A DNA stretch of 64,000 bases from positions 62,001-126,000 of the forward strand of contig JAODTK010000821.1 in assembly GCA_026419785.1 (NCBI GenBank), in the 5' to 3' direction. The DNA comes from Sclerodactyla briareus. Its lineage: Eukaryota; Echinodermata; Holothuroidea; Dendrochirotida; Sclerodactylidae. A model generated the notes under the pieces. It saw only the letters and a list, made by a program, of their open reading frames with translations, searched no databases and was not told the origin of the DNA. Both the position numbers and the translations under genes were made by a program. Below, in pieces: positions 1 through 64,000 of this stretch; positions within the stretch are counted from its first letter, which is position 1; the number at the start of each line of letters is the position of its first letter.

Positions 1-277
1 TCTCGAAATGCAGCCTCCCAGGAAAGCTAGTCTCCAGAACGCATATCGGCCAAAACCAAAATAATTGCTTGATTTCAGTTGAAACATCGGATTTCAATCA
101 GAATTTTTGTAAGTTTTATGTGGAAGTTGAAATGTGGCAAGAACAACAACAATTATCAGATTTGTTGTCGTGCACCCACAAAGGAATGAAATATAATGAT
201 TTTACTGGCTTGCTCCAGTGACTTCTAACACAAATGGCCCCTATGAAAGGGGTTTCGCAAGTTGCCTGGGCCTATAT

Positions 278-759
278 CACAGGTGCTGGTAACGTTTTGT
301 CTAGGCCTCGCCCTTATATACATACAGAGTCGGATCACTCCTAACGACCATTTGAACCCACTATTTCCAAATGCGAATTCGAGATCGACCTCCGGCTATA
401 GACAAATTAAACGCTTCACGTGAACCACAAAAGATCTTTTACATGGTACCTGCTCATATCGCGATCTTGACGGGAAACCCGCTATCCGAGTGGTGCCGCG
501 CAGCACCTTCAAATGCAATTTTCAACTGTTTTCCGCAACCTTATACCGATTTCGCGAGTTTTCCAGTCGGGATCGTCAATATGACGTACCATGTAAAAAA
601 GAATCTCCCGTGAAGCGTTTAATTTGTCTATAGCCCGCCAGTCGCTCTCAATAGTCGCATTTGTAAGTTCGTGGGTTCAAACGGTCGTTAGGATTTGTAT
701 CCGAGCCTTTTCGTATTGTATATAAGTGGGAGCCTAGCCAAACGTTACAAGCGCCTGTG
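278..759. mobile_element. Foldback MITE with 8-bp target-site duplication
   Basis: The two halves (about 278-425 and 611-759) are imperfect reverse complements, so the element could fold into one long hairpin. Its ends are inverted repeats reading CACAGGYGCTKGTAACGTT. It is flanked on both sides by the same 8 bases, gcctatat (270-277 and 760-767), which is a clean target-site duplication. An 8-bp duplication is known from hAT, P and Merlin transposons. The terminal CACAGG is not a textbook hAT end, so the superfamily is left open. No transposase is encoded; a short open frame at 371-613 is part of the palindrome and is not taken as a gene. Confidence 0.85.
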
Positions 760-929
760 GCCTATATATACTTGCACGACCATCAGTCGTTCACCTACCT
801 GTCACGTGACTTCTCATCGCTTGTATTATGAATATTATGGTATGGGCAATGCGTGACTCATGATACTGCCCGACTTAGGATATCACTCCTATACTGTTCA
901 TTTTGTGTTTGATTTCCTTATTCCGTTAT

Positions 930-1004
930 TTCATGCGCCTTGAACACCTCTCGTTATTTGTGCTATATAAATTTTTTTATTCTTATTATTATTATAAATA
1001 ATAC
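930..1004 (+). mobile_element. 3' tail of an L2/CR1-like LINE or SINE
   Basis: The stretch has a gCTATATAAA motif followed by a TTATTA-type microsatellite, preceded by sequence like ttgaacacctctcg. The same tail layout recurs at about 23670-23750, at 44920-44955 and, inverted, at 49845-49925. This is the usual 3' terminus of L2/CR1-type retroelements and the SINEs that borrow their machinery. Only the tail is seen here, so the copy is strongly 5'-truncated. Confidence 0.55.
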
Positions 1005-1093
1005 ATAGGGCGGAGCCGGGCTGAGTATGCCAATTACATACGGCCACCGAAAACTATACTTCCCGTCACCCAAACATCCTATACCTCAGGTAG

Positions 1094-2280
1094 ATGCACT
1101 GCATAGCCGTGTTCGCTTTCAAAATTTTAGCTGAAAAAGCCGAAACTTCAATAGGAATATACATCAACCTCTATTGCCTTGACATGAGCAAGGCGTTCTT
1201 ACCATTCAAAGAGGCACCTAATAATGATTTGCAACGATCCTCGATGCGACGAACTCTATCTCATTTCACTATTACTGAACAATGTTTCATAACGGTCAAT
1301 TAAGAACGGCAACTATTAATTCCTTTCAGACGCCATCGTGTCCCCCAGGGTGACAGTGCGAGTGCATTATTCTTTTATAACATACCTGGCCAACTCTTTT
1401 AAATCGGATGAAAATGACATTGAAGGCATTTTCTCCAACCTCCTCAGTTCGTTGATCATGACTATACCAGCGCAATAGTAATACCGACAACTTTTTCACG
1501 GTGGACACAATAACGCTTAATGATATCTCTTGGGCATCTACTGGTAGACATATTTCAAAAGCCAAATACTCGAAGAGCGAGTGACTGAGAAACTGACCAG
1601 TAGAAATCTAAAAATGACAGCACGAAAATTGGAGAAATTCTCAATCACCAGAAATGGCAATGAAAGTTGGAAGAAATTCAATATTTAGGTAAGTTTGTTA
1701 GACCGCAGAAGACAATCAACAGAAGAATTGGTATAACCAACAATGCTTTCACCTCTATCAACACTTTTCAAGAGCACACGAATAATCCAAAGCATCAACT
1801 CCGGATTTTCGATGGCCTTATACAGAGTATTTTTTTCTGTAATACTTGTGAACTGTGGGGTAAACGAGATCTTGTCACAAAATTGACACTTCCAACGATA
1901 CCTACTCCGCAATGTTCTAAGCATCAGATGGACCAATAGACAATTGGATACCAAACACGACTCTATGATGTTGAACCATCAAATCCCTGGTCCTCTTCCG
2001 TAGTAGCCATATAACGTTTGAGATTTTTTGGTCACGTTGCGCATACATCAAGAAGAAGCTCCAGCGAAGACCTCGAGTGAAGCCTTGGACCTACTACTAG
2101 TCCTAAGCCAGTTGGGAGACCTGTGACTAATTTGCTCGGAAAAATCAATCGCAATTCAAGGACAAGCAAATTACAGTTTCGAGGACCATAACCCTTGCGG
2201 CAGATCGGGATACGTGGCGAATTGATCACTGATCATGTCGGCTCGAGAGACTCAACTTCTACTACTACTATACTACCGAA
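1094..2280 (+). pseudogene. Decayed non-LTR retrotransposon reverse transcriptase, 3' half
   Basis: This is the remnant of a LINE polymerase gene. In one frame, RT landmarks appear in the expected order: LDMSKAF (1178-1198; the catalytic aspartate lies in LDMSKAFD-like motifs), VPQGDS (1340-1357), and a thumb/C-terminal part with FKYLGKF-like and CELWGKR-like words (1667-1900). RLRFFGHVA follows at 2015-2041. LAADRDTWR at 2194-2220 is shifted to another frame. A short TAC microsatellite (about 2259-2276) closes the element, as LINE 3' ends often do. Several in-frame stops and at least one frameshift show it is dead. The 5' endonuclease part is absent. The order and wording of these motifs is known from LINEs of the RTE/CR1/Ingi sort; the exact clade cannot be fixed by eye. 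Confidence 0.8.
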
Positions 2281-2289
2281 AACGAATGG

Positions 2290-5200
2290 TTGCTTTCTTT
2301 CGAACTGGGTGGACTTTTGTAATTATCAGATAGTGAAATACAAATCGTATGTGCTTTCACTGTTACGCTAGCGTCACAAACCCTCTTGTTTTGTGTCGCT
2401 CTACTTGGTATATACGGTATATACGTTCGAAAGACGCCGCAATGAGTGACGCATCGTGTCATTACAACTTAGCCTAACGTTCGGGCCTAACCAACACAAA
2501 AATGATGTCGGAAAAGTTCGCACTTCTGTTCTATTCTGCTGCCTTCTGTTTCCAATATTCTGCCTCCTGCCTTGGGGTGGAAAGAAAATGTTGCTACTTC
2601 CTCACCCATCATGTCAAATTAAATAGATCAATTCGAACGTATACAATTCCAAATAACTATCAAAAAATAACCGGTTCGACTTTGATTCACCAGCTTTTTT
2701 TATTTTCAACAGTTGAACTCCACAGTCAGGGTACCATTTACTACTAATCTAGATTTTGATCACGAAAGGACATAGAATGCAGTCGTGGGATTACATGCTA
2801 TCACCTCAGGGAATGAATTTCTCTAAAAATGCCTAAGGGGAAGGTTGCATTTTGAAACTATCGCGGAAAAACGAGATAGATTTGAACTAATTATTCAAAA
2901 GTATTACCAATTGTGGCAACGATAGAGGTTCATCAGCCTCAAACAACTGAGCGGCCCTGCCGGTGCTGTTTTTATTAATATTGTATATGTGACTACGGAG
3001 AGGTCATTATTGACAGTAATAGTTATAGAAAAGTAGGCAAATGTCAACTTTAATTCATAACGAAACAAAACAAAATTCTCCCAATATGTTATCACAGGAA
3101 TAATGAATCAGCGAATTATCGAGGTTACTCAGTGGTGGAAAAAACCGCGACGCGGTGTCAATGACGAAAATTCAGATGACGAAACATACGTTTCAAACCA
3201 GAATGCGGTACAGCTCATAATTCGCAAGGAGGCACGGAATTATTTATAATTGGACTGAATACTACCACAACCACTCCCCCACAAAGCAACACTGAACTGC
3301 AGTCTTACTGTTACAGTAGGCTACAGCAGCTGTAGTGAAAGAAGGTTTGATGAGAGAAAGTGGATTTATCAGGAAAAATAGCATGGAAATTCTTCGCTTC
3401 AATAGCACCACGAGGCCCAATTATCGGGGCTCATACAATATGAGGTATGTATAATGCCGAGAAATAACAAATGAAACAAGGTTTGTGAGTGTGTTCAGTT
3501 CGTGATAGTTGCTTTGCTACAGGAGCCATCAAGGCTACTAATATACTTTTGTTTTTTAATATGGGAGTTCTCCGAAGGTTGATGGCTTACTACAAAAAAA
3601 ATGGAGAGCGAGAATATCTGATGGTGAATATAAGACGGCAGCCTGATTGTTTTCAGGGACCGGGGGGGGGGGGGGACTCGGCCATTTACAGAGGGAGTTA
3701 TCACGCGGTTACCAAGAATCCACGTAAATAGAGGTCTTTTAAAAAAAATATAGGTTACGATACGTGCCGTAAAGTGAAGGTGCAAAAACAAACAATGAAT
3801 AAGGAAAAAGGTGATTTTTTGACCCATATTGGTTTTTTGGAAAAGTTCCAATGAATTTGGGAAAATCGGGACCCTGTTTAGGGTAACAAACAATTGGTGT
3901 TACTTATTTAGGGTGCGTGTTTGTCCCGCCAGAATAAGTGTTCAGGGTTACTTCCAAGAGGTCAATGGCCACGCCATACCCATGTCAATAATCAGCGCCC
4001 CCCCCCCCCCCCCCCGCCCCCGTTATGTCAATAATCAGTGACACCCCCCGGAGTCTAGAAGTAAGAAATTCGATGAGCATACGTATGTACGTACGTAGAA
4101 TATTGTTCATGAAAGTTGGCACTAAGCGCATTCACTTGTATACATCACATACGTAACTCTCGGTATCTGCCGGTATGGATCAGTATCTGTTAATGGATAA
4201 ACAGGTGAGTCATATTCGTCAGCCAACTTACTATGTACCATCTCAGATACAGTTTGTCAATTAGAAGTATCTCGAATAAACCTAGAACAACCCGGATACT
4301 CTGTCATGCGTGCGTTTCGCAGTCTAGACTTAGTGGATTATTGCAGTTCTATCATGTTGCATGTCCTCTCCAATCGACTAGGATAGGCAGACGCTTCAAA
4401 CACGGCTACGCGTACAACCTCCATAGTGAGCAATATTCTACTTACGGTGAATAACGTGTAGGGATTACACTGTGTGCCTGTGGGTGCACTTATTGTGCAT
4501 AATACAAAATTATCTTCCTAGTATTCCGGGCAGTGAAGTTTGCATCCTGCTTGCATCTGTATCTTCTACAACCCACCACTTGTGAAGAATAGACCAACGA
4601 GACACATATCTACACCAGCTGCAGGGAACCAGTTCATGCCAGCCACCAGGGTCCAGCTCTTTCGGAGAACGAAATGCTGCACTTCGAATCTGGAACGGAC
4701 CTCCCGGACACCTGCGATCGTTTGACCAGTCGAACATTAAAGAAAACCCTCTCCTTTTCTCCTACCCGTTTTCCTTCGAATCTGGGCCCTAAGTGCGTCA
4801 TCAGTCACCGGCCCTTGCTTGTCCAATTCGAGCTACTTAACTTTCAATATGGTGGGAGTCGAGTCAAATCATGCACGTCCTGAAAAAATTTAACGAAGCA
4901 ATTCCGCCCCGTCAATCATGGGCAAGTTACCATAATTTTCAACCTGAAGTTGCGAGTACGAGTGCTACTCATACTCTCCCCCCAAAATCTCCAGGGTATG
5001 TGTCGAGGGGGGAGCATATCAACTGATATGCATATGCTGCCTATCATCTCGAGCAGGGAATCAGTACAAAATAGTAAGTGTTCCTCGATCTCAGTTATGC
5101 TTGTGTTCCGGAAGTGAGAGGTGGGGCTTCCACTGAAGGGTGCGTGAGGAGCCAGTCAGATAGTTCAAATTACAATCGAACGCGTGTTAAATACAGAGAT

Positions 5201-5385
5201 AACGCCAGCCACTCTTCCAAGCTGTAGTCTGTACTGGCCTTACTTACACGCCTCGGGTTTATATGCCTTCCACCTGAAGGTGCTTCAGCTGCCTGAGGAA
5301 ACCCTTAGTCGTAAATTTGTAGAGGCTTCAGTTTTGGGGTGGTGGAAGGACACTGCGAATCTCACCTACTCTTTCCGAGGAGTGC
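2290..5385. other. No gene seen; unique-looking DNA with two homopolymer runs
   Basis: I see no convincing coding sequence here. The stretch holds a run of about 15 G at 3662-3676 and a run of about 18 C near 3999-4015, the latter in a short duplicated context: gtcaataatcag occurs on either side, at about 3984 and 4027. Open frames of 60-130 codons are scattered on both strands at the frequency expected by chance. Confidence 0.5.
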
Positions 5386-5389
5386 CCTA

Positions 5390-5615
5390 AGTAACGAGGT
5401 AGGGGTGAGAACTCCTGCTCCCGGAATCACCATTTAACAGCCCCATCCGACAGACGAGGATGTACTCACTCAGTCGTGCAGCCACTTTCCTACACGAAGA
5501 AGAAGCGGGGTGAAGTTGGATTTGTGACGACACCAGGGGTTTGAACCAGGGACCCATGCATTGGCAGGCGGACACTCTACCGATCCTGTCACCTCACCGC
5601 TCTCTGTACCGCCAT
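5390..5615 (-). mobile_element. tRNA-derived SINE
   Basis: On the minus strand, 5520-5615 reads like a tRNA head. A box-A-like GGATCGGTAGAGTGTCCGCC is followed about 30 bases on by a box-B-like GGTTCAAACCCC. These are the two internal RNA polymerase III promoter blocks. The body then continues toward 5390 and includes a cgggagcaggagt block. Related sequence, mostly of the body, occurs near 17838-17920 and 42612-42740. The copy has no poly-A tail. It is a different SINE from the family at 15.3, 24.3, 25.9 and 33.4 kb. Confidence 0.6.
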
Positions 5616-6093
5616 TTGTGGATATCCGCGACCCGCATTCTTGGCAGTACCAAGGCCGGAATTGTATTGACTTTCGCGGCGGGTGGATGCCTGATGCGGT
5701 TAGATGCCTTCCAGGCATATCTCCATGAGTATTTGAGTCACGCTCCTGAGTTTCCTTCAATTTATTCGTGCACTCGGAAAATCGATCATTTCCGTTCCAT
5801 TTCTCCCTTCCGCTGGCTTGCCCCCTCCCCTACCGCGATTTACCGAACCAGTCGTTGCCAAACTTATGGACAATGTCTCTCAAAGAACTGACATGCCCGG
5901 TAAAGGAAAGAAGCGAGAAGAAACAGTGTCTGGGCAGTTAGGGCTACTGGCGACAGCTGCGTGATATCGTATGGGCAGGGGAATCGGGATCAGGTGAGAA
6001 GACCCTAGGTAATATGCGAGGTCTGTATGATTCATTCCCAAGCTATAGGTCCGAAAAACAGTAATCAGGATACAGGGAGGGCTTAGTCGTGGG

Positions 6094-6342
6094 CAGTGGG
6101 CGTACCCACGGGGTGGGGGGGGGTGACCCCCATGACCCAAGTGATCATGATTTTTAACACAAAATGATTTTTGGGCCAGTTCTGTAGAGGTTTTGCAGCA
6201 GAGGTTATTTAGCAAATATTGCAGCCGGAGGGGACACTTGAACAAATGCATTGTACGTATTGCCAAGAGGGAGGGTGAGGCATTTTTGATGGGCGCACTC
6301 CCTTTGGTTCCGACCTCAATCCCCCCCCCCCCCCCTCCCCCC

Positions 6343-6374
<32 letters not shown>

Positions 6375-6400
6375 CACAAATCTCTCGCTACGCGCAGGTG
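6094..6400 (+). repeat. Dispersed hAT-like repeat with expanded poly-C tract (copy 1)
   Basis: The left edge, cagtgggcgtacccacgggg followed by a G run, resembles hAT termini of the CAGTGGCG type. The body (gtagaggttttgcagcag, tagcaaatattgcagccg, ggttccgacctcaat) is shared with copy 2 at 13887-14130, so this is a family. At 6321-6373 the repeat contains some 50 nearly uninterrupted C, where copy 2 has only about six. No right terminus or target duplication could be defined, and no protein is encoded. Confidence 0.65.
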
Positions 6401-7404
6401 TGCGATATAGAATCACTTCAGAGCCCACACCAGTCGGGTTTCTCATCTCCCCTTCCCACGCAAGAAATATCAGGCTCTTTAAACTGAGCCACTGATGAAC
6501 GTTCTCCCACATCCTTGCACAGTGGCACTACTATTGGGTGTAGGTTAAGGGCTGTTCACACCTAGGCGATACGTACGATACGATGAATTTATGGGACGTC
6601 AAGTTGAAAATACGTTAACTTTTATCGTACTGAATTATCGGATGCGAAAATTGCTCTGCGGAAATTACAATCCTTGATATTAAAAAAATGTCTGCCGACC
6701 AAACCTATTACACCGACTGAGGATACAAAAGGGAAAAAACTTGTATTTTCTCAACTCTCAACACTTATCCGTCCGTGTGAACACTCTAGCCGATTAAAAA
6801 CATATCGTATCGCACTTAGTGAAACATGCAGCCCTAATGCTGCGCAAATTTGCACTCTTCCTTCGGCGATACAAGTACTTACGCAGTTAAGTGGGGAATA
6901 AGCGTAGGTCGGATCGTAGCAAGGGCATTGTGCAATTTATCCCGGCCGGGAAACCTTCGTCAACGGTATGTCCTGTTCGAAATTTTCTGAGTTTTGGAGG
7001 GGCGCAGTTGCATGGTTGCACGATGGGTTTGTGCATTTAGCAGGTAGAAGGAGGCTATCAAACCAATATTAGGAAATAAATAAGTGTGGCATGTTGGCAG
7101 TGACTATGCGGCGTGTAAGGGCGTAAGGGGCTCATCGGCCAATAATTCAGGAATTGACTTCGCTTCAGCACAAACTATAGGCCCCTGCGAACGAGTTATA
7201 CTGGGGGTGATGAGCTCTCCTGACAAAAAAGACACCTCACCCTACCCCCGACACAAAAAAAACCTAACATTTTTCGTCGTTTATTTTCAGATTTTTTCTT
7301 TTACATTTTTTTATACTTTTTTTGTTCATAGCGAATCGGTGATTCAGATTAACAGTAAACCTGATGTTACCGCGGAATCGATACCCTAAACTGTTGATTA
7401 AGCA

Positions 7405-8420
7405 GCACGAGGCGGCAAGGGCCGCCACCATGGGTTGGCGCGTAGCGTACAAGGAATTTTTAGTTTACAGAACCCCCCAGATTGCAGAACGGCACTTCTG
7501 GGGTTTTCATATGCAGGTAAGTAAAATCCCTCAAATCGTCAATAAATTTCAGATTTTTTTTTTTCAAGAAGAAACACATTCTTGAAGGAACTGGATTAAT
7601 GTTATTCCGAAAAATTCGGGCCACCGTCGGGTGTTGACGGACTCGTAGTGAGGTACAACAATTATTTTTGTTTTACAGACCCCCCCCCCACCCCCCCCCC
7701 CAGATTGAAGGAAACGTCATTTCCCGGACCGCATGGCAGGCAATAAGCAACGTCCATAAAATTGGCAACATAATTTCAGAATTCATATTTATAGTAACGT
7801 TCTTGAAGGAACGATCGATGTTGTATCTCACAATTCGGACACCAGGCCGCCACCATCAGTGGACGCGGGAGTTTACAAGGGGAAATTTTCGTTTTACAGA
7901 ACCCTAGGATTGCAGGAAACTTAGGAAACGGCAATTCCCGCGCTGTATATGGCAGTGACAACGTCTCTAAAATATTTGCAATAAGTTTCAGAAAGTTGTA
8001 TTTCAAGAAAACGTTCTTGAAGGACTAATTGATGTTTATTCCTTACAAATTTGGGCCAGCATTCAAGGGTCCTAGTAGGGAACTGAGAACATTTGAGCTA
8101 CCGAATCCCCCAGATGGCCTGAACGTGCACTTCCAATGTTCGTATGGCAGTAAAGCAGCAACATCCCCAAAACTTGACAATAAATTTCTGAAATGTATAT
8201 CTCAAAAAGAAACACTTTGAAGGAAAACTGATTACGTTATTCATTACAATTCAGCGCCCCCATCCAGTTGACGCGTACCGTAACAAGTAAATAGTCTTAC
8301 AATAAGCCCCCCCCCTTCAGATTGAAGGGAGCGGACACTTTCCCCCCCGCGACTTATGGCAGTATGCAATCATGAACTTGACAGAGGTAAATTCCGACCA
8401 ATGATCGATGTTATTCTTAC
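7405..8420 (+). repeat. Tandem array of a ~205-bp unit, locus A
   Basis: About five imperfect units follow one another. Two landmarks recur. One is a C-rich block before 'agattg(c/a)agg' at about 7470, 7677, 7899, 8107 and 8300. The other is 'cttgaagga' at 7581, 7802, 8016 and about 8216. Spacings run from 197 to 222 bp. Each unit also carries cgatcgatgtt-like and ttacagaaccc-like words. A single unit lies at 20600-20765, and inverted arrays lie at 54480-54745 and 55975-56880. It could be a dispersed satellite or the tandem core of a transposon; neither is proven. Confidence 0.8.
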
Positions 8421-8429
8421 ATTTCTTCA

Positions 8430-9180
8430 TCGTGGGTTCCATTCCGGCCATAGCCATGCCTTAGAGATATTCCATCAGAGGACCCTCCCATGGGTTTGGG
8501 GTGGAGGCTGCGCAGTTGAAAAGTGCTTGAAATCACTGTCATGGGACAATTGTGTGGCATTTTTCGGGATTTGAGTGAAAGGAAATGAGTCAAATCAGCC
8601 AGACAATTTGGTCCATTTTTCAGGATAGTTTCAGCTCAAAATTCTTCGTCCAAATTTCTCATGTCCAAGAATTGTTTCGTCCCGCCTACGCGCATGATAG
8701 TTCCATACGTCAATAACGTAAACCTCAATTCTAAGGTGCAAAGATCCCCAGCAGTCAGTCTGGCAAAGCCAATCTAACAATAAGGAATCGAAGTAGACTA
8801 AACTACGTGTGCAAGTGTTAAGAGAAAATGGCAGTTGGATTCCTGTGTGGCCTTGTTGTAGTGGGGAGGGGGGGAGGGTTGACAACATGATGAATAGTGC
8901 TAAACCAAATTCTCCTCGTGGCACTACTATATGATTCAGCACACTTGAAGATGACACGCGTATGGAGAAAAATCATATCTGCCAGGGATCTGACAAAGTG
9001 ATTGTAAACGTGGGCTCCCTGTATTATACATGTAACGAAAAGATAGGATACAGCGAGCCATGCGCGATTGTTTTTTTCAATTTCAGTTTTCATTTTTATT
9101 GGCACCTTCCCAACCAAAAAATCAAACAATCTAATAGAAAAATGAGTTAGACATTTTGTTTGGCCGTACTTAACATATGA
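8430..9180. other. No gene seen
   Basis: I see no repeat shared with other parts of the window and no coding signature. Open frames here are short and lack splice-like borders or recognisable motifs. Confidence 0.45.
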
Positions 9181-9312
9181 TTGAAGGATTTTTTCGCCAG
9201 TACGCAAAATATTGGAGGGGGGATATATATTTTGATATATGCCCCCCACCAAAATAGTGGGGGGGAAATTGTCCCACTCTGCCACCCCCCCCCCCGTGAT
9301 CGCCGCCCAGGG
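9180..9312 (-). repeat. G/C-rich short repeat, ggcggcgatcac family (copy 1, inverted)
   Basis: Read on the minus strand it runs from ggcggcgatcacg through a G run, then a short near-palindrome (ccccactattttggtgggg) and on to tattttgcgtactgg. The same order is found on the + strand at 53828-53945 and 55130-55255. The three copies define a small dispersed family with one conserved edge, ggcggcgatcactg. It is probably a short nonautonomous DNA element, but target duplications are not visible. Confidence 0.6.
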
Positions 9313-10114
9313 TAATGAGTCTATTTTTTAAGGAATCAAAAAAGATTGACCAAATGGGCATGTGTGGGCCCCTATGCATACGGTAGGCCTTGTTACCTAG
9401 TCAGTGTGTGTCTACAGCCGTAAGACGCGGTTGTGGCCGTAGTAGGTCTATTTCGGGGAGGTAGTGGTTTATGGTGATGAGCCCGTCAAAGCAGAATGTC
9501 ATCAGTGGGCGAAAGCGAAGCGAGGCAAAGGATTTTTAAAACAAATCCGGCCTCAAAGACCACCGGAAAAGGCCAGTTGCTACCGATTTAAGTTATGTAC
9601 ATACACAAGATTAACAAAGCCACAACTACGGCGATAGAAACAAAATTGCTGAGATGTCAAGGAAACTTTTCACTGGCAACCTTCCACTACGGGCGGGGAA
9701 TCCTGGCCAATGTGCTAACCCCTCCCCATGTTGAATGGTGACGCTGGGTGCTGCAGTAGCCAACATACAAATACGAATTTTTATATACAGATGAAATTCT
9801 TGAAAAATTCAACTTTTGTTAGTTGCCTCGAGGATCGATATAAAAACAACTGATAAGGATCTTTCAAGAGCTCTTTTTCCAATACTTATCAGATCAATCA
9901 TCAAAAATATCAAGTGAATTGGGGGTCATATTAGGAATCTTCCAGTCAGTTTGCTCAAGTACACTGAATAGCAGCTTACGCAGCCAGCTGTCGAAAAAAA
10001 AACCGCGCGATACCAACTTTCATCAAATATTGATCCTGGACAGCCTTTAGGCTCAAGAATCGACAGGGGTGCTTGACACAATGACCTGGAAATGGCCACT
10101 ACTGACTAACCAAT

Positions 10115-10657
10115 TCTGGACATATCGTGTTGTACAAGGTTTTCAGACTTGGACCCGTTGACCTCTGACCTGACCCCTAAACAATAGGGTCCATGATTAT
10201 CACGGGGGAACACAACTACCAAGGCTAGTATGGTTTCATCCATCCAGGTGGAGTTGAGTTATCATGTTTACAAGCAAAATTGGCCAAAATATTCGACCTT
10301 CTCACCAAATATTCTATTTTTACCAAAATCCACCCCGACCTCAACTGAATGGGGTTCCTGGACTCCACACAAGAAAGATACACACCAAAATTTCACTTGA
10401 TCCGACCGGGACCCATTTGAGAATTATTTGTTGACAAGATTTTCAGATTCGCCTCTGGGGAACCCGAGAATGACCTCTGGACATACCCCACAACGAAAGG
10501 TGGTTTCATGTACTCCATGGGGAACACACATCCAAGTATTAGCTTCATCCTCCTGTGGGGTCGAGTATCCATGTTTTACAAGCTGGGCGTCACATACGCC
10601 ACCACACACACGCTGTCTGACTGACGAAGATTACTGACTTCGTCAAGGAATCAAAAA
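10115..10657 (+). repeat. DR element, 5'-truncated copy 1
   Basis: The copy shares a long ordered set of words with the elements at 19.05, 26.9 and 37.4 kb. These are ttttcagacttgg, tgacctctgacctgacccc, caatagggt, atccaggtgga, gttcctg(g/t)actcc, a CA-rich tail (10585-10605) and a terminal cttcgtcaaggaatcaaaaa at 10638-10657. The usual left end (aaggcttagtgattccttgac) is missing, so this copy is 5'-truncated. No protein is encoded. Confidence 0.7.
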
Positions 10658-10659
10658 GG

Positions 10660-13600
10660 AATCCAGTCTTCGTCTCAGCCACAGCAGTGAGCGTTTCACG
10701 CTCGCTAGATTTTTGTAGCAGGGACTAGAAGATCACAAATCTGGAGCTCAATAACGCGGAGAATGGTTCCTCTGTTCGGTATTACTATGACCGCTAAACC
10801 CACCAATCAAGGATTCTTGATTCCAGGGCCGAAACACAGGCGTCAACTAACCTCAGTCGCACAAGAAAACAGAGCCACTGACAACCCGACACAGCCAACG
10901 TAGACGAAAGACCCTCCACGTTTCCCCCACACACCTGAAAGATTCAGCGCTGTCCAAATACATTGAAAAAAACTGGATCTGGTCTTAGTCGATTCCATGG
11001 CCCACTTCGAGCCCCAGCGGATATTTAAGCCTTTGATTAAGTGGCCCCAAGGGCCGTCCACCAAATAACGCAACATATACAAACGGCAACAAACGACAAG
11101 AAAGCAGCCACAATCTGTCCAGGTCAAGGGTCAGAAGCCCTGATTGATCATGGAGAAGTCGCGGGGGTATATAGCACTGAAGTTGAGCGGCGCCACAGGG
11201 GAGGGGTGAGGGAAGGAGGGCGACTACCACTTGGAGAGAAAGGAAAAACAAATCGAAGTCCAGCAGCAAATGAGAAGAAAGGGAAGAGAAAATGGTTGCT
11301 GACGCCCTGGGAGGGTAGAGTTAGCAAAAAGCCAACATAACCATATGTTCCGCAGTCCCCAAAATAATGGCTATACTTGAAAATATAGTGTCGACCGCCT
11401 TTGGGTAGGGTGAGCCACATAGCCATATTTTTCTCCGCGAATCCACTCAAAAAGTGTTTACCATACGCCCCCCCCCCCCTCCCCTCTCTTCTATTATTCC
11501 AGTCGTAACGCCCGTGGTAATAGCTTACGTGAATGCAGTATGGTTGTTTTTACTTTATTGTTTGGTTTATGACATTAACCAGGTACATTTTCCATGAACG
11601 CGATGGCGAATATGCGACACAGTAACTTCGTTGTTAAGTTGTTAACGCCTCATTATATCGGTCATCGGCATGAATTACACATGGTAGGCTAATTTCTGAC
11701 GAACTACATTTACCGGCCTATCGATTCCACGCGGGGGGGGGGGAGGGGGTTTAACGCCTCTCCACCCACCCCCTCCGCTTTCAATTTGAACGTCTCCTTT
11801 TCTTTTGGATTGGGAGAATATATATCCCACTAATGTTCGACTTGTGAATAGCCTGTGTAATATCACCCCACCTTCCAGAAATGGATTCAATTAACCAGTG
11901 CGAGAATCCTCAGTACTTTAGCATGAAATAGCTGATTCGGTGGACGATAAGTCAATTCGAGGCCGTTTATTGCAAGTTTCGTCTGAAGTATTTAAAAAAA
12001 ATTGTTATACACAACCTTGGTAGTGGTGCCTGTTGTTTCAACATTCAACCCCCCGATGGATTGGAAAGTGGGCACCCGGTCGCTGGATACGCCTTTATAA
12101 ATGAAAGTTTTGGGTCTGGCAAACTGCATCCATTCCAAATGCTTTCTAGATTCTCAGGTTATCATTTGGAAACTAGACCTACTACACGTGGGAATGTTTA
12201 ATTAGTAGTCTAATTTTGCATACTCTAGGCAAGTTGGTCCGATTTTCAACGACTCTAGTGGTATGGTACCTTCAGTCCGCGAGAAAATAAACACTATTTC
12301 AGCCTCCAATACCATTGCAAAACGTGAATTTCTTCATGTTGAATATCTCTCACTCTCTTTCACCCGGGAGAGACAAAGAACGATGATACGCCGAGCATAA
12401 CTGGTGTGAAAAATGAACAAACTTGAATAAACGTAATAGGCAAGATACAGGTTGTCCAAGTCATAAGGTCGTCCGTCCTTGGTGAAGGATACCCTCAGAT
12501 TCAGTTTGGTTATTCGCACATTTAGAGTATCAATTCCTTGTACAAGATGTGTCATTTTTTACATACCAAAGTTCAAGCTACTCCATAGAATTTATCTCAC
12601 ATAGAATTCCGGCATAATCTAATTGGAATTTTAGAGCGAAACGTTTTGAATTTTACCAGTAAGGTAACATGGACTTTTGATTAATGACGTTTGTTGTTGA
12701 TCAAAACCCTAAGAGACTGCCAACGACCGTGAGAGTGCGCTTACTACTGGAAAACTGTTTCATAAAAGGCACGTCTTAAGAGGCACAGACAGTGCTTCTA
12801 ATCCAGATTACATTATCCACCCGCCATCCAGCTGAACTGAAGGAGTGACCTGAAAACTGTACTCTTCCTGTGTCTTCTCACTCGAGTCCGGTCAACAGTT
12901 AGTGGCAAATAGGGCTGCGTGATATCAGTGACGTGCCAATTTCAAAGTCCATCAGTCACTGACTTTTTCCCCTATGGTGGCTGTACTTTTGCAGTTGTGA
13001 TGGCGCGTTTCCGTTCTCCACTTCCTTTTTTCTCTGTGAACTTTCTGGTGGTAGTTGCCTGCATCGGTGACAGTCCACATGACCTCGTTCCTCCAGATTC
13101 AGAGAAGAGTGTGTCCGGGTCCGGAGTTCCACTGATCGTCCTTCGTAGAATGGCAGTCCAGGGTTGGAGAAGGTTGTTGTTGTTACAAAGCGGCCCCCTC
13201 GATAGCATGATTCGAGGGAGGAAGGCAAATTATCACCGGTGCTCACACAATCGATCAATATGGCAGGGTCTGGATGAGGCCATGTCTGACATCAGAAACC
13301 CAATGATTAAAAAATAAACAAACAAATTTTGAATTCATTGCTTGAATTTATGGTTTACATACTGAGAGGATGACACCCATTCAAGGCCCAGTGAATGCAG
13401 ACGGGGAGAGGCTGTTCTATTGTCATCTGGGAAATCATTCACCTGGTTATCAGAATAACTCTATATTCTTGACACACACTGACAGCAGCATATATGCCAA
13501 TGGCATCTTCAGTCCAGCAAGAAGGGCAACAGATATGATTCCAAATCTTTGTGGACTGACCAAGTTCATATAGCTGATCTTCTCAAAATACTGTAGTGCA

Positions 13601-13885
13601 CCAGTAGGTAAGGGGACATTACCTGGGAGAATCTAGAATCATAGGGTAGCAGTTCACATTAGTTTTTGCGCCAATGAACATCCAAGTGTAATCTTCCAGT
13701 GTGAAATGAGGTTTTCAGAAAGGCATTGTGCTGAATTGAATTTGAGTAAACTCTTCACCTTGGTAAGGAAAGGGCATTGGTCAGTATAGTAAACACTGCC
13801 TAGTCATAAACCTCCACCGCCAACCTGGTGTTTATTTATTCTTGAACCATACCTCGGTGTATTGTGTCCACGGTGTTGGGTCTCA
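10660..13885. other. No gene recognised; short G/C runs
   Basis: Open frames on both strands at 12919-13317 overlap each other and have no motif I recognise. C/G runs lie at 11469-11478 and 11733-11748. Nothing supports a gene start, splice chain or known repeat here, apart from possible weak traces too decayed to name. Confidence 0.4.
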
Positions 13886-13886
13886 C

Positions 13887-14130
13887 AGGGGCGTCTCGAT
13901 GAGGGGGGGGACTAGAACCCCCCTCCCAGACCCACGTGATCAACAAATTTTAACACAAAAACGAATTTTTTTTTGCAGTTCAGTAGAGGTTTTGCAGATG
14001 GTGATTTAGCAAATGTTGCAGCCGCATGTGTCTAGAGGCCCGCCCATAAATTGTACTAACTTGCCAATAGGGAGAGCGCACTTCCCTTGGGTTCCACCTC
14101 AAACACCCCCCAAACAAATCTCTTGGTATG
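13887..14130 (+). repeat. Dispersed hAT-like repeat (copy 2)
   Basis: The left edge caggggcgtctcgatgaggg followed by a G run is a hAT-like terminus. The body aligns by eye with 6098-6400: aattttaacacaaaa, cagtagaggttttgcag, tagcaaatgttgcagccg, cccttgggttccacctcaaa and acaaatctct are shared in order. Here the tract before acaaatctct is only caccccccaa, against about 50 C in copy 1. Confidence 0.65.
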
Positions 14131-15299
14131 GCCTGGGGTCTATCCTATAAATGTTAACCAATACTTCAGTTTGGCGGTCTTGGGGGGCCTTAATCCGTGG
14201 TGGCAGTGGATTTTCGTTCCACACACTATTGTCTGCGATAATGTGAGATATTCCCACAAAAAATGAAAAATGTAAGGATGGGCTCGCTATTTTATATTGT
14301 GTTGCCTTGTTCTTCAATTCTGACATTGTTTTTTGATTTTTTTTTTTCTGAGAGGGTCTTCAGTGATAGCAGTAAAGAGGTTGCAAAGAGGTCAGCTCAA
14401 ATAGAAGAGGTATATATATCGAACCAGCAATCATGTAGCTACTAGTTGAAAACTCAGGAAGAATGATCACTTAGCCAAAAAACCAAGGATGAGTAGCATA
14501 CCAAACAGTCTATCTCTCAGTAGAAAGCTGAACTAGCACTACAGTAGGCCACTGCCCTAAAGAGAGATAGTAGCACTATGTCGAGTGTCAAGTTCTTTCC
14601 CCATAACGTCGTCTCCCAGCGTATTAAAGTTATGTCACTCTTCAGCTTTTCAGGCCATGGAGCTATTATAGTACAGAGGGGAGGGGGGAAAAACCCCCCC
14701 CCCCCAATTTTTTTTTTAGAGATGGTATTGTGTGCCCTGTTCAAAGTTCCGTCAGAGAACACAAACTCAAATTGAGCAGGCGCCCTATTGGGTGAACATT
14801 GTGAAAACACATTCAGTTTGTTTGTTACTCTCTATATGCGAATTTCTTCTTAACATATGCCCCTAAAAAGATTTTGTGGCTTCATAGTAAAGACGGATAT
14901 CTAGTGCAAGATTCTGACAAAACATCCTTCACAGAGGTAGACATCGTCGATATGAAAGAAAACCAACTCGTAATATGCAAAATGACCATGATTAGGGCCG
15001 AATTGATACCCCATCGCAGCAAATGGGTCATTGTGGTTTCTTCCTCAGATCTAATCAGCTGCATACATCACTAACTGCTGCAATCTTTGCAGTTTCTCTG
15101 GATCCACTAATGGTTTGACTAGTGGCACCTACGATCTTTCTTAAACCTTCATTATAACAGCAGTAGGTCCCATTATTGGTATGGCCTGACCAGTGTTGGA
15201 CCCCCTCCCCCCTTCCCCCCCCCCCCCCCACCACCTTCCCTCATCCCTGCTGCAAAGCTTTTTCTTTTATTTATAATTGTTTACCTTGACCGAACAGAG

Positions 15300-15640
15300 G
15301 AAATCCAAACCTATTGCAGTCCAGCAAGGATGGCGACATGGATACTGCACCTGTTGTCAGTTGCAAATCCCTCACTAGGTACACGAAATGAGGCAAAGCC
15401 TCCTCATCTCACGTACCTTGATTAGAGGGTGGGGTAATCACAAACAAGCAGATGTCAGACTTGCAAATTGCCTACTCCCTCGTTTGTCCCCCGTTTCCAA
15501 TTCTCCCCTTGTGTCTGAGCGCCCAGCAGGAGGCAACGAGGTACCATTTTTCATTCACAGTCTTTGTATGACTCCACCGGAATTCGGACCACCCAGCCTC
15601 TCCCCTTTGGAAATAGCGCCGGACCGGGCTCTAAAAAAAC
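15300..15640 (-). mobile_element. tRNA-derived SINE, family 1 copy
   Basis: Sequence words match the copy at 24340-24690 in the same order: ggatactgcacc, gttgcaaat(t/c)cc, ggt(t/a)cacgaaat, gcaacgaggtaccattttt and cagtctttg. At that copy the tRNA-like head is clearer. This one is more diverged: the region expected to hold the box-B-like block (about 15580-15600, aattcggaccaccc) is degraded. No coding capacity is expected. Confidence 0.6.
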
Positions 15641-15644
15641 GCCA

Positions 15645-18600
15645 ACAACAACTCAGTTTTACTGCGTTACTTGTGCCTGATCAAGATTTCTGTAACGTGA
15701 TTATTCCTCCAATACCCTTATCAATTGGATGCCCCGTATTCCTCTATATTATTAACCTGTTGTGATACAAGAACCTTACAGTAATGTCCGTGTATACACA
15801 TTGCTGTGGGCTAAGTAAGTAATATTACTACCCACCAACCACCAATTGTGCAACCCCTCAAAGTTGGCTGCCTTACCAATAGTGGAAGTATAAATATATC
15901 TCTTGTTCCCCATGTTATTACAACCATAACAATTTGTTTCCAGGGGAAGAGTTATGAGAGCTGCGTGACATCTTGATCATATAACATATGGAATATCAAC
16001 TTGGTATCCGCCACTTAATGAGAGTAGAGCATGATTCGATCCCACACCACTGACGATTCAAGTGCGCCCTGGCAGTCACCAGAAGATTACATGAACCCAT
16101 CACACTCCACCATTTCTCAGCTGAGTGCAATCTTCATTGAAACTCCAAGTAAACAAAGCGTGTGTGCCGCGAACTGCTCTCAGATGAACTGTTATATACA
16201 CCACCCAGAAAATAACCCTCATTCGCTGCATAATCAAAACATGTTCTGTCAGCAATGCCAATTAATTTCCTGAATTAGATTTTTAGCAGCTTTCAATTTC
16301 ATTTTCTTCCTTGTCTCTCCTGCGTACAACCATTATGCTGGCGTTCAAAATATAGGCTTACAATAACCACCTTCACAGTCACTGAGGCCGAGACAACGGC
16401 GACCGTGCACAACTTCTTTCTTTCTTCTTAATCATATTTAAATTTTTCGCACATCATTGTCACTATCCTACACTATAATATCAGTACAGCCAATCTTGTG
16501 TGTTCACCTGCGACACAGCAAGATCGACAGTAAATATATTGTCAGTCAAGAAGTCACTACCAAGTAGTCCGCTTGCCTAGTACACTACAGTACCACGGCA
16601 AGAATGAGACTATTAGAGTCTAATTGCTATTTTCTTATCCCTGTGTGCAACCATTACAATATCTTCAGTAAAGATACAATGTGTCAGAAGGCAGCTCCAT
16701 GGGTCTATGAATACGATCCAAGTCAGAAAGCCTGTAGCCATCTAAACTCCTTTGTATCTCTGCAGCCACTGCAGAACATTCACAGTCACTCAGGGGCTCT
16801 GAGCAGACTGCCGCAGATAGTACCAAAACGGTACCCTGAGTTGATGCGGATTTTACAGACCTCTGAAAACGGCAGCTCCTCGTCAGTGACTTCTTGCTCC
16901 AGGAGGATTGAGAGGCAACCTTTCTCCTTCAAGAGATTCCCCTCCTGCCATTGCTGGTGACCCTCAATTGATTAGGGCTTCATTCTCATTGCATGTCTTC
17001 ATCTTCCTTGTTCTGTGTAATCAACAGCCGCTTTGTCCATCAGTGTAACCAGGAGTTCTTCGAACTTGACAAGCCCAGCACAGTTCTCTGCCACGTTTGG
17101 TTGATTTGTCTTGACGTAGGACCATCCACTGCCAAGTGACCAACACGGATTGTCTTGGCTGCTACGACCCATATTTACTACTGTTCCTTGCTCCTTTGTC
17201 GCATTGCCTGCTGTCAGCCTGTTTCATATTAGGGATCCGATGTCTTGGGTTTGATCGCCCGTGAGAAAAGGGGGGGGTATGATTCTCTGGAAGCTTTCGT
17301 TTGCTTTCCAGGACAGTCCCAGACCGGTACTCCAGCTACGAAGAACTGTTCCCAGAACTGTAAGGCCAGCAGTTTCACCTCCCAGTCAAAAATCTCGTGG
17401 CTGCAGTGACTCGCCTGAACATCCCGTTTCCTGCGAGTCGAATGTTCTTGGCCACCTGAAAGGGAAATACATTATCAGCATACTACTAAACAGTAAGTCA
17501 AAATTTCAGATGGCATTATCATACCAGGAAACTTCTGTAACCAGCAAAGCCTCCACCAATGCCAATAACACTGTGATTGTGAATTGCTGGATGTACATCC
17601 CATGGGCACACTTGCATAAACCCTCCCGCCAACCAAAAGATGCTGTCACGCACACATCCCGAGTCACAACGAGTGCAAGATTTGACACTCAGAAAATTTT
17701 TGTAGGTTATCCTCGCTGGTTTGCTACTCAGATCTGGGTGAAGATCTATTGCAATGTCTTTGCGTTCAGGAACCATCAGGCTCATCATCATAAACTCTGT
17801 CACACTCGGTGTCTGATGATCCTTGATTTGCACTAAAGATACTCGCCTCCTCTTCTCACCTAGTGTCTCAGATGATATAGATGGCAGAGGTGTAACCTTC
17901 CGAAACCTGCTCCCCGAGACAGTTAGTTACATCCAATCCGAAGGACTGTACCCCAGGATCCAACCATGTTCCCGTGGAACCTGGAGATGGTGTAAGTTAC
18001 GATGTCCAATGTGACTGCTCCACAGCTGACCATGGTGACCATTGGAAATAATTCCCAAACAACACTCATCAGAACCCACGAGTCTACTACATAACAGCGG
18101 AACCATGGATTGAAAACCACGAGGCTCTTCGCTCAATACCACTTCATGTGTACTTTCGTATCATACTACCAACATACATCATAATACTACATAAAGTGTA
18201 TCTATAGTGCTTCAGGGATATCAATGCGCTTTGGCCGTACTAGAAATGGATTCAAATGATTCTCAGATAAAAAGATAGATTTTCCTCAAGACCAGCAAAG
18301 ATTGATGAGCAAAGGCAAGGTCATCCACATCTGAAGGAAAAAAAAGCCATCTAGGGTAAAAACCACTGTGAGTGCTGGAAACGAAAATGTGAGTGGTTTT
18401 GTTGCAAAGCGTCACTGATTATGCTTTCCCCACTCTTTTGCTTGGAAGAAAGCACCTACAATGCGTTGAGGAAGCCCTTGTTATTATACCAACCGCACTC
18501 CACAGCAATGACCATAGGCCAAGTTTGGGACATACCGCTGGGAGGCTGGAGTTTTGATTGTGTCCTAGTAAATATGAGATAAGTCTTGTCGTGCTAACTC

Positions 18601-18835
18601 GAGGCCAAGTCCTTCTCTCACAGCTATGACCCTAATTTCTGTCGTGGTAATCGAATGAAGATCACCATTGCACACACGATGCTGGTCACTCCTGATTTCA
18701 CTCCCCTGCCGCCGAACTCAACTGTCACCCACTTCTGTTGCCTCATGGAACCAATTTTGACAAAGATCTCGGTACCATCAAGGAGACAGACCCTGTCAAT
18801 TTGGAAGAGCCAGAGAGCCAAAGCTTAGTGATTCC
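15645..18835. other. No gene recognised; a few longer open frames
   Basis: Open frames of about 100-190 codons overlap on both strands between 16.6 and 17.84 kb. None has a motif, signal peptide or domain I can name. The stretch 17838-17920 shares words with 42612-42700 (ctcgcct tctcttctc, agatgatat), so at least part is repeat. The region may be an old retroelement body, but I cannot show that. Confidence 0.4.
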
Positions 18836-19049
18836 TTGACTGACCAGAGCATTTTGGAATTCTTTGACATGAACAACCACAATCTATAGTAGTATTATGT
18901 TGTAAACATACTACCTCCTCCTCCCCCACGGAGTTCCACTCCGACCATCTGGGGTCATCACGGGAAGTCAGTAGGAGGTAAAATTGTTTTTCCATTAATA
19001 CAGAAAGAAAGTTTTGCGATTGGGGGTAAGGACAATGATTTGTAAATCG

Positions 19050-19712
19050 AAACCAGAAAACCAAGGCTTGGTGATTCATTGACTCTCTCTGACAACACCT
19101 ATAAGCCAGACTCAAGGACAAAAAGGAGATTGTACCAACTCAATGTGGGGAAACAGACTTCTACAAGTTTCCCATTTTTTCCAACCAACCGCTAGGTTCT
19201 ATAACGCTGATAAGATAGCTACACACAATTTCATAGGATTCCAGACCTTGACCTCTATGACCTCAAATAATGGGCTCATGTACTCACTTGGGAACACACA
19301 TACACAAGTATTAGCTTCATCCATCGAGGTGGATCGAGTTCAGTTCGTGTTCACAAGCCACATGGCCAACTTAATGACTTTTCATTTTCGATTTTTGACC
19401 CAAAATTTACCCCCGGCCCATACCAAAACTAGGGTTCCTGTACTCCCATAAGAAAGCTACACACCCAAATTTGCACTCGATCAGACTAGGCCATTCTGGA
19501 CTAAATGTTCACAAGGTTTTCAGACTCGACCTTTGGTGCCTCTGCCCTGAACCCCAAAACAATAAGGGTTCATGTTCTCATCATGGTAACATACCAAAAT
19601 GAGCTTATTCCTCCAGGTGGTCAAGTTATTGTGTTCACCAGCCGCGTCACACACATCATACACACCATACACTGGGCATGACTGCATAGATTCTCCACTT
19701 CGCAAGGATCCA
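19050..19712 (+). repeat. DR element, short copy 2
   Basis: The copy begins with aaccaaggcttggtgattcattgac and ends with a CA-rich stretch (19648-19670) and cttcgcaaggatccaaa. Its two ends are inverted versions of one another around GATTCCTTGAC. The middle holds about one and a half of the ~320-bp unit that is expanded at 26.9-30.6 kb, including ttgacctctatgacctcaaa. It is about 660 bp long and has no coding capacity. Confidence 0.75.
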
Positions 19713-20599
19713 AACGTCCAATGGGCAGATCGTCCCACCTAGTGGGACAAGATGATGGTACTTACTGGAGGTACCTTCAGGAGATATGGTAAAACTGATG
19801 TCAGCCCGGAACCAGTGCACGATGCATCTCCTTTCAGCCTCTATCAAACCCCCAGTATCCTGACAGATTATTGATGCACCGTCCTGTAAGTCCCTCCTGA
19901 TAGAATGGAGAGACATGATCACTAACTGCTATGAATGATATGGTTAGTCTGATATAGCACTGGTCCATCTAGCAGACTGCTACTGTTCGTATCACCGCCC
20001 TTTGTATAAATCAAGGGTGGAAGGCCACATTGTCATATCTTTGTCTACGGGTACTTCAGTCCAATTCTGTAATTCAACATAAGATCAATCCTGTTCAGAA
20101 TTTGCCTTTATTTACATGCGGCCGAGAGGTCCAAGGGCACTTTCTTTTATACATTTAAGTAACTTTTGGCCCACTGTCATTTTTCCCTCGTACACAAAAG
20201 TCGACAATCGTCAAAGAGCCAAGAAATGAATGAATCAAAGAGAAGGATGGCCAATACTTTACCACACACCTGTAGAATTGTATTCATTCTCATTCTCATT
20301 GAAAGCCGCACAGTGCCATGCAAACCTCAAGGTGCATCATTAAAACATATGGATCGCGAACATAAGCGGTCTGTATAAGATGAAACCCATTTGTACCAAC
20401 AAACTCGATTGAGCAGAGAGTGAACCTTTCATAACATCTCAAAAAACAATCTCATTCACAGTTAAGCAGGGTTCCATTTCTCGTTGTCTGTTGTCAAAGA
20501 GGACCAAACTATCATGCTCAACAAAACCTTGTTTTTAGAGACCAGGCCTTCTCAACTAGTTCCTGGAGTGGACACTGCGATGTTACGATTTAGGCAGGC

Positions 20600-20765
20600 G
20601 CCACCAACTTTCCGTCCACAACCTTCTCAGGATTGCAGAAAACGGCATTCCCCCACACCTTAGAAAGGCAGTAGCAACGTCGTCTAAAAACTGACCAAAA
20701 TTCAAAATTTTAATTTCAAAGAAACTTTTTTGACCGAACCCGATCAATGTATGTTCTTTTCAGAT
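20600..20765 (+). repeat. Single unit of the ~205-bp tandem family
   Basis: It contains aggattgcagaaaacggcattccc, aaaggcagtagcaacgtc, an ...aatttcaaagaaac... block and gatcaatgtatgttc, in the order seen in units at 7.4-8.4 kb. It stands alone next to the 3' end of the L1-like LINE. Confidence 0.65.
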
Positions 20766-21039
20766 AGCGAGAAAATGCACTCTCCCACTGATGCAACCTT
20801 CACTTTTTTTTTTGTCATTCCTTATTTCATAAAATCTCTTTCCTTCTCTGATGAAGTTAACGAACAGAATAAATAACTAAATGATATTTAACAGGACCCT
20901 TCCCATGTGATAAAATAGTGTGTGCTGTTGCTTTTTTTTTTTTTTTGTTTTATGTTTGTTTTTTTTTTTCGTTTTTTGGCTAATAGTTTAGCTATTTTTG
21001 AAACAACTCCGACAGCTCAAAACACTCGATGCTCCTCAT

Positions 21040-23540
21040 TTTATCGTCGCTTCTTTTCGACTGACAGAAGAAATCGAAATTTTGGGCGAAAAATCCTCAA
21101 CTGGGGGAATTTCTCATACACTTGGATGTAATATATAGTATTTAGCATTGAGACTCAAAAAATCTAAATTGGTTAAACCATCACATAGAACCAAACAAAT
21201 TTCTTCTTCTGAAACGAACATTACTTTCCAATAAACCAATTTCTTGTCTCGATAGGTGTCACCCAAAAACTTTGCACATAATCACAAGACCAGAACAAAT
21301 GTGTGATAGTTTGCTCAAGAATCTTACACAAATGGTGCACATCGATTCTTCTGCTTGATTCCGATTTTATTCATATAATGATGTGCTTCCTGAAATGCGA
21401 TGTAAAAAGCGATACTGAAAATATCGCGTTTTTGCATCTCGGACTGATGTATCTTTGTCAAAAAAATGTTTCTTCTCCCAATTCCAATTCATAGCTGGAT
21501 AACGTTGCTCACGTTATTCAGTGCCCTCGGCTGAGTAACTTTACTTCGAACCAAATAATCGTAAAGCATCCCGTTTACCTTTTCCTATTAGATGAAATTT
21601 AACCATAACAATTCACAATCGTTCACAGTCAACCTGTCTTAGGTCCCCCCTTAATTTATCTCTAATGGCTTGGAATAAGCCGAAATGATTCCCGAATATC
21701 CGATATAAGATGTCCTGCATTTATAGGTACTGATATACTCCTCATACTGTAAAATTCCCCCTAAATTATTAAAAAAGTTTCTAACCCCGTTATTAAACAT
21801 CCCTCTTGATAACATCCCTATTAAATATCTGATTATCAATTCGAATTTGGGGGAGTTATTCAAATTCCATTTGAATACCATAGTTGTCGGGAGGCATGTC
21901 ATAATTATAGTCGGCCCACACAATTGGCATATTTTCCCTTATAAAATAATAGGGATATTGCTAACATCTTTCGGGGTGAAGTTACAATAAACAAAAATTG
22001 TTCTGGCCAAATCTTTCAAGTAATAGTCACAGAGTTCTTTCCATGACCTCAGTATCATCTAAATATGATGAACCCATTTTCGTCTCAGGCTTGCTGCAAA
22101 GGAAGCCAAATCAACCTTCCGATATTCCGCCATTATTTCTATATTAATAGAGTTGATCGTTTTTTTTGTCTCGTTTGCTGCTCCAAATAAAATCGTAGAA
22201 CCTCCTATTAATGTCCTTCCTAAATGCAGCAATTTGGGGATTCGGGCAGACTGTAATGGATAACCAACAGAAACACAAAGTCTTTATAATTATAATCCTC
22301 CATAGGGGTTATATCTCTCATCGACCATTGATTGAGGAGGTTCTTAATCCGGGAAAGCTTTGGTAAGTAGTTTAACCGGAAAAAGTCTTCTGATGATGAG
22401 TGAACTTAATACCAAGGTAAGTGACTGGACCGCATTTTCAACCTGAAACTTCTAATCCATTGAAATAAGCCGGGTATTCATGCATAAAAAAAAACCAATA
22501 GGGAAAACGTAGGATTTCCCCATATTAACCCATAACCCCGAACCTTGAACAAAGCTGGTTAATACCCGTATTGTTTCCTTTCTCTTCGACACTGGTCTTA
22601 CTGCCATCAGTAATAAAACACTATCATATACGCTGTATTGCAAGATGTTACTACTGAAGTTTCCCTACCTTGATACCGTTAATACTATTATTCTGTTTAA
22701 TCATAGTGATAAAAATCTCGCTGCAGATAACAAATAATATGGACTGAGGGAACAGCCTTGTCTCCACCTCGAGAAAACCTGCCAAATAGTCTGACAGGAA
22801 ACCATTATTTATGACGCAAGAAGAAATGTTTCATTAAAAAAATTTCCACCCAATGGCTAAGATCAGTGCCGAAGTTGAAAAATTTGAGTGTATTTTGAAT
22901 AAAGCCCCAATCCAAATCCGCGCCCTCCTTTTTCAAAGTCCAACAGGATAAGAGCAACGGGGTGTCCTTATCTTTGCAATAGTTGATAATATCTAAAACA
23001 GTTCAGATATTCTCGCCAATAGTATCTTGCCTGTCATTATCCTGTTTGCCTCTGAACTGATTCATGTCTGAAACATTCTGTTTAATACGAGAAGCAATAC
23101 TTTGGCTTGCGATTTTTTGTAATCTGTGTTTAATAATGCAATAGGATTCCGGTTTTTTTTTAAATGAAGACTATCTTTCGATGGTTTCGGATCAAAGTAA
23201 TCATCCTCTCACCCTTTTCATCATAAAATGAGTGTGCGAAAATGCATACTTGAAAGACTCAACAACAAGTTGCCAACATCCTTCCTCCCAAAAAGTTTGA
23301 TAAAACTCTGTAGGAACCCTCAGAACATGGCGATTTATTCAACGGCTTGAACAAGTGAATTTTGTGGGCATTCATTGAGTGAGAGCCCTCCCTCACGATC
23401 ATGCTTCTGGGCATACGTGAGCTTCCATGCGTGATGTAATTCTATCATAAAAACCTACAGAATCAATTTGAAGTCTCTGGTACAAACGTGTATAAAAAGC
23501 GTTCGCTCCCTCCATAATGTTTCTAGTTGCAGAACTTTGG
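21040..23540 (-). pseudogene. L1-like LINE ORF2 remnant (reverse transcriptase to C-terminus)
   Basis: Reading the minus strand from 23540 down, the parts of an L1/Tx1-clade ORF2 follow in order, each broken by stops or frameshifts. An EFYQTFW-like block lies near 23310 and a PKPSKDS..LLNTDYK block near 23130-23190. The RT region has DFEKGGADLDWGF (about 22905-22944; family motif A is DFxKAFDSLxW) and RQGCSLSP at 22741-22763. The active-site YADD is lost to a frame-shifted QYSVYDSV near 22619-22640, followed by SGLWVNMGKS (about 22535). Next come VTYLGIKF (about 22410), LNQWSMRDITPM (about 22320) and, near the C-terminus, THLFWSCDYVQSFW (about 21266-21310). The element is 5'-truncated and lacks the endonuclease, and it cannot be active. 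Clade assignment is good because the connecting sequence, not just the motifs, is L1-like. Confidence 0.88.
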
Positions 23541-23664
23541 AAATGCCTTTTCCAGATTACATGTGACACTCTGGACTATTCAGTAATACATCACACTTAA
23601 CTGAACTACCTTTCTTGTTTCCAGAAGTGATGGTCACATTGTGTAGCGTTGTTATTTTTTGAAT

Positions 23665-23752
23665 ATTGTTTCAAAAGCAAAGCGCTAGAGACCTCACTTT
23701 GGACTGTGATTATGCGCTATATAAATGTTTTTATTATCATCATATAAATGCT
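23665..23752 (+). mobile_element. 3' tail of an L2/CR1-like LINE or SINE
   Basis: aaagcgctagagacctcactttgg is followed by tgattatgCGCTATATAAATg and a TTATCATCAT microsatellite. This is the standard tail of this class, and the same layout is seen at about 930-1004. Nothing upstream is recognisable as coding. Confidence 0.65.
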
Positions 23753-24087
23753 CATGTTGTCATAGGACGAGATTTTTACATCATGGGGTATATCACAAAA
23801 GACACCAACACATAATCTTTGACGATTGTTTAGACACCAACTACCCGATGTTTTTTTTTTTGCAAAATGGCCGACCGACCTCATTGGCGTGAACATACCT
23901 CAAAAAGGGAGTTTCTTTGCTTGATGATGCCAACATACCCCTCAAGAATGATGCAATCTATTTAATTTCTGCACCGGACTCTGGCCTTGTAAGGGAAGAA
24001 AGCAGATCCTAGAGAATTCCTGTCGGAGATGGTAGTCGCATTTCTTTATGATAAGGTCAAAGTATACCTTGCTGATGTTTTCCTGCA

Positions 24088-24173
24088 TCATGAGTTGTCA
24101 AGATGGCCTTGTTTCTGACGCAGGCACCCCAGGCATATGAGCGCAGTCTGTCGAACAGAGTTCTCCTCATCCG
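24088..24173 (-). CDS. Possible last exon of the unrecognised minus-strand gene
   Basis: A pyrimidine-rich stretch ending in TTAG lies just before 24173 on the minus strand. If the preceding exon (33147-33303) is spliced here, its one spare base completes an alanine codon. A frame of 28 codons then runs through EENSVRQTALICLGCLRQ to a TGA at 24088-24090. Against this, a second frame (RTLFDRLRSYAWGACVRNK...) is also open from the same acceptor to a possible GTATAC donor near 24067. The intron would also be about 9 kb long. This exon is therefore much less certain than the others in the set, and an unseen exon could intervene. Confidence 0.25.
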
Positions 24174-24339
24174 CTAAGCTCGACCAGATATGGAGATGAA
24201 GCCTGGCTTCGATGAGCCAATTCCTCAAGTGGGCTGAGAGTGAAGGAAAAAGTTGCAAATCATACACTGTTAGTCCACATCGGCTGCCAAATGAACTTGT
24301 TGAAACAGCATCAAACTTGTTTGTTTTTTCATGGTATAC

Positions 24340-24690
24340 TTGCCCAAATATTGGATTGAACCGAAGCAAGGCCCAGCAAATTTGCAGACCTGGATACTGC
24401 ACCATTGGAAGCTGCAAATTCCTACCAAGGTTCACGAAATAAGGGCCAGTGCTCTTTGGCGGCCGACCTTAATAGGGGTCAGGCGTATCAAACACAGACG
24501 GACCCAACTTGCCTACCCCTGTGGTCCCTGCTCAAAGCCCTTGGTGCTGATCATCAAGCGAGAAGGCAACCAGGTACCATTTTCAAAGTCTTGGGTATAC
24601 CTCGAACGGCGAATCGAAACCCGGGTCTACAGGTGGAAGGCCATTGCTTTACCAACCCCTCGGCAAATTTGGGTGGTTCTTGTAGATCCA
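24340..24690 (-). mobile_element. tRNA-derived SINE, family 1 copy with clear head
   Basis: On the minus strand, starting near 24665, GGGGTTGGTAAAGCAATGG resembles pol III box A, and GGGTTTCGATTCGCC (about 24615-24630) resembles box B. The body then has gactttgaaaatggtacctgg, gagcagggaccac and ggggtaggcaagtt, all shared with the copy at 25935. The 3' part carries ggtgcagtatccagg, shared with 15.3 kb. The element is noncoding; overlapping open frames are by-products. Confidence 0.7.
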
Positions 24691-25934
24691 TCTAGGAATA
24701 TAGATATCGGAGTAAAAACCTAGTTCCCATTAATTAGCTTGCGCTATTGCATGCGTTAATTCCAATCAACCAGGCCCTTGTATAGGTTTCATCCTCTGCC
24801 TGGTGAGTATCCCATATAAAAGAGCTTAACAGGTCCAATAAACGCCAATGCTCTAATAAATGCCCACCCCCAAACTTTTGATCAGGTTTATAAGACAAGG
24901 TGAGCCCCCAAAGTGTCTCGCCTGGTTGCACGATCAGTGGTTTCTTCTATCAGTCACCATGCAAACAATCACAAGGCTTCAAGGTGTTGCTTCAGATTGT
25001 GGTATTAGCGTACTAATCAGTGACCAGTTTCAAAAATTCGAAAGGACTGAGTATAAGGTTTTTGGAAATGTGACTAAGTTCGCCTAAATTATGCAAAATT
25101 GACAAAAATTACTATCGTGATATCCAGAGCAGGACCCATTCATAATTTTATAACCTCAGTAACAAAAGGGGACCGCACCCACTAGTGTCATGGAATCCAA
25201 ACGAACTTGCACAAATTTGCCAAATGCGAGCAAATTAACAAATTCATAACCCCCAGGACTCGATCTTGTTGAAATTCGGGGGACTAAAGGTAGAGTTGCA
25301 TGAAAGTCGAACTAACTTTGAAATTTCAATTCAATTATGCAGATTAGACACAGTGAACGACTCCAGGACCCCAAATCTGTGTGAAATTCTTTGGGAGTAA
25401 AGGTAGACCATACTGTTTTGCCAAGATCTGACAATTTCAAAATCTTGCATAAATTATGCAAATTGTATGACCTCATCTTACCATGTGTCAACCTGGATCA
25501 CCATAGCCTCTTCAGTTTGTCCATAAATTGTGTTCACTTAAGCCCCGATACTACATACCAATATTTATCTGAATTGGTCTTACGTTTCGGGGAAATCTGC
25601 TATTAACACAAGAAAGCGGACACAACATACACAATGGAGCGTTACCTGACTCATAAACTACCCTTTGATGACGATCATAAATCTAGAGATCAATTAAATT
25701 TGCATGTTGGAACAGAAGGTTTTGCCCCATACACTTCTGTGCATACAGATCATTGATATTCTCAATATTCTGGCAAAAAATTAGAGGGCAACTGCGAGAT
25801 CTGTTATGAAGAGGTTAGTATAATAGCAGAACCTTTGCGGAATGTTGAATTATTTACCACAATAGAACAATGAAATACATGAAGATAGTCTCTGTGCTTT
25901 TTCAGCTGTGACAGCATGTATTTACGCTCAATAG

Positions 25935-26157
25935 ACTGGTTGGCACAGTTGGTAGAGCATTCCACCCGGGAGATCGTGATTCGAATCTCGATTGGATCAT
26001 ACCAAAACTTTGAAAAATGGTACCTGTTGGACGTTCGCGACTGGTCGGCTCGGCATAAGGATTGGAGCAGGGAAGGACGAGGGTAGGCAATTTGTTGCCA
26101 AGTGCCAAATGCAGATGATATTAATACCCCCCCCCCAAAAAAAAAAAAAAAAAATAA
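25935..26157 (+). mobile_element. tRNA-derived SINE, family 1 copy with poly-A tail
   Basis: TTGGCACAGTTGGTAGAGCA (25939-25958) is an excellent box A and GATTCGAATCTC (25979-25990) an excellent box B, at tRNA-like spacing. Body words acctttgaaaaatggtacctg, ggagcaggga and gagggtaggcaattt are shared with 24.34 kb. The copy ends in a C run plus about 19 A (26129-26155), the tail expected from LINE-driven insertion. Of the family copies here it is the best preserved. Confidence 0.8.
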
Positions 26158-26159
26158 GG

Positions 26160-26900
26160 TTATGCCATAAGAGGCATGGTCATTCTAATGAGCATTTTTA
26201 ATGAAGAATCAAATGAACCATCCCCTTAAAAAATCTAGATTACCATTAGGGATTTCGATGGTGTTCCGATGAACTGGAGGGAGGTGTCTCTATTTCCCCA
26301 GTGGAAGCTCATAAGGTGTTTCTCGAGGACATTCTCAGAGCTAGCAAAAACCCATCATCTCCCTGATGTGACTGGAGGAAGGCCTTCATGATTCCTAATC
26401 CTTTATTTAGGTCTGGAAAAAACAGAACAAAAACCAAAAGTTTAATGAGGCCTTGGGAATCAGATGGCCAAGAGAAAATATCCTTCCAATCTAGCACGGG
26501 TGAAGAAGACAGTGATGGAAGAAGAGAAGCATACTAAGCCAGCCACACAAAATTGCCTTGCTGAGTTATAGCACAGGACCTCTGCGGATATAGGACATAT
26601 GAGCTAACAGACGAGGACGGAACCCATACACCAAATAGCGAAGGACGATCATGGGAGTGCAGATTCTAAGGAAAAGATGAGTTACAGGACGCAGTGAATA
26701 ATAATATTGGAGACTGATGTATACTCACAGTGTTATCACAGTTTGCAGTGGTGATTATATTCAACACCGCGGTTGAACTGTCTATGGCAACCAGTTTCAA
26801 TCCTTTATATCACCTTTGGGAAAAAGAAATACTATTGATGGAACCATAATTGGTTATAAATTCTTATATACTTTCCCATGTATTCCGGTTTACACAAATT
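26160..26900. other. No gene seen
   Basis: I see no coding signature and no repeat shared with the rest of the window. Confidence 0.45.
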
Positions 26901-26904
26901 TTCA

Positions 26905-29900
26905 TTGAAAACCAGAACGCCAAAAGGCTTAGTGATTCCTTGAATGTTCTGTCACCCATAGCAGCACGTGGATAAATGGGAGATAGTACGCCCTCATTAT
27001 GGGCAAAAACGTCTGACAAATTCCTATCTTTCAAACCAACTAATTAGTTCCTTTTACCTTGGTTAGAAAGCTACACACGAATTTCAAGGTTTTCAGACTT
27101 GAATCTGGTAAGCTTAGATGACCCTCAGACCTGACCCCAAAACAATGGGTTCAGGTACCCCCAAGGAAAAGATGCACACCTAATTGTCAACCTGTCAGAC
27201 CAAAACAGTTCGGGAACTTATCGTGTTTACAAGGTTTTCAGACTTGACCTCTGGTGGACCTCAGGAGACCTCTGACCGCCCCCAAAACTAGGGTTAGTAT
27301 TCATCATGGGGAACACACATACCAAGTTGAGCTTCATCCATCGGGTTGGGGTCGAGGTATCGGTAAGACAAAATGTGCGAAAATTGAATTTCACAAATTT
27401 TCTATTTCGAAATTTCGAAGACCGAAATTCACTCCCACCCTGACACCACTAACATAGGGTTCCTGTACTCCACTCCCACCATAAGAAGCTATAACACATA
27501 TTTTCCACTTGATCAACCAAACCGTTTTGGACTTTATCGTGTTTACACAATGTTTTTCAGTCTTTGACCTCGGACCGCAGAGACCTCTGACCCTGACCCA
27601 AAAAACATAGGGTTCATATATTCATCATGGGTAACACCAATACCAAGTATGAGCTTCACAATCCCTCGGGGGTGGGTCGAGTATCGTGTTTACAAGCCAA
27701 AAATTTTCCAAAATATTGAATTTTCACAAATTTTCCTCATTTTCGACCGAAATTCACCACTCCCACCTGACCAAAAACAAAATAGGGTTCCGGTACTCCG
27801 ATAAGAAGCTATACACATAATTTCCAACTTGATCAACCCAACCTTTCTGGACTTACGTGTGTACAAAGGTTTTCAGACTTTGAACCACTGGTGACCTCAG
27901 ATGACCAAAATCCACCCCAACCTTACCCACAAACAATAGGGTTCATGTACGCAACAAAATCATGGGGACACACATACCAATTATGATCTTCATCCATCCG
28001 GGTGGGGTCGAGTATCGTGTTTAACACGCCAAATTTGTCAAATAAATCGAATTTTCACATTTCTATTTCCCCGACCAAAATTCCAACCACCGCAACCTGA
28101 ACCAAAAACAATAGGATTTCCGTACTTCCCCCTAAAAAAGCTATACACCGCCCTTATTTCAACTGATCAGACCAACATTCTTTCTGGACTTTCGTGTTTA
28201 CAAGGTTTATTCCAGACTTTGCCTCTGGTGACCTCAGAGACCTCTGACTGGTTACCCCAAAACAATAGGGTTCATGTACTCATCATGGGGAACACCAACA
28301 CCAAGTAATGAGCTTCAATTTCCATCTGGTGGGGTCGAGTTATCTGTTTATAAGCAAAATTGGCAAAATATCAATTTTCACAATTTTCATTATTTTCCGA
28401 CCAAATTTCACCCCAACCTGAACCAAAAACAATAGGGTTCCTGTACTCCCCCCAAAAGCTATACACCTTCTTTCAACTGATCAGACAACATTTCTGGACT
28501 TATCGGTTTACAAGGTTTCGAGACTTTTACCTCTGGTGACCTCAGACGTTCTCTGACCTGACCCCAAAACAATAGGTTCATGTAACTCATCATGGGGAAC
28601 ACACATACCAAGTATGAGCTTCATCCATCCGGTGGGGTGAGTTATCATGTTTATAAGCCAAAATGGCACCCCAAAAATATCAAATTCCCAAATTTTTATT
28701 TCGACCAAAAATTCACCCCGACCTGAACCAAAAACAAATAAAGCTGTTTCCTGTACTCCCAATAAGAAAGGCTATAACCCCAATAACCATTTCACAACAT
28801 TGATCAGACCCAACAATAACTGGACTTAATCGTGTTTACAATTGGGGTTTTTCGACTTTGACCTCTGGTTGACCTCAGAGGACCTCTGACCTGACCCAAA
28901 ACAATAGGGTTCATGCACTCTCATGGGAACACACAACCAGTATGAAGCCTCTTCATCCATCTGGTGGGGTCGAGTTATTCGTGTTTACAAGCCAACTTGG
29001 CCAAACCAAAATCAACGTTTCCCCAAATTTTCATTTTGACCAAAATTCAACCCCCAACCTAAACCAAAAACAATAGGGTTCCTGTACTCTCCCGATAAGA
29101 AGCTATACAACTGATTTCACTTGATCAGACCAACCATTCTGGACTTATCATGTTTACAAGGTTTTCAGACTTTGACCTCGGTGACCTTCAATGACCTCTG
29201 ATTGACCACCAACAACAATAGGGGTTCATTGTACTCACATGGGGACACACCTCCGATAATGAGCTCATCCATCCGGGTGGGTCAGTTAATCATGTTTACC
29301 CAAGCAAAATTGCCAAATATCAAATTTTTCCCTCACAAATTTGTTCCATTTTCTTTCTAATAAACCAATATCACTCCCGACCTAACTAAAAAACAATAGG
29401 TTCCTGTACTTCCATAAGAGGCTATACACCAATTCAACAACTTGATCATACCACACCCATTTCTGGACTTAATCGTTTTTACAAAGGTTTTCAGGCTTTG
29501 ACCTCGTGGACCTCTGACCTACCTGAACCAAAATAAATGGGGTTCATGTACTTCATCATGGGGAACACACCCTACCAGTATGATTTCATCCATCTGGGTG
29601 GGGCAAGTTATCGTGGTTACAAACAAGCCAAAATTGGCCAAAATATCGATTTTCACATATTTTTCCCATTTTCTTCTTGAGCAAATTCACTCACGACCTG
29701 AACCAAAAACCAATAGTGTTCCGGTACTCCCCATAAGAAGGCTATACACACCTAATTTCATTCCACTTGATCAGAACCACCCATTCCTGGCCTTATCGTG
29801 TTAACAAGGTTTTCAGACTTTGACCTCTTGTGATTTCAGATAACCTCTGACCCTGACCCAAAAAACAATAGGGGTCATGTACTCACATTGGGGAACCACA

Positions 29901-30960
29901 CTACCGAGTATGAGGCTTCATCCATCCGGTGGGGTCGAGTGATCATGTTTACAGCCAAAAATTGGCCCAACAAAATATCAAAATTTCACAAATTTCCATG
30001 TTCTACCAAATATTCACTCCGACCTGAACTAAAAACCTAGGGATCCTGTACTTCCATAAGAAAGTATACACCTAATTCAACTTGATCAGACACCAACATT
30101 CTGTTGACTTATCGTGTTTACAAGGGGTTTTCAGGCTTTGACTCTGGTGACCTCTGACCTGCAAAAACAATAGGTTCATTGACTCATCCTTGGGAAAACA
30201 CACATACAAGTATAAGTTTCATCCATCTGGGTGGGTAGAGGTTATCTGTTTTACAAGCCAAAATGGCCACAAAGATCGATTTTCACATATTCCATTTGAC
30301 AAAAATTCACTCACGACATGAACCAAAAACAACAGAGGGTTCCTGTAATCCCCATAAGAAAGCATTAAACCTAATTTCAACTCGATAGGACCAAACATTC
30401 TGGGGGGGGGGGGACTTATCGTGTTTACAAGGTGTTCAGACTTTGACCTCTGGGACCTCAGAGACCTCTGACCTGACCCAAAAAACAATAGGGTCATGTA
30501 CTCATCCATGGGGAACCACAACTACCAAGTATGAACCTGACCTACTCAACCTGATCAAGTTATCGTTGCAGGATGGGCGTCACAACCACAACCCACACCG
30601 CACACACACAACCTGTGTAGGCGCCCCCAAACGGGGACGCACAAACGGGACATTGCTCTTTCACCTATGGAAATGGGGACATAGTGCAAAAACCTACATA
30701 GGGGTACCCACCTACCACTACATGTATCATTTTTAAGCAGTTTAAAGGGAACACAGGAACAGGGATATCCCCCATTCCGTTTTTTGTGGGGCGTTTTCCA
30801 ATGGAAACGGGGACAAACAAACGGGGATATCCCCAGTTTGCGGCGTATCCCCAGTTACGTGGAAGGGATCCATGTGTGTCCCGTTTACATGGACGCAAAC
30901 CACACACACACACACACAACAACGTGAGGCATAGATTCCTCCGACTTTGTCACGGAATCA
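26905..30960 (+). repeat. DR element, expanded copy 3 (about 11 internal units of ~320 bp)
   Basis: The left end (gccaaaaggcttagtgattccttgaa, 26921-26946) and right end (cgactttgtcacggaatcaaca, about 30940-30962) match the other copies. Between them a ~320-bp unit repeats. The landmark gggttcatgtactcatcatgggg recurs near 27292, 27607, 27938, 28266, 28574, 28905, 29219, 29537, 29870, 30170 and 30490, with spacings of 300-333 bp. Each unit also holds cttcatccatc, tcgtgtttacaag, gttcctgtactcc, gatcagacca and a cluster of TGACCT words. Units differ by many 1-2 base indels, often in homopolymers, so no protein frame is kept. The other copies hold one to three units, so this one has grown by tandem amplification. 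Confidence 0.85.
30613..30900. mobile_element. MITE inserted into the CA tail of DR element copy 3
   Basis: CA-repeat sequence lies on both sides (30585-30611 and 30899-30920), as expected if an element landed inside one CA tract. Its ends are inverted relatives: cgcacaaacgggacat near the left and, near the right, the complement of gcgtccatgtaaacgggacacaca. The inside repeats aaacggggac, ggggatatcccc and similar words in both orientations, so it can fold on itself. No open frame of note is present. Confidence 0.6.
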
Positions 30961-30999
30961 ACAAAAAGACGCATACAAGAGGATTTATAGTGATTCCTT

Positions 31000-32985
31000 G
31001 ACCATATTCGAAAACATTACCAAACTTATTGCAGCACCTGAATGATCTTCAAGTGAACCTTGGAAAACAATAGGGGAACAATCCTCCATTTTCGCAAACG
31101 ACCATCGCCTAAATTGAGGTGATCAATGGGGAATCTACAGAATCATGTCAAAACAAGCTTATCCTCACTCTTAGCTCTCTTATCCCTGAATGACATGAAA
31201 GGACAAACGCAGCAGGCATGTGTAAATTAGCTTAGAGAAAAAAAGGAGGAAAAGCCTCCCATCATGCAAAATAATTGATGTCATACTTGCACAACCTGGC
31301 AACAAGCTTGCGTTCTATTGAAATTCACACATCATTTTCACTTCAAGAAGCATTAGTCTGTCTATGGGAGAGGATTGGCTGTAGGGGTGGTAGGTGGTGA
31401 TTGTGAGAGAAGAAACAGGAACTTCTGCTAAAATGTTGATTTATTTAACAAAATGAAAGAAGGAATACATGACATAACTTCCGGGTGTCAAGTTGGAACA
31501 TCATCCAGTAGTGCACAACTGGGTTTTCCCCAATTTTCTGATAATGGACTCCAAACGTTGAAGGCCAATAATTCCACATCATAACAAAGTATGATATGGG
31601 GTGGGACCAAAGATAGAGTTTTCCATTCTCCACGAGATAACCATCGTTGTATGGCAAGCAAGCTGCTGTTGTCCTTTTTAACTTGCCTCCCAAATTTATA
31701 TAGGGGCTGGTTCCTCTCCTATCTGACAAACCTTTTACAAGCCTAGTTTAAAACTTGTTAATAGTTTTTGCAGTTACAGGACCACCCTACCTATAGGAAA
31801 AAAAACTCATTCAGAATGTCGCCTCTGTTGACTTGGGATTCCACTTGTTCCCTATCTGCAACATTGTTGCCTAAAATGAACTTGATATTTGTCTTGCACC
31901 AATATCACACTAATATGCTACTCTAGAGTTTGCCCTTGCCTAATCTGTATGACATTGACGTAGCCTTCCAAAACAATGGGAATTGTCCTCCTCATATAAC
32001 TTTCCAACACTTTGTGTTGAATTGAGCGAAAACTTGGAAGCTCAATTCAACAAAGTGAAATCACGAATGGATTCAAAAGTGGGTGTCGCCATATGACTGG
32101 GGTTCGCTTATTTGCATAACTTCGGATTTTTGTTGGATTTCAAACGTCAATTTGTAGTGTAAATACACCTGGTCACTTGAGCATGAGGTTTCAAATCCCA
32201 AGGTCAAAGTAGCGTAATTAATGTTATTCCCCCACTTAGTGGGATTGAATAAAAATTTGTGGATGAGACTGATTTGGTCGATGACCAAAGTGAAGGTCAG
32301 GTCACGGTCATCAGAGGCCAAAATCTGCATAATATACACATTTTCACAAACCCGTATGTTGCATATATTATTTGCATGAAATATGCAACTGAATTTATTT
32401 GTAACGGCGATGCTGACCGACTGCATCTGCTAAGTTGTAGCCTACAGTAACATGCAATATCGTAAACAACCACATGCGTGTATTGCACAATGCCTTTGCT
32501 GCTGCTGCCAGGGCAAAGCAGAACATGTTCAAACCTGATCAAATTAGTTAAGCATGAGGTTTAATTATTCCTTTGCATTTGGGTATTGACTCAAATAAAT
32601 ATATTCTTCTACAGATGCTCCTACTTTTTCCCCTGTGCTTTTTTTCTCAAAAATTTTGAGGGAAAATGCACTTCCACTTCTTGCTTTATGGGTTTTCCAC
32701 TATTTAAATGTTATATCCTTGACAAAAGTCTCAAATTTTACAGTATTCAGAGAATGGTTCTACAGTCATACCCTGATTGGTCATAGGCTCATCACCTGCC
32801 TTGATCGAGTTAACCAAAGATCACCTGTTATAGAATAAATTGGCCTACCATATTGGGGCGTAGCTTTCCTTCAAAAAGCATTATTGCAAATCCTTGATAC
32901 CAGTGTAGAATAACAAAATGTTATCGCTGACAATATATACTGGTAGTAGCAAACATATTAGATTAAATGAGACAGTGCTATGATT
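31000..32985. other. No gene seen
   Basis: A 95-codon open frame on the minus strand (31445-31729) is followed by an AATAAA, but it has no motif or splice support. 32073-32330 holds several ggtca/tgacc words of the kind common in old dispersed repeats. Nothing else can be named. Confidence 0.4.
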
Positions 32986-32998
32986 CCTACTCTATCTA

Positions 32999-33124
32999 GT
33001 AATGATGATGATGATGGTATTAATGATGGTGATGAAGATGATAAGAATAATGATGATAATATCAATAATGATCATCATGATGGTGATCATGATGACATTA
33101 ATGGTGATGATGATAAGGATGGAT
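32999..33124. repeat. Imperfect ATG/ATGGTG-type microsatellite
   Basis: About 125 bases consist of degenerate ATGATG, ATAATG and GATGGTG units. The tract lies about 20 bases beyond the 5' splice-site-like edge of the exon at 33147-33303, inside the following intron on the minus strand. It extends the exon's open frame by chance. Confidence 0.85.
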
Positions 33125-33146
33125 GAAAACACATAGGGGGCAGTAC

Positions 33147-33303
33147 CTGCGTCGATGAGGTTGGTGACCACGTCAAAGGTCCGCTTGATGTCTCCAGCCA
33201 TGAGGTTCCTGTCACTACCACAACAGTGTAGGGAGATCCAGTTAAAGTGTGATTGGATGGAAGCCATCACCTCCTCTACAAAACCTTCAAGTGAGCCAGA
33301 TCC
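33147..33303 (-). CDS. Internal exon of an unrecognised minus-strand gene
   Basis: This is the clearest exon candidate in the window. On the minus strand cacatttAG precedes it, and that TAG is an in-frame stop, so the frame opens exactly at the acceptor. Fifty-two codons follow (start GSGSLEGFVEEV; later HFNWISLHCCGSDRNLMAG and KRTFDVVTNLIDA), then G|GTACTG as donor. The exon begins in phase 0 and ends in phase 1. Phase 0 is what the exon at 36643-36724 requires. The composition looks like a soluble helical domain (many alternating hydrophobic residues, one CC pair). There is no membrane segment or signal peptide. I do not recognise the family. The donor is not a perfect consensus. Confidence 0.6.
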
Positions 33304-33384
33304 CTAAATGTGATGAGAAATCCAGAAATCTGATGAATCAGCATCAGTTTATACCAGAAAAGCAATATAGGAATGGTTTAGCCA

Positions 33385-33510
33385 CAGTTGGCACGAGCAT
33401 AGGCTAACTACCTAAGAGATTGGGGTTTGAATCCCGGTTATATCACAAAGAAAGAAGAAATTGTACCTGTCAATATTCAACCTTGTCTGTTTTAATTAGC
33501 CTTTGTGTTA
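33385..33510 (+). mobile_element. tRNA-derived SINE fragment, family 1
   Basis: GCCACAGTTGGCACGAGCATA (33380-33400) resembles a box-A region and GGTTTGAATCCCGG (33424-33437) is a good box B. gaaattgtacctgtc follows, as in the copies at 24.3 and 25.9 kb (aaatggtacctg). The 3' part cannot be traced, so it is truncated or diverged. Confidence 0.6.
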
Positions 33511-33514
33511 AGGG

Positions 33515-36300
33515 CGTTCTGGTGAACCATCCCATAATCATACCATCCATTCCTTCCCCCCCCCCCCTTCCACCAGTTCCTGATTTACATATGCTCATAG
33601 ATCTGTCGCGTCCTGTGACCTGTCCAGCTTCCAACACCCTTGGACAATGACCCATTATATGCCAACGTAACGTAACTTTTCACAGCTGCGCAATATTCAT
33701 GAACTGTTCAACTATAACTAACCATCATATAACATTGTGTCTAGCCCGGCTTGTGCCATGTAGCCCATGTAATTAATTGGATTTGGAGTCGAATACAAGA
33801 ACATGGAGCTTACGAGCGTGTTGGATATCCAGATCTCCATGCAATTGCGACAAGATAGTTCCACTGGCAGTGAAAATAGGTTTCTTCACACTTCAGAAAA
33901 GATACTCATGACGTCATAAGTATTCCAGGTAGCTAGAGTGCTTTTGTAACATCTGTTGCTCCTGGAAAAATGCTGAAAATTGCAAGCCCAGAAATGAAGG
34001 TCATAATGCCGCCATGTTCCACCGAGAGTGAAAGCTGCATCTGCAAAATGATATAACGCAATCAAGAATATCTTATCTCTCTCTCTCCAGAAACCATGTT
34101 CACACTTTACATGCGAAGTTTGTTGATGCATTGAATCGAGACATGCATGGCTTGTGCTCCGCAGTTATATTAGAATATTATTACAATATTCTGGCCAATG
34201 GTCCATTATACAATTTGTTTGTTGGTTACAGAGAGACATATATGGTGAATCAATCTGATTTTGGTAGTAACAATCCACAAAACATTTTGAAGGAAATCCA
34301 TCACCTGGCTATTGTACCTTTTAAGTTCCTTATTGGGACATGAATTTGGTAAAGATAATTTCTTTCTAGCCCAGAGTGGCTGTGGGACTGGGTGGATGTG
34401 TCTCCAGTATTCTCAGCCTGTCATGAAAGGCAAGGTGGAAACTGGGTGACGTCACAAGTGGTATTTGCTGAATGTAACGGGTGGATCCCACTTGTATTGG
34501 CAGTAATTCAGTCTGGTTCTGATTTTCAACTCATTGTGGTAATCAAAAGTCATGTTACGAACAGTGTTCTTCAACCCTCTCAATGCCGCTCTAAAATTTC
34601 CTCATTGGGGGCTTCCCAACAGAGCCACAGTTTTCTATAATGATTTTGACAAAGAAGATGCAGTCGACTGAAAATTCCTGCGGTACACATGATGAATGAT
34701 AGTTGAATGCGCTATCTGATAATCACTTCCTTATCCATCTCTCTCTGCAGGGAGTGGTCTGCTATTCTCCATGATCCTCAACCAAAGATGGGTTGCGATC
34801 ATTTTTTTGAGTGAATTTTACTCTGCATTTTCAAATATAACCCCCCCCCCCCATCCCCCATCATGTAAGATACTGTCTGAGAGGCAATATCATGTCAATG
34901 CTCAGGGTTTTTAAACTCACCTCTCGATATTGCAGCATATTGCTTTGAAACTTACTTAGATGAGAAGACTGTATTTCATAACCCCTGATCTCAAATTAAG
35001 AGTTTGAACTGACCTTGTTTTTGTGTTTTCAAACAGTAAACGTCCAATGAAGAGTTACAACATCCAGCAAATAATAGATGATTCCTATTTGCAGGAAACT
35101 ACACCGAAAAATGTCTTCCACGGTATATTAGAAATTTGCATTGACATATCACAGTGGTGATGAACTGTATTGCCATGTAGGAGTTTTTTGCTGTTAGGTC
35201 ATACAAACAAAGCCGTTGCTTGTGCACCATGCAGTTGCCACCATGGATGCCTCTTTCAAGATTTGAATGTGATCTTTTCAACTGTAGAGTGGCCATGATA
35301 GAATGGGGCTTCAAACACCCCAAAAACAAATCATTATTGCCCATAATGCTATGCGAAATATAGTCCCATGGGCATGGCGGAGATATTTGCTAGGTCACCT
35401 CTAGCATTGAAAGGGTGAAACATACCTATCCCTGCCATACAAAATTTTAGGATTAAAAATCATGATGTTCTATCAAATACCTGACAGACAACCTTGCCCA
35501 GCAACGCAAGCGTTGGACCTCAAAAAATGTGCAACGTATCGTTTGCCTGTCTGAGACAATCAGACAATGGCGCACGCACAGATGGAAAAAACGTGCCAAT
35601 GGACTCTCTCATGTCTTTATGCAACCACCTGGAAGAAAGTCAGGGTTAGATTATTATATGCATGAATCAGGAAAGGGGGGCATTGAACTTTCCTACAAAG
35701 ATGTATCTTCTATAATTGGTGAGGTATGTGAACAATCAATGAAAACCTGCTGAATGGGTTATTGGGATCGGACCCCGAGACACTTCATGAGCCTAGTTGA
35801 TAGAGAATTTAACGCCTGACATGATCACAATGAACATTACCAGGCATTGCCAAGATTGTTGGGGCATAACACCCATCGATGTGTGACGTGGTCTTCAGAT
35901 CTAGACCAACTCCTCCCATTTGTTTTCTCAATATTGAGAACAGGAAATGACCGTATGAGTACATACAACAGCAACTAGCTTCTAGGATGATCCAATCCTG
36001 GAATTGGCCAACCCACCATGGTGGCGGAGGAGGGACGGGGAGTTTAAATTTTTACAAAATCGACATAAAGCAAAATGATATTCGGCTGAAACCAGCGGTG
36101 AGTGATGCACAACTTGAAAACCTATCAGAGAACTAATGGTTTTGGGATAATTTGTTGGTATGTGCTACTCAAGATTGAATACAGTTTTAGAAATGTTCAA
36201 GCACTTCCATTGAGGATACTTCATCAAAAAAAATGGGATGGCAATGGGGTGACATTTGGATTGCTGATTGCCAGGGGCTCGATAGCTTATGTGTCAATGC
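33515..36300. other. Presumed intron; no repeat or gene recognised
   Basis: If the minus-strand exon set is right, this lies in the intron between 36643 and 33303. It holds short C runs (33558-33568 and 34842-34852), a small CT-rich block near 34079-34088, and unremarkable open frames. A + strand frame at 35529-35753 has no recognisable motif. Confidence 0.4.
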
Positions 36301-36309
36301 GGGGACTAA

Positions 36310-36552
36310 CAGGGCTGGAATTAAAGGTTTCATGAGGGGAGGCCATTTTTCAATTTTTCAAGGGCACGACGTCATTGAAACTGTCAGGGCAACAAAGGCA
36401 CAAAAAGCAAAATGTATCGTGTTCAATGTGCTATTTTGGGTGGGCACTTGAGGCCAAGACCTTGAAGGAGAGCAATGTTCAGGGGGCAATAAGGCCATAG
36501 CCCAAAATCCGTTGGCCATGGCCTTGGTGGCCTCCGGGTAATTCCAGCCCGG
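36310..36552. mobile_element. Short hAT-like MITE
   Basis: The left end CAGGGCTGGAATTA (36310-36323) is matched by the inverted right end TAATTCCAGCCCGG (36539-36552), giving 14-base terminal inverted repeats with one mismatch. CAGGGCTGGAATTA-type ends are typical of hAT nonautonomous elements. A clean 8-bp duplication is not visible: the flanks ggactaa and accaatat only partly agree. The element is about 243 bp and noncoding. Confidence 0.6.
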
Positions 36553-36642
36553 ACCAATATGAGTGGTTACTGTTTAGCATGTTTGATAGTGTAGATTTTA
36601 TGGTTCATCCGTGCTCTGCGAGTGAAACATATGAGAGCTCAC

Positions 36643-36724
36643 CTTTCTTTGAATGCACACAAAGGTGGCATTAGTTGGCACACAATAATCCACATGGGGC
36701 GGGTTCTCCACCAGGTCAGTTAGC
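36643..36724 (-). CDS. Internal exon of an unrecognised minus-strand gene
   Basis: On the minus strand, acttctgtaatcAAG precedes the exon and an in-frame TAA lies just outside the acceptor. One base plus 27 codons follow (LTDLVENPPHVDYC, then TNATFVCIQRK), and the donor AAAG|GTGAGC is close to consensus. Its single leading base completes the codon left by exon 39649-39760 (AT+G, methionine). It ends in phase 0, matching the start of exon 33147-33303. Length (82 bp) is normal for an internal exon. The protein fragment has one possible N-glycosylation triplet (NAT), not interpretable alone. Family unknown. Confidence 0.55.
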
Positions 36725-36744
36725 CTTGATTACAGAAGTGAGAT

Positions 36745-37135
36745 TATGATATTTCTTTCTGACAAACCGGACCTGTGAAGTAAAGATTGAAAGGCAGTTG
36801 TTACGGCAAGAATGATACAGTGAGAGTTGCATGAGCAGGCTGAATGTCCCCCACAACTTTTAAATGTGACCATGTAATGCCCATCTCCCAGAAAAACTAC
36901 ACTGGTCCCGTTCACCAGAATACTAAACATTTGCACATAAACAATGGGCTCATCACAACGCACTTGATTCGGGTCGAGCACAGGAAGTATTGCTATCAAC
37001 TGGAGATACGGTGTTGCACATATGCGCTGTACTGAAAATATGACTCCACCATGAGATGGCACAATATGAACTTACCCACTCCCAAAACAAAGAAACGCGG
37101 AGCTACGTTACTGTAGGAAAAAAGGTCTGACAAGC
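36745..37135. repeat. Tandem duplication, copy A
   Basis: The stretch matches copy B (37140-37407 continued at 38441-38545) in order. Shared words include ggcagttgttac, gcaagaat, acagtgagagttgcat, gaatgtcccc, gtgaccatgtaatgcccatctcccagaaaaac, atgcgct(g/a)tactg, cacaatatgaac and ccactcccaaa. The unit is about 390 bp. It carries a 110-codon minus-strand open frame that is not kept in copy B, so it is not taken as coding. Confidence 0.8.
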
Positions 37136-37407
37136 GGATAGCTGTAAGTGAAAGGAGCAGTTGTTACTGCAAGAATTGATTACAGTGAAAGTTGCAAGCA
37201 AGCTGAATGCCCCCTAACATCTTTTCAAGTGTGACCATATAATGCCCATCTCCCAGAAAAACAACACAGGCTCCCAGTGTCTACCAGACTTACGCACATT
37301 TGAACATAAAGTTGTTTATAACATATGCATATAAAAACAGCACTTATTTTGGGTTGGAGCACGGAAGTTTCTTATCAAACTAGAGTGGGGTGGCGCATGT
37401 ATGCGCT

Positions 37408-38440
37408 ATACTGGAAACCAGAAAGCTAAAAGGCTTAGTGGTTCCTTGACTCTTCTGACAACCTATAGCAGACTCTAAGGGAACAAACGGAGATTGTACA
37501 GCTCATTGTGGGAAACATAACGTCTGACAAATGCTCAATTTTTCTACCCAACAGTAGGGTCCTATAATATGGATAGATAGCTACATACAATGTCAAGGAT
37601 TTCAGACTTTGCACCTATGGTGTGACCTCACAAACAATAGGGTTCATGAACTCATTATCGGGAAACACATACCAAGTGAGAGCTCATCCATACAGGTTGG
37701 GTTGAGTTATCAGGTTCACAAGCCCAAATGGACAAATATTGACTTCCACAATTTTTCTATTTCGACCAAAATTCACCCCTGACCTATACAGACAGGAATA
37801 GGGTTCCTGTACTCACCATAAGGCAGCTACACACCAAATAATCCACCCGAGCAGACCAAAAATTCTGCGACTTATTTGTCCACAGGTTATCAGACTCTAA
37901 CCTCTAGGTGACCTCAGATGACCTCGAACCTGACCCCAAACAACAATAGGGTTCATGTTCTTATCATGGGGATACCACATACCAAGTATGAGCTTCATCC
38001 ATCAGGTGGTCGAGTTATCGTGTTCACAAGCCAAAATGGCCAAATTATGACTTTCACCAATTTTACTATTTTTGACCAAAATTCCCCCGACCTATACCAC
38101 AAACAATTAGGGTTACCTGTGATCCCCATAAGAAAGCTACACACCAAAATTGAACGTGATCAGACCAACCGTTTGAAACTTTGCGTGTTGACAAGTTTTC
38201 AGACTTTGACTTGGTGACTTCAATGACATCTGACTGACCCCAAAACAATAGGGTTCATGTACTCATAAGGGGGAACACACAGACAGAGTTGAGCTTCAAT
38301 CCATCCAGGTGGAGTAAAGTGATTGTGCTTCACAAGCCATGGCGTCACACACATACACAACACACACACACCACAACAACATACATACACCCACACTGGC
38401 ATGACTGCAGTTCTCAGACTTCGTCAAGGAATAAAAAATT
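37408..38440 (+). repeat. DR element, copy 4 (about 2.5 units)
   Basis: It starts with aaaccagaaagctaaaaggcttagtggttccttgac and ends with a CA stretch (38345-38398), cagacttcgtcaaggaataaaaaattg and copy B sequence. The insertion boundaries are known from the empty site in copy A, which places the ends close to the GATTCCTTGAC inverted repeats. Inner units contain taggtgacctcagatgacct (37904-37923) and repeated gggttcatgt and gttcctgt words. No target duplication is obvious. Confidence 0.8.
38345..38400. repeat. CA-rich microsatellite at the DR element 3' end
   Basis: Impure CACA/ACAACA repeats just inside the right end are found in each full copy (10585-10605, 19648-19670, 30580-30611 with 30899-30920, and here). 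They are part of the element, not a chance microsatellite. Confidence 0.7.
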
Positions 38441-38974
38441 GCTTAACTCAACCATGGAGATTGCACCAATATGAACTACCACTCCCAAAGCAAAGTTAAT
38501 GTGGAGCGGTACAGTTAACTGTAGTAAAAGTGTCTCAACAATTGATGCTGCGAATGGGAGAGAAAATACACTATAATTAGAGGGACACAGTTGTGTTTTC
38601 ATTTCATGACCACTGTATATAGGAATTTACTGAATTTTGAGCAAATTCATCGGTTCTGTCAAAGGAGGACGAGATGGGGTGAAATAATATAGGTTGGTCA
38701 GTCATGACTGAATCCTGGGAACCCCTTGAGGCTCATTTAGCAGTCATCCTCTTCCTAGGTGGTGTATCTTGTATGTAGGCAGAGGTGGGGATAGATCAAA
38801 ACAAAAATTTGGACATTTCAAGTATGTGGACTTAAACTATGGGGCAAGTCGAGTCATTTGAAGTAACGTAGAACACAAGGAAGCGGGTCACTCAATCATG
38901 GGCAAAGTACCAGCATTCTCCAACCAAGTCACAAGTGTGTGTGACTTGTCCCCATTGCTGTTTTAAGCTATGAT

Positions 38975-39010
38975 CCTGCCAGTGCGTAGCCAGAATTTTT
39001 ATGCTAGGGA
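38975..39010 (+). repeat. hAT-like terminus fragment
   Basis: CCAGTGCGTAGCCAGAATTTTT resembles a hAT terminal repeat of the CAGTGGCGTAGCCAG type. No partner end was found, so this is a solitary end or a chance match. Confidence 0.35.
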
Positions 39011-39648
39011 GAGGTCAAAGAGTGGGTGAGTATCAGCTGATATCGGATAGGGCCAACCCTATTTTCTCACTTAGTGATTGGTGTAGGGAGAGTCAATCCG
39101 TAGGAGAGTTCAACGAGAGAGGTTTCAGCCACGGTTCTCTTCCGGCATTACAGGATGGGAATAGATGGTGTGTATGGTATGGGGGACAATCAGACACGTG
39201 CTCATACAGAGATGAGAAAATGCAGCACTCAAGGACAGGCTTGGGCTCCCAAGATGTAGTCTGTACTGTGTGAGAATGATTGGTCAGCACCCCTCTGTAG
39301 CTGACCATTTGGGGATGTTATATCAGTTTCTCCGTGACTTGACAGACTTTAACAACAGTCCATACAGTTGCCTCAGGTAATATGAGTTGTCCAGTAACTG
39401 AAACAAGATACAACCACTGGGTGTTCAAACCCACTTAAGTCTCACTCACCTATAGACTGGATAAAACAGGAGTGTATACTGACCACTGGCATCCAAGAAA
39501 ACAGCCGTAAAAGTACATACACCATGCTGCTGGACCTACTGAATGACCCAGCACTGTATGGACAATGACCACCGCAGAAGCGTGTGATTAATATCCCATA
39601 GGGCCATAAATGTGGACCTGTCCCCTAATAAAATATTGATTTACTCAC

Positions 39649-39760
39649 ATTTGGGCAATATCTCGAGTTGTGCGGATCGCGATGATGAGGTCGGCTTGCT
39701 TTGCCAGCAGTTGCCGAGTCCGACAGGATGGCACAGAGGGAGTTCCGTAAGATCCATCTT
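39649..39760 (-). CDS. Internal exon of an unrecognised minus-strand gene
   Basis: On the minus strand, after acttcTGAG (an in-frame TGA at the acceptor edge), two bases and 36 codons are open: DGSYGTPSVPSCRTRQLLAK, then QADLIIAIRTTRDIAQ. The donor AAAT|GTGAGT is a good consensus. It ends in phase 2 and exon 36643-36724 supplies the missing base. It begins with two bases that fit a phase-1 exon upstream. The middle (RQLLAKQADLIIAIRTTRDIAQ) looks like an amphipathic helix. The acceptor's pyrimidine tract is weak, which is the main reason for doubt. Confidence 0.5.
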
Positions 39761-39764
39761 CTCA

Positions 39765-41690
39765 GAAGTTCTCAATCATCTAGGGCCTGATTGAGTCAAT
39801 AATTGTCAATTAAGACACTAAGCGCTGGGGCCAGTTGGTACCATTTATCACCGTTATGCCATTCTGGTGAGGTCATCACCATCCTGTTGGAGCCCCCTCC
39901 TAATCTCCAAATCCTCCATGTTGCTCTTGTCTTATGCTACGTTTTGGTCACATCCTCCTCTACTTGGTTCAGCTGAATGGAATGCCCACATGATTCTCCC
40001 ACGAGAAGCACACTCGCCAGAAACTGCTCTGCCGCATGAACTACAAACATGCTCTCATGATCGTTGAGTAAATCAATCGCAACGGTGACTGCTTCTGTAA
40101 GGCCATGGAGAATGAATATAAGTAAGCGTCCAATCCATTTGAAACTTCCTCAATTTCAAACCCTGTACCAAATCACTTAAGGTGGGGAAATCACTATGCA
40201 CGAAAACACATCCATTACTAATTCACATTTTTAGAGAACAAGCACAACAGCCGAAGGTTACTGTCTTCCTATGCAGGCCTGGACATTGTTGGCTGCTACC
40301 ATAAGCAGAGACTGAGGAAGGTGCCGTCCAGCGCTTAAAGGAATGAATCTAAGAGGGAATTTTTTTATTTCTCTTATGATGTTTTCACAAGAGAATACCA
40401 ATGAAAGAGTCCATTTGAGCTGGGATGTTGAAACTAGAGAACCAATGATGCTGTAGCCCAAACCACACAAATGCTTCATTTTTATTGCAGATAAAATCAT
40501 CTTTTTTGTGACTCGAAATAACACGCGTGGATAACCACCGACTTGAAATTTCTGAACACCCACCCACTCCTTAAAGACCACTGGTCATTGATGACAATCG
40601 CCACAGGTTAATCTGCTCCCCAAAATACCCTATTGGTAAGAATATCACCTAGATGACCCGCTGATCTCTAAATGACCACTGACCCCAAATTCAGGCTCAC
40701 GCTATATGCACCATGCGTTAGAGCTACACATTGGCCACCCTTTACCACATTTGTCATTTTAGGGAAATGTGTTGCTCTTCAGTGGAGGGAAATGCAATTT
40801 TCCCCTGACAATGGCTCATCATGCCCTCACACAATAGCTTACTATGCCCTTTCAATGGGTGCGTTTTAGTTGACTGTTAGTGATGATAATTATGTAATTC
40901 GCCTCCAATAGAGGGACCTGATTGGCTGACGATTCATGTACACCATTACATCATCTCACAGAGCTAACAGTCCGGAAGACTGATAGTTTGGGCCCACGCC
41001 CACTGCTAGCACTGGTTTTATACACAAAAATATAAATGATAAAAAAACACTTGAAACTTGACAACAAAGCGGATTATGATTACGTGATCACTTTGCGATC
41101 GAGTCGACGTGCAAAATTATCTATCACGAACAGTCGACAAAACGCACCCAATGACATTTGAGGACCGACTGTCCAATTGGTAAACATATAAAAGACTGAG
41201 CATACCACTAGGCCATGAAAACACCAATCAATATTAAGTTATCCAACCCTAAATGTAGTGGAGAAGGAGCATTTTGCATATTTTTACATTTTTTTTCACA
41301 TATAGCTCAATATGCCCCCAAATCCCGGAACACCCCGAAGGTAGCCATAGTTCATGATTACACTGACGGAGAAGCATTTTGCAGATTTTCACATAATGGC
41401 CTATCGAGCCCCTTTCATCATTTTTAGCTTGGAAGCGGTAAAAGATGTCCCTTAGGCTAATAGATATTCTATTCAAGTTTGGTCAACATCTGTCAAGGAA
41501 CAAAAAAGTGAGAGCCAGCCGCAGAAAGCAAAAGTTGACAAACTAATCAGACAGACAGACAGACAAACTGCAGTGGCGAATCCGAAGCTTTACCACGCTG
41601 ACTAATGAGGCAACCCCTATACCACGGACTATCATGTGGATACTACGCAGTTATCCATTGCAAACTTCTCCACCAGGATTCAACATTAGT
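39765..41690. other. Presumed intron; no repeat or gene recognised
   Basis: The stretch holds gtcaaggaacaaaaa (about 41493), resembling the right end of the DR element without the rest, and a short GACA run (about 41551-41566). Otherwise nothing can be named. Confidence 0.4.
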
Positions 41691-42075
41691 CAATGCCTCT
41701 ATGACAGGACTATCAGACCTGGATACTGCATATCGATCCATTGAGACACCTAACAGGGCCAAATAACCAACTGCCTCTTGGCGTACTGCAATGGGAATGA
41801 CTGGAATGGAGGTGGTACGGGTACTGAATTTGGGGAGGAGCAATGGGAATGGACACTTGTTATAAAGAGCACAAAAAAACCATTGAACCAAAAAAGGTTA
41901 TAAGATGAAGACTGTAGTATATTGGGTCACCAGGCCCCACAAGTCCTACAGGACTCTGAAGTTTTTTTAGGGTTCTTAAGGATTCCAAGAGAAATCAATC
42001 CAGTTATTATCTGCTATTTTCCTGAGGAATCTGGAAAAGCCTGGAAAAAGCAATGGCCCAACACGCACAAACAAC

Positions 42076-42296
42076 TCCCCGCATCCTCCAGGATGGGCCG
42101 CCATTCCTCGATGTTGACCAGTTCGGCTACAGCAGTAATCCATGCATACGTAACACTCATGTCACTTGAGTTCATACAGCCTCTCTCCAGTAGAGCCTGC
42201 CCAGTGTGGAGAGCTCTTCCCGTGTGAGGACATTGCTCTGAAAGGAGCTGGTCTCCATTCTGATCGGTTCGGTGATGATTGTACGTGCTCTTCCTC
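42076..42296 (-). CDS. Internal exon of the minus-strand gene, with a likely 1-nt frame break
   Basis: The acceptor ccatttatccAG is good. Two bases then complete the codon left by exon 48383-48461 (G+GA), and 39 codons are open (GRARTIITEPIRMETSSFQS, then LTREELSTLGRLYWREA). At about 42175-42177 the frame hits TGA. Shifting by one base, it continues as SSDMSVTYAWITAVAELVN and IEEWRPILEDAG to a weak donor A|GTTGTT at 42074. With that donor the phase is 1, which is what exon 39649-39760 needs. A missing base (assembly error or mutation) is the simplest reading. Alternatively the exon stops at GCT|GTATGA (42178) and the rest is coincidence. Family unknown. Confidence 0.45.
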
Positions 42297-42299
42297 CTG

Positions 42300-43290
42300 G
42301 ATAAATGGACATATAGGGATCAAATTCCATTATATTGCTACCGTCAGGACACTTCTTGTAGAGGTAGACCTAATGTGTAAGCAGTTACAGTAGAAACCAG
42401 TATTATCATTCGACTCAATTTTGATTTCTTGGCACAAGCAAAGCAACACTACATTTGAGGCCCGAGGTGCTCACTGTGACTGTTTCCATGTTTTGGTCAA
42501 GGATTGTAGGAAGCACTGGGTGATTTGATTTGATTTTGATTGCTAAACGGTTCAGGAAGCCATTTTGGACTCTGTGAACCCTAACCGAATTTTGATCGTG
42601 GATTAAGCAACACCGGCGACAACTCGCCTTCTCTTCTCGACATAGTGCTCAGATGATATCTGATGCAGGGAGTGGGTCACCAATCCCTGCTCCCGGGACC
42701 GCACTTTTCCGTCCCCACCCGACGGCACGATCAGTGACCTCCAGGATCCTGACCACTTTCTCAGAACCTGGATGGCTGAAAAATGTTCGACGCGACTGCT
42801 CACAGCCGACCGACGAGACCTATGCAAGTGCCCCCGAAACAACCCCCGAAATTACCAAGCCCACGCTCAACATCAGGACCAGACCTAAGACTCAGGACCA
42901 CGCCAGTCAACTGCCAGTAACATGCCACTTCTTGGAAAAACGGCCCTTTTCTGATCGGCTGAATGTCTACCCGGGACCTGGTTGCATATGCAAGCGACAC
43001 GGACCACCGCTCTAAACTATTTCTCCCTCTCCTCCCTAGTCCCTATTCTCTCGCCGCCCAAGTGTGATGGCCACCCTAGCTTGTAATATACCTGTAAGCC
43101 CTGCAATGGCTCTCTCGCCTTGACCCGTGGCTGGGTGAACAAGGCACATTTGTCTAGAATGTCAGGCAAAATCAATGACTGCTGGCACCGAGCAGGGACA
43201 CCTCCATTTACACGCCCCCCAGCCCCGCATGGGCTCACCTCAAAGTGTATAAGGATAACTCTTTCACTCACTCACTAGGTCAGCCAGAGC
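42300..43290. other. Unnamed dispersed repeat fragments
   Basis: 42612-42850 shares words with 17838-17920 and 5400-5450 (cttctcttctcg, agatgatat, cctgctcccgg, ccccacccgac). 43120-43215 shares ggcacatttgtctagaatgtcagg and gggacacct with 45045-45130. So at least two repeat families are present, but their type is unclear. No gene is seen. Confidence 0.45.
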
Positions 43291-43745
43291 AGTGCTCTAG
43301 CAGGATTCTCCCATCATCCATACAGACCAGTAACTTTGCCCCCTTATGCTACTTTGTTCCCTAGTGGCGAGGCTCACCATAGAGAATGTTGTTGGCGGAT
43401 GTGTCTCTTCAACATGATTTTAGAGCCGCTCTCAGCATGAGAGTATATGTACCGTTGAGTGACCTTTCTAGGACAGTCTGTCCAGGTCCAAGTTTCACTT
43501 CCATACAGCAGGACAGATTCAACGGTTGGCCTTAGAAAAAAGTTCAGGTTCACAAGCCGACTTATCCGAGAATTCCACACCCTCTCCATCCTTGTCGAGG
43601 GCTGTCCAAGCAAGCGCCCTTTCTGATCTTGATATCACCTTTGTAGAGTTGACCCACAAGCTTCTCAAGAGCTTTTCCCCAATTGTCATCAATGGGAGAT
43701 CGTTGGTACAATGGCTGCGAAGTCTTTTGCGATTGCAGGTGAGCC

Positions 43746-44505
43746 CAGGGGCGTATATATATAAAATTCCCGGGGGGTCGGACTTCATTTGAGAACGACA
43801 AGATTTTCGTGAGACCGTTCTGATTATCGGTTTGTACAGAGGCGGCGCAATGCGGGGGGGGGGATGTCGGGGAGGGTGCTCTGGGGGTCTGACTGGGTGG
43901 CCAATCATTTTCTTTAGTGCTCTTGTGATAGACTTGATCTGGCGGGAGGGGTCTAAGGGCACCCCCTCTCACCATTGCGAAATTTTGCAAACCGGGTGCT
44001 ATCCTAGTTCGATATTTAACATGAATTACCTATTAAAAATATTCATTTTTCTGCCAACCCATTTTTCCCGATGTAACTGTGTGTTAAGATAATGTGTGTT
44101 GTCGGAAACGCGTCTGCCTACTAGCTCATGAATAGGCCTAATAAGCATATAAGAGATTTTTTTTACTGTGGCTCACCTTTAGACAGTTGCCAGTATCCCG
44201 TGAAAACAAAACTTTTCAGTTTGTACAATTGGGCCATAAGCCCCCGAAAGCGCACTTCACCTCAGTAAAGACCGCAGTCTGTGGAATCACAACATTAACA
44301 TAAACACCAAACCTGTCATACCGGTGTCACTCCAGCATTTCTGAGATTTGCAGCTTGTAGATATTGGACAATAGGCCAAATTTTATTTAGTCGGCATATA
44401 AACTAAGTAGCCATGCTACGTGAACAGTCGCAAGAGACCGAACGTCGGATTTTTTCCAGGGGGGTGTCACACCTCACACCCCCCCTCCCCGTATTTACGC
44501 CCCTG
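43746..44505. mobile_element. Nonautonomous hAT element with 8-bp target-site duplication
   Basis: The terminal inverted repeats read CAGGGGCGTA (43746-43755) and TACGCCCCTG (44496-44505). Both sides are flanked by ggtgagcc (43738-43745 and 44506-44513), an exact 8-bp duplication. CAGGGGCGTA ends with 8-bp duplications are diagnostic of the hAT superfamily. The inside has G and C runs next to the ends (43854-43863 and 44478-44490) and no transposase. It interrupts the RTE-like LINE. Confidence 0.9.
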
Positions 44506-44736
44506 GGTGAGCCCCACCCTCGCACGTCACTTTCAACAAGTGTACGACAATTAGTTTGCTTGATGGATGTCATCGGCAAAGTCGGTAAGTGAGATGGCAG
44601 GGCATCTCCTTGACTTTGTTGAAGTTATTGTGGAGCCTAATCAGTCTCCTTTCCATTTGTTGCTTGGCGTAAAGCATAATCAACCATGATTACAAAGATG
44701 AAGGGGGCAAGCGTATCACCATGCAATACCCCTGCT

Positions 44737-44960
44737 AAGATTCAAGTTCCTCCGTCTTCGTTCAGTGCGCTGTATTTGTGGAACGCACTCCCAGACCATG
44801 TTAGTACTGTGGACACCTTTAAATCCTCTCTTAAGACCTAACCTTTTCACTAGGCGTACTTTGGTAGTTTTGCACTTGTATGTTAAGCCGCTACATGAAT
44901 TATTGTTCATAGTTTTTGGCGCTATATAAAAATAATATTGTTTTTGTTGTTGTTCTCTCC
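44737..44960 (+). pseudogene. L2/CR1-like LINE C-terminus and 3' end
   Basis: The open end reads SSFSALYLWNALPDHVSTVD then TFKSSLKT, with a stop at 44839-44841. LYLWNALPDH...TFKSSLKT is the standard C-terminus of L2/CR1-type LINE polymerases. It is followed by a short 3' region and ggCGCTATATAAAAATAATATTG plus a TTGTTG tail. The piece is strongly 5'-truncated. It lies on the strand opposite the RTE-like LINE and separates that element's NGIPLK block from its GDTLAPF block, so it inserted into it. Confidence 0.8.
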
Positions 44961-45714
44961 GTCTTGAGAGGAATGCCATTCGCTTTCAGGATCCTGCCCA
45001 CCGCCTCTTATGGACTGATCAGGTGCACATTAGTTTTTACATGGATATACGAGGCATATTTGTCAAGAATGTCAGGTGGAGCCAATGTATACTGGGTACT
45101 GTATACTGGGACACCTACCATACCAGGTGCATAGCTCTGTATCGGTTTTTTTTCCTTATCACCTGGATTCACATGTAAGAGGTCAGTGCAAGCAGCACTT
45201 CCAACGCCACACTGAGACAAGATCCTGCCCGTCCGTCGAGGCTGACTGCCTCCCACTCCCCCCTTCCATTACATTCTAAGCGGCGACCTCCCTCGTAGCA
45301 GGAGAAGGAAAAAATTATCACTAGAGGCTGTCTTGCCTGAATTATCTGTGCTGAGTACATGGTTTTCCTGATCAGATGATAAACTAATAATGATAATATG
45401 AACTAGGCATGTATAAATTTATTTATTTTTCGAGGGACAATTGCAAATGGAACAAGCTCCCCTTCAAATTCTAGCTGGACTGAGCAATGAGAGTTCTCCA
45501 AGAGGGCAGTTGGAACATGGCTACATCAATAATCTGCGCACCAACTATCTTCCATCGAAGAGTGCCCTTGGAGTACCGCAATGAAGATGGAAGCTCTGCT
45601 ACCTTGAGAACCTAGTGCTGTACTAGCCGTGTTGGCATACAAGGAGGCACCCCATTACAATGGGAACCCCCAATTCAAAGGTTGCCTCAAAGTGCACTAC
45701 CACCTAGAATACGA

Positions 45715-45975
45715 TAGGTCTTCAAGTAACCAGTGAGACGGACTCTCTAATACCACTTGGCAACTTATTCCGTATGCGGGGAGCCATGCTAGAAGAAATA
45801 TTAGAAAACAGATTTTTTTGAGGGATCCACAAAGTTTGATCAGTGAGTGAGACAGGTGGTGACAGAGCATAAGCTAGTTCTGGCAGGGCAGTGCGTATGA
45901 TGCAGTCAGTAGTAGGTGGGAGATGACTAGAAGAATTGATGCACTGAAGATAAATAAAACACCTCAAGGTTTCTT
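45715..45975 (-). pseudogene. L2/CR1-like LINE C-terminal fragment
   Basis: The minus strand reads SLTDQTLWIPQKNLFSNISS, then SMAPRIRNKLPSGIRESVS. This corresponds to the usual ...FSVAAPRLWNSLPxxIRxS block near the end of L2/CR1 polymerases. An in-frame stop follows directly and no 3' tail is visible. It is an isolated fragment and cannot be functional. Confidence 0.65.
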
Positions 45976-46779
45976 CCCTTTCAAAGCGTAGTCAATGTAG
46001 CTGTCAATGTTGTCATAGACACAGAGGAGTGTGGTATACTTTGACCAATTACAGAAAGTTTGGCTGCCCCAATTCTGATTCACTGTAATTTGATAATATT
46101 CAATTCACACGACAGCCAAAGATAGAAGTGACCTGTCCACAATTTCATTTGGTCGTTCTAGAACATGTTGTTTATTTGGTTAATTGTGTCATGTGGGGTT
46201 TTCGACCTTTTGAAATGCAGACCTGCCCCTCAATGAATTGGCGCTTTCTTAGCGCGGCCCTAAAATGCCTCACGATTTCTACCGGCTTTTTGCCGGTTTG
46301 TGGTACTGTTTTCATCGTCCCGTTCTCATCATGTGTTCGAGAGTTTCTACGTGCAGGGGATGTGTTTCTAGAGACTGGCCAACTGCTTTAGCGTGTGAGA
46401 ATCGTGACATTTCATCCGCTCCTGTGAGCAGGAGTTAGTGAGAGTATAGGCTCACCTGGGCGATCCTTCGTTGCGCCACTGAGTACTACTCTGCATGGAC
46501 ACCGATCGACTGCATCACATCACGGCGGGGGGGGGCAAGGCCCTTGTTCTATTCGATGATCAACTCTTTCACTAAGACGGACTCATCCGATTACGGATAC
46601 ATTGTATAACACAATTAGGAGATTAATCTTGGGAGCCACCACAGGGGTCGCAGAGCTGGCCGTTGATGCGCAAGCGAGTTCCGTTGTTCAGGAGCAACCC
46701 CCGGCTACTCCGACGACGGCGATCCCATCGCCCGTGAACCAGGGGCCACCTTGTTCGGGTAGCTCTGACGGTAGAAGAG

Positions 46780-47910
46780 CCTCGAATGTCCAACCTGTGG
46801 AACTCGCAATCTATCGGCAACAAGGACAACGACGGTGTGACTACTCCTGGACCACGATGTTGATGTGCTCGTGGTGGTGTGAGTCCGGCTGGCTGACGAA
46901 GGATCCTGTAATCATCGGTGAGATGTACTCAGTCGCGGTTATCATTTATCAATTTTCCTGAGACCGGGTAATGACAGACACGGAAATAAGGCATTGCGTA
47001 TAGCAGTAAATCGAACCTGAACCTTAGTATCGCCTCTTCCGGTATTTATTGACAGCCTTGTCTTTTGAACCTGACGGTTACTGACATTTCAAAGTCCTTA
47101 CGGTGTGATTGCAATTCTATCGGACCCGCCACCATCTAGAAAAAAAACGGATTTACACCACCTATTCGTCGAGGGCAATTCGAAGAAGATTTCTAAAGCG
47201 CCGTCTCTAACCGCCCAGGACGGCTGCCTCATAATGGGGGATATGAAGTTCATGTAATATGATCACTGAGACCTGACGTTACCCGTATTATGTCGTTAGT
47301 GGACCGAGCATGATTTTGAACAGATGTCAACGGCCCTATCCCAAAGTCGTGGCACACTCTGGACCAGTTATTAGCCGTCCCGACGATGGACTTATGTCAC
47401 ATGACGCTTGTGTTGTGTCACAATTCATGTAGGATCTGACCACCACATGATCAAATGCAAGGTCAACATCGCAAAACCACCCCTTCAGAGACGAGGTTTC
47501 TTCCAGAAATTTCAGAGATATGGGACTTGGTTAACTTTTCATCCGACCGACAAAGCCACGGGGCATCATATTATGTGCGTTGACGACCCCAGCGAACAAA
47601 CCGAGCTCTACAATAACGTCTGTTCTCGTGTTCGCGATGAAAAATTGTCGGTAAAACTACCAGCGCCGAAATCGTGGGGAAGGGAATGCATCTGCCTCCG
47701 GATTCAAGCGACAAATGTGCAATGTTTCAAAAAACTTCTGAAAACACTCATCTTTTTCCGTCTGAGTAAATCCATTTTAAAACGGTTTCATCGTGTCTTT
47801 ATTGTATTTTATACACAGTCTAAGGATTTTAACATATTTTATTTTTGTACAGCGTTTCATCTGTTGAAGGCCGCTAGATACATGACTTGACAATAACAAT
47901 GAATTATAGT
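46780..47910 (+). pseudogene. L2/CR1-like LINE: endonuclease joined to the C-terminus, RT missing
   Basis: In shifting frames, the parts of an apurinic endonuclease domain appear in order. They are LWNSQSIGNKDND (46797-46835), DHDVDVLV...ESGWLTKDP (46853-46912; family DHDVDVLALTETWL) and SDPPPSRKK near 47120-47142 (family YRPPPS). Next are LIMGDMKF (47228-47251; family GDFNFH), RGTLWTSY (about 47350) and SDHHMIKCKVN at 47435-47467 (the histidine motif). Sequence then jumps within about 250 bases to TNVQCFKKLLKT (47710-47745), the LINE C-terminus, and a tail-like ctagatacatgac...aacaat end. The whole RT domain is absent, so this is an internally deleted or template-switched copy with many stops. 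Confidence 0.75.
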
Positions 47911-48382
47911 GCATAACCTTCAGGCATCATAAGTAAGCAGGCCTTTTTAATTTGGGTAGCCTCAGATACCTTTTCGAAAGTCTTCGGAATATGCATCATT
48001 CTTTTATTGGTGCCAAGGTAGACAGGGGTTTCAAACTTGTAGCACGGACATACCACTAAACATTCGTGGCTTACCGGTGCATACTCCAGTCTCCAGGCAC
48101 GAGCCAAACTGCTCATGTTATAGTGGGAGCAACAGGTACTCTTTTTGAAAGTCTCTCGTTATGACCCTGACAACGCAATTTCATAAAGTGACACTGCTCA
48201 CCAACTCTTAATAGTGTCCACTCATGATCTGGCAGCAAACTTAATTACCACCCGAGGATGGATTCTTATCACTAGAAACCCTGTACAAAAAGTTATTATT
48301 GGCTACAAACTTACAAAAGAATCTCACCAATAACATACACACACACAAGACATATATATATTACGTATATTAACAAAATCAC

Positions 48383-48461
48383 CTTTGCTCCTGAAGGATT
48401 CTGGAACCATGCATAAGTTGCTCAAGCCAGTTGTGTCATCCTGAATGTCCTGCTCATGGTT
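48383..48461 (-). CDS. Exon of the unrecognised minus-strand gene (most upstream seen)
   Basis: On the minus strand, cacgctgctgctAG ends with an in-frame TAG. Twenty-six codons follow (NHEQDIQDDTTGLSNLCMVP, then ESFRSK) plus one base, then donor AAAG|GTGATT. Phase 0 at the start and 1 at the end fit the exon at 42076-42296. The fragment is acidic at first, with no domain I can name. Earlier exons must exist but none could be picked out in 48.5-64 kb. Confidence 0.5.
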
Positions 48462-48559
48462 CTAGCAGCAGCGTGACACTGAGGAAGGGATATTAATCAC
48501 GTCTGAAGGTGCCATGATCGCTGCCATCTGGTTTGTCAGGAGTATCTGTGAAATGAAAA

Positions 48560-49640
48560 TTGTGACATCGATTAACATCCTCAGTGTAACCCTCTTTATC
48601 TGACTGAAAACTGAGCAGATCTAGAAATCTGGGAATTAATCCTTTTTGGGCGGGTTTCTAATACTTACAGAGTATTACAGGTCGCTATCTGAGCGCTGGC
48701 CGCTCAGCCAATATACTCAGATCAACGGTGGTATTCATCATTAGTAAGATTCAAGTGCTTTAAAATTATTAAAATATCTTGATCCTTCAGTAATTGTCCA
48801 TCTCCTTTGAATATCTTGAAGGCTGGTAGAAGAGATTACACTATCCTGTAGGCTTTCCAAGCACGAGTAACTGTAATTGTGAAGAAATTTGACGGTACAA
48901 CTCTTATTCAATCTGTCCACGAAAAGTTTCTTGATAGGGCCCATAGTTCTAGAGTTATAAACAATGTAAAGGAGAGGCGGTATTAGGTTGGGTATAATTT
49001 GCTGTATCATAAATTCCAGTTGCGATAGCTTTTATTATTTACACTAGGTACGGTCCCGCGTTTGTCCCGCGCCCATTTACACAGTAAATGTATTGTCCCG
49101 CATCTTGCCTCGTTTGAGTTGACACCCCTATTTAAACAGTTACATAATTGAAGGTTAGGCCAGCCTGCGCTCCACAGGCCTAGTACTTACTACAGCCTGC
49201 TTCACACTCCGAGGAGGCCTACGCCTGGTTTTAGGCTGTACGCCACTACTAAGCGACAACCTTTCTGTTTAAACTTCAGTTTCTGACAATCTCGCATCTA
49301 AATTAATCAACCCAAAAAACCAATTATTGTGGCTAGTAAAAAAGGCTCAGAAACTTATATATTCCTCATATTGGTCTTGGGAAGGAGAAGAAACAAATAT
49401 TTACCCCCAAATCAGTCAAGAATCCCATAAATGCCTTCAACCAAGTTCAAGATTGTTGTCTGTGTTATGCCGTTGGCACTATCAGATATAAATAATCATG
49501 CAGATTTTCTGTTTTTTTAGTAATGTCCTGACTGTGCCCTATATAATAATAGGATCCCAAAATAAGCCTGAGTGGCCACTCTATGTTCACAAAAAAAATA
49601 TGTTTCAAAACAAGACAGGCTGGGAAAAACAGGTGTGATG
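48560..49640. other. No gene seen
   Basis: A minus-strand open frame at 48741-49010 has no identified motif. A short CA/TATA microsatellite lies just before it (48337-48365). 49140-49260 has several ggcctag/aggcct words. Confidence 0.4.
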
Positions 49641-49742
49641 GTGCCCCCAATTATTACAGTCAAAATTAGGTTGTAAGTATCAACTTTATACTAAAAATTT
49701 AACATGTAGGAATTGGAATGTTCTTGAATGATTGTTTTGAAG

Positions 49743-49828
49743 GTAATAGAGGCTGTTGTTATCGGAAGGGAGAAGCTTGGAGGCATGAGGGGACGGATTC
49801 GTTTCACCTTCAAGGGAAGTGGCTACAG
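49743..49828 (+). CDS. Possible isolated exon on the + strand
   Basis: Between ttgttttgAAG (weak acceptor) and ACAG|GTAAAA (fair donor) lie 28 open codons, VIEAVVIGREKLGGMRGRIR then FTFKGSGY, ending in phase 2. The residue pattern looks protein-like, and the minus strand is full of stops. No neighbouring exon was found on this strand, and a SINE begins 15 bases downstream. It could be a fragment of an unrecognised retroelement or of a gene. I do not recognise it. Confidence 0.25.
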
Positions 49829-49842
49829 GTAAAATTTCCTCT

Positions 49843-50110
49843 GATTAATAATAAAAAAATATCTAGTATTTATATAGCTCTATATCACCGACTGCTGTCA
49901 GTACCAAAGCGCGTTACAGATATTACCCTGATCATAGGAACTGGTACGCCCTCCGACAATTCCCGGAGAGGAGCGTGAGTTGCTGCCATTATAGGCGCCA
50001 ACAGGTTTGTAACTCAAATTCACACAGGTCCCCAATTACGCCTGGGTGGGTGGGGCAATGGAGACAAAGTCTTGCCCAAGGGCACTCCGGAAAGCTGATA
50101 CGACTAGCTA
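49843..50110 (-). mobile_element. SINE/LINE 3' part, inverted
   Basis: On the minus strand the order is cttgggcaagactttgtctcc, a body, taacgcgctttggtactgacag, gagCTATATAAATac and an ATT-rich tail. The agctatataaat tail is the same type as at 930, 23.7 and 44.9 kb. The cttgggcaaga block is frequent in SINE/LINE bodies of marine animals. It is noncoding. Confidence 0.55.
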
Positions 50111-50114
50111 GCTT

Positions 50115-52480
50115 AGGCTAGGGCTAGGCCTCGGTTTACGATAAAATTGGGATTACATCTGTAATTGCATCTGACCCCAACCCCACCCCTAGAGCTAATC
50201 CCCAGGGCCTTCAAAAGTAGCGGGTCCCGGCCTAGTAAATCTCGCCTTAGTAAGCATTGCGCCGCCTACTTTTATAAATGGCAAAAAATAATTTACAATT
50301 ATTTCCCGTTAGTGGAAATCACAAATCGGCATATGAGTATCAAAATGTGTGTTCTCAAAAGCGCATAAGGCTCTGGTCCTGACGTAAATCTGCACACTAA
50401 TAGAGTTCACGAATGAGGCTATTTCGTAGAGAAACACAACTGTAAGATCATAGAGGAATCAACCACGCCCGCCGACTCACGATACGAAGGGGAATATACA
50501 CGAGCGGGAGATGGAAACAGGTCTATGCACGCCGTGCCCCACTGTATTGATATTTGGCCACTAAGATAACAGAAGGTTCTGGATATTAAAAGGCAGGGTC
50601 CGCCGATCAGGCCTCGGTTATTAAGCCGGGTCGATTCGCCCCCCCGTGCCCCGCCTCGCAGTTTTTGAAAAACAGTTGCAGTGCGGGACGACGAATGCCC
50701 CCGCCCCCAATCTTTCGTTGAGCAAACTTGCCCGTCTTCTAGCGCGCGATGCCAGGCGTTGCCCTGTACCAAAGCAGTTAAAAATATAAAAAACCGCCAC
50801 AATTGATTCTTAAGAAAAGCAGAATTAAAACATCTATCATCGAAATTGCCCCCTTCACGTCTGAATTCTGAACCGTACCGTGGGCCCTGGGCGGCGCCTA
50901 CTCTCTCACCAGCTCAAAACTTCGCGAGCTGTCGGAATCAACGACCGCCCGTATCGTCGGTCGTAAAAAAGACAAAAAACAAAAAAAAAAAAACAGCATG
51001 CTGTGACCATGCTTGGTATAGTACGTAGGCAGAAAAGACAGAAATTACATGTACAATACTACACTCTTCCATACATGTAACAAGCCCAGCCCCACGAAAC
51101 AGGTCGCTAGTGCAATCACCAGTAAGCCTAGTAACTGTGATTATTTAGTAAGGGAACGAAGCAAGGCCTGCAAGGCACGATCTAAAATTAGTTGTAAAAA
51201 CAACCAATCGATGCTAAACCTTCATGGATGATTTATCAACCACTTGTCTAAGTAATCACGTTTGTCATTCAAGAAGTGTAGGGCTAACGCAAATTAATTG
51301 CAGTGTATCGCTGCTGATCGACGATCGTAAATAAATCCATCATCATGGGTCTATGTGGAAAATTCCTATTGGAGTTAAGTGCGTGCGAGAGTGCGTGGTT
51401 CGTTGCCGTCGGTCTGTCACTTGGTATCGTTGTGTAGCGTGTGTGGGAATTGGGAGCACATTGAATGCTGTGAACAGCATAGGTGAGGACACGTGTTCCA
51501 GCAGGGCTGATGTTAAAAGTAGGAGGCACAGCATTGGGGAGTGAGCTAGAAACATTACAGTTAGCCATGTTGACGTAAGGGTTGAGGAGCTGCTATGTAC
51601 GCAGCGGCGGGATATTCGGCAAAGTAATTTGCAACAAAATACACAGTTCGCAACACACGTGGGGCATTCAGTTTTAGCAATTTCAAACGATTGCAGATAA
51701 ATGCGATGTACACGGCGGCTGGGATCAGCAAAAAAAAAAAAAAAAACACAAGTAGGACAGCACCTGGATTTGTAATTTCAATTAGTACCAGTATCTGGTC
51801 AAGCCATACGGGTAAATTTCGCGTAGCCCTACTGGTTAATAGTAATTGTGCATTTGACTGCGGTGTGCTGGGAAGTAGAGTACTAACGGATGCTGCGAAA
51901 GTACCTGGGTTAATAATAACGAGTCCAGTTATACCGCGCAACCGTAGTGTAGAGTCCCACCAATATAATGTGACGTCGATCGCGGATCTTAGCACAGGCG
52001 TGATGTTCGCATGCAGACACGTCAGCGTTGCAGGACCTGGGAGGAAACATTGTTTACTAGCAGTCTAAGATCCGTACGAAAAACACAGCAATGTGACTGC
52101 ATGTGGGTTACTGGGTATTAATATGATTGGAGCAACAAGTGCTTTAGCGTTGACATTCCCACAGAAGGCACAGGTACAAATCGATATGACCATTGTGCTC
52201 TTGCTAGCAAATCACTGTAAAAAAACGGGTAACGTGAATCAACTGAATCGGTTTTTTTTTTTCAAATAACATAATGGTGGAACAAGCTAACAAGCATGGT
52301 AGATGGGTTACTATAAAAATCATTGTCATCAAAGTCTGAAAGCACATTAATTCACGACGGTTGAGGGTGTCTTCAGACAGTGGATTTTAGACTTTAGGCT
52401 GAACTGGGCTCATGTGAACAAAGTGGTATTCAAACAGCATAGCATAGTCCCTACCCTCTGGAATTAATGGTAAAAGTATG
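50115..52480. other. No gene recognised; poly-A runs
   Basis: A-runs lie at 50978-50992 and 51730-51747. 51.3-52.1 kb has long overlapping open frames on both strands and a composition poorer in repeats than its surroundings. It has no motif or splice chain I can support. Confidence 0.4.
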
Positions 52481-52484
52481 TAGA

Positions 52485-52644
52485 TTTGTACATTTTTTCC
52501 TATAAAATACAATTTTGCCATATGACAAAACATGAAAATATGTCAGAAAAAATTGCGCTGAAGCTTTCATCGGCAATTTTTTTCTGAGCATATTTTATGG
52601 TGTCATATGCAAAATTGTATGTTGCAGGAAAAAAATGCTACAAA
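52485..52644. repeat. Foldback inverted repeat (about 72-base arms, 16-base loop)
   Basis: The left arm (52485-52556) and right arm (52573-52644) are reverse complements with a few mismatches. tttgtacattttttcct pairs with aggaaaaaaatgctacaaa, and cagaaaaaattgc pairs with gcaatttttttctg. The loop is 52557-52572. It is AT-rich, without coding capacity, and is probably a foldback MITE. Confidence 0.75.
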
Positions 52645-52655
52645 AGGCCACCATA

Positions 52656-52693
52656 TCCCACCGAAAGGCACTTAGAGAGTGCCTTCGGTGGGA
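52656..52693. repeat. GC-rich hairpin
   Basis: tcccaccgaaaggcact (52656-52672) and agtgccttcggtggga (52678-52693) pair almost perfectly around a 5-base loop. It lies 12 bases from the larger foldback and may be part of the same element. Confidence 0.7.
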
Positions 52694-53827
52694 TTTGGGA
52701 TTTATGGTGCCTTTTTCGGTGCTAAAGGATTTAAAAAAAGTCTCACGATTACCAGGGTATAGTATCAATGACCAAACACAATATATAGGCTTATTAGGAG
52801 TGAGGAGTAGCAAAGAAATTGTATGACTTTTTCATGAAAGACCCAAATGTACACAAAAATGAATAATTGCGTTTTTAACCAAATACAATGATCTTAATGA
52901 CAAGCTTACTGCTATGTACTTGAAATCAATGTTGATGATGGAAGGAGAAGCGAAATAAAGCAAAGCTACTTCAAATGATTACAGTGTCGTCTCTATTAGT
53001 TGTTATTTGACAATACAAAAAACAACACCATGGAAAATGCCAAAAAAAAAAAATCCATAATACCCCAAAATTTTAGTCATGTAAGTTGTTCAATTCATCA
53101 AAGATTGGCACCATTTTGCCGTCTAGACAATCCCCTCATGAGCCAAAGATTTTCCAAAGGGAGGGGGACACCCCCTCCCCTTTTATAGAACCATCCCCAC
53201 CAGGACAGCGTCACTAATTCATACATGTACCATTCTACTTTTCACATGTACCTGCCTACGTGGAGAAACAATGAAAAGGCCCCTGAATCCCCCAAAACTA
53301 ACCTAATACATCCAGGCATACTGGGTGACATTATGCAATCATACCGAGTGAGATCTCGTGACTTCCTTGCTTGCTCCATGACTGAACACCCACGTTGCCC
53401 GCTCCCGCCGCCTATTTAATAGTTGCCGGATACTGCTCATCGCACTCACATTAGCCCACTTCCTCCGCGAAATTTAAACAGACATGCCCATGATTAATAC
53501 ATATCACAGGCTAGTATTGTAGGCTACGGGTATTTAACTTACTTTACTATTTGCGGAGGAGGATACTCATATGGCGCTCCGACATGCGGTCGGACTAAAC
53601 AAGCCCGGTAGCCAACAGGGCGAAAGCCGCCGAAAATAAGCCCGGCGTACACACAGTGTCAAAAGCACAAAGCCCGGTGTGGAAAATAAGCCCGGCTTAC
53701 GCGGAGCTTACTGTGCAGAGCCTTGCAGAAGTAAGGCCCGGCTAACGTCCTTAGCCAGCGTAGCGTGACTGAAGTCAGGCACGTAGAGGGCAAGAACCAC
53801 AGGCTGTTCACACCTGGCATGGGCTGG

Positions 53828-53945
53828 CGATCACTGGGGCATATCACCCGCAATGTTTACCGTGGGGGCGGGGGGGGGGGGATAATATCGAAGTTCTCCC
53901 TCCCCCTCCTAATATTTGTGCAGACTGGTGAAAAAACAAAAAATC
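53828..53945 (+). repeat. G/C-rich short repeat, ggcggcgatcac family (copy 2)
   Basis: ggcgatcactgggg, a G run (53861-53881) and cctcctaatatttgtgcagactggtgaaaa match 55130-55255 and the inverted copy at 9180-9312. The central palindromic part is shorter here. Confidence 0.55.
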
Positions 53946-54479
53946 CTACATCAAAGGGTGAGTGAGCCCATAACACAAAGGCCTAGCACATATTTTCTGA
54001 TTACTAATTTATTAGATTGCTAAAATTTTGTTGAGAATGCCAAAATAAGAATCAATCGGCGCTGGCATTTAGTTTCGTCTTCTTCTACCCTACATCATAA
54101 CTCAGATTTTCGCAAATGGACTCTCTCTTCATACTGTCATCTACGTGATTGACGTATGGCACTTTAAGGCCATCCGAGGTGGGACAAAACAATTCTGAGA
54201 CAAAACCGAAGATTTGGACCAAAAATTGAAGGGCACCGACCTGAAAAAAGACAACATTTCTCCGTTGATTGGTTGAGTTTTCAACTCAAATGCACTCGAG
54301 AATGCAACACATTTTCCACATGATGTTGTGCATGCATGATGTTGTGACAAAATTTTAAAGATGTGGGCACCCTCCACCCAAGTGGGAGGGTCTTCTATGG
54401 TCACTGGAATACTTTAGGTAGGGCCCTATTGTAAGTGCCGCAAGAATAATTGTAATGATAAAACATTCGATCATTTTTC

Positions 54480-54745
54480 GGGAAATTTATTGCGAACTTC
54501 GGGATGTTGGCTTACGGCTCAGAAATTCCTTTCCTGCAAATCTGTGGGGGAGGGGGGGGAACGAGTTTTTTTTTTTTCCTTCTACGCTATGCGTCAACCG
54601 AGGGTGGCTCGAATTTTGAGGAATAACAATCGATCAATTTTCTCAAGAACGTTTCTTGAATTTTGGAAAGGTTGCCAAATTAGAGTCAGAAGGCTGCTTA
54701 CTGCATGTCGGCCTGGGAAATGCCGTTTCTCCATTTGGAGGGGTG
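54480..54745 (-). repeat. ~205-bp tandem family, locus B1 (inverted)
   Basis: The landmarks cctgcaaatctgtgggg (54533) and ccgtttctccatttggagggg (54720) lie about 190 bases apart. cgatcaattttctcaagaacgtttcttg lies between them. These are the reverse complements of landmarks at 7.4-8.4 kb. Confidence 0.65.
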
Positions 54746-54749
54746 GCTA

Positions 54750-55970
54750 AAAAGAAAAAAAAAAAATCTTTTACTCTAAGTGCCAATCGCTTGTGCGCTC
54801 CCTCAAATTGGTGCTAACCACATATGCCCCCCAACATTTAATCAACGGATCTCGAAATGTTGCAGTGGCGGATGCAGATTTGGGAAAGGGAGGTCAAACC
54901 CGATAGAGTATCAAAACGTTGGCGTTGGAAGTGTTTGTTTTTCCCAAAATTTGCAGAAAAACGGAACGTCCCCGAGCCTTTTGAACGCTGTGTTCAAATC
55001 ACAATCATCTACACATTGAGCTAAGATGTCCCAGATATTTTCATTCCTGCGAAAGGCTCTCGGAAAATCGTTTTTCCAACTTCTTCCGGGAGAGGCCTTG
55101 TTCCAGAGAACCTCTTCCGGGTCCTGGTAGCATGGCGGCGATCACTGAGGTGGGGGGGGGGTGACCCGGGGGACATTCCCCCCATTTTTTTGGTGGGGGG
55201 AATCATATCAAATGTCCCCCCACCCCCATATTTTGCGGACTGGTGAAAATCTATGTCATATGTACCGTAACTGCCATACACGAGGGACTAACTCCATATT
55301 TCTGATCAATTGCTAAATTTGATGTGAGACGGCCCAATGCAAAAAACAAATTGAGGTACGCTGTTTTCTGTCTTTTCCGTTACATTAAAACAGTGGGGCC
55401 ATGTAACATAACTTTGTCAGATTCTAAATTCAAATCGACTTTTCTCCATACGTGCCATATTCACGTGGGTGAACATATGGGTAGGCCACAGGGAATTTGG
55501 TTTGGGACGTGGTTCATGTTCACCCGCCTCCCCCTCAAAAATGCTGGAACAACTGCCATTTTCCTAACACGGCACACAACCAATACCCAGAGTTTGGTGT
55601 CTACTTCTGATCCTTTTTGGTCCGAAACTCATGCTTTTTTTTTTTTTTGCCAGAAGTGAAAGCTATAAATGCAAACGAAACAACACAGGGCAAGTGCCGT
55701 ATGGCACTAGTATAAAGGCGCAATGCGGGGCGAAACGATTAGAGACAATGGACATTTTTGACCGAAATTTTTGAACGGGAACAATCTGAAAAAATACCAG
55801 AATTCACTGCTGACCTGGCTTAGTTCCTTTAATATCGAAATGCCCGAAAATATCATAAGTTTTCCTACAGTGATGTTCAACAAGCAAATTCTTAAGATGC
55901 GAGCAACTCCAACCCAATGGAAGGGTCCTCGATGAAGCCTCTAAAAAACTAGGGCTATGGTAAGAATGGA
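54750..55970. other. No gene seen; hAT-like ends between two tandem arrays
   Basis: cagtggcggatgcagatttggg (54864-54885) resembles a hAT terminus. A G/C-rich short repeat copy lies at 55130-55255, listed separately. A T-run lies at 55636-55649. Nothing coding is recognised. Confidence 0.4.
55130..55255 (+). repeat. G/C-rich short repeat, ggcggcgatcac family (copy 3)
   Basis: atggcggcgatcactgaggt, a G run and a palindromic core (cccccatttttttggtgggggg) are followed by tattttgcggactggtgaaaa. It is the best of the three copies; the others are at 9180-9312 (inverted) and 53828-53945. Confidence 0.65.
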
Positions 55971-55974
55971 GGCC

Positions 55975-56880
55975 ACGAAATTTATTGTCACTTTCAGTGA
56001 TGCTGCTTCCTGCCATAGCCCCGGAAGTGGCCGCTTTCTTTCCTTGCAATCTGGGTTCGGAGGAAGGGGGTTTGTTAAGCTGTTGGTGGCGGGAATTTTA
56101 ATAAATAAACGAAAATAAGTTCCTTCAAGAGCGTTTTCTTGAGATAGAAATTTCGGTTCGGGGAATTTATTGTCAACTTGATGTTGCTAAACTGTCATAA
56201 GACCCGGGAAGTGCCCTTCCGGCAATATGGGGATGGGGGGTTCAATGGCTCAAAATTCCATTGTACTCTACGCATTTCCACTGATGGTGGCGCGAATTGT
56301 AATGAATAACATAATCCGTTCCTTCAATAGCGGTTTCCTTGAGATAATAAATTTTGAGGAATTATTGTCCATTTCAGGATGTTGCTTACTTCATAAGACC
56401 GGGAATTCGTCATTTCCGGCAATCTTGGGGTTTCGTAAGTCAAATTTCCTTTCACCCTACGCGTCCACTGGATGTGGCCCGAATTGTAAGGAAAAACATC
56501 GATCAGTTCCGTCAAGCGTTTCTGGAACATAATGCTTTGCAATTCATTGCCGACTTTTGGGACTTTGCTAATTGCCGTACGGCCCATCAAGATGCCGTTT
56601 CCTGCAATCTGGAGGGAGGGGGGGGGGGGTTACTTAATACGAGAATATTCCTTGTACCCTACGCGTCACCCGTAGTGCATGGCCCGAATTGTACCGAATG
56701 AACATCGATCAGTTCTCTTCTTTCGAAATGTTTTCTTCTTGGAAGAAATAAATCGAGCAATTGATTGCCAGTTTAGAGTGATGTTACTTACTGCAATATT
56801 GCCCGGAAGTGCCTTTTCGTTTTCCTGCAATCTGGGGCCCTGTAAAACAAAAATCGCTGGGCGAATATATTTGAGACACG
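55975..56880 (-). repeat. ~205-bp tandem family, locus B2 (inverted, about five units)
   Basis: The landmark tgcaatctgggg-like block recurs at about 56048, 56220, 56419, 56605 and 56827 (spacings 172-222). Intervening words are cgatcagttc, aatttattg(t/c)c, gatgttgctaac and ccggaa(g/t)tgcc. It is the same unit as at 7.4-8.4 kb on the opposite strand. Open frames here are by-products of the array. Confidence 0.8.
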
Positions 56881-57179
56881 ATCGCTGCCCCTGCCTGGTA
56901 GTGTAAAAAATGGACAGAAACAACTCGCAAAAGATAGGCATTTAGAGCACTGAGTTACGAACTTGAACTCCTTTCACATGACGTTAAAATGATACGTAGG
57001 TTTTCTGCATTTTTTTGGCCAGTTGGCATCAGGATCCACAGTATAAGTAGGTGGCGAACGAAATAAGCCCGGTGGGCGGCCGTGCCGGTAATCGAAGGCT
57101 TGCGAGTTTCGAAGCCGACGAAGCTAGACTATCTTTCAATTGTTCCTCCGTTTCCTACTTCTTCCGAGAGGCGTGTTCC

Positions 57180-57840
57180 AGAGACCAGGCCCTAGCGAGC
57201 GGGGCAGGGGCGTGGTGCCACCCCCCCCCCCCCAATACTGTTCGTTCGCCGTCGGCAAATTTTTCCATGTCTGTCGGTAAAAACGAGGAAGAGGAAGGAA
57301 AGATGAAAGAAAAATAAGGAAAGATAAAAGAAAATTGGGTGGGAGTGAAAGGGATGGAAGTGGGATAGAAAGGACAACGAGGCCAACTTTATTATCAGCT
57401 ATTTCGACTCTTGGCTTTTCATCTAATTGGCCCATACGGTCTCGCAAGAGAATGGTCGTCTGGCAAAAATTAGATAATGTGACGGCCCGTCGCCGTCGGT
57501 ATAATTGGATACGAGTGACCGAGTCTGTCGGCAAAAGGGGAAGTAAAGGCGTTAGCGTTTGCCATTTCATTTTTCATGATGTCGAACAGTTCTTTGACAT
57601 TTTTTGTTTCTGGTCCTATATTTCAGAGATGCATAACATTTTCACTCAAGCCATTTTGCTGAAAACAATCAAGAAAAATTTCCCAGAACTTAACAAAGTT
57701 CACAATCTGCAACAGTCCGTTTAAGGCGGAAATCATGCGAGCGGGCATGCTAAAGTCAAGGCTAGAGATTAGAGGGCATCCCCAGCGCGTATCTGGAGGG
57801 GGGGGGGGGGGAGGGGGGGGGGAGGGGGCTACATCGGTGG
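57180..57840. repeat. Region with hAT-like ends and long C and G runs
   Basis: caggggcgtggtgcca followed by 12 C (57206-57233), and cagcgcgtatctggag followed by two G runs (57782-57827), resemble hAT termini of the CAGGGGCGTA type. Between them, gtcggcaaa/gccgtcgg words recur. I could not pair the ends into one element. Overlapping open frames have no recognisable domain. Confidence 0.4.
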
Positions 57841-57969
57841 GCAACACATTGTCACAGGCATCCCGAGGCATTACATGATCAAGTTGGGTTCGAGGAAACT
57901 CGAGTAGAGCAACTCGGGCGAGGAATGAGAGAAATAAGAGCAGAGTGAAGCATAATGAAATGTTCACTT

Positions 57970-58800
57970 CGTAAACTTCAATGGGAATTGCTAGGCAACT
58001 CTCGAGATTGGCATAATTTTATTCGGATGATTGACAGACTCACCATTTTCAATGCTAGCGTCCTCCAAAAAAACTAAGGTGTGAAAAGATCAGATGAGAA
58101 GATTGGGAGTGCTTTTAGTACCTCTCGGAGTAGTTACATAGAAATTAGGATAAAGGATAGACCGAAATTCCTGTGTACACTACTCATCCCTATAAATTGA
58201 AACAAGTTAGGCAAAGGGAGAATGTACAACGGAGGAACAACAAATCTGATCTGGATTACCTGGAATGAAAGGACGGACTAGTTCATTGAAGCTAACTACT
58301 TAGATTTTTTAGAGGTGACATGACTTGAAGTGTATAAATTAACCTCTGGGTTGATACGTTACCAATGTGCTCAGGGATCGACAGATCGAAATCAGAGTCC
58401 AGGAGTTACTTTTCAAAGAGAAAAGGGCCCATGGTCATCGAATCTGTCAAGGGACCAAGGGTTATATTGGTAGGACCAGAGGCTCTGATCACTTCCTGAA
58501 TTCTGCATGAGGCAGTACCAGGGCTTCGAGGCTATGAACACCTAGCTCAATGCATTACTACAGTACATACACTGAAGTGTAAGTCTGACAGGCAAGACAA
58601 TGAAATAGTGTTCTGCTGCATTCACTAGTTAGGCCTACCTAATGTGACCAAGTGAAGACCCCAGGGCTATTGGCCCCACCCCAAACAGCCCGGTCTATAC
58701 AATTTCATAGGCCTGGGTTATTGATGCATTTAGGGGAATAGCCCCTGGACCGGGCCCCCGCTTATCGTGTGAACCGTGTCGTGCTGAATGTCAATACTGG
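57970..58800. other. No gene seen
   Basis: No repeat shared with the rest of the window and no coding signature are visible. Confidence 0.4.
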
Positions 58801-58814
58801 GGTCCATAGTAAGA

Positions 58815-58990
58815 ACTCCTTACTAAGAATTTCCTTCCCAGCAAGAACAATGAGAACATTTTTTACTTTTCTCACTAATTGTGTTTCAAACATTCGGAAC
58901 CATTTATCTGAGAGAGTTGTGAACTCTGTGAACAATTACAATGTTTGAAAGAAGGATAGAACGTTATAATAATCATGTATTGAAAAGATA
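58815..58990 (+). pseudogene. LINE C-terminal fragment
   Basis: The + strand reads RTFFTFLTNCVSNIRNHLSE then RVVNSVNNYNV, followed by a stop. After a frame change it reads FERRIERYNNHVLKRY. This resembles the FFTxRVVNxWNxLPxxVVxSxSVNxFKxRxDxxW block at the end of many LINE polymerases. It is short and decayed, so the clade is uncertain. Confidence 0.45.
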
Positions 58991-59139
58991 CTTAGGAGAT
59001 TGTTCATATCTTCAAAGACAATTTGACACTGACAGTAGCTTCATGATATGACAACGACAAAGACAGTTCCAGATCACTTACTACTATTCGTACAAATTCA
59101 CGAAAAAGCTCAGCCAGGTTCATGCAGTTTATGGTGAAT

Positions 59140-59420
59140 CGTTTTTTTCCATGACTTGCCTATGACTTTTCCAACACCAAAATGAAGCATTTCCATGACC
59201 TATTTCTTGATTATTATCCTACATGAAAAAATGTCAAATATAACAACATAATAAGCCAGGAAGCCACAGAACAAGCAATGCCACTTCGTCGGAAAATTTC
59301 CAGGGACTTTTTTCATGACTTTGTGAAACCATTTTTCTCAATTAAAACTTTTTTCAGGCTGGACTTCCGTTCTTCAAACTTTCATGACTTTTCCAGGTTT
59401 CACATGACCGCGGAACCCTG
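59140..59420. mobile_element. hAT-like element, right part
   Basis: The right edge gaccgcggaaccctg (59407-59421) is the complement of CAGGGTTCCGCGGTC, an end known from hAT nonautonomous elements. catgacttttccaggtttcacatga and repeated 'catgactt(t)' words lie inside. No left end or target duplication could be found. Confidence 0.4.
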
Positions 59421-59639
59421 TCTGTCATGTATGTAATTTGTATGGAAACCATTACAGTTTATGATAATTTTGTAAACTGAACCTGTCCCTTCGGTCCAGG
59501 GACCTGGCCCTATGAGTATGAAGATGGAACAATTATACATAAAATCCATTTGGGCTCAACTCTAGAGTTGTCAATGGGAAATCCAGATGGGAAACGCTGG
59601 GCTGAAAGGACCCTGAGAGGCTATCCGCCTCAGTTTGGA

Positions 59640-60300
59640 CGGTCAGCGGTAAACTAACGTGAGTGTTCACCATAATAGCCCCAGGCCTAGGCTGACTAAT
59701 TTAATCATTTGAGCTACGACTCGGCCATCATCAGGTTAACAACAAAAACATGAATAGTCAGGCCTAACTCAGAAAGTTAATTAGGAGGGCTAATCAGGCC
59801 TAATGCCTCTAGGGGTCATACTCATAATTGAGAACAAACAGTACAACCTACAATTCAGTTAGCCTACTAACGTCTGAAGTAAAGCTAGCTAGGCTAGAGT
59901 ACCTGCAGTGAGTGAGTATAATTTAGGCTAGGCTAGGCTAGGGCCAATTCAATGTTTAGTCAAGGCCTAAGATTTAGCCCTGCCTAGCCAATTAACGTTA
60001 GGAATATTATTAATAATAAGTTGTGAGTATGCTATCATTATTTCTAATGCCCTAGTCTGTAGTAAGTTGTAACTTGTAAAGCATAGGCCTCAGGCCCAGC
60101 TAGGCCTAGTCGCAACTGAGTATGTTCCGGGCCTTACACTATCACATACCGGAAAGATACACACTGTCGCGCGTCACGACTACCTAGCCTAGCTTAATTA
60201 TATGACGTTACTTAGGCCTTAATTAATTTCAATTCATTGATAGGCCTAGATGCACTTTTAGATGCATAGGCCTAGCCTAGCCTTGAAAGCGCTTATATTC
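59640..60300. other. TAGGCCTAG-rich stretch, no gene
   Basis: Variants of aggcctag, ctaggctagg and taggcct occur more than twenty times, in both orientations (the word is near-palindromic). The nature of such clusters is unknown; they could reflect microsatellite-like growth. No coding sequence is supported. Confidence 0.5.
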
Positions 60301-61060
60301 ACGCTTCAGCTTGTGTTCGTATCACTGAGTGAAATGTACTCTCTTCAGAATAATAATAATTCATAATTAGGAACTACCACTACTGCGCGCGAGATCCAAC
60401 TAATATTTAATATACATATAAGCAATAACTCATTACTAATATTAGGACTATCTACGTCCGTAAGTACAGAAACAGTCATATTACGCCGGCTTTTTTGCCG
60501 ATATGCCCGCGAGCTCCCTGTCATTTCAATGTGTACGTACGTACGCCGGGGCTTTATTTTCCGGCCGGGCTTTAGCCGGGCCGAGGCTTTGTTTAGTATG
60601 ACCAGCGAATGAGCGTGATAGTGATGAGTCTTGTTGTCTTTCAACACCAGCGTAAGAAGCCTTGTGTGAACCAAACTGTCAAAATAAGTCCAGAGCTCTC
60701 CAGCTCCGATCGGTGCAGGGGTGACGCGACGCTGGCGAAAAATTGCCATCGCACTGTCGGCACTGTGAGTGGTTATAAAATGCTAAGTAGAATATTGACT
60801 GGCCGCGCTACTGTTATATATGATGATCTGAGGTGTGGCCGGGCTCCAGATTGAAACGCAAGAGATAATAAATTGTATGAACCATCTAGGTTAATTTCAC
60901 ATTTGCCGAAATAAATAATGAAAATGTTATAAACATAATGAAACATTAGGTTTAGCGTTCTCTCTATCTCAGTAGAATCACTGTAGAACACAGCATACAC
61001 CTGTCTAGCACAGACGTACGACCACCTCTAAAAATTAAATCAATCGTATCTAACGTGATC
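60300..61060. other. CpG-richer patch, no gene assigned
   Basis: 60480-60760 has more CpG than its surroundings (gtacgtacgtacgccgggg, ccggccgggctttagccggg). Overlapping open frames occur on both strands (60345-60749 minus; 60609-60854 plus). It might be a promoter-proximal region, but no TATA, exon chain or recognisable protein supports this. Confidence 0.3.
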
Positions 61061-61069
61061 ACCAGGGAC

Positions 61070-61145
61070 GTCGCGAGCGCGGAAGGAGGGGGGGGGGGGG
61101 GGGGGGTGTGGGGGGGGGGGGGGTGTGGGGGGGGGTGTCTCACCC
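61070..61145 (+). repeat. Long G tract next to a hAT-like end
   Basis: cagggacgtcgcgagcgcgg is followed by G runs of about 19, 14 and 9 bases separated by TGTG (61088-61135). Such a sequence can in principle form G-quadruplexes. The upstream 20 bases resemble a hAT terminus. An open frame of glycine and tryptophan codons across it is meaningless. Confidence 0.7.
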
Positions 61146-62284
61146 AAAAGTTGAATGGTCAGAGCGACGTTGCAGTTGGAATTTCAATTCCAGTTGGAAT
61201 TTCTGACAGATCGTCAGATTGTATTTTTTACGACTGAGGTCCGAGGCCCAGTCAACTTTGTAAATTTTCCAATCAACCAAAAGAATATTTTTATTAGGTA
61301 AAAACGGTGAAAAACAATTAAAACAAAGAATTGTAATTGCAATTTTTTTTTAATCAATATCCAGATAAGTGACTTTTTGCAGCGCTTCGGCTGGACCGCA
61401 TTAGAGAGTAACACATTACCGCTTCCTTCAATTAACACGCAGATGGACAACGACTGCCCAGTGATGGCATGTCGTATTGTATGACAATCATTTATGTTCA
61501 TTGTTATGATTAGAAATTAGGGTACGGATTAGATTCGCGTACAACCAATACGGAAAAAAGTTGTAAAAATCGCGAAGGACGCTTAAGCATATTTTTACAT
61601 TTTAGGCATGTGCTATTTTGTTAATTCGCATGCATAAAACATAAAAATAGCGTCCTGGGTAGTCAGCTGAACGCGTGGACATACGAGATCCTGTTTTTCC
61701 TGATGTGTCGGGGGGAACACCCCCCACCCAAGGAAAAGAATTGCGCGCTTAGCGTGGCACTGGGGTAACCACTAGTAAGGAGCACAAACGCGCTTGAACA
61801 TTAAAGTCGCAGGGAGCGAGCGATTAGACGAAGTCTGACAAAAATGTTCAAATTTTCCACCGATTACGAAATTTGTGATGGTGATGATCAGGAAAAATCC
61901 CGGTTTGAAGCTTGGTATAGGCAGCCCAAAACGCCTGGCGAGAGTTAATTTCCGGCCATCTGGGGATTGCGCAAAACCAAAAAATTTTAGGGCGTCTTCG
62001 CGAAAACCAATGGTGGGCTCCGCTTAGAAAGTAAGAAAGTCTTCTTGCGCCTACTAGAAGTCTCTGCCTCCATTGTGCCCCCAGTATGGAAAAGTCTGGC
62101 GGACGCCATGGCTGACTGCCAAAAGTTATGATAGATGCCCTCTACATTGGAATGGTCCCGTTGCTTTATGTTTTGCGGTCCGTGGTCAGGTGAGAATGAC
62201 ACCAACCCCAGTAAAAGGGCCTACTTACGGCCATGGAGCTCAGCTTGAAATTTTGCAGAAAAAAATCACAAGATCCCGGAGTAG

Positions 62285-62640
62285 CAAGTCGCATCTAAGA
62301 AGTGAAAATGCAAAATTATTATGGAACGGAAAGTGAATGTTTTTAGGAGTGGCATAATGCAATCAGATTGCATCTAAGGCCACCTGAAATGCAAAAAAAT
62401 TCTCTAGAGTGAGAGGAGGGGGGGCCATCGGGGCGGTCCTCGCGATACGAGTTGGCAGAGAAAGAAAAACAAAACGCATCTAGGACATGTGAAGATGCGA
62501 ACTTATTTCTGGAATGAAGTGAGAGTTTTGGAGTGCTGTATTGGACCAAATTGCATCTACGGCACCGGGAAATGCACAATTTTGCAAAGGGGAGGGGGGA
62601 ACCCCTCCCTAGACCCATTCCCCAGGTCCATTATCAACTT
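62285..62640 (+). repeat. Short tandem repeat, about 180-186 bp unit, two copies
   Basis: gcatctaagaagtgaaaatgc (62292) pairs with gcatctaggacatgtgaagatgc (62478). attgcatctaaggccacctgaaatgcaaaa (62368) pairs with attgcatctacggcaccgggaaatgcacaa (62548). The order and spacing are the same in both. The 3' unit ends in ggggaggggggaacccctcc. It may be the inside of a hAT-like element, and it is noncoding. Confidence 0.65.
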
Positions 62641-62649
62641 CAGCCGCCG

Positions 62650-64000
62650 CTCAAAATTACGTTCTTACGCTACGGGTTGTACTGAAGATTCGGCACTGCG
62701 GTACAGTGGGCTGGTGGCAGTCGTGAGCTTGGCGCCAGCGTGCATACCCTCCCAACTTCCAAATACGAGAGTGCTATTAAGGCCGTTCGAATGCCCCCCC
62801 AACTATAAATAGCACAGTTAGCACTTGGTATTTATAGAGGAGTACAGTTTTGCGTTGTGTTTACTCTTTTGTGTATCTTACTCGAGCTTTGCTGTCCGAG
62901 TCGCCATCTTCAGTACATTAGGTGGATGTCCACAGTCCATCCCCGAAAAACAGTTCTCAGATGAGATGGGCCTCATCGACTTCACTTCCTGAATCCCTAT
63001 CTGTGAACTATCGGTTCGATTGAGAGTCCATGTTCACAAGTTTACAAAACTCAGGGAGCCCCCCAAATGACAAAAGAGAACGCTGAAAAGGCACCTTCAG
63101 TATAGGGGGGGGTGAGTTGAAAAATGAATCTAGCCAGTTGGAATTTTTTAATTCATTCAATCTGCACCCCCCCCCCCCCCAATCATAGGACACTAGCTAG
63201 TCCCTGGTGATCACACCAAAATTCAAAAGACATTAAAGTCCACCTCCGGGCCTCTTGCAGATTACGGGCACTTGATCGGTGAATGGTCTTTGTCACAGTA
63301 AACGGAGAAGAAATTATTCACTGCACCCTCCACCTCGCCCACTGCACTGTTATTTTTGTCTAACGAGATATATAAGTAATAGTAGTCCAATGTGGTTGGT
63401 GAAAATGAAGTTATGATGCGCTCGAGAGACGCATGCATAATACGCGAACTTGCGGAGTGTCAAAATCACAGAGAAACTACTGAATCACTTGATGTAAACA
63501 TATAGTGAAGTAGTAAGAAAGCAATTTCAGTTAGAATAACGTTTAGTCAAGACTGTCAATATTTACTAACAAGCGAGCTAGAATAGGCTCGGGTTAGCCC
63601 TGGGCTAGAAATAGTAATTAGTTATGCAGTAGTGGAGTAGGCAACCCGAGGAATGGAACACTGGTAATTAACCTATAAAGAAAAGAGGCGATTCATTTGA
63701 TCAAATTAGCTGTTGTGCACTCTTTTGCCAATGAGTGACCTTGAATGATACATGATACATGGCTGTTTGGACGGGAAATGTTTTTCTTCATGACATACAC
63801 TCTGTCCTAAATTGAAGCCAGGCCGGAAACTCTCACTAAAATTGTGGTGTTCAACAATAACATTTTGGCAGTTAAAACTTAGTGTCCATAAGGACCTCGA
63901 TGTGACCCGTTTGGACATGGCGATTGATGGCATGGACTGTTTCCATGGAAAATCGGGATGTACCATGTCTTAGAATCTCAACAATGCCAGTATGACAAGC
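62650..64000. other. No gene seen
   Basis: A C-run lies at 63167-63180. A minus-strand open frame at 63706-63966 runs near the window edge and has no motif I can name. Nothing else is supported. Confidence 0.4.

Follow-up and report, generated by a model that had tools for sequence, protein, structure and literature searches.

Probable minus-strand exons of an ordinary multi-exon animal gene in a 64,000-nucleotide stretch of Sclerodactyla briareus DNA

The minus strand of the DNA analysed here (the window, 64,000 nucleotides) probably carries exons of an ordinary animal gene present in single copy and made of multiple exons, or exons of two adjacent genes; the probable product is a helical-repeat (ARM/HEAT-like) protein. 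An earlier note had joined five short minus-strand blocks into one chain and offered a sixth as a possible last exon. This proposal was partly confirmed: two of the blocks, and probably a third in a longer form, look like real parts of such a gene, while the exact chain, a letter presumed missing from the second block, and the identity of the gene were not established. We infer that the pieces share one transcript and that the product has a helical-repeat fold.

The codon log-likelihood ratio (LLR) of each block was ranked against random open stretches with a table trained on exons of the same genome (2,742 codons, mostly from receptors; the species table), and donors and acceptors were scored with approximate matrices. 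The candidates are as follows, with the number of random stretches scoring as high.

48383..48461, minus strand: block 1, weak candidate; LLR 0.6 (620 of 6155)
42178..42296, minus strand: block 2, 5' part, GRARTIITEPIRMETSSFQSNVLTREELSTLGRLYWREA; LLR 7.7 bits (22 of 3307); present in chains built without a phase rule
42076..42177, minus strand: block 2, 3' part (2b), MNSSDMSVTYAWITAVAELVNIEEWRPILEDAG; LLR 7.6 (21 of 4416)
39964..40094, minus strand: candidate exon absent from the earlier chain, AVTVAIDLLNDHESMFVVHAAEQFLASVLLVGESCGHSIQLNQ; LLR 3.4 (78 of 2699)
39649..39760, minus strand: block 3, borderline candidate; LLR 2.5 (167 of 3816)
36643..36724, minus strand: block 4, with a strong donor (6.7 bits); LLR -4.1 (2236 of 5862)
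33147..33303, minus strand: block 5, GSGSLEGFVEEVMASIQSHFNWISLHCCGSDRNLMAGDIKRTFDVVTNLIDA; LLR 5.6 (21 of 1838, 1.1%)
24091..24233, minus strand: extended form of block 6, HLRNWLIEARLHLHIWSSLADEENSVRQTALICLGCLRQKQGHLDNS, followed by a TGA at 24088-24090; LLR 3.6 (59 of 2261); HEAT-like
17325..17455, minus strand: further candidate exon beyond the earlier chain, ...SHEIFDWEVKLLALQFWEQFFVAGVP; LLR 3.1 (85 of 2699)

The signals on which the earlier chain had been built are there: AG and GT borders flank all five of its joined blocks, an in-frame stop lies at most 9 bases from the acceptors of blocks 1, 3, 4, and 5 (read by eye), and the phase series 1, 1, 2, 0 holds on condition of one frame change inside block 2. 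By themselves, such borders, stops, and phases are weak evidence, since the window contains 37,434 open AG..GT intervals of 48-400 nt (both strands included, each frame counted separately). It is easy to find short open blocks whose phases join, and phases are not fully trustworthy here because the assembly has small frame breaks.

We then compared the best exon chains with those of 100 dinucleotide shuffles at exon costs of 6, 7, and 8, with or without a phase rule. With the species table, the minus strand showed a coding signal, in codon use and splice sites, above that of the shuffles. In the interval of the earlier chain, the best minus-strand chain was equalled by 2, 1, and 1 of the 100 shuffles (in order of exon cost) under the phase rule and by 2, 1, and 3 without it; over the whole window, the counts were 0, 0, and 2 with the rule and 1, 2, and 4 without. 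For the plus strand, 17-26 shuffles (phase rule) or 16-17 (without) were as good in the interval and 22-32 or 12-15, respectively, in the window. The human codon table gave 8, 12, and 13 of 100 for the interval and 0 of 16 and 0 of 100 for the whole window. The signal in the interval is carried by block 2, by block 5, of which the printed chains retained the 3' half, and by the longer block 6; the chains without the phase rule added one exon starting at 40094. At the level of single pieces, the scores of blocks 2, 5, and 6 and of the 40094 exon reached that of real exons (species table). All eight genome matches of the searched pieces (blocks 1, 3, and 4 were outside the query) were the window's own sites, block 5 having itself as its single match; the tested pieces are single-copy in the genome.

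Block 2 looks coding, as just 0.3-0.7% of random open stretches score equally with the species table; its donor is poor (-8.0 bits, approximate matrices). The earlier reading lets one base be missing between the 5' and 3' parts, whose frames differ. This is possible and needless: in the frame of the 3' part the whole block is open over 73 codons with no base missing, its LLR in that single frame is 9.4 bits (2 of 793 random stretches as high), and this is the form, 42069-42296, used by the phase-ruled chains. Frames in the receptor genes of this assembly break about once per 1.4 kb, so block 2 may lack a base, though this is unproven; in that case an assembly indel would be the likely cause. 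In the frame of the 5' part, the sequence is open upstream as far as a TAG overlapping an AG, which would place the exon start at 42369.

An exon at about 40094-39964 was probably missed in the earlier chain. Its start phase agrees with the end of block 2 and its end phase, 0, with block 5, and the exons ending at 42076, spanning 40094-39964, and beginning at 33303 are mutually phase-compatible. The segment 39990-40094 is included in the chains without a phase rule. Of block 5, the 3' part (33147-33214) is in every printed best minus-strand chain, with both the human and the species table.

The sixth block had been proposed, as 24088-24173, for the last exon. It is coding-like (LLR 4.1 bits, a level reached by 2.3% of random open stretches) and closes on a TGA with no GT, but it is poorly delimited, for a better acceptor lies upstream at 24233 and the frame stays open that far; 24128-24233 is contained in the species-table chains. 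In its extended form, the block resembles the Pfam HEAT repeat (PF02985; E 0.0017), aligning to profile positions 5-27 of 31; the likeness covers one repeat only and, at 18.9 bits, is under the gathering score of 23.5 bits. Its matches in the PDB are alphaRep designs.

Blocks 1, 3, and 4 fared worse, all three being dropped from the printed species-table chains, and the earlier chain as such is unsupported. Blocks 1 and 3 occur in none of the printed best chains with either codon table. Block 3 has a poor acceptor (-9.5 bits, approximate matrices) and is open in all three frames. The codon use of block 4 resembles that of non-coding sequence (38% of random stretches as high), and the block appeared in one chain with the human table (exon cost 6). 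In the gene that we favour, the earlier note would have caught two real exons in blocks 2 and 5, and the last part of a third in block 6; block 4 and probably 1 and 3 would be chance open stretches, and the mRNA would arise by usual splicing, with short exons set apart by introns of 2 to 9 kb. Codon use of the same genome set the better blocks apart from the worse.

The best lead for a family name is BRAT1. Human BRAT1 (BRCA1-associated ATM activator 1) is an ARM/HEAT scaffold that binds the Integrator endonuclease, working with the subunits INTS9/INTS11 (PDB 8uib, 8r22). As a special case of the favoured gene, the locus could be a divergent BRAT1 orthologue, which we regard as possible but doubtful: the sequence likeness is not significant once the choice of exons is counted. 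The peptide joined from block 2, the 40094 exon, and block 5 can be aligned to residues 105-203 of human BRAT1 (28% identity over 95 columns; equalled by 2 and 0 of 2000 shuffles), and HHalign scored the same join at 29.8 against a maximum of 19.9 among 60 shuffles (single-comparison E 0.0024), yet its own probability was 12%. The later, HEAT-like block 6 resembles BRAT1 554-582, in correct order (42 and 57 of 2000 shuffles did as well), and the 40094 exon resembles 145-172 (1 of 200 shuffles equal).

Against this, a large hidden search applies to the match, because BRAT1 was hand-picked. When exons were chosen freely, scrambled proteins did equally well in 21 and 22 cases of 100 for the region 33-42.6 kb and in 0 and 8 of 100 for 24-48.6 kb; raising the intron cost gave 38 and 51, and 8 and 25, respectively. 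The best free-choice path takes a different part of BRAT1. Blocks 2 and 5 singly have no BRAT1 likeness (block 2 was equalled by 147 of 300 and 98 of 100 shuffles, block 5 by 97 of 100); for the 40094 exon and block 6, 6 and 13 of 100 shuffles, respectively, were as good. The 17.4-kb exon fits human BRAT1 514-526 better than 646-674, contrary to order, and for the joined C-terminal pieces 171 and 484 of 2000 shuffles were as good. Human residues 1-100, 225-500, and the C-terminus have no convincing counterpart at the locus. Chaining without an intron model gave 134/84/59 against maxima of 129/74/61 for 24 scrambled proteins, by a different chain than the one proposed, and once an intron model was included, the plus strand gave the reversed protein a higher score (75 vs 63). 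Whole BRAT1 had no genome match at E<=10, in a search rated uninformative by the tool, and the 10-kb flanks on each side held no clear BRAT1 piece. The C-terminal tail of human BRAT1, ...GDEADCY in the PDB, is important; a pattern scan of the minus strand below 16.7 kb found no such tail; the exon encoding it might lie beyond the window or have escaped recognition. The human exon borders in print (c.803, c.1015, c.1134, and c.1498/1499) all lie outside the aligned part; a further one may lie near codon 144, although a search for it found none. Two other candidates were rejected: the earlier joined chain as BRAT1 (matched by 327 and 694 of 1000 shuffles) and 17456-16670 as a frame-broken last BRAT1 exon (12 of 300 and 14 of 100). 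If the locus is BRAT1, the protein would act as a scaffold like its human counterpart, and the gene would be one more divergent invertebrate copy of an RNA-processing scaffold, useful and unsurprising.

It is unlikely that all the blocks are chance open AG-GT stretches, with no gene in 24-48 kb. The number of comparable intervals, the 8-13 of 100 shuffles that reach the regional chain with the human table, and the lack of a family match at the cut-off speak for chance; under the species table, that chain is matched by no more than 1-3 of 100 shuffles, block 2 is within the top 0.3-0.7% of random stretches, and block 6 is HEAT-like. A decayed copy with true frameshifts is quite improbable. It would fit the possible frame change in block 2 and possible frame jumps in 17456-16670, where the codon signal is patchy, but block 2 can be read through in one frame, the genome search found no intact parent copy, and the receptor genes are also frame-broken, which points to the assembly, though these receptors too could be pseudogenes. 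A helical-repeat protein restricted to this lineage, with no recognisable orthologues in other phyla, is in our view a very improbable product of the locus. The least credible reading, which we rejected, makes block 5 part of a GADD45-like protein: the pattern HFxxIxxxCCxxD...GDxxR (by eye, from the alignment) is shared with GADD45 gamma, which also accounts for all three chains in the PDB listing (E 0.59-0.65), and the block 5 ORF ranks first of 2513 window ORFs by a local profile built from three human GADD45 proteins (E 0.062), but these E-values (0.59-1.2 in the searches) are at chance level, block 5 has no Pfam match, and the neighbouring blocks give no support, the GADD45 score being no higher when blocks 3 and 4 are added.

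In Pfam, the block peptides and joined blocks hit no family at the cut-off; in the PDB, the best E for the blocks or for joined blocks 1-5 was 0.48. That the gene is undescribed, as the earlier note suggested, does not follow from these searches of Pfam and the PDB. All three minus-strand frames of 5001-64000 (14-15 kb pieces, stops as X) gave one chance-level Pfam match, PRIMA1 (E 0.29). Such long pieces lost the HEAT match of block 6, and the scan therefore excludes strong domains only. Rfam gave no match at the gathering score and a tRNA scan, run with the bacterial code, found none. Beyond the earlier chain, the segment 17379-17455 is in the whole-window chain built without a phase rule, and a share of the whole-window signal sits at 53-57 kb.

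The earlier note had proposed five exons of a gene on the minus strand (blocks 1 to 5), with a sixth as a possible last exon. Inspection of the sequence confirmed that each of the five blocks is preceded by AG and followed by GT and, by eye, that an in-frame stop lies at the acceptor or at most 9 bases from it in blocks 1, 3, 4, and 5 and that the phase series 1, 1, 2, 0 holds, provided that there is one frame change in block 2. Since AG and GT occur everywhere (37,434 AG- and GT-bounded open intervals of 48 to 400 nt in the window, both strands, counted per frame), the blocks were scored by their codon use. The codon table was built from kinase and seven-helix-receptor matches in the same genome: of 36 fetched, the 21 free of stops were used (2,742 codons) and the other 15, which contain stops, were left out. 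It was combined with a mean amino-acid composition. As controls, open stretches of equal length that follow an AG were drawn at random from the window.

Codon scores of the proposed exons (all minus strand) and random stretches equalling them
42178-42296, block 2a, one side of the proposed missing base: 7.7 bits, 22 of 3,307
42076-42177, block 2b, the other side: 7.6 bits, 21 of 4,416
42076-42296, block 2 in one frame: 9.4 bits, 2 of 793
33147-33303, block 5: 5.6 bits, 21 of 1,838
24088-24173, block 6: 4.1 bits, 137 of 5,862
24091-24233, longer block 6: 3.6 bits, 59 of 2,261
39649-39760, block 3: 2.5 bits, 167 of 3,816
48383-48461, block 1: 0.6 bits, 620 of 6,155
36643-36724, block 4: -4.1 bits, 2,236 of 5,862

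Block 6 is the end part of a frame that closes with TGA and, in the upstream direction, continues as far as a good acceptor at 24233. The base thought to be missing from block 2 is allowed but not required by the sequence, because the block is open throughout in one other frame (73 codons); the two-frame reading beats the one-frame reading by 5.9 bits, before the placement of the frame break is charged. A Pfam 7tm_1 search of the genome gave 42 matches. A receptor profile built from 9 of 30 fetched loci matched all 30, and near-contiguous receptor parts lay in differing frames in 8 of them. After subtraction of duplicates (L027 and L033 hold one gene, L025 and L045 another), six receptor genes remained, with 10 frame changes in all (one each in L023, L026, and L031, two each in L025 and L035, and three in L027). 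Two of these changes rest on matches of E ~0.1. Most genes, at 22 of the 28 distinct places, had none. Assembly indels are the likely cause, and it is possible that the affected genes are pseudogenes. Over ~14.3 kb of distinct covered sequence, the rate is ~1 per 1.4 kb, and therefore a missing base in the 221-nt block 2 would be unsurprising, yet not to be expected. Assembly errors are also to be expected at two places in the window, 6321-6373 and 61088-61135, which contain long runs of C and G.

Unbiased exon chains were then compared with those of 100 local dinucleotide shuffles at exon costs of 6, 7, and 8.

Shuffles (of 100) matching the chain at the three costs, with the phase rule and without it
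Minus, 24000-48600: 2, 1, 1; 2, 1, 3
Plus, 24000-48600: 26, 24, 17; 17, 16, 17
Minus, whole window: 0, 0, 2; 1, 2, 4
Plus, whole window: 32, 22, 22; 15, 13, 12

With a human codon table, the chain was matched by 0 of 16 and 0 of 100 shuffles in the whole window, by 8, 12, and 13 of 100 in 24000-48600, and by 2, 4, and 8 of 100 in the window less 50001-64000. The regional paths at exon cost 7 (species table) were as follows.

With the phase rule, minus: 42719-42767, 42069-42296 (block 2, one frame), 33147-33214, 24128-24233
Without it, minus: 45173-45291 and 39990-40094 in addition, 42178-42296 replacing the longer block 2

Blocks 1, 3, and 4 were each absent from every such path; block 4 appeared in the human-table chain at exon cost 6. 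The short open interval 42719-42767, just 5' of block 2, scored high (14.1) in all species-table chains and is a possible further exon. Part of the whole-window signal comes from candidates at 53-57 kb (57159-57270, 56456-56608, 54702-54746, and 53712-53813, minus; all high scoring, one G-rich), which may belong to another gene.

None of the pieces reached the Pfam cut-off. Block 6 matched Pfam HEAT with E 0.0017-0.0021 (18.9 bits; cut-off, 23.5) and designed HEAT-like alphaRep proteins in the PDB (the best E, 9e-7, adds up many weak repeats), while block 5 and the joined blocks had no PDB match below E 0.48. If real, the locus is an ordinary spliced gene, perhaps encoding a solenoid protein, and nothing suggests a new mechanism.

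The pieces show a likeness to BRAT1, an ARM/HEAT scaffold; that the locus is BRAT1 is improbable, and we keep it as a lead. The human query was identical to PDB 8uib_T across 821 residues. Block 2, block 5, and a candidate exon missed earlier (40094-39964, minus) aligned jointly to human residues 105-203 with a score matched by 2 (BLOSUM62) or 0 (BLOSUM45) of 2,000 shuffles, and HHalign gave the same pieces a score of 29.8, with none of 60 shuffles above 19.9 (95 columns, 28% identity; E 0.0024 for a single comparison; probability, 12%). When exons were chosen freely in 33-42.6 kb, however, 21 of 100 shuffled and 22 of 100 block-shuffled proteins did equally well (38 and 51 at a higher intron cost); in 24-48.6 kb, 0 and 8 of 100 did (8 and 25), and the best path there ran through a different part of BRAT1. 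Among the 20 exons of an unbiased chain, the 40094 exon alone stood out (1 of 200 shuffles as good), and it matches two repeats of BRAT1, which is also what a generic ARM/HEAT repeat would do; the next best, 17455-17325 (18 of 200), lay in a register other than the order of the pieces demands. The joined C-terminal pieces showed no likeness above shuffles: 171 and 484 of 2,000 were as good (HHalign, 16.7; shuffles, up to 21.0). A piece at 47176-47256 (minus), PSWAVRDGALEIFFEL, resembles human BRAT1 511-527 (17 residues aligned, 53% identical; E 0.86 in a search of the window) and is out of order relative to the other BRAT1-like pieces. Human BRAT1 exon borders were sought in PMC8960271, PMC9126772, PMC13335351, PMC3260153, and PMC12926101; the abstract of PMC9418311 describes interaction of BRAT1 with INTS9/INTS11 of the Integrator complex.

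Blocks 2, 5, and 6, the 40094 exon, and pieces at 16.7-17.5 kb (blocks 1, 3, and 4 being left out) were joined and searched against the genome (319,486,128 bases; 3,171 contigs), in which the window spans 62001-126000 of its contig. All eight matches were the window's own places; thus, within that search's reach, the queried pieces are neither repeats nor duplicated genes. About 7.5 kb past the low end of the window, on the same strand, lies an exon matching NDEL1/NDE1 (PDB 2v66, E 2.8e-6); it runs from ~54468 of the contig downwards (minus; within 52001-62000) and has one residue more than 2v66. A tandem array at 37623-38312 has a 309-bp unit in 2.3 copies; by eye, similar peptides recur in open reading frames at 27.9-30.7 kb, and the unit is perhaps an interspersed repeat.
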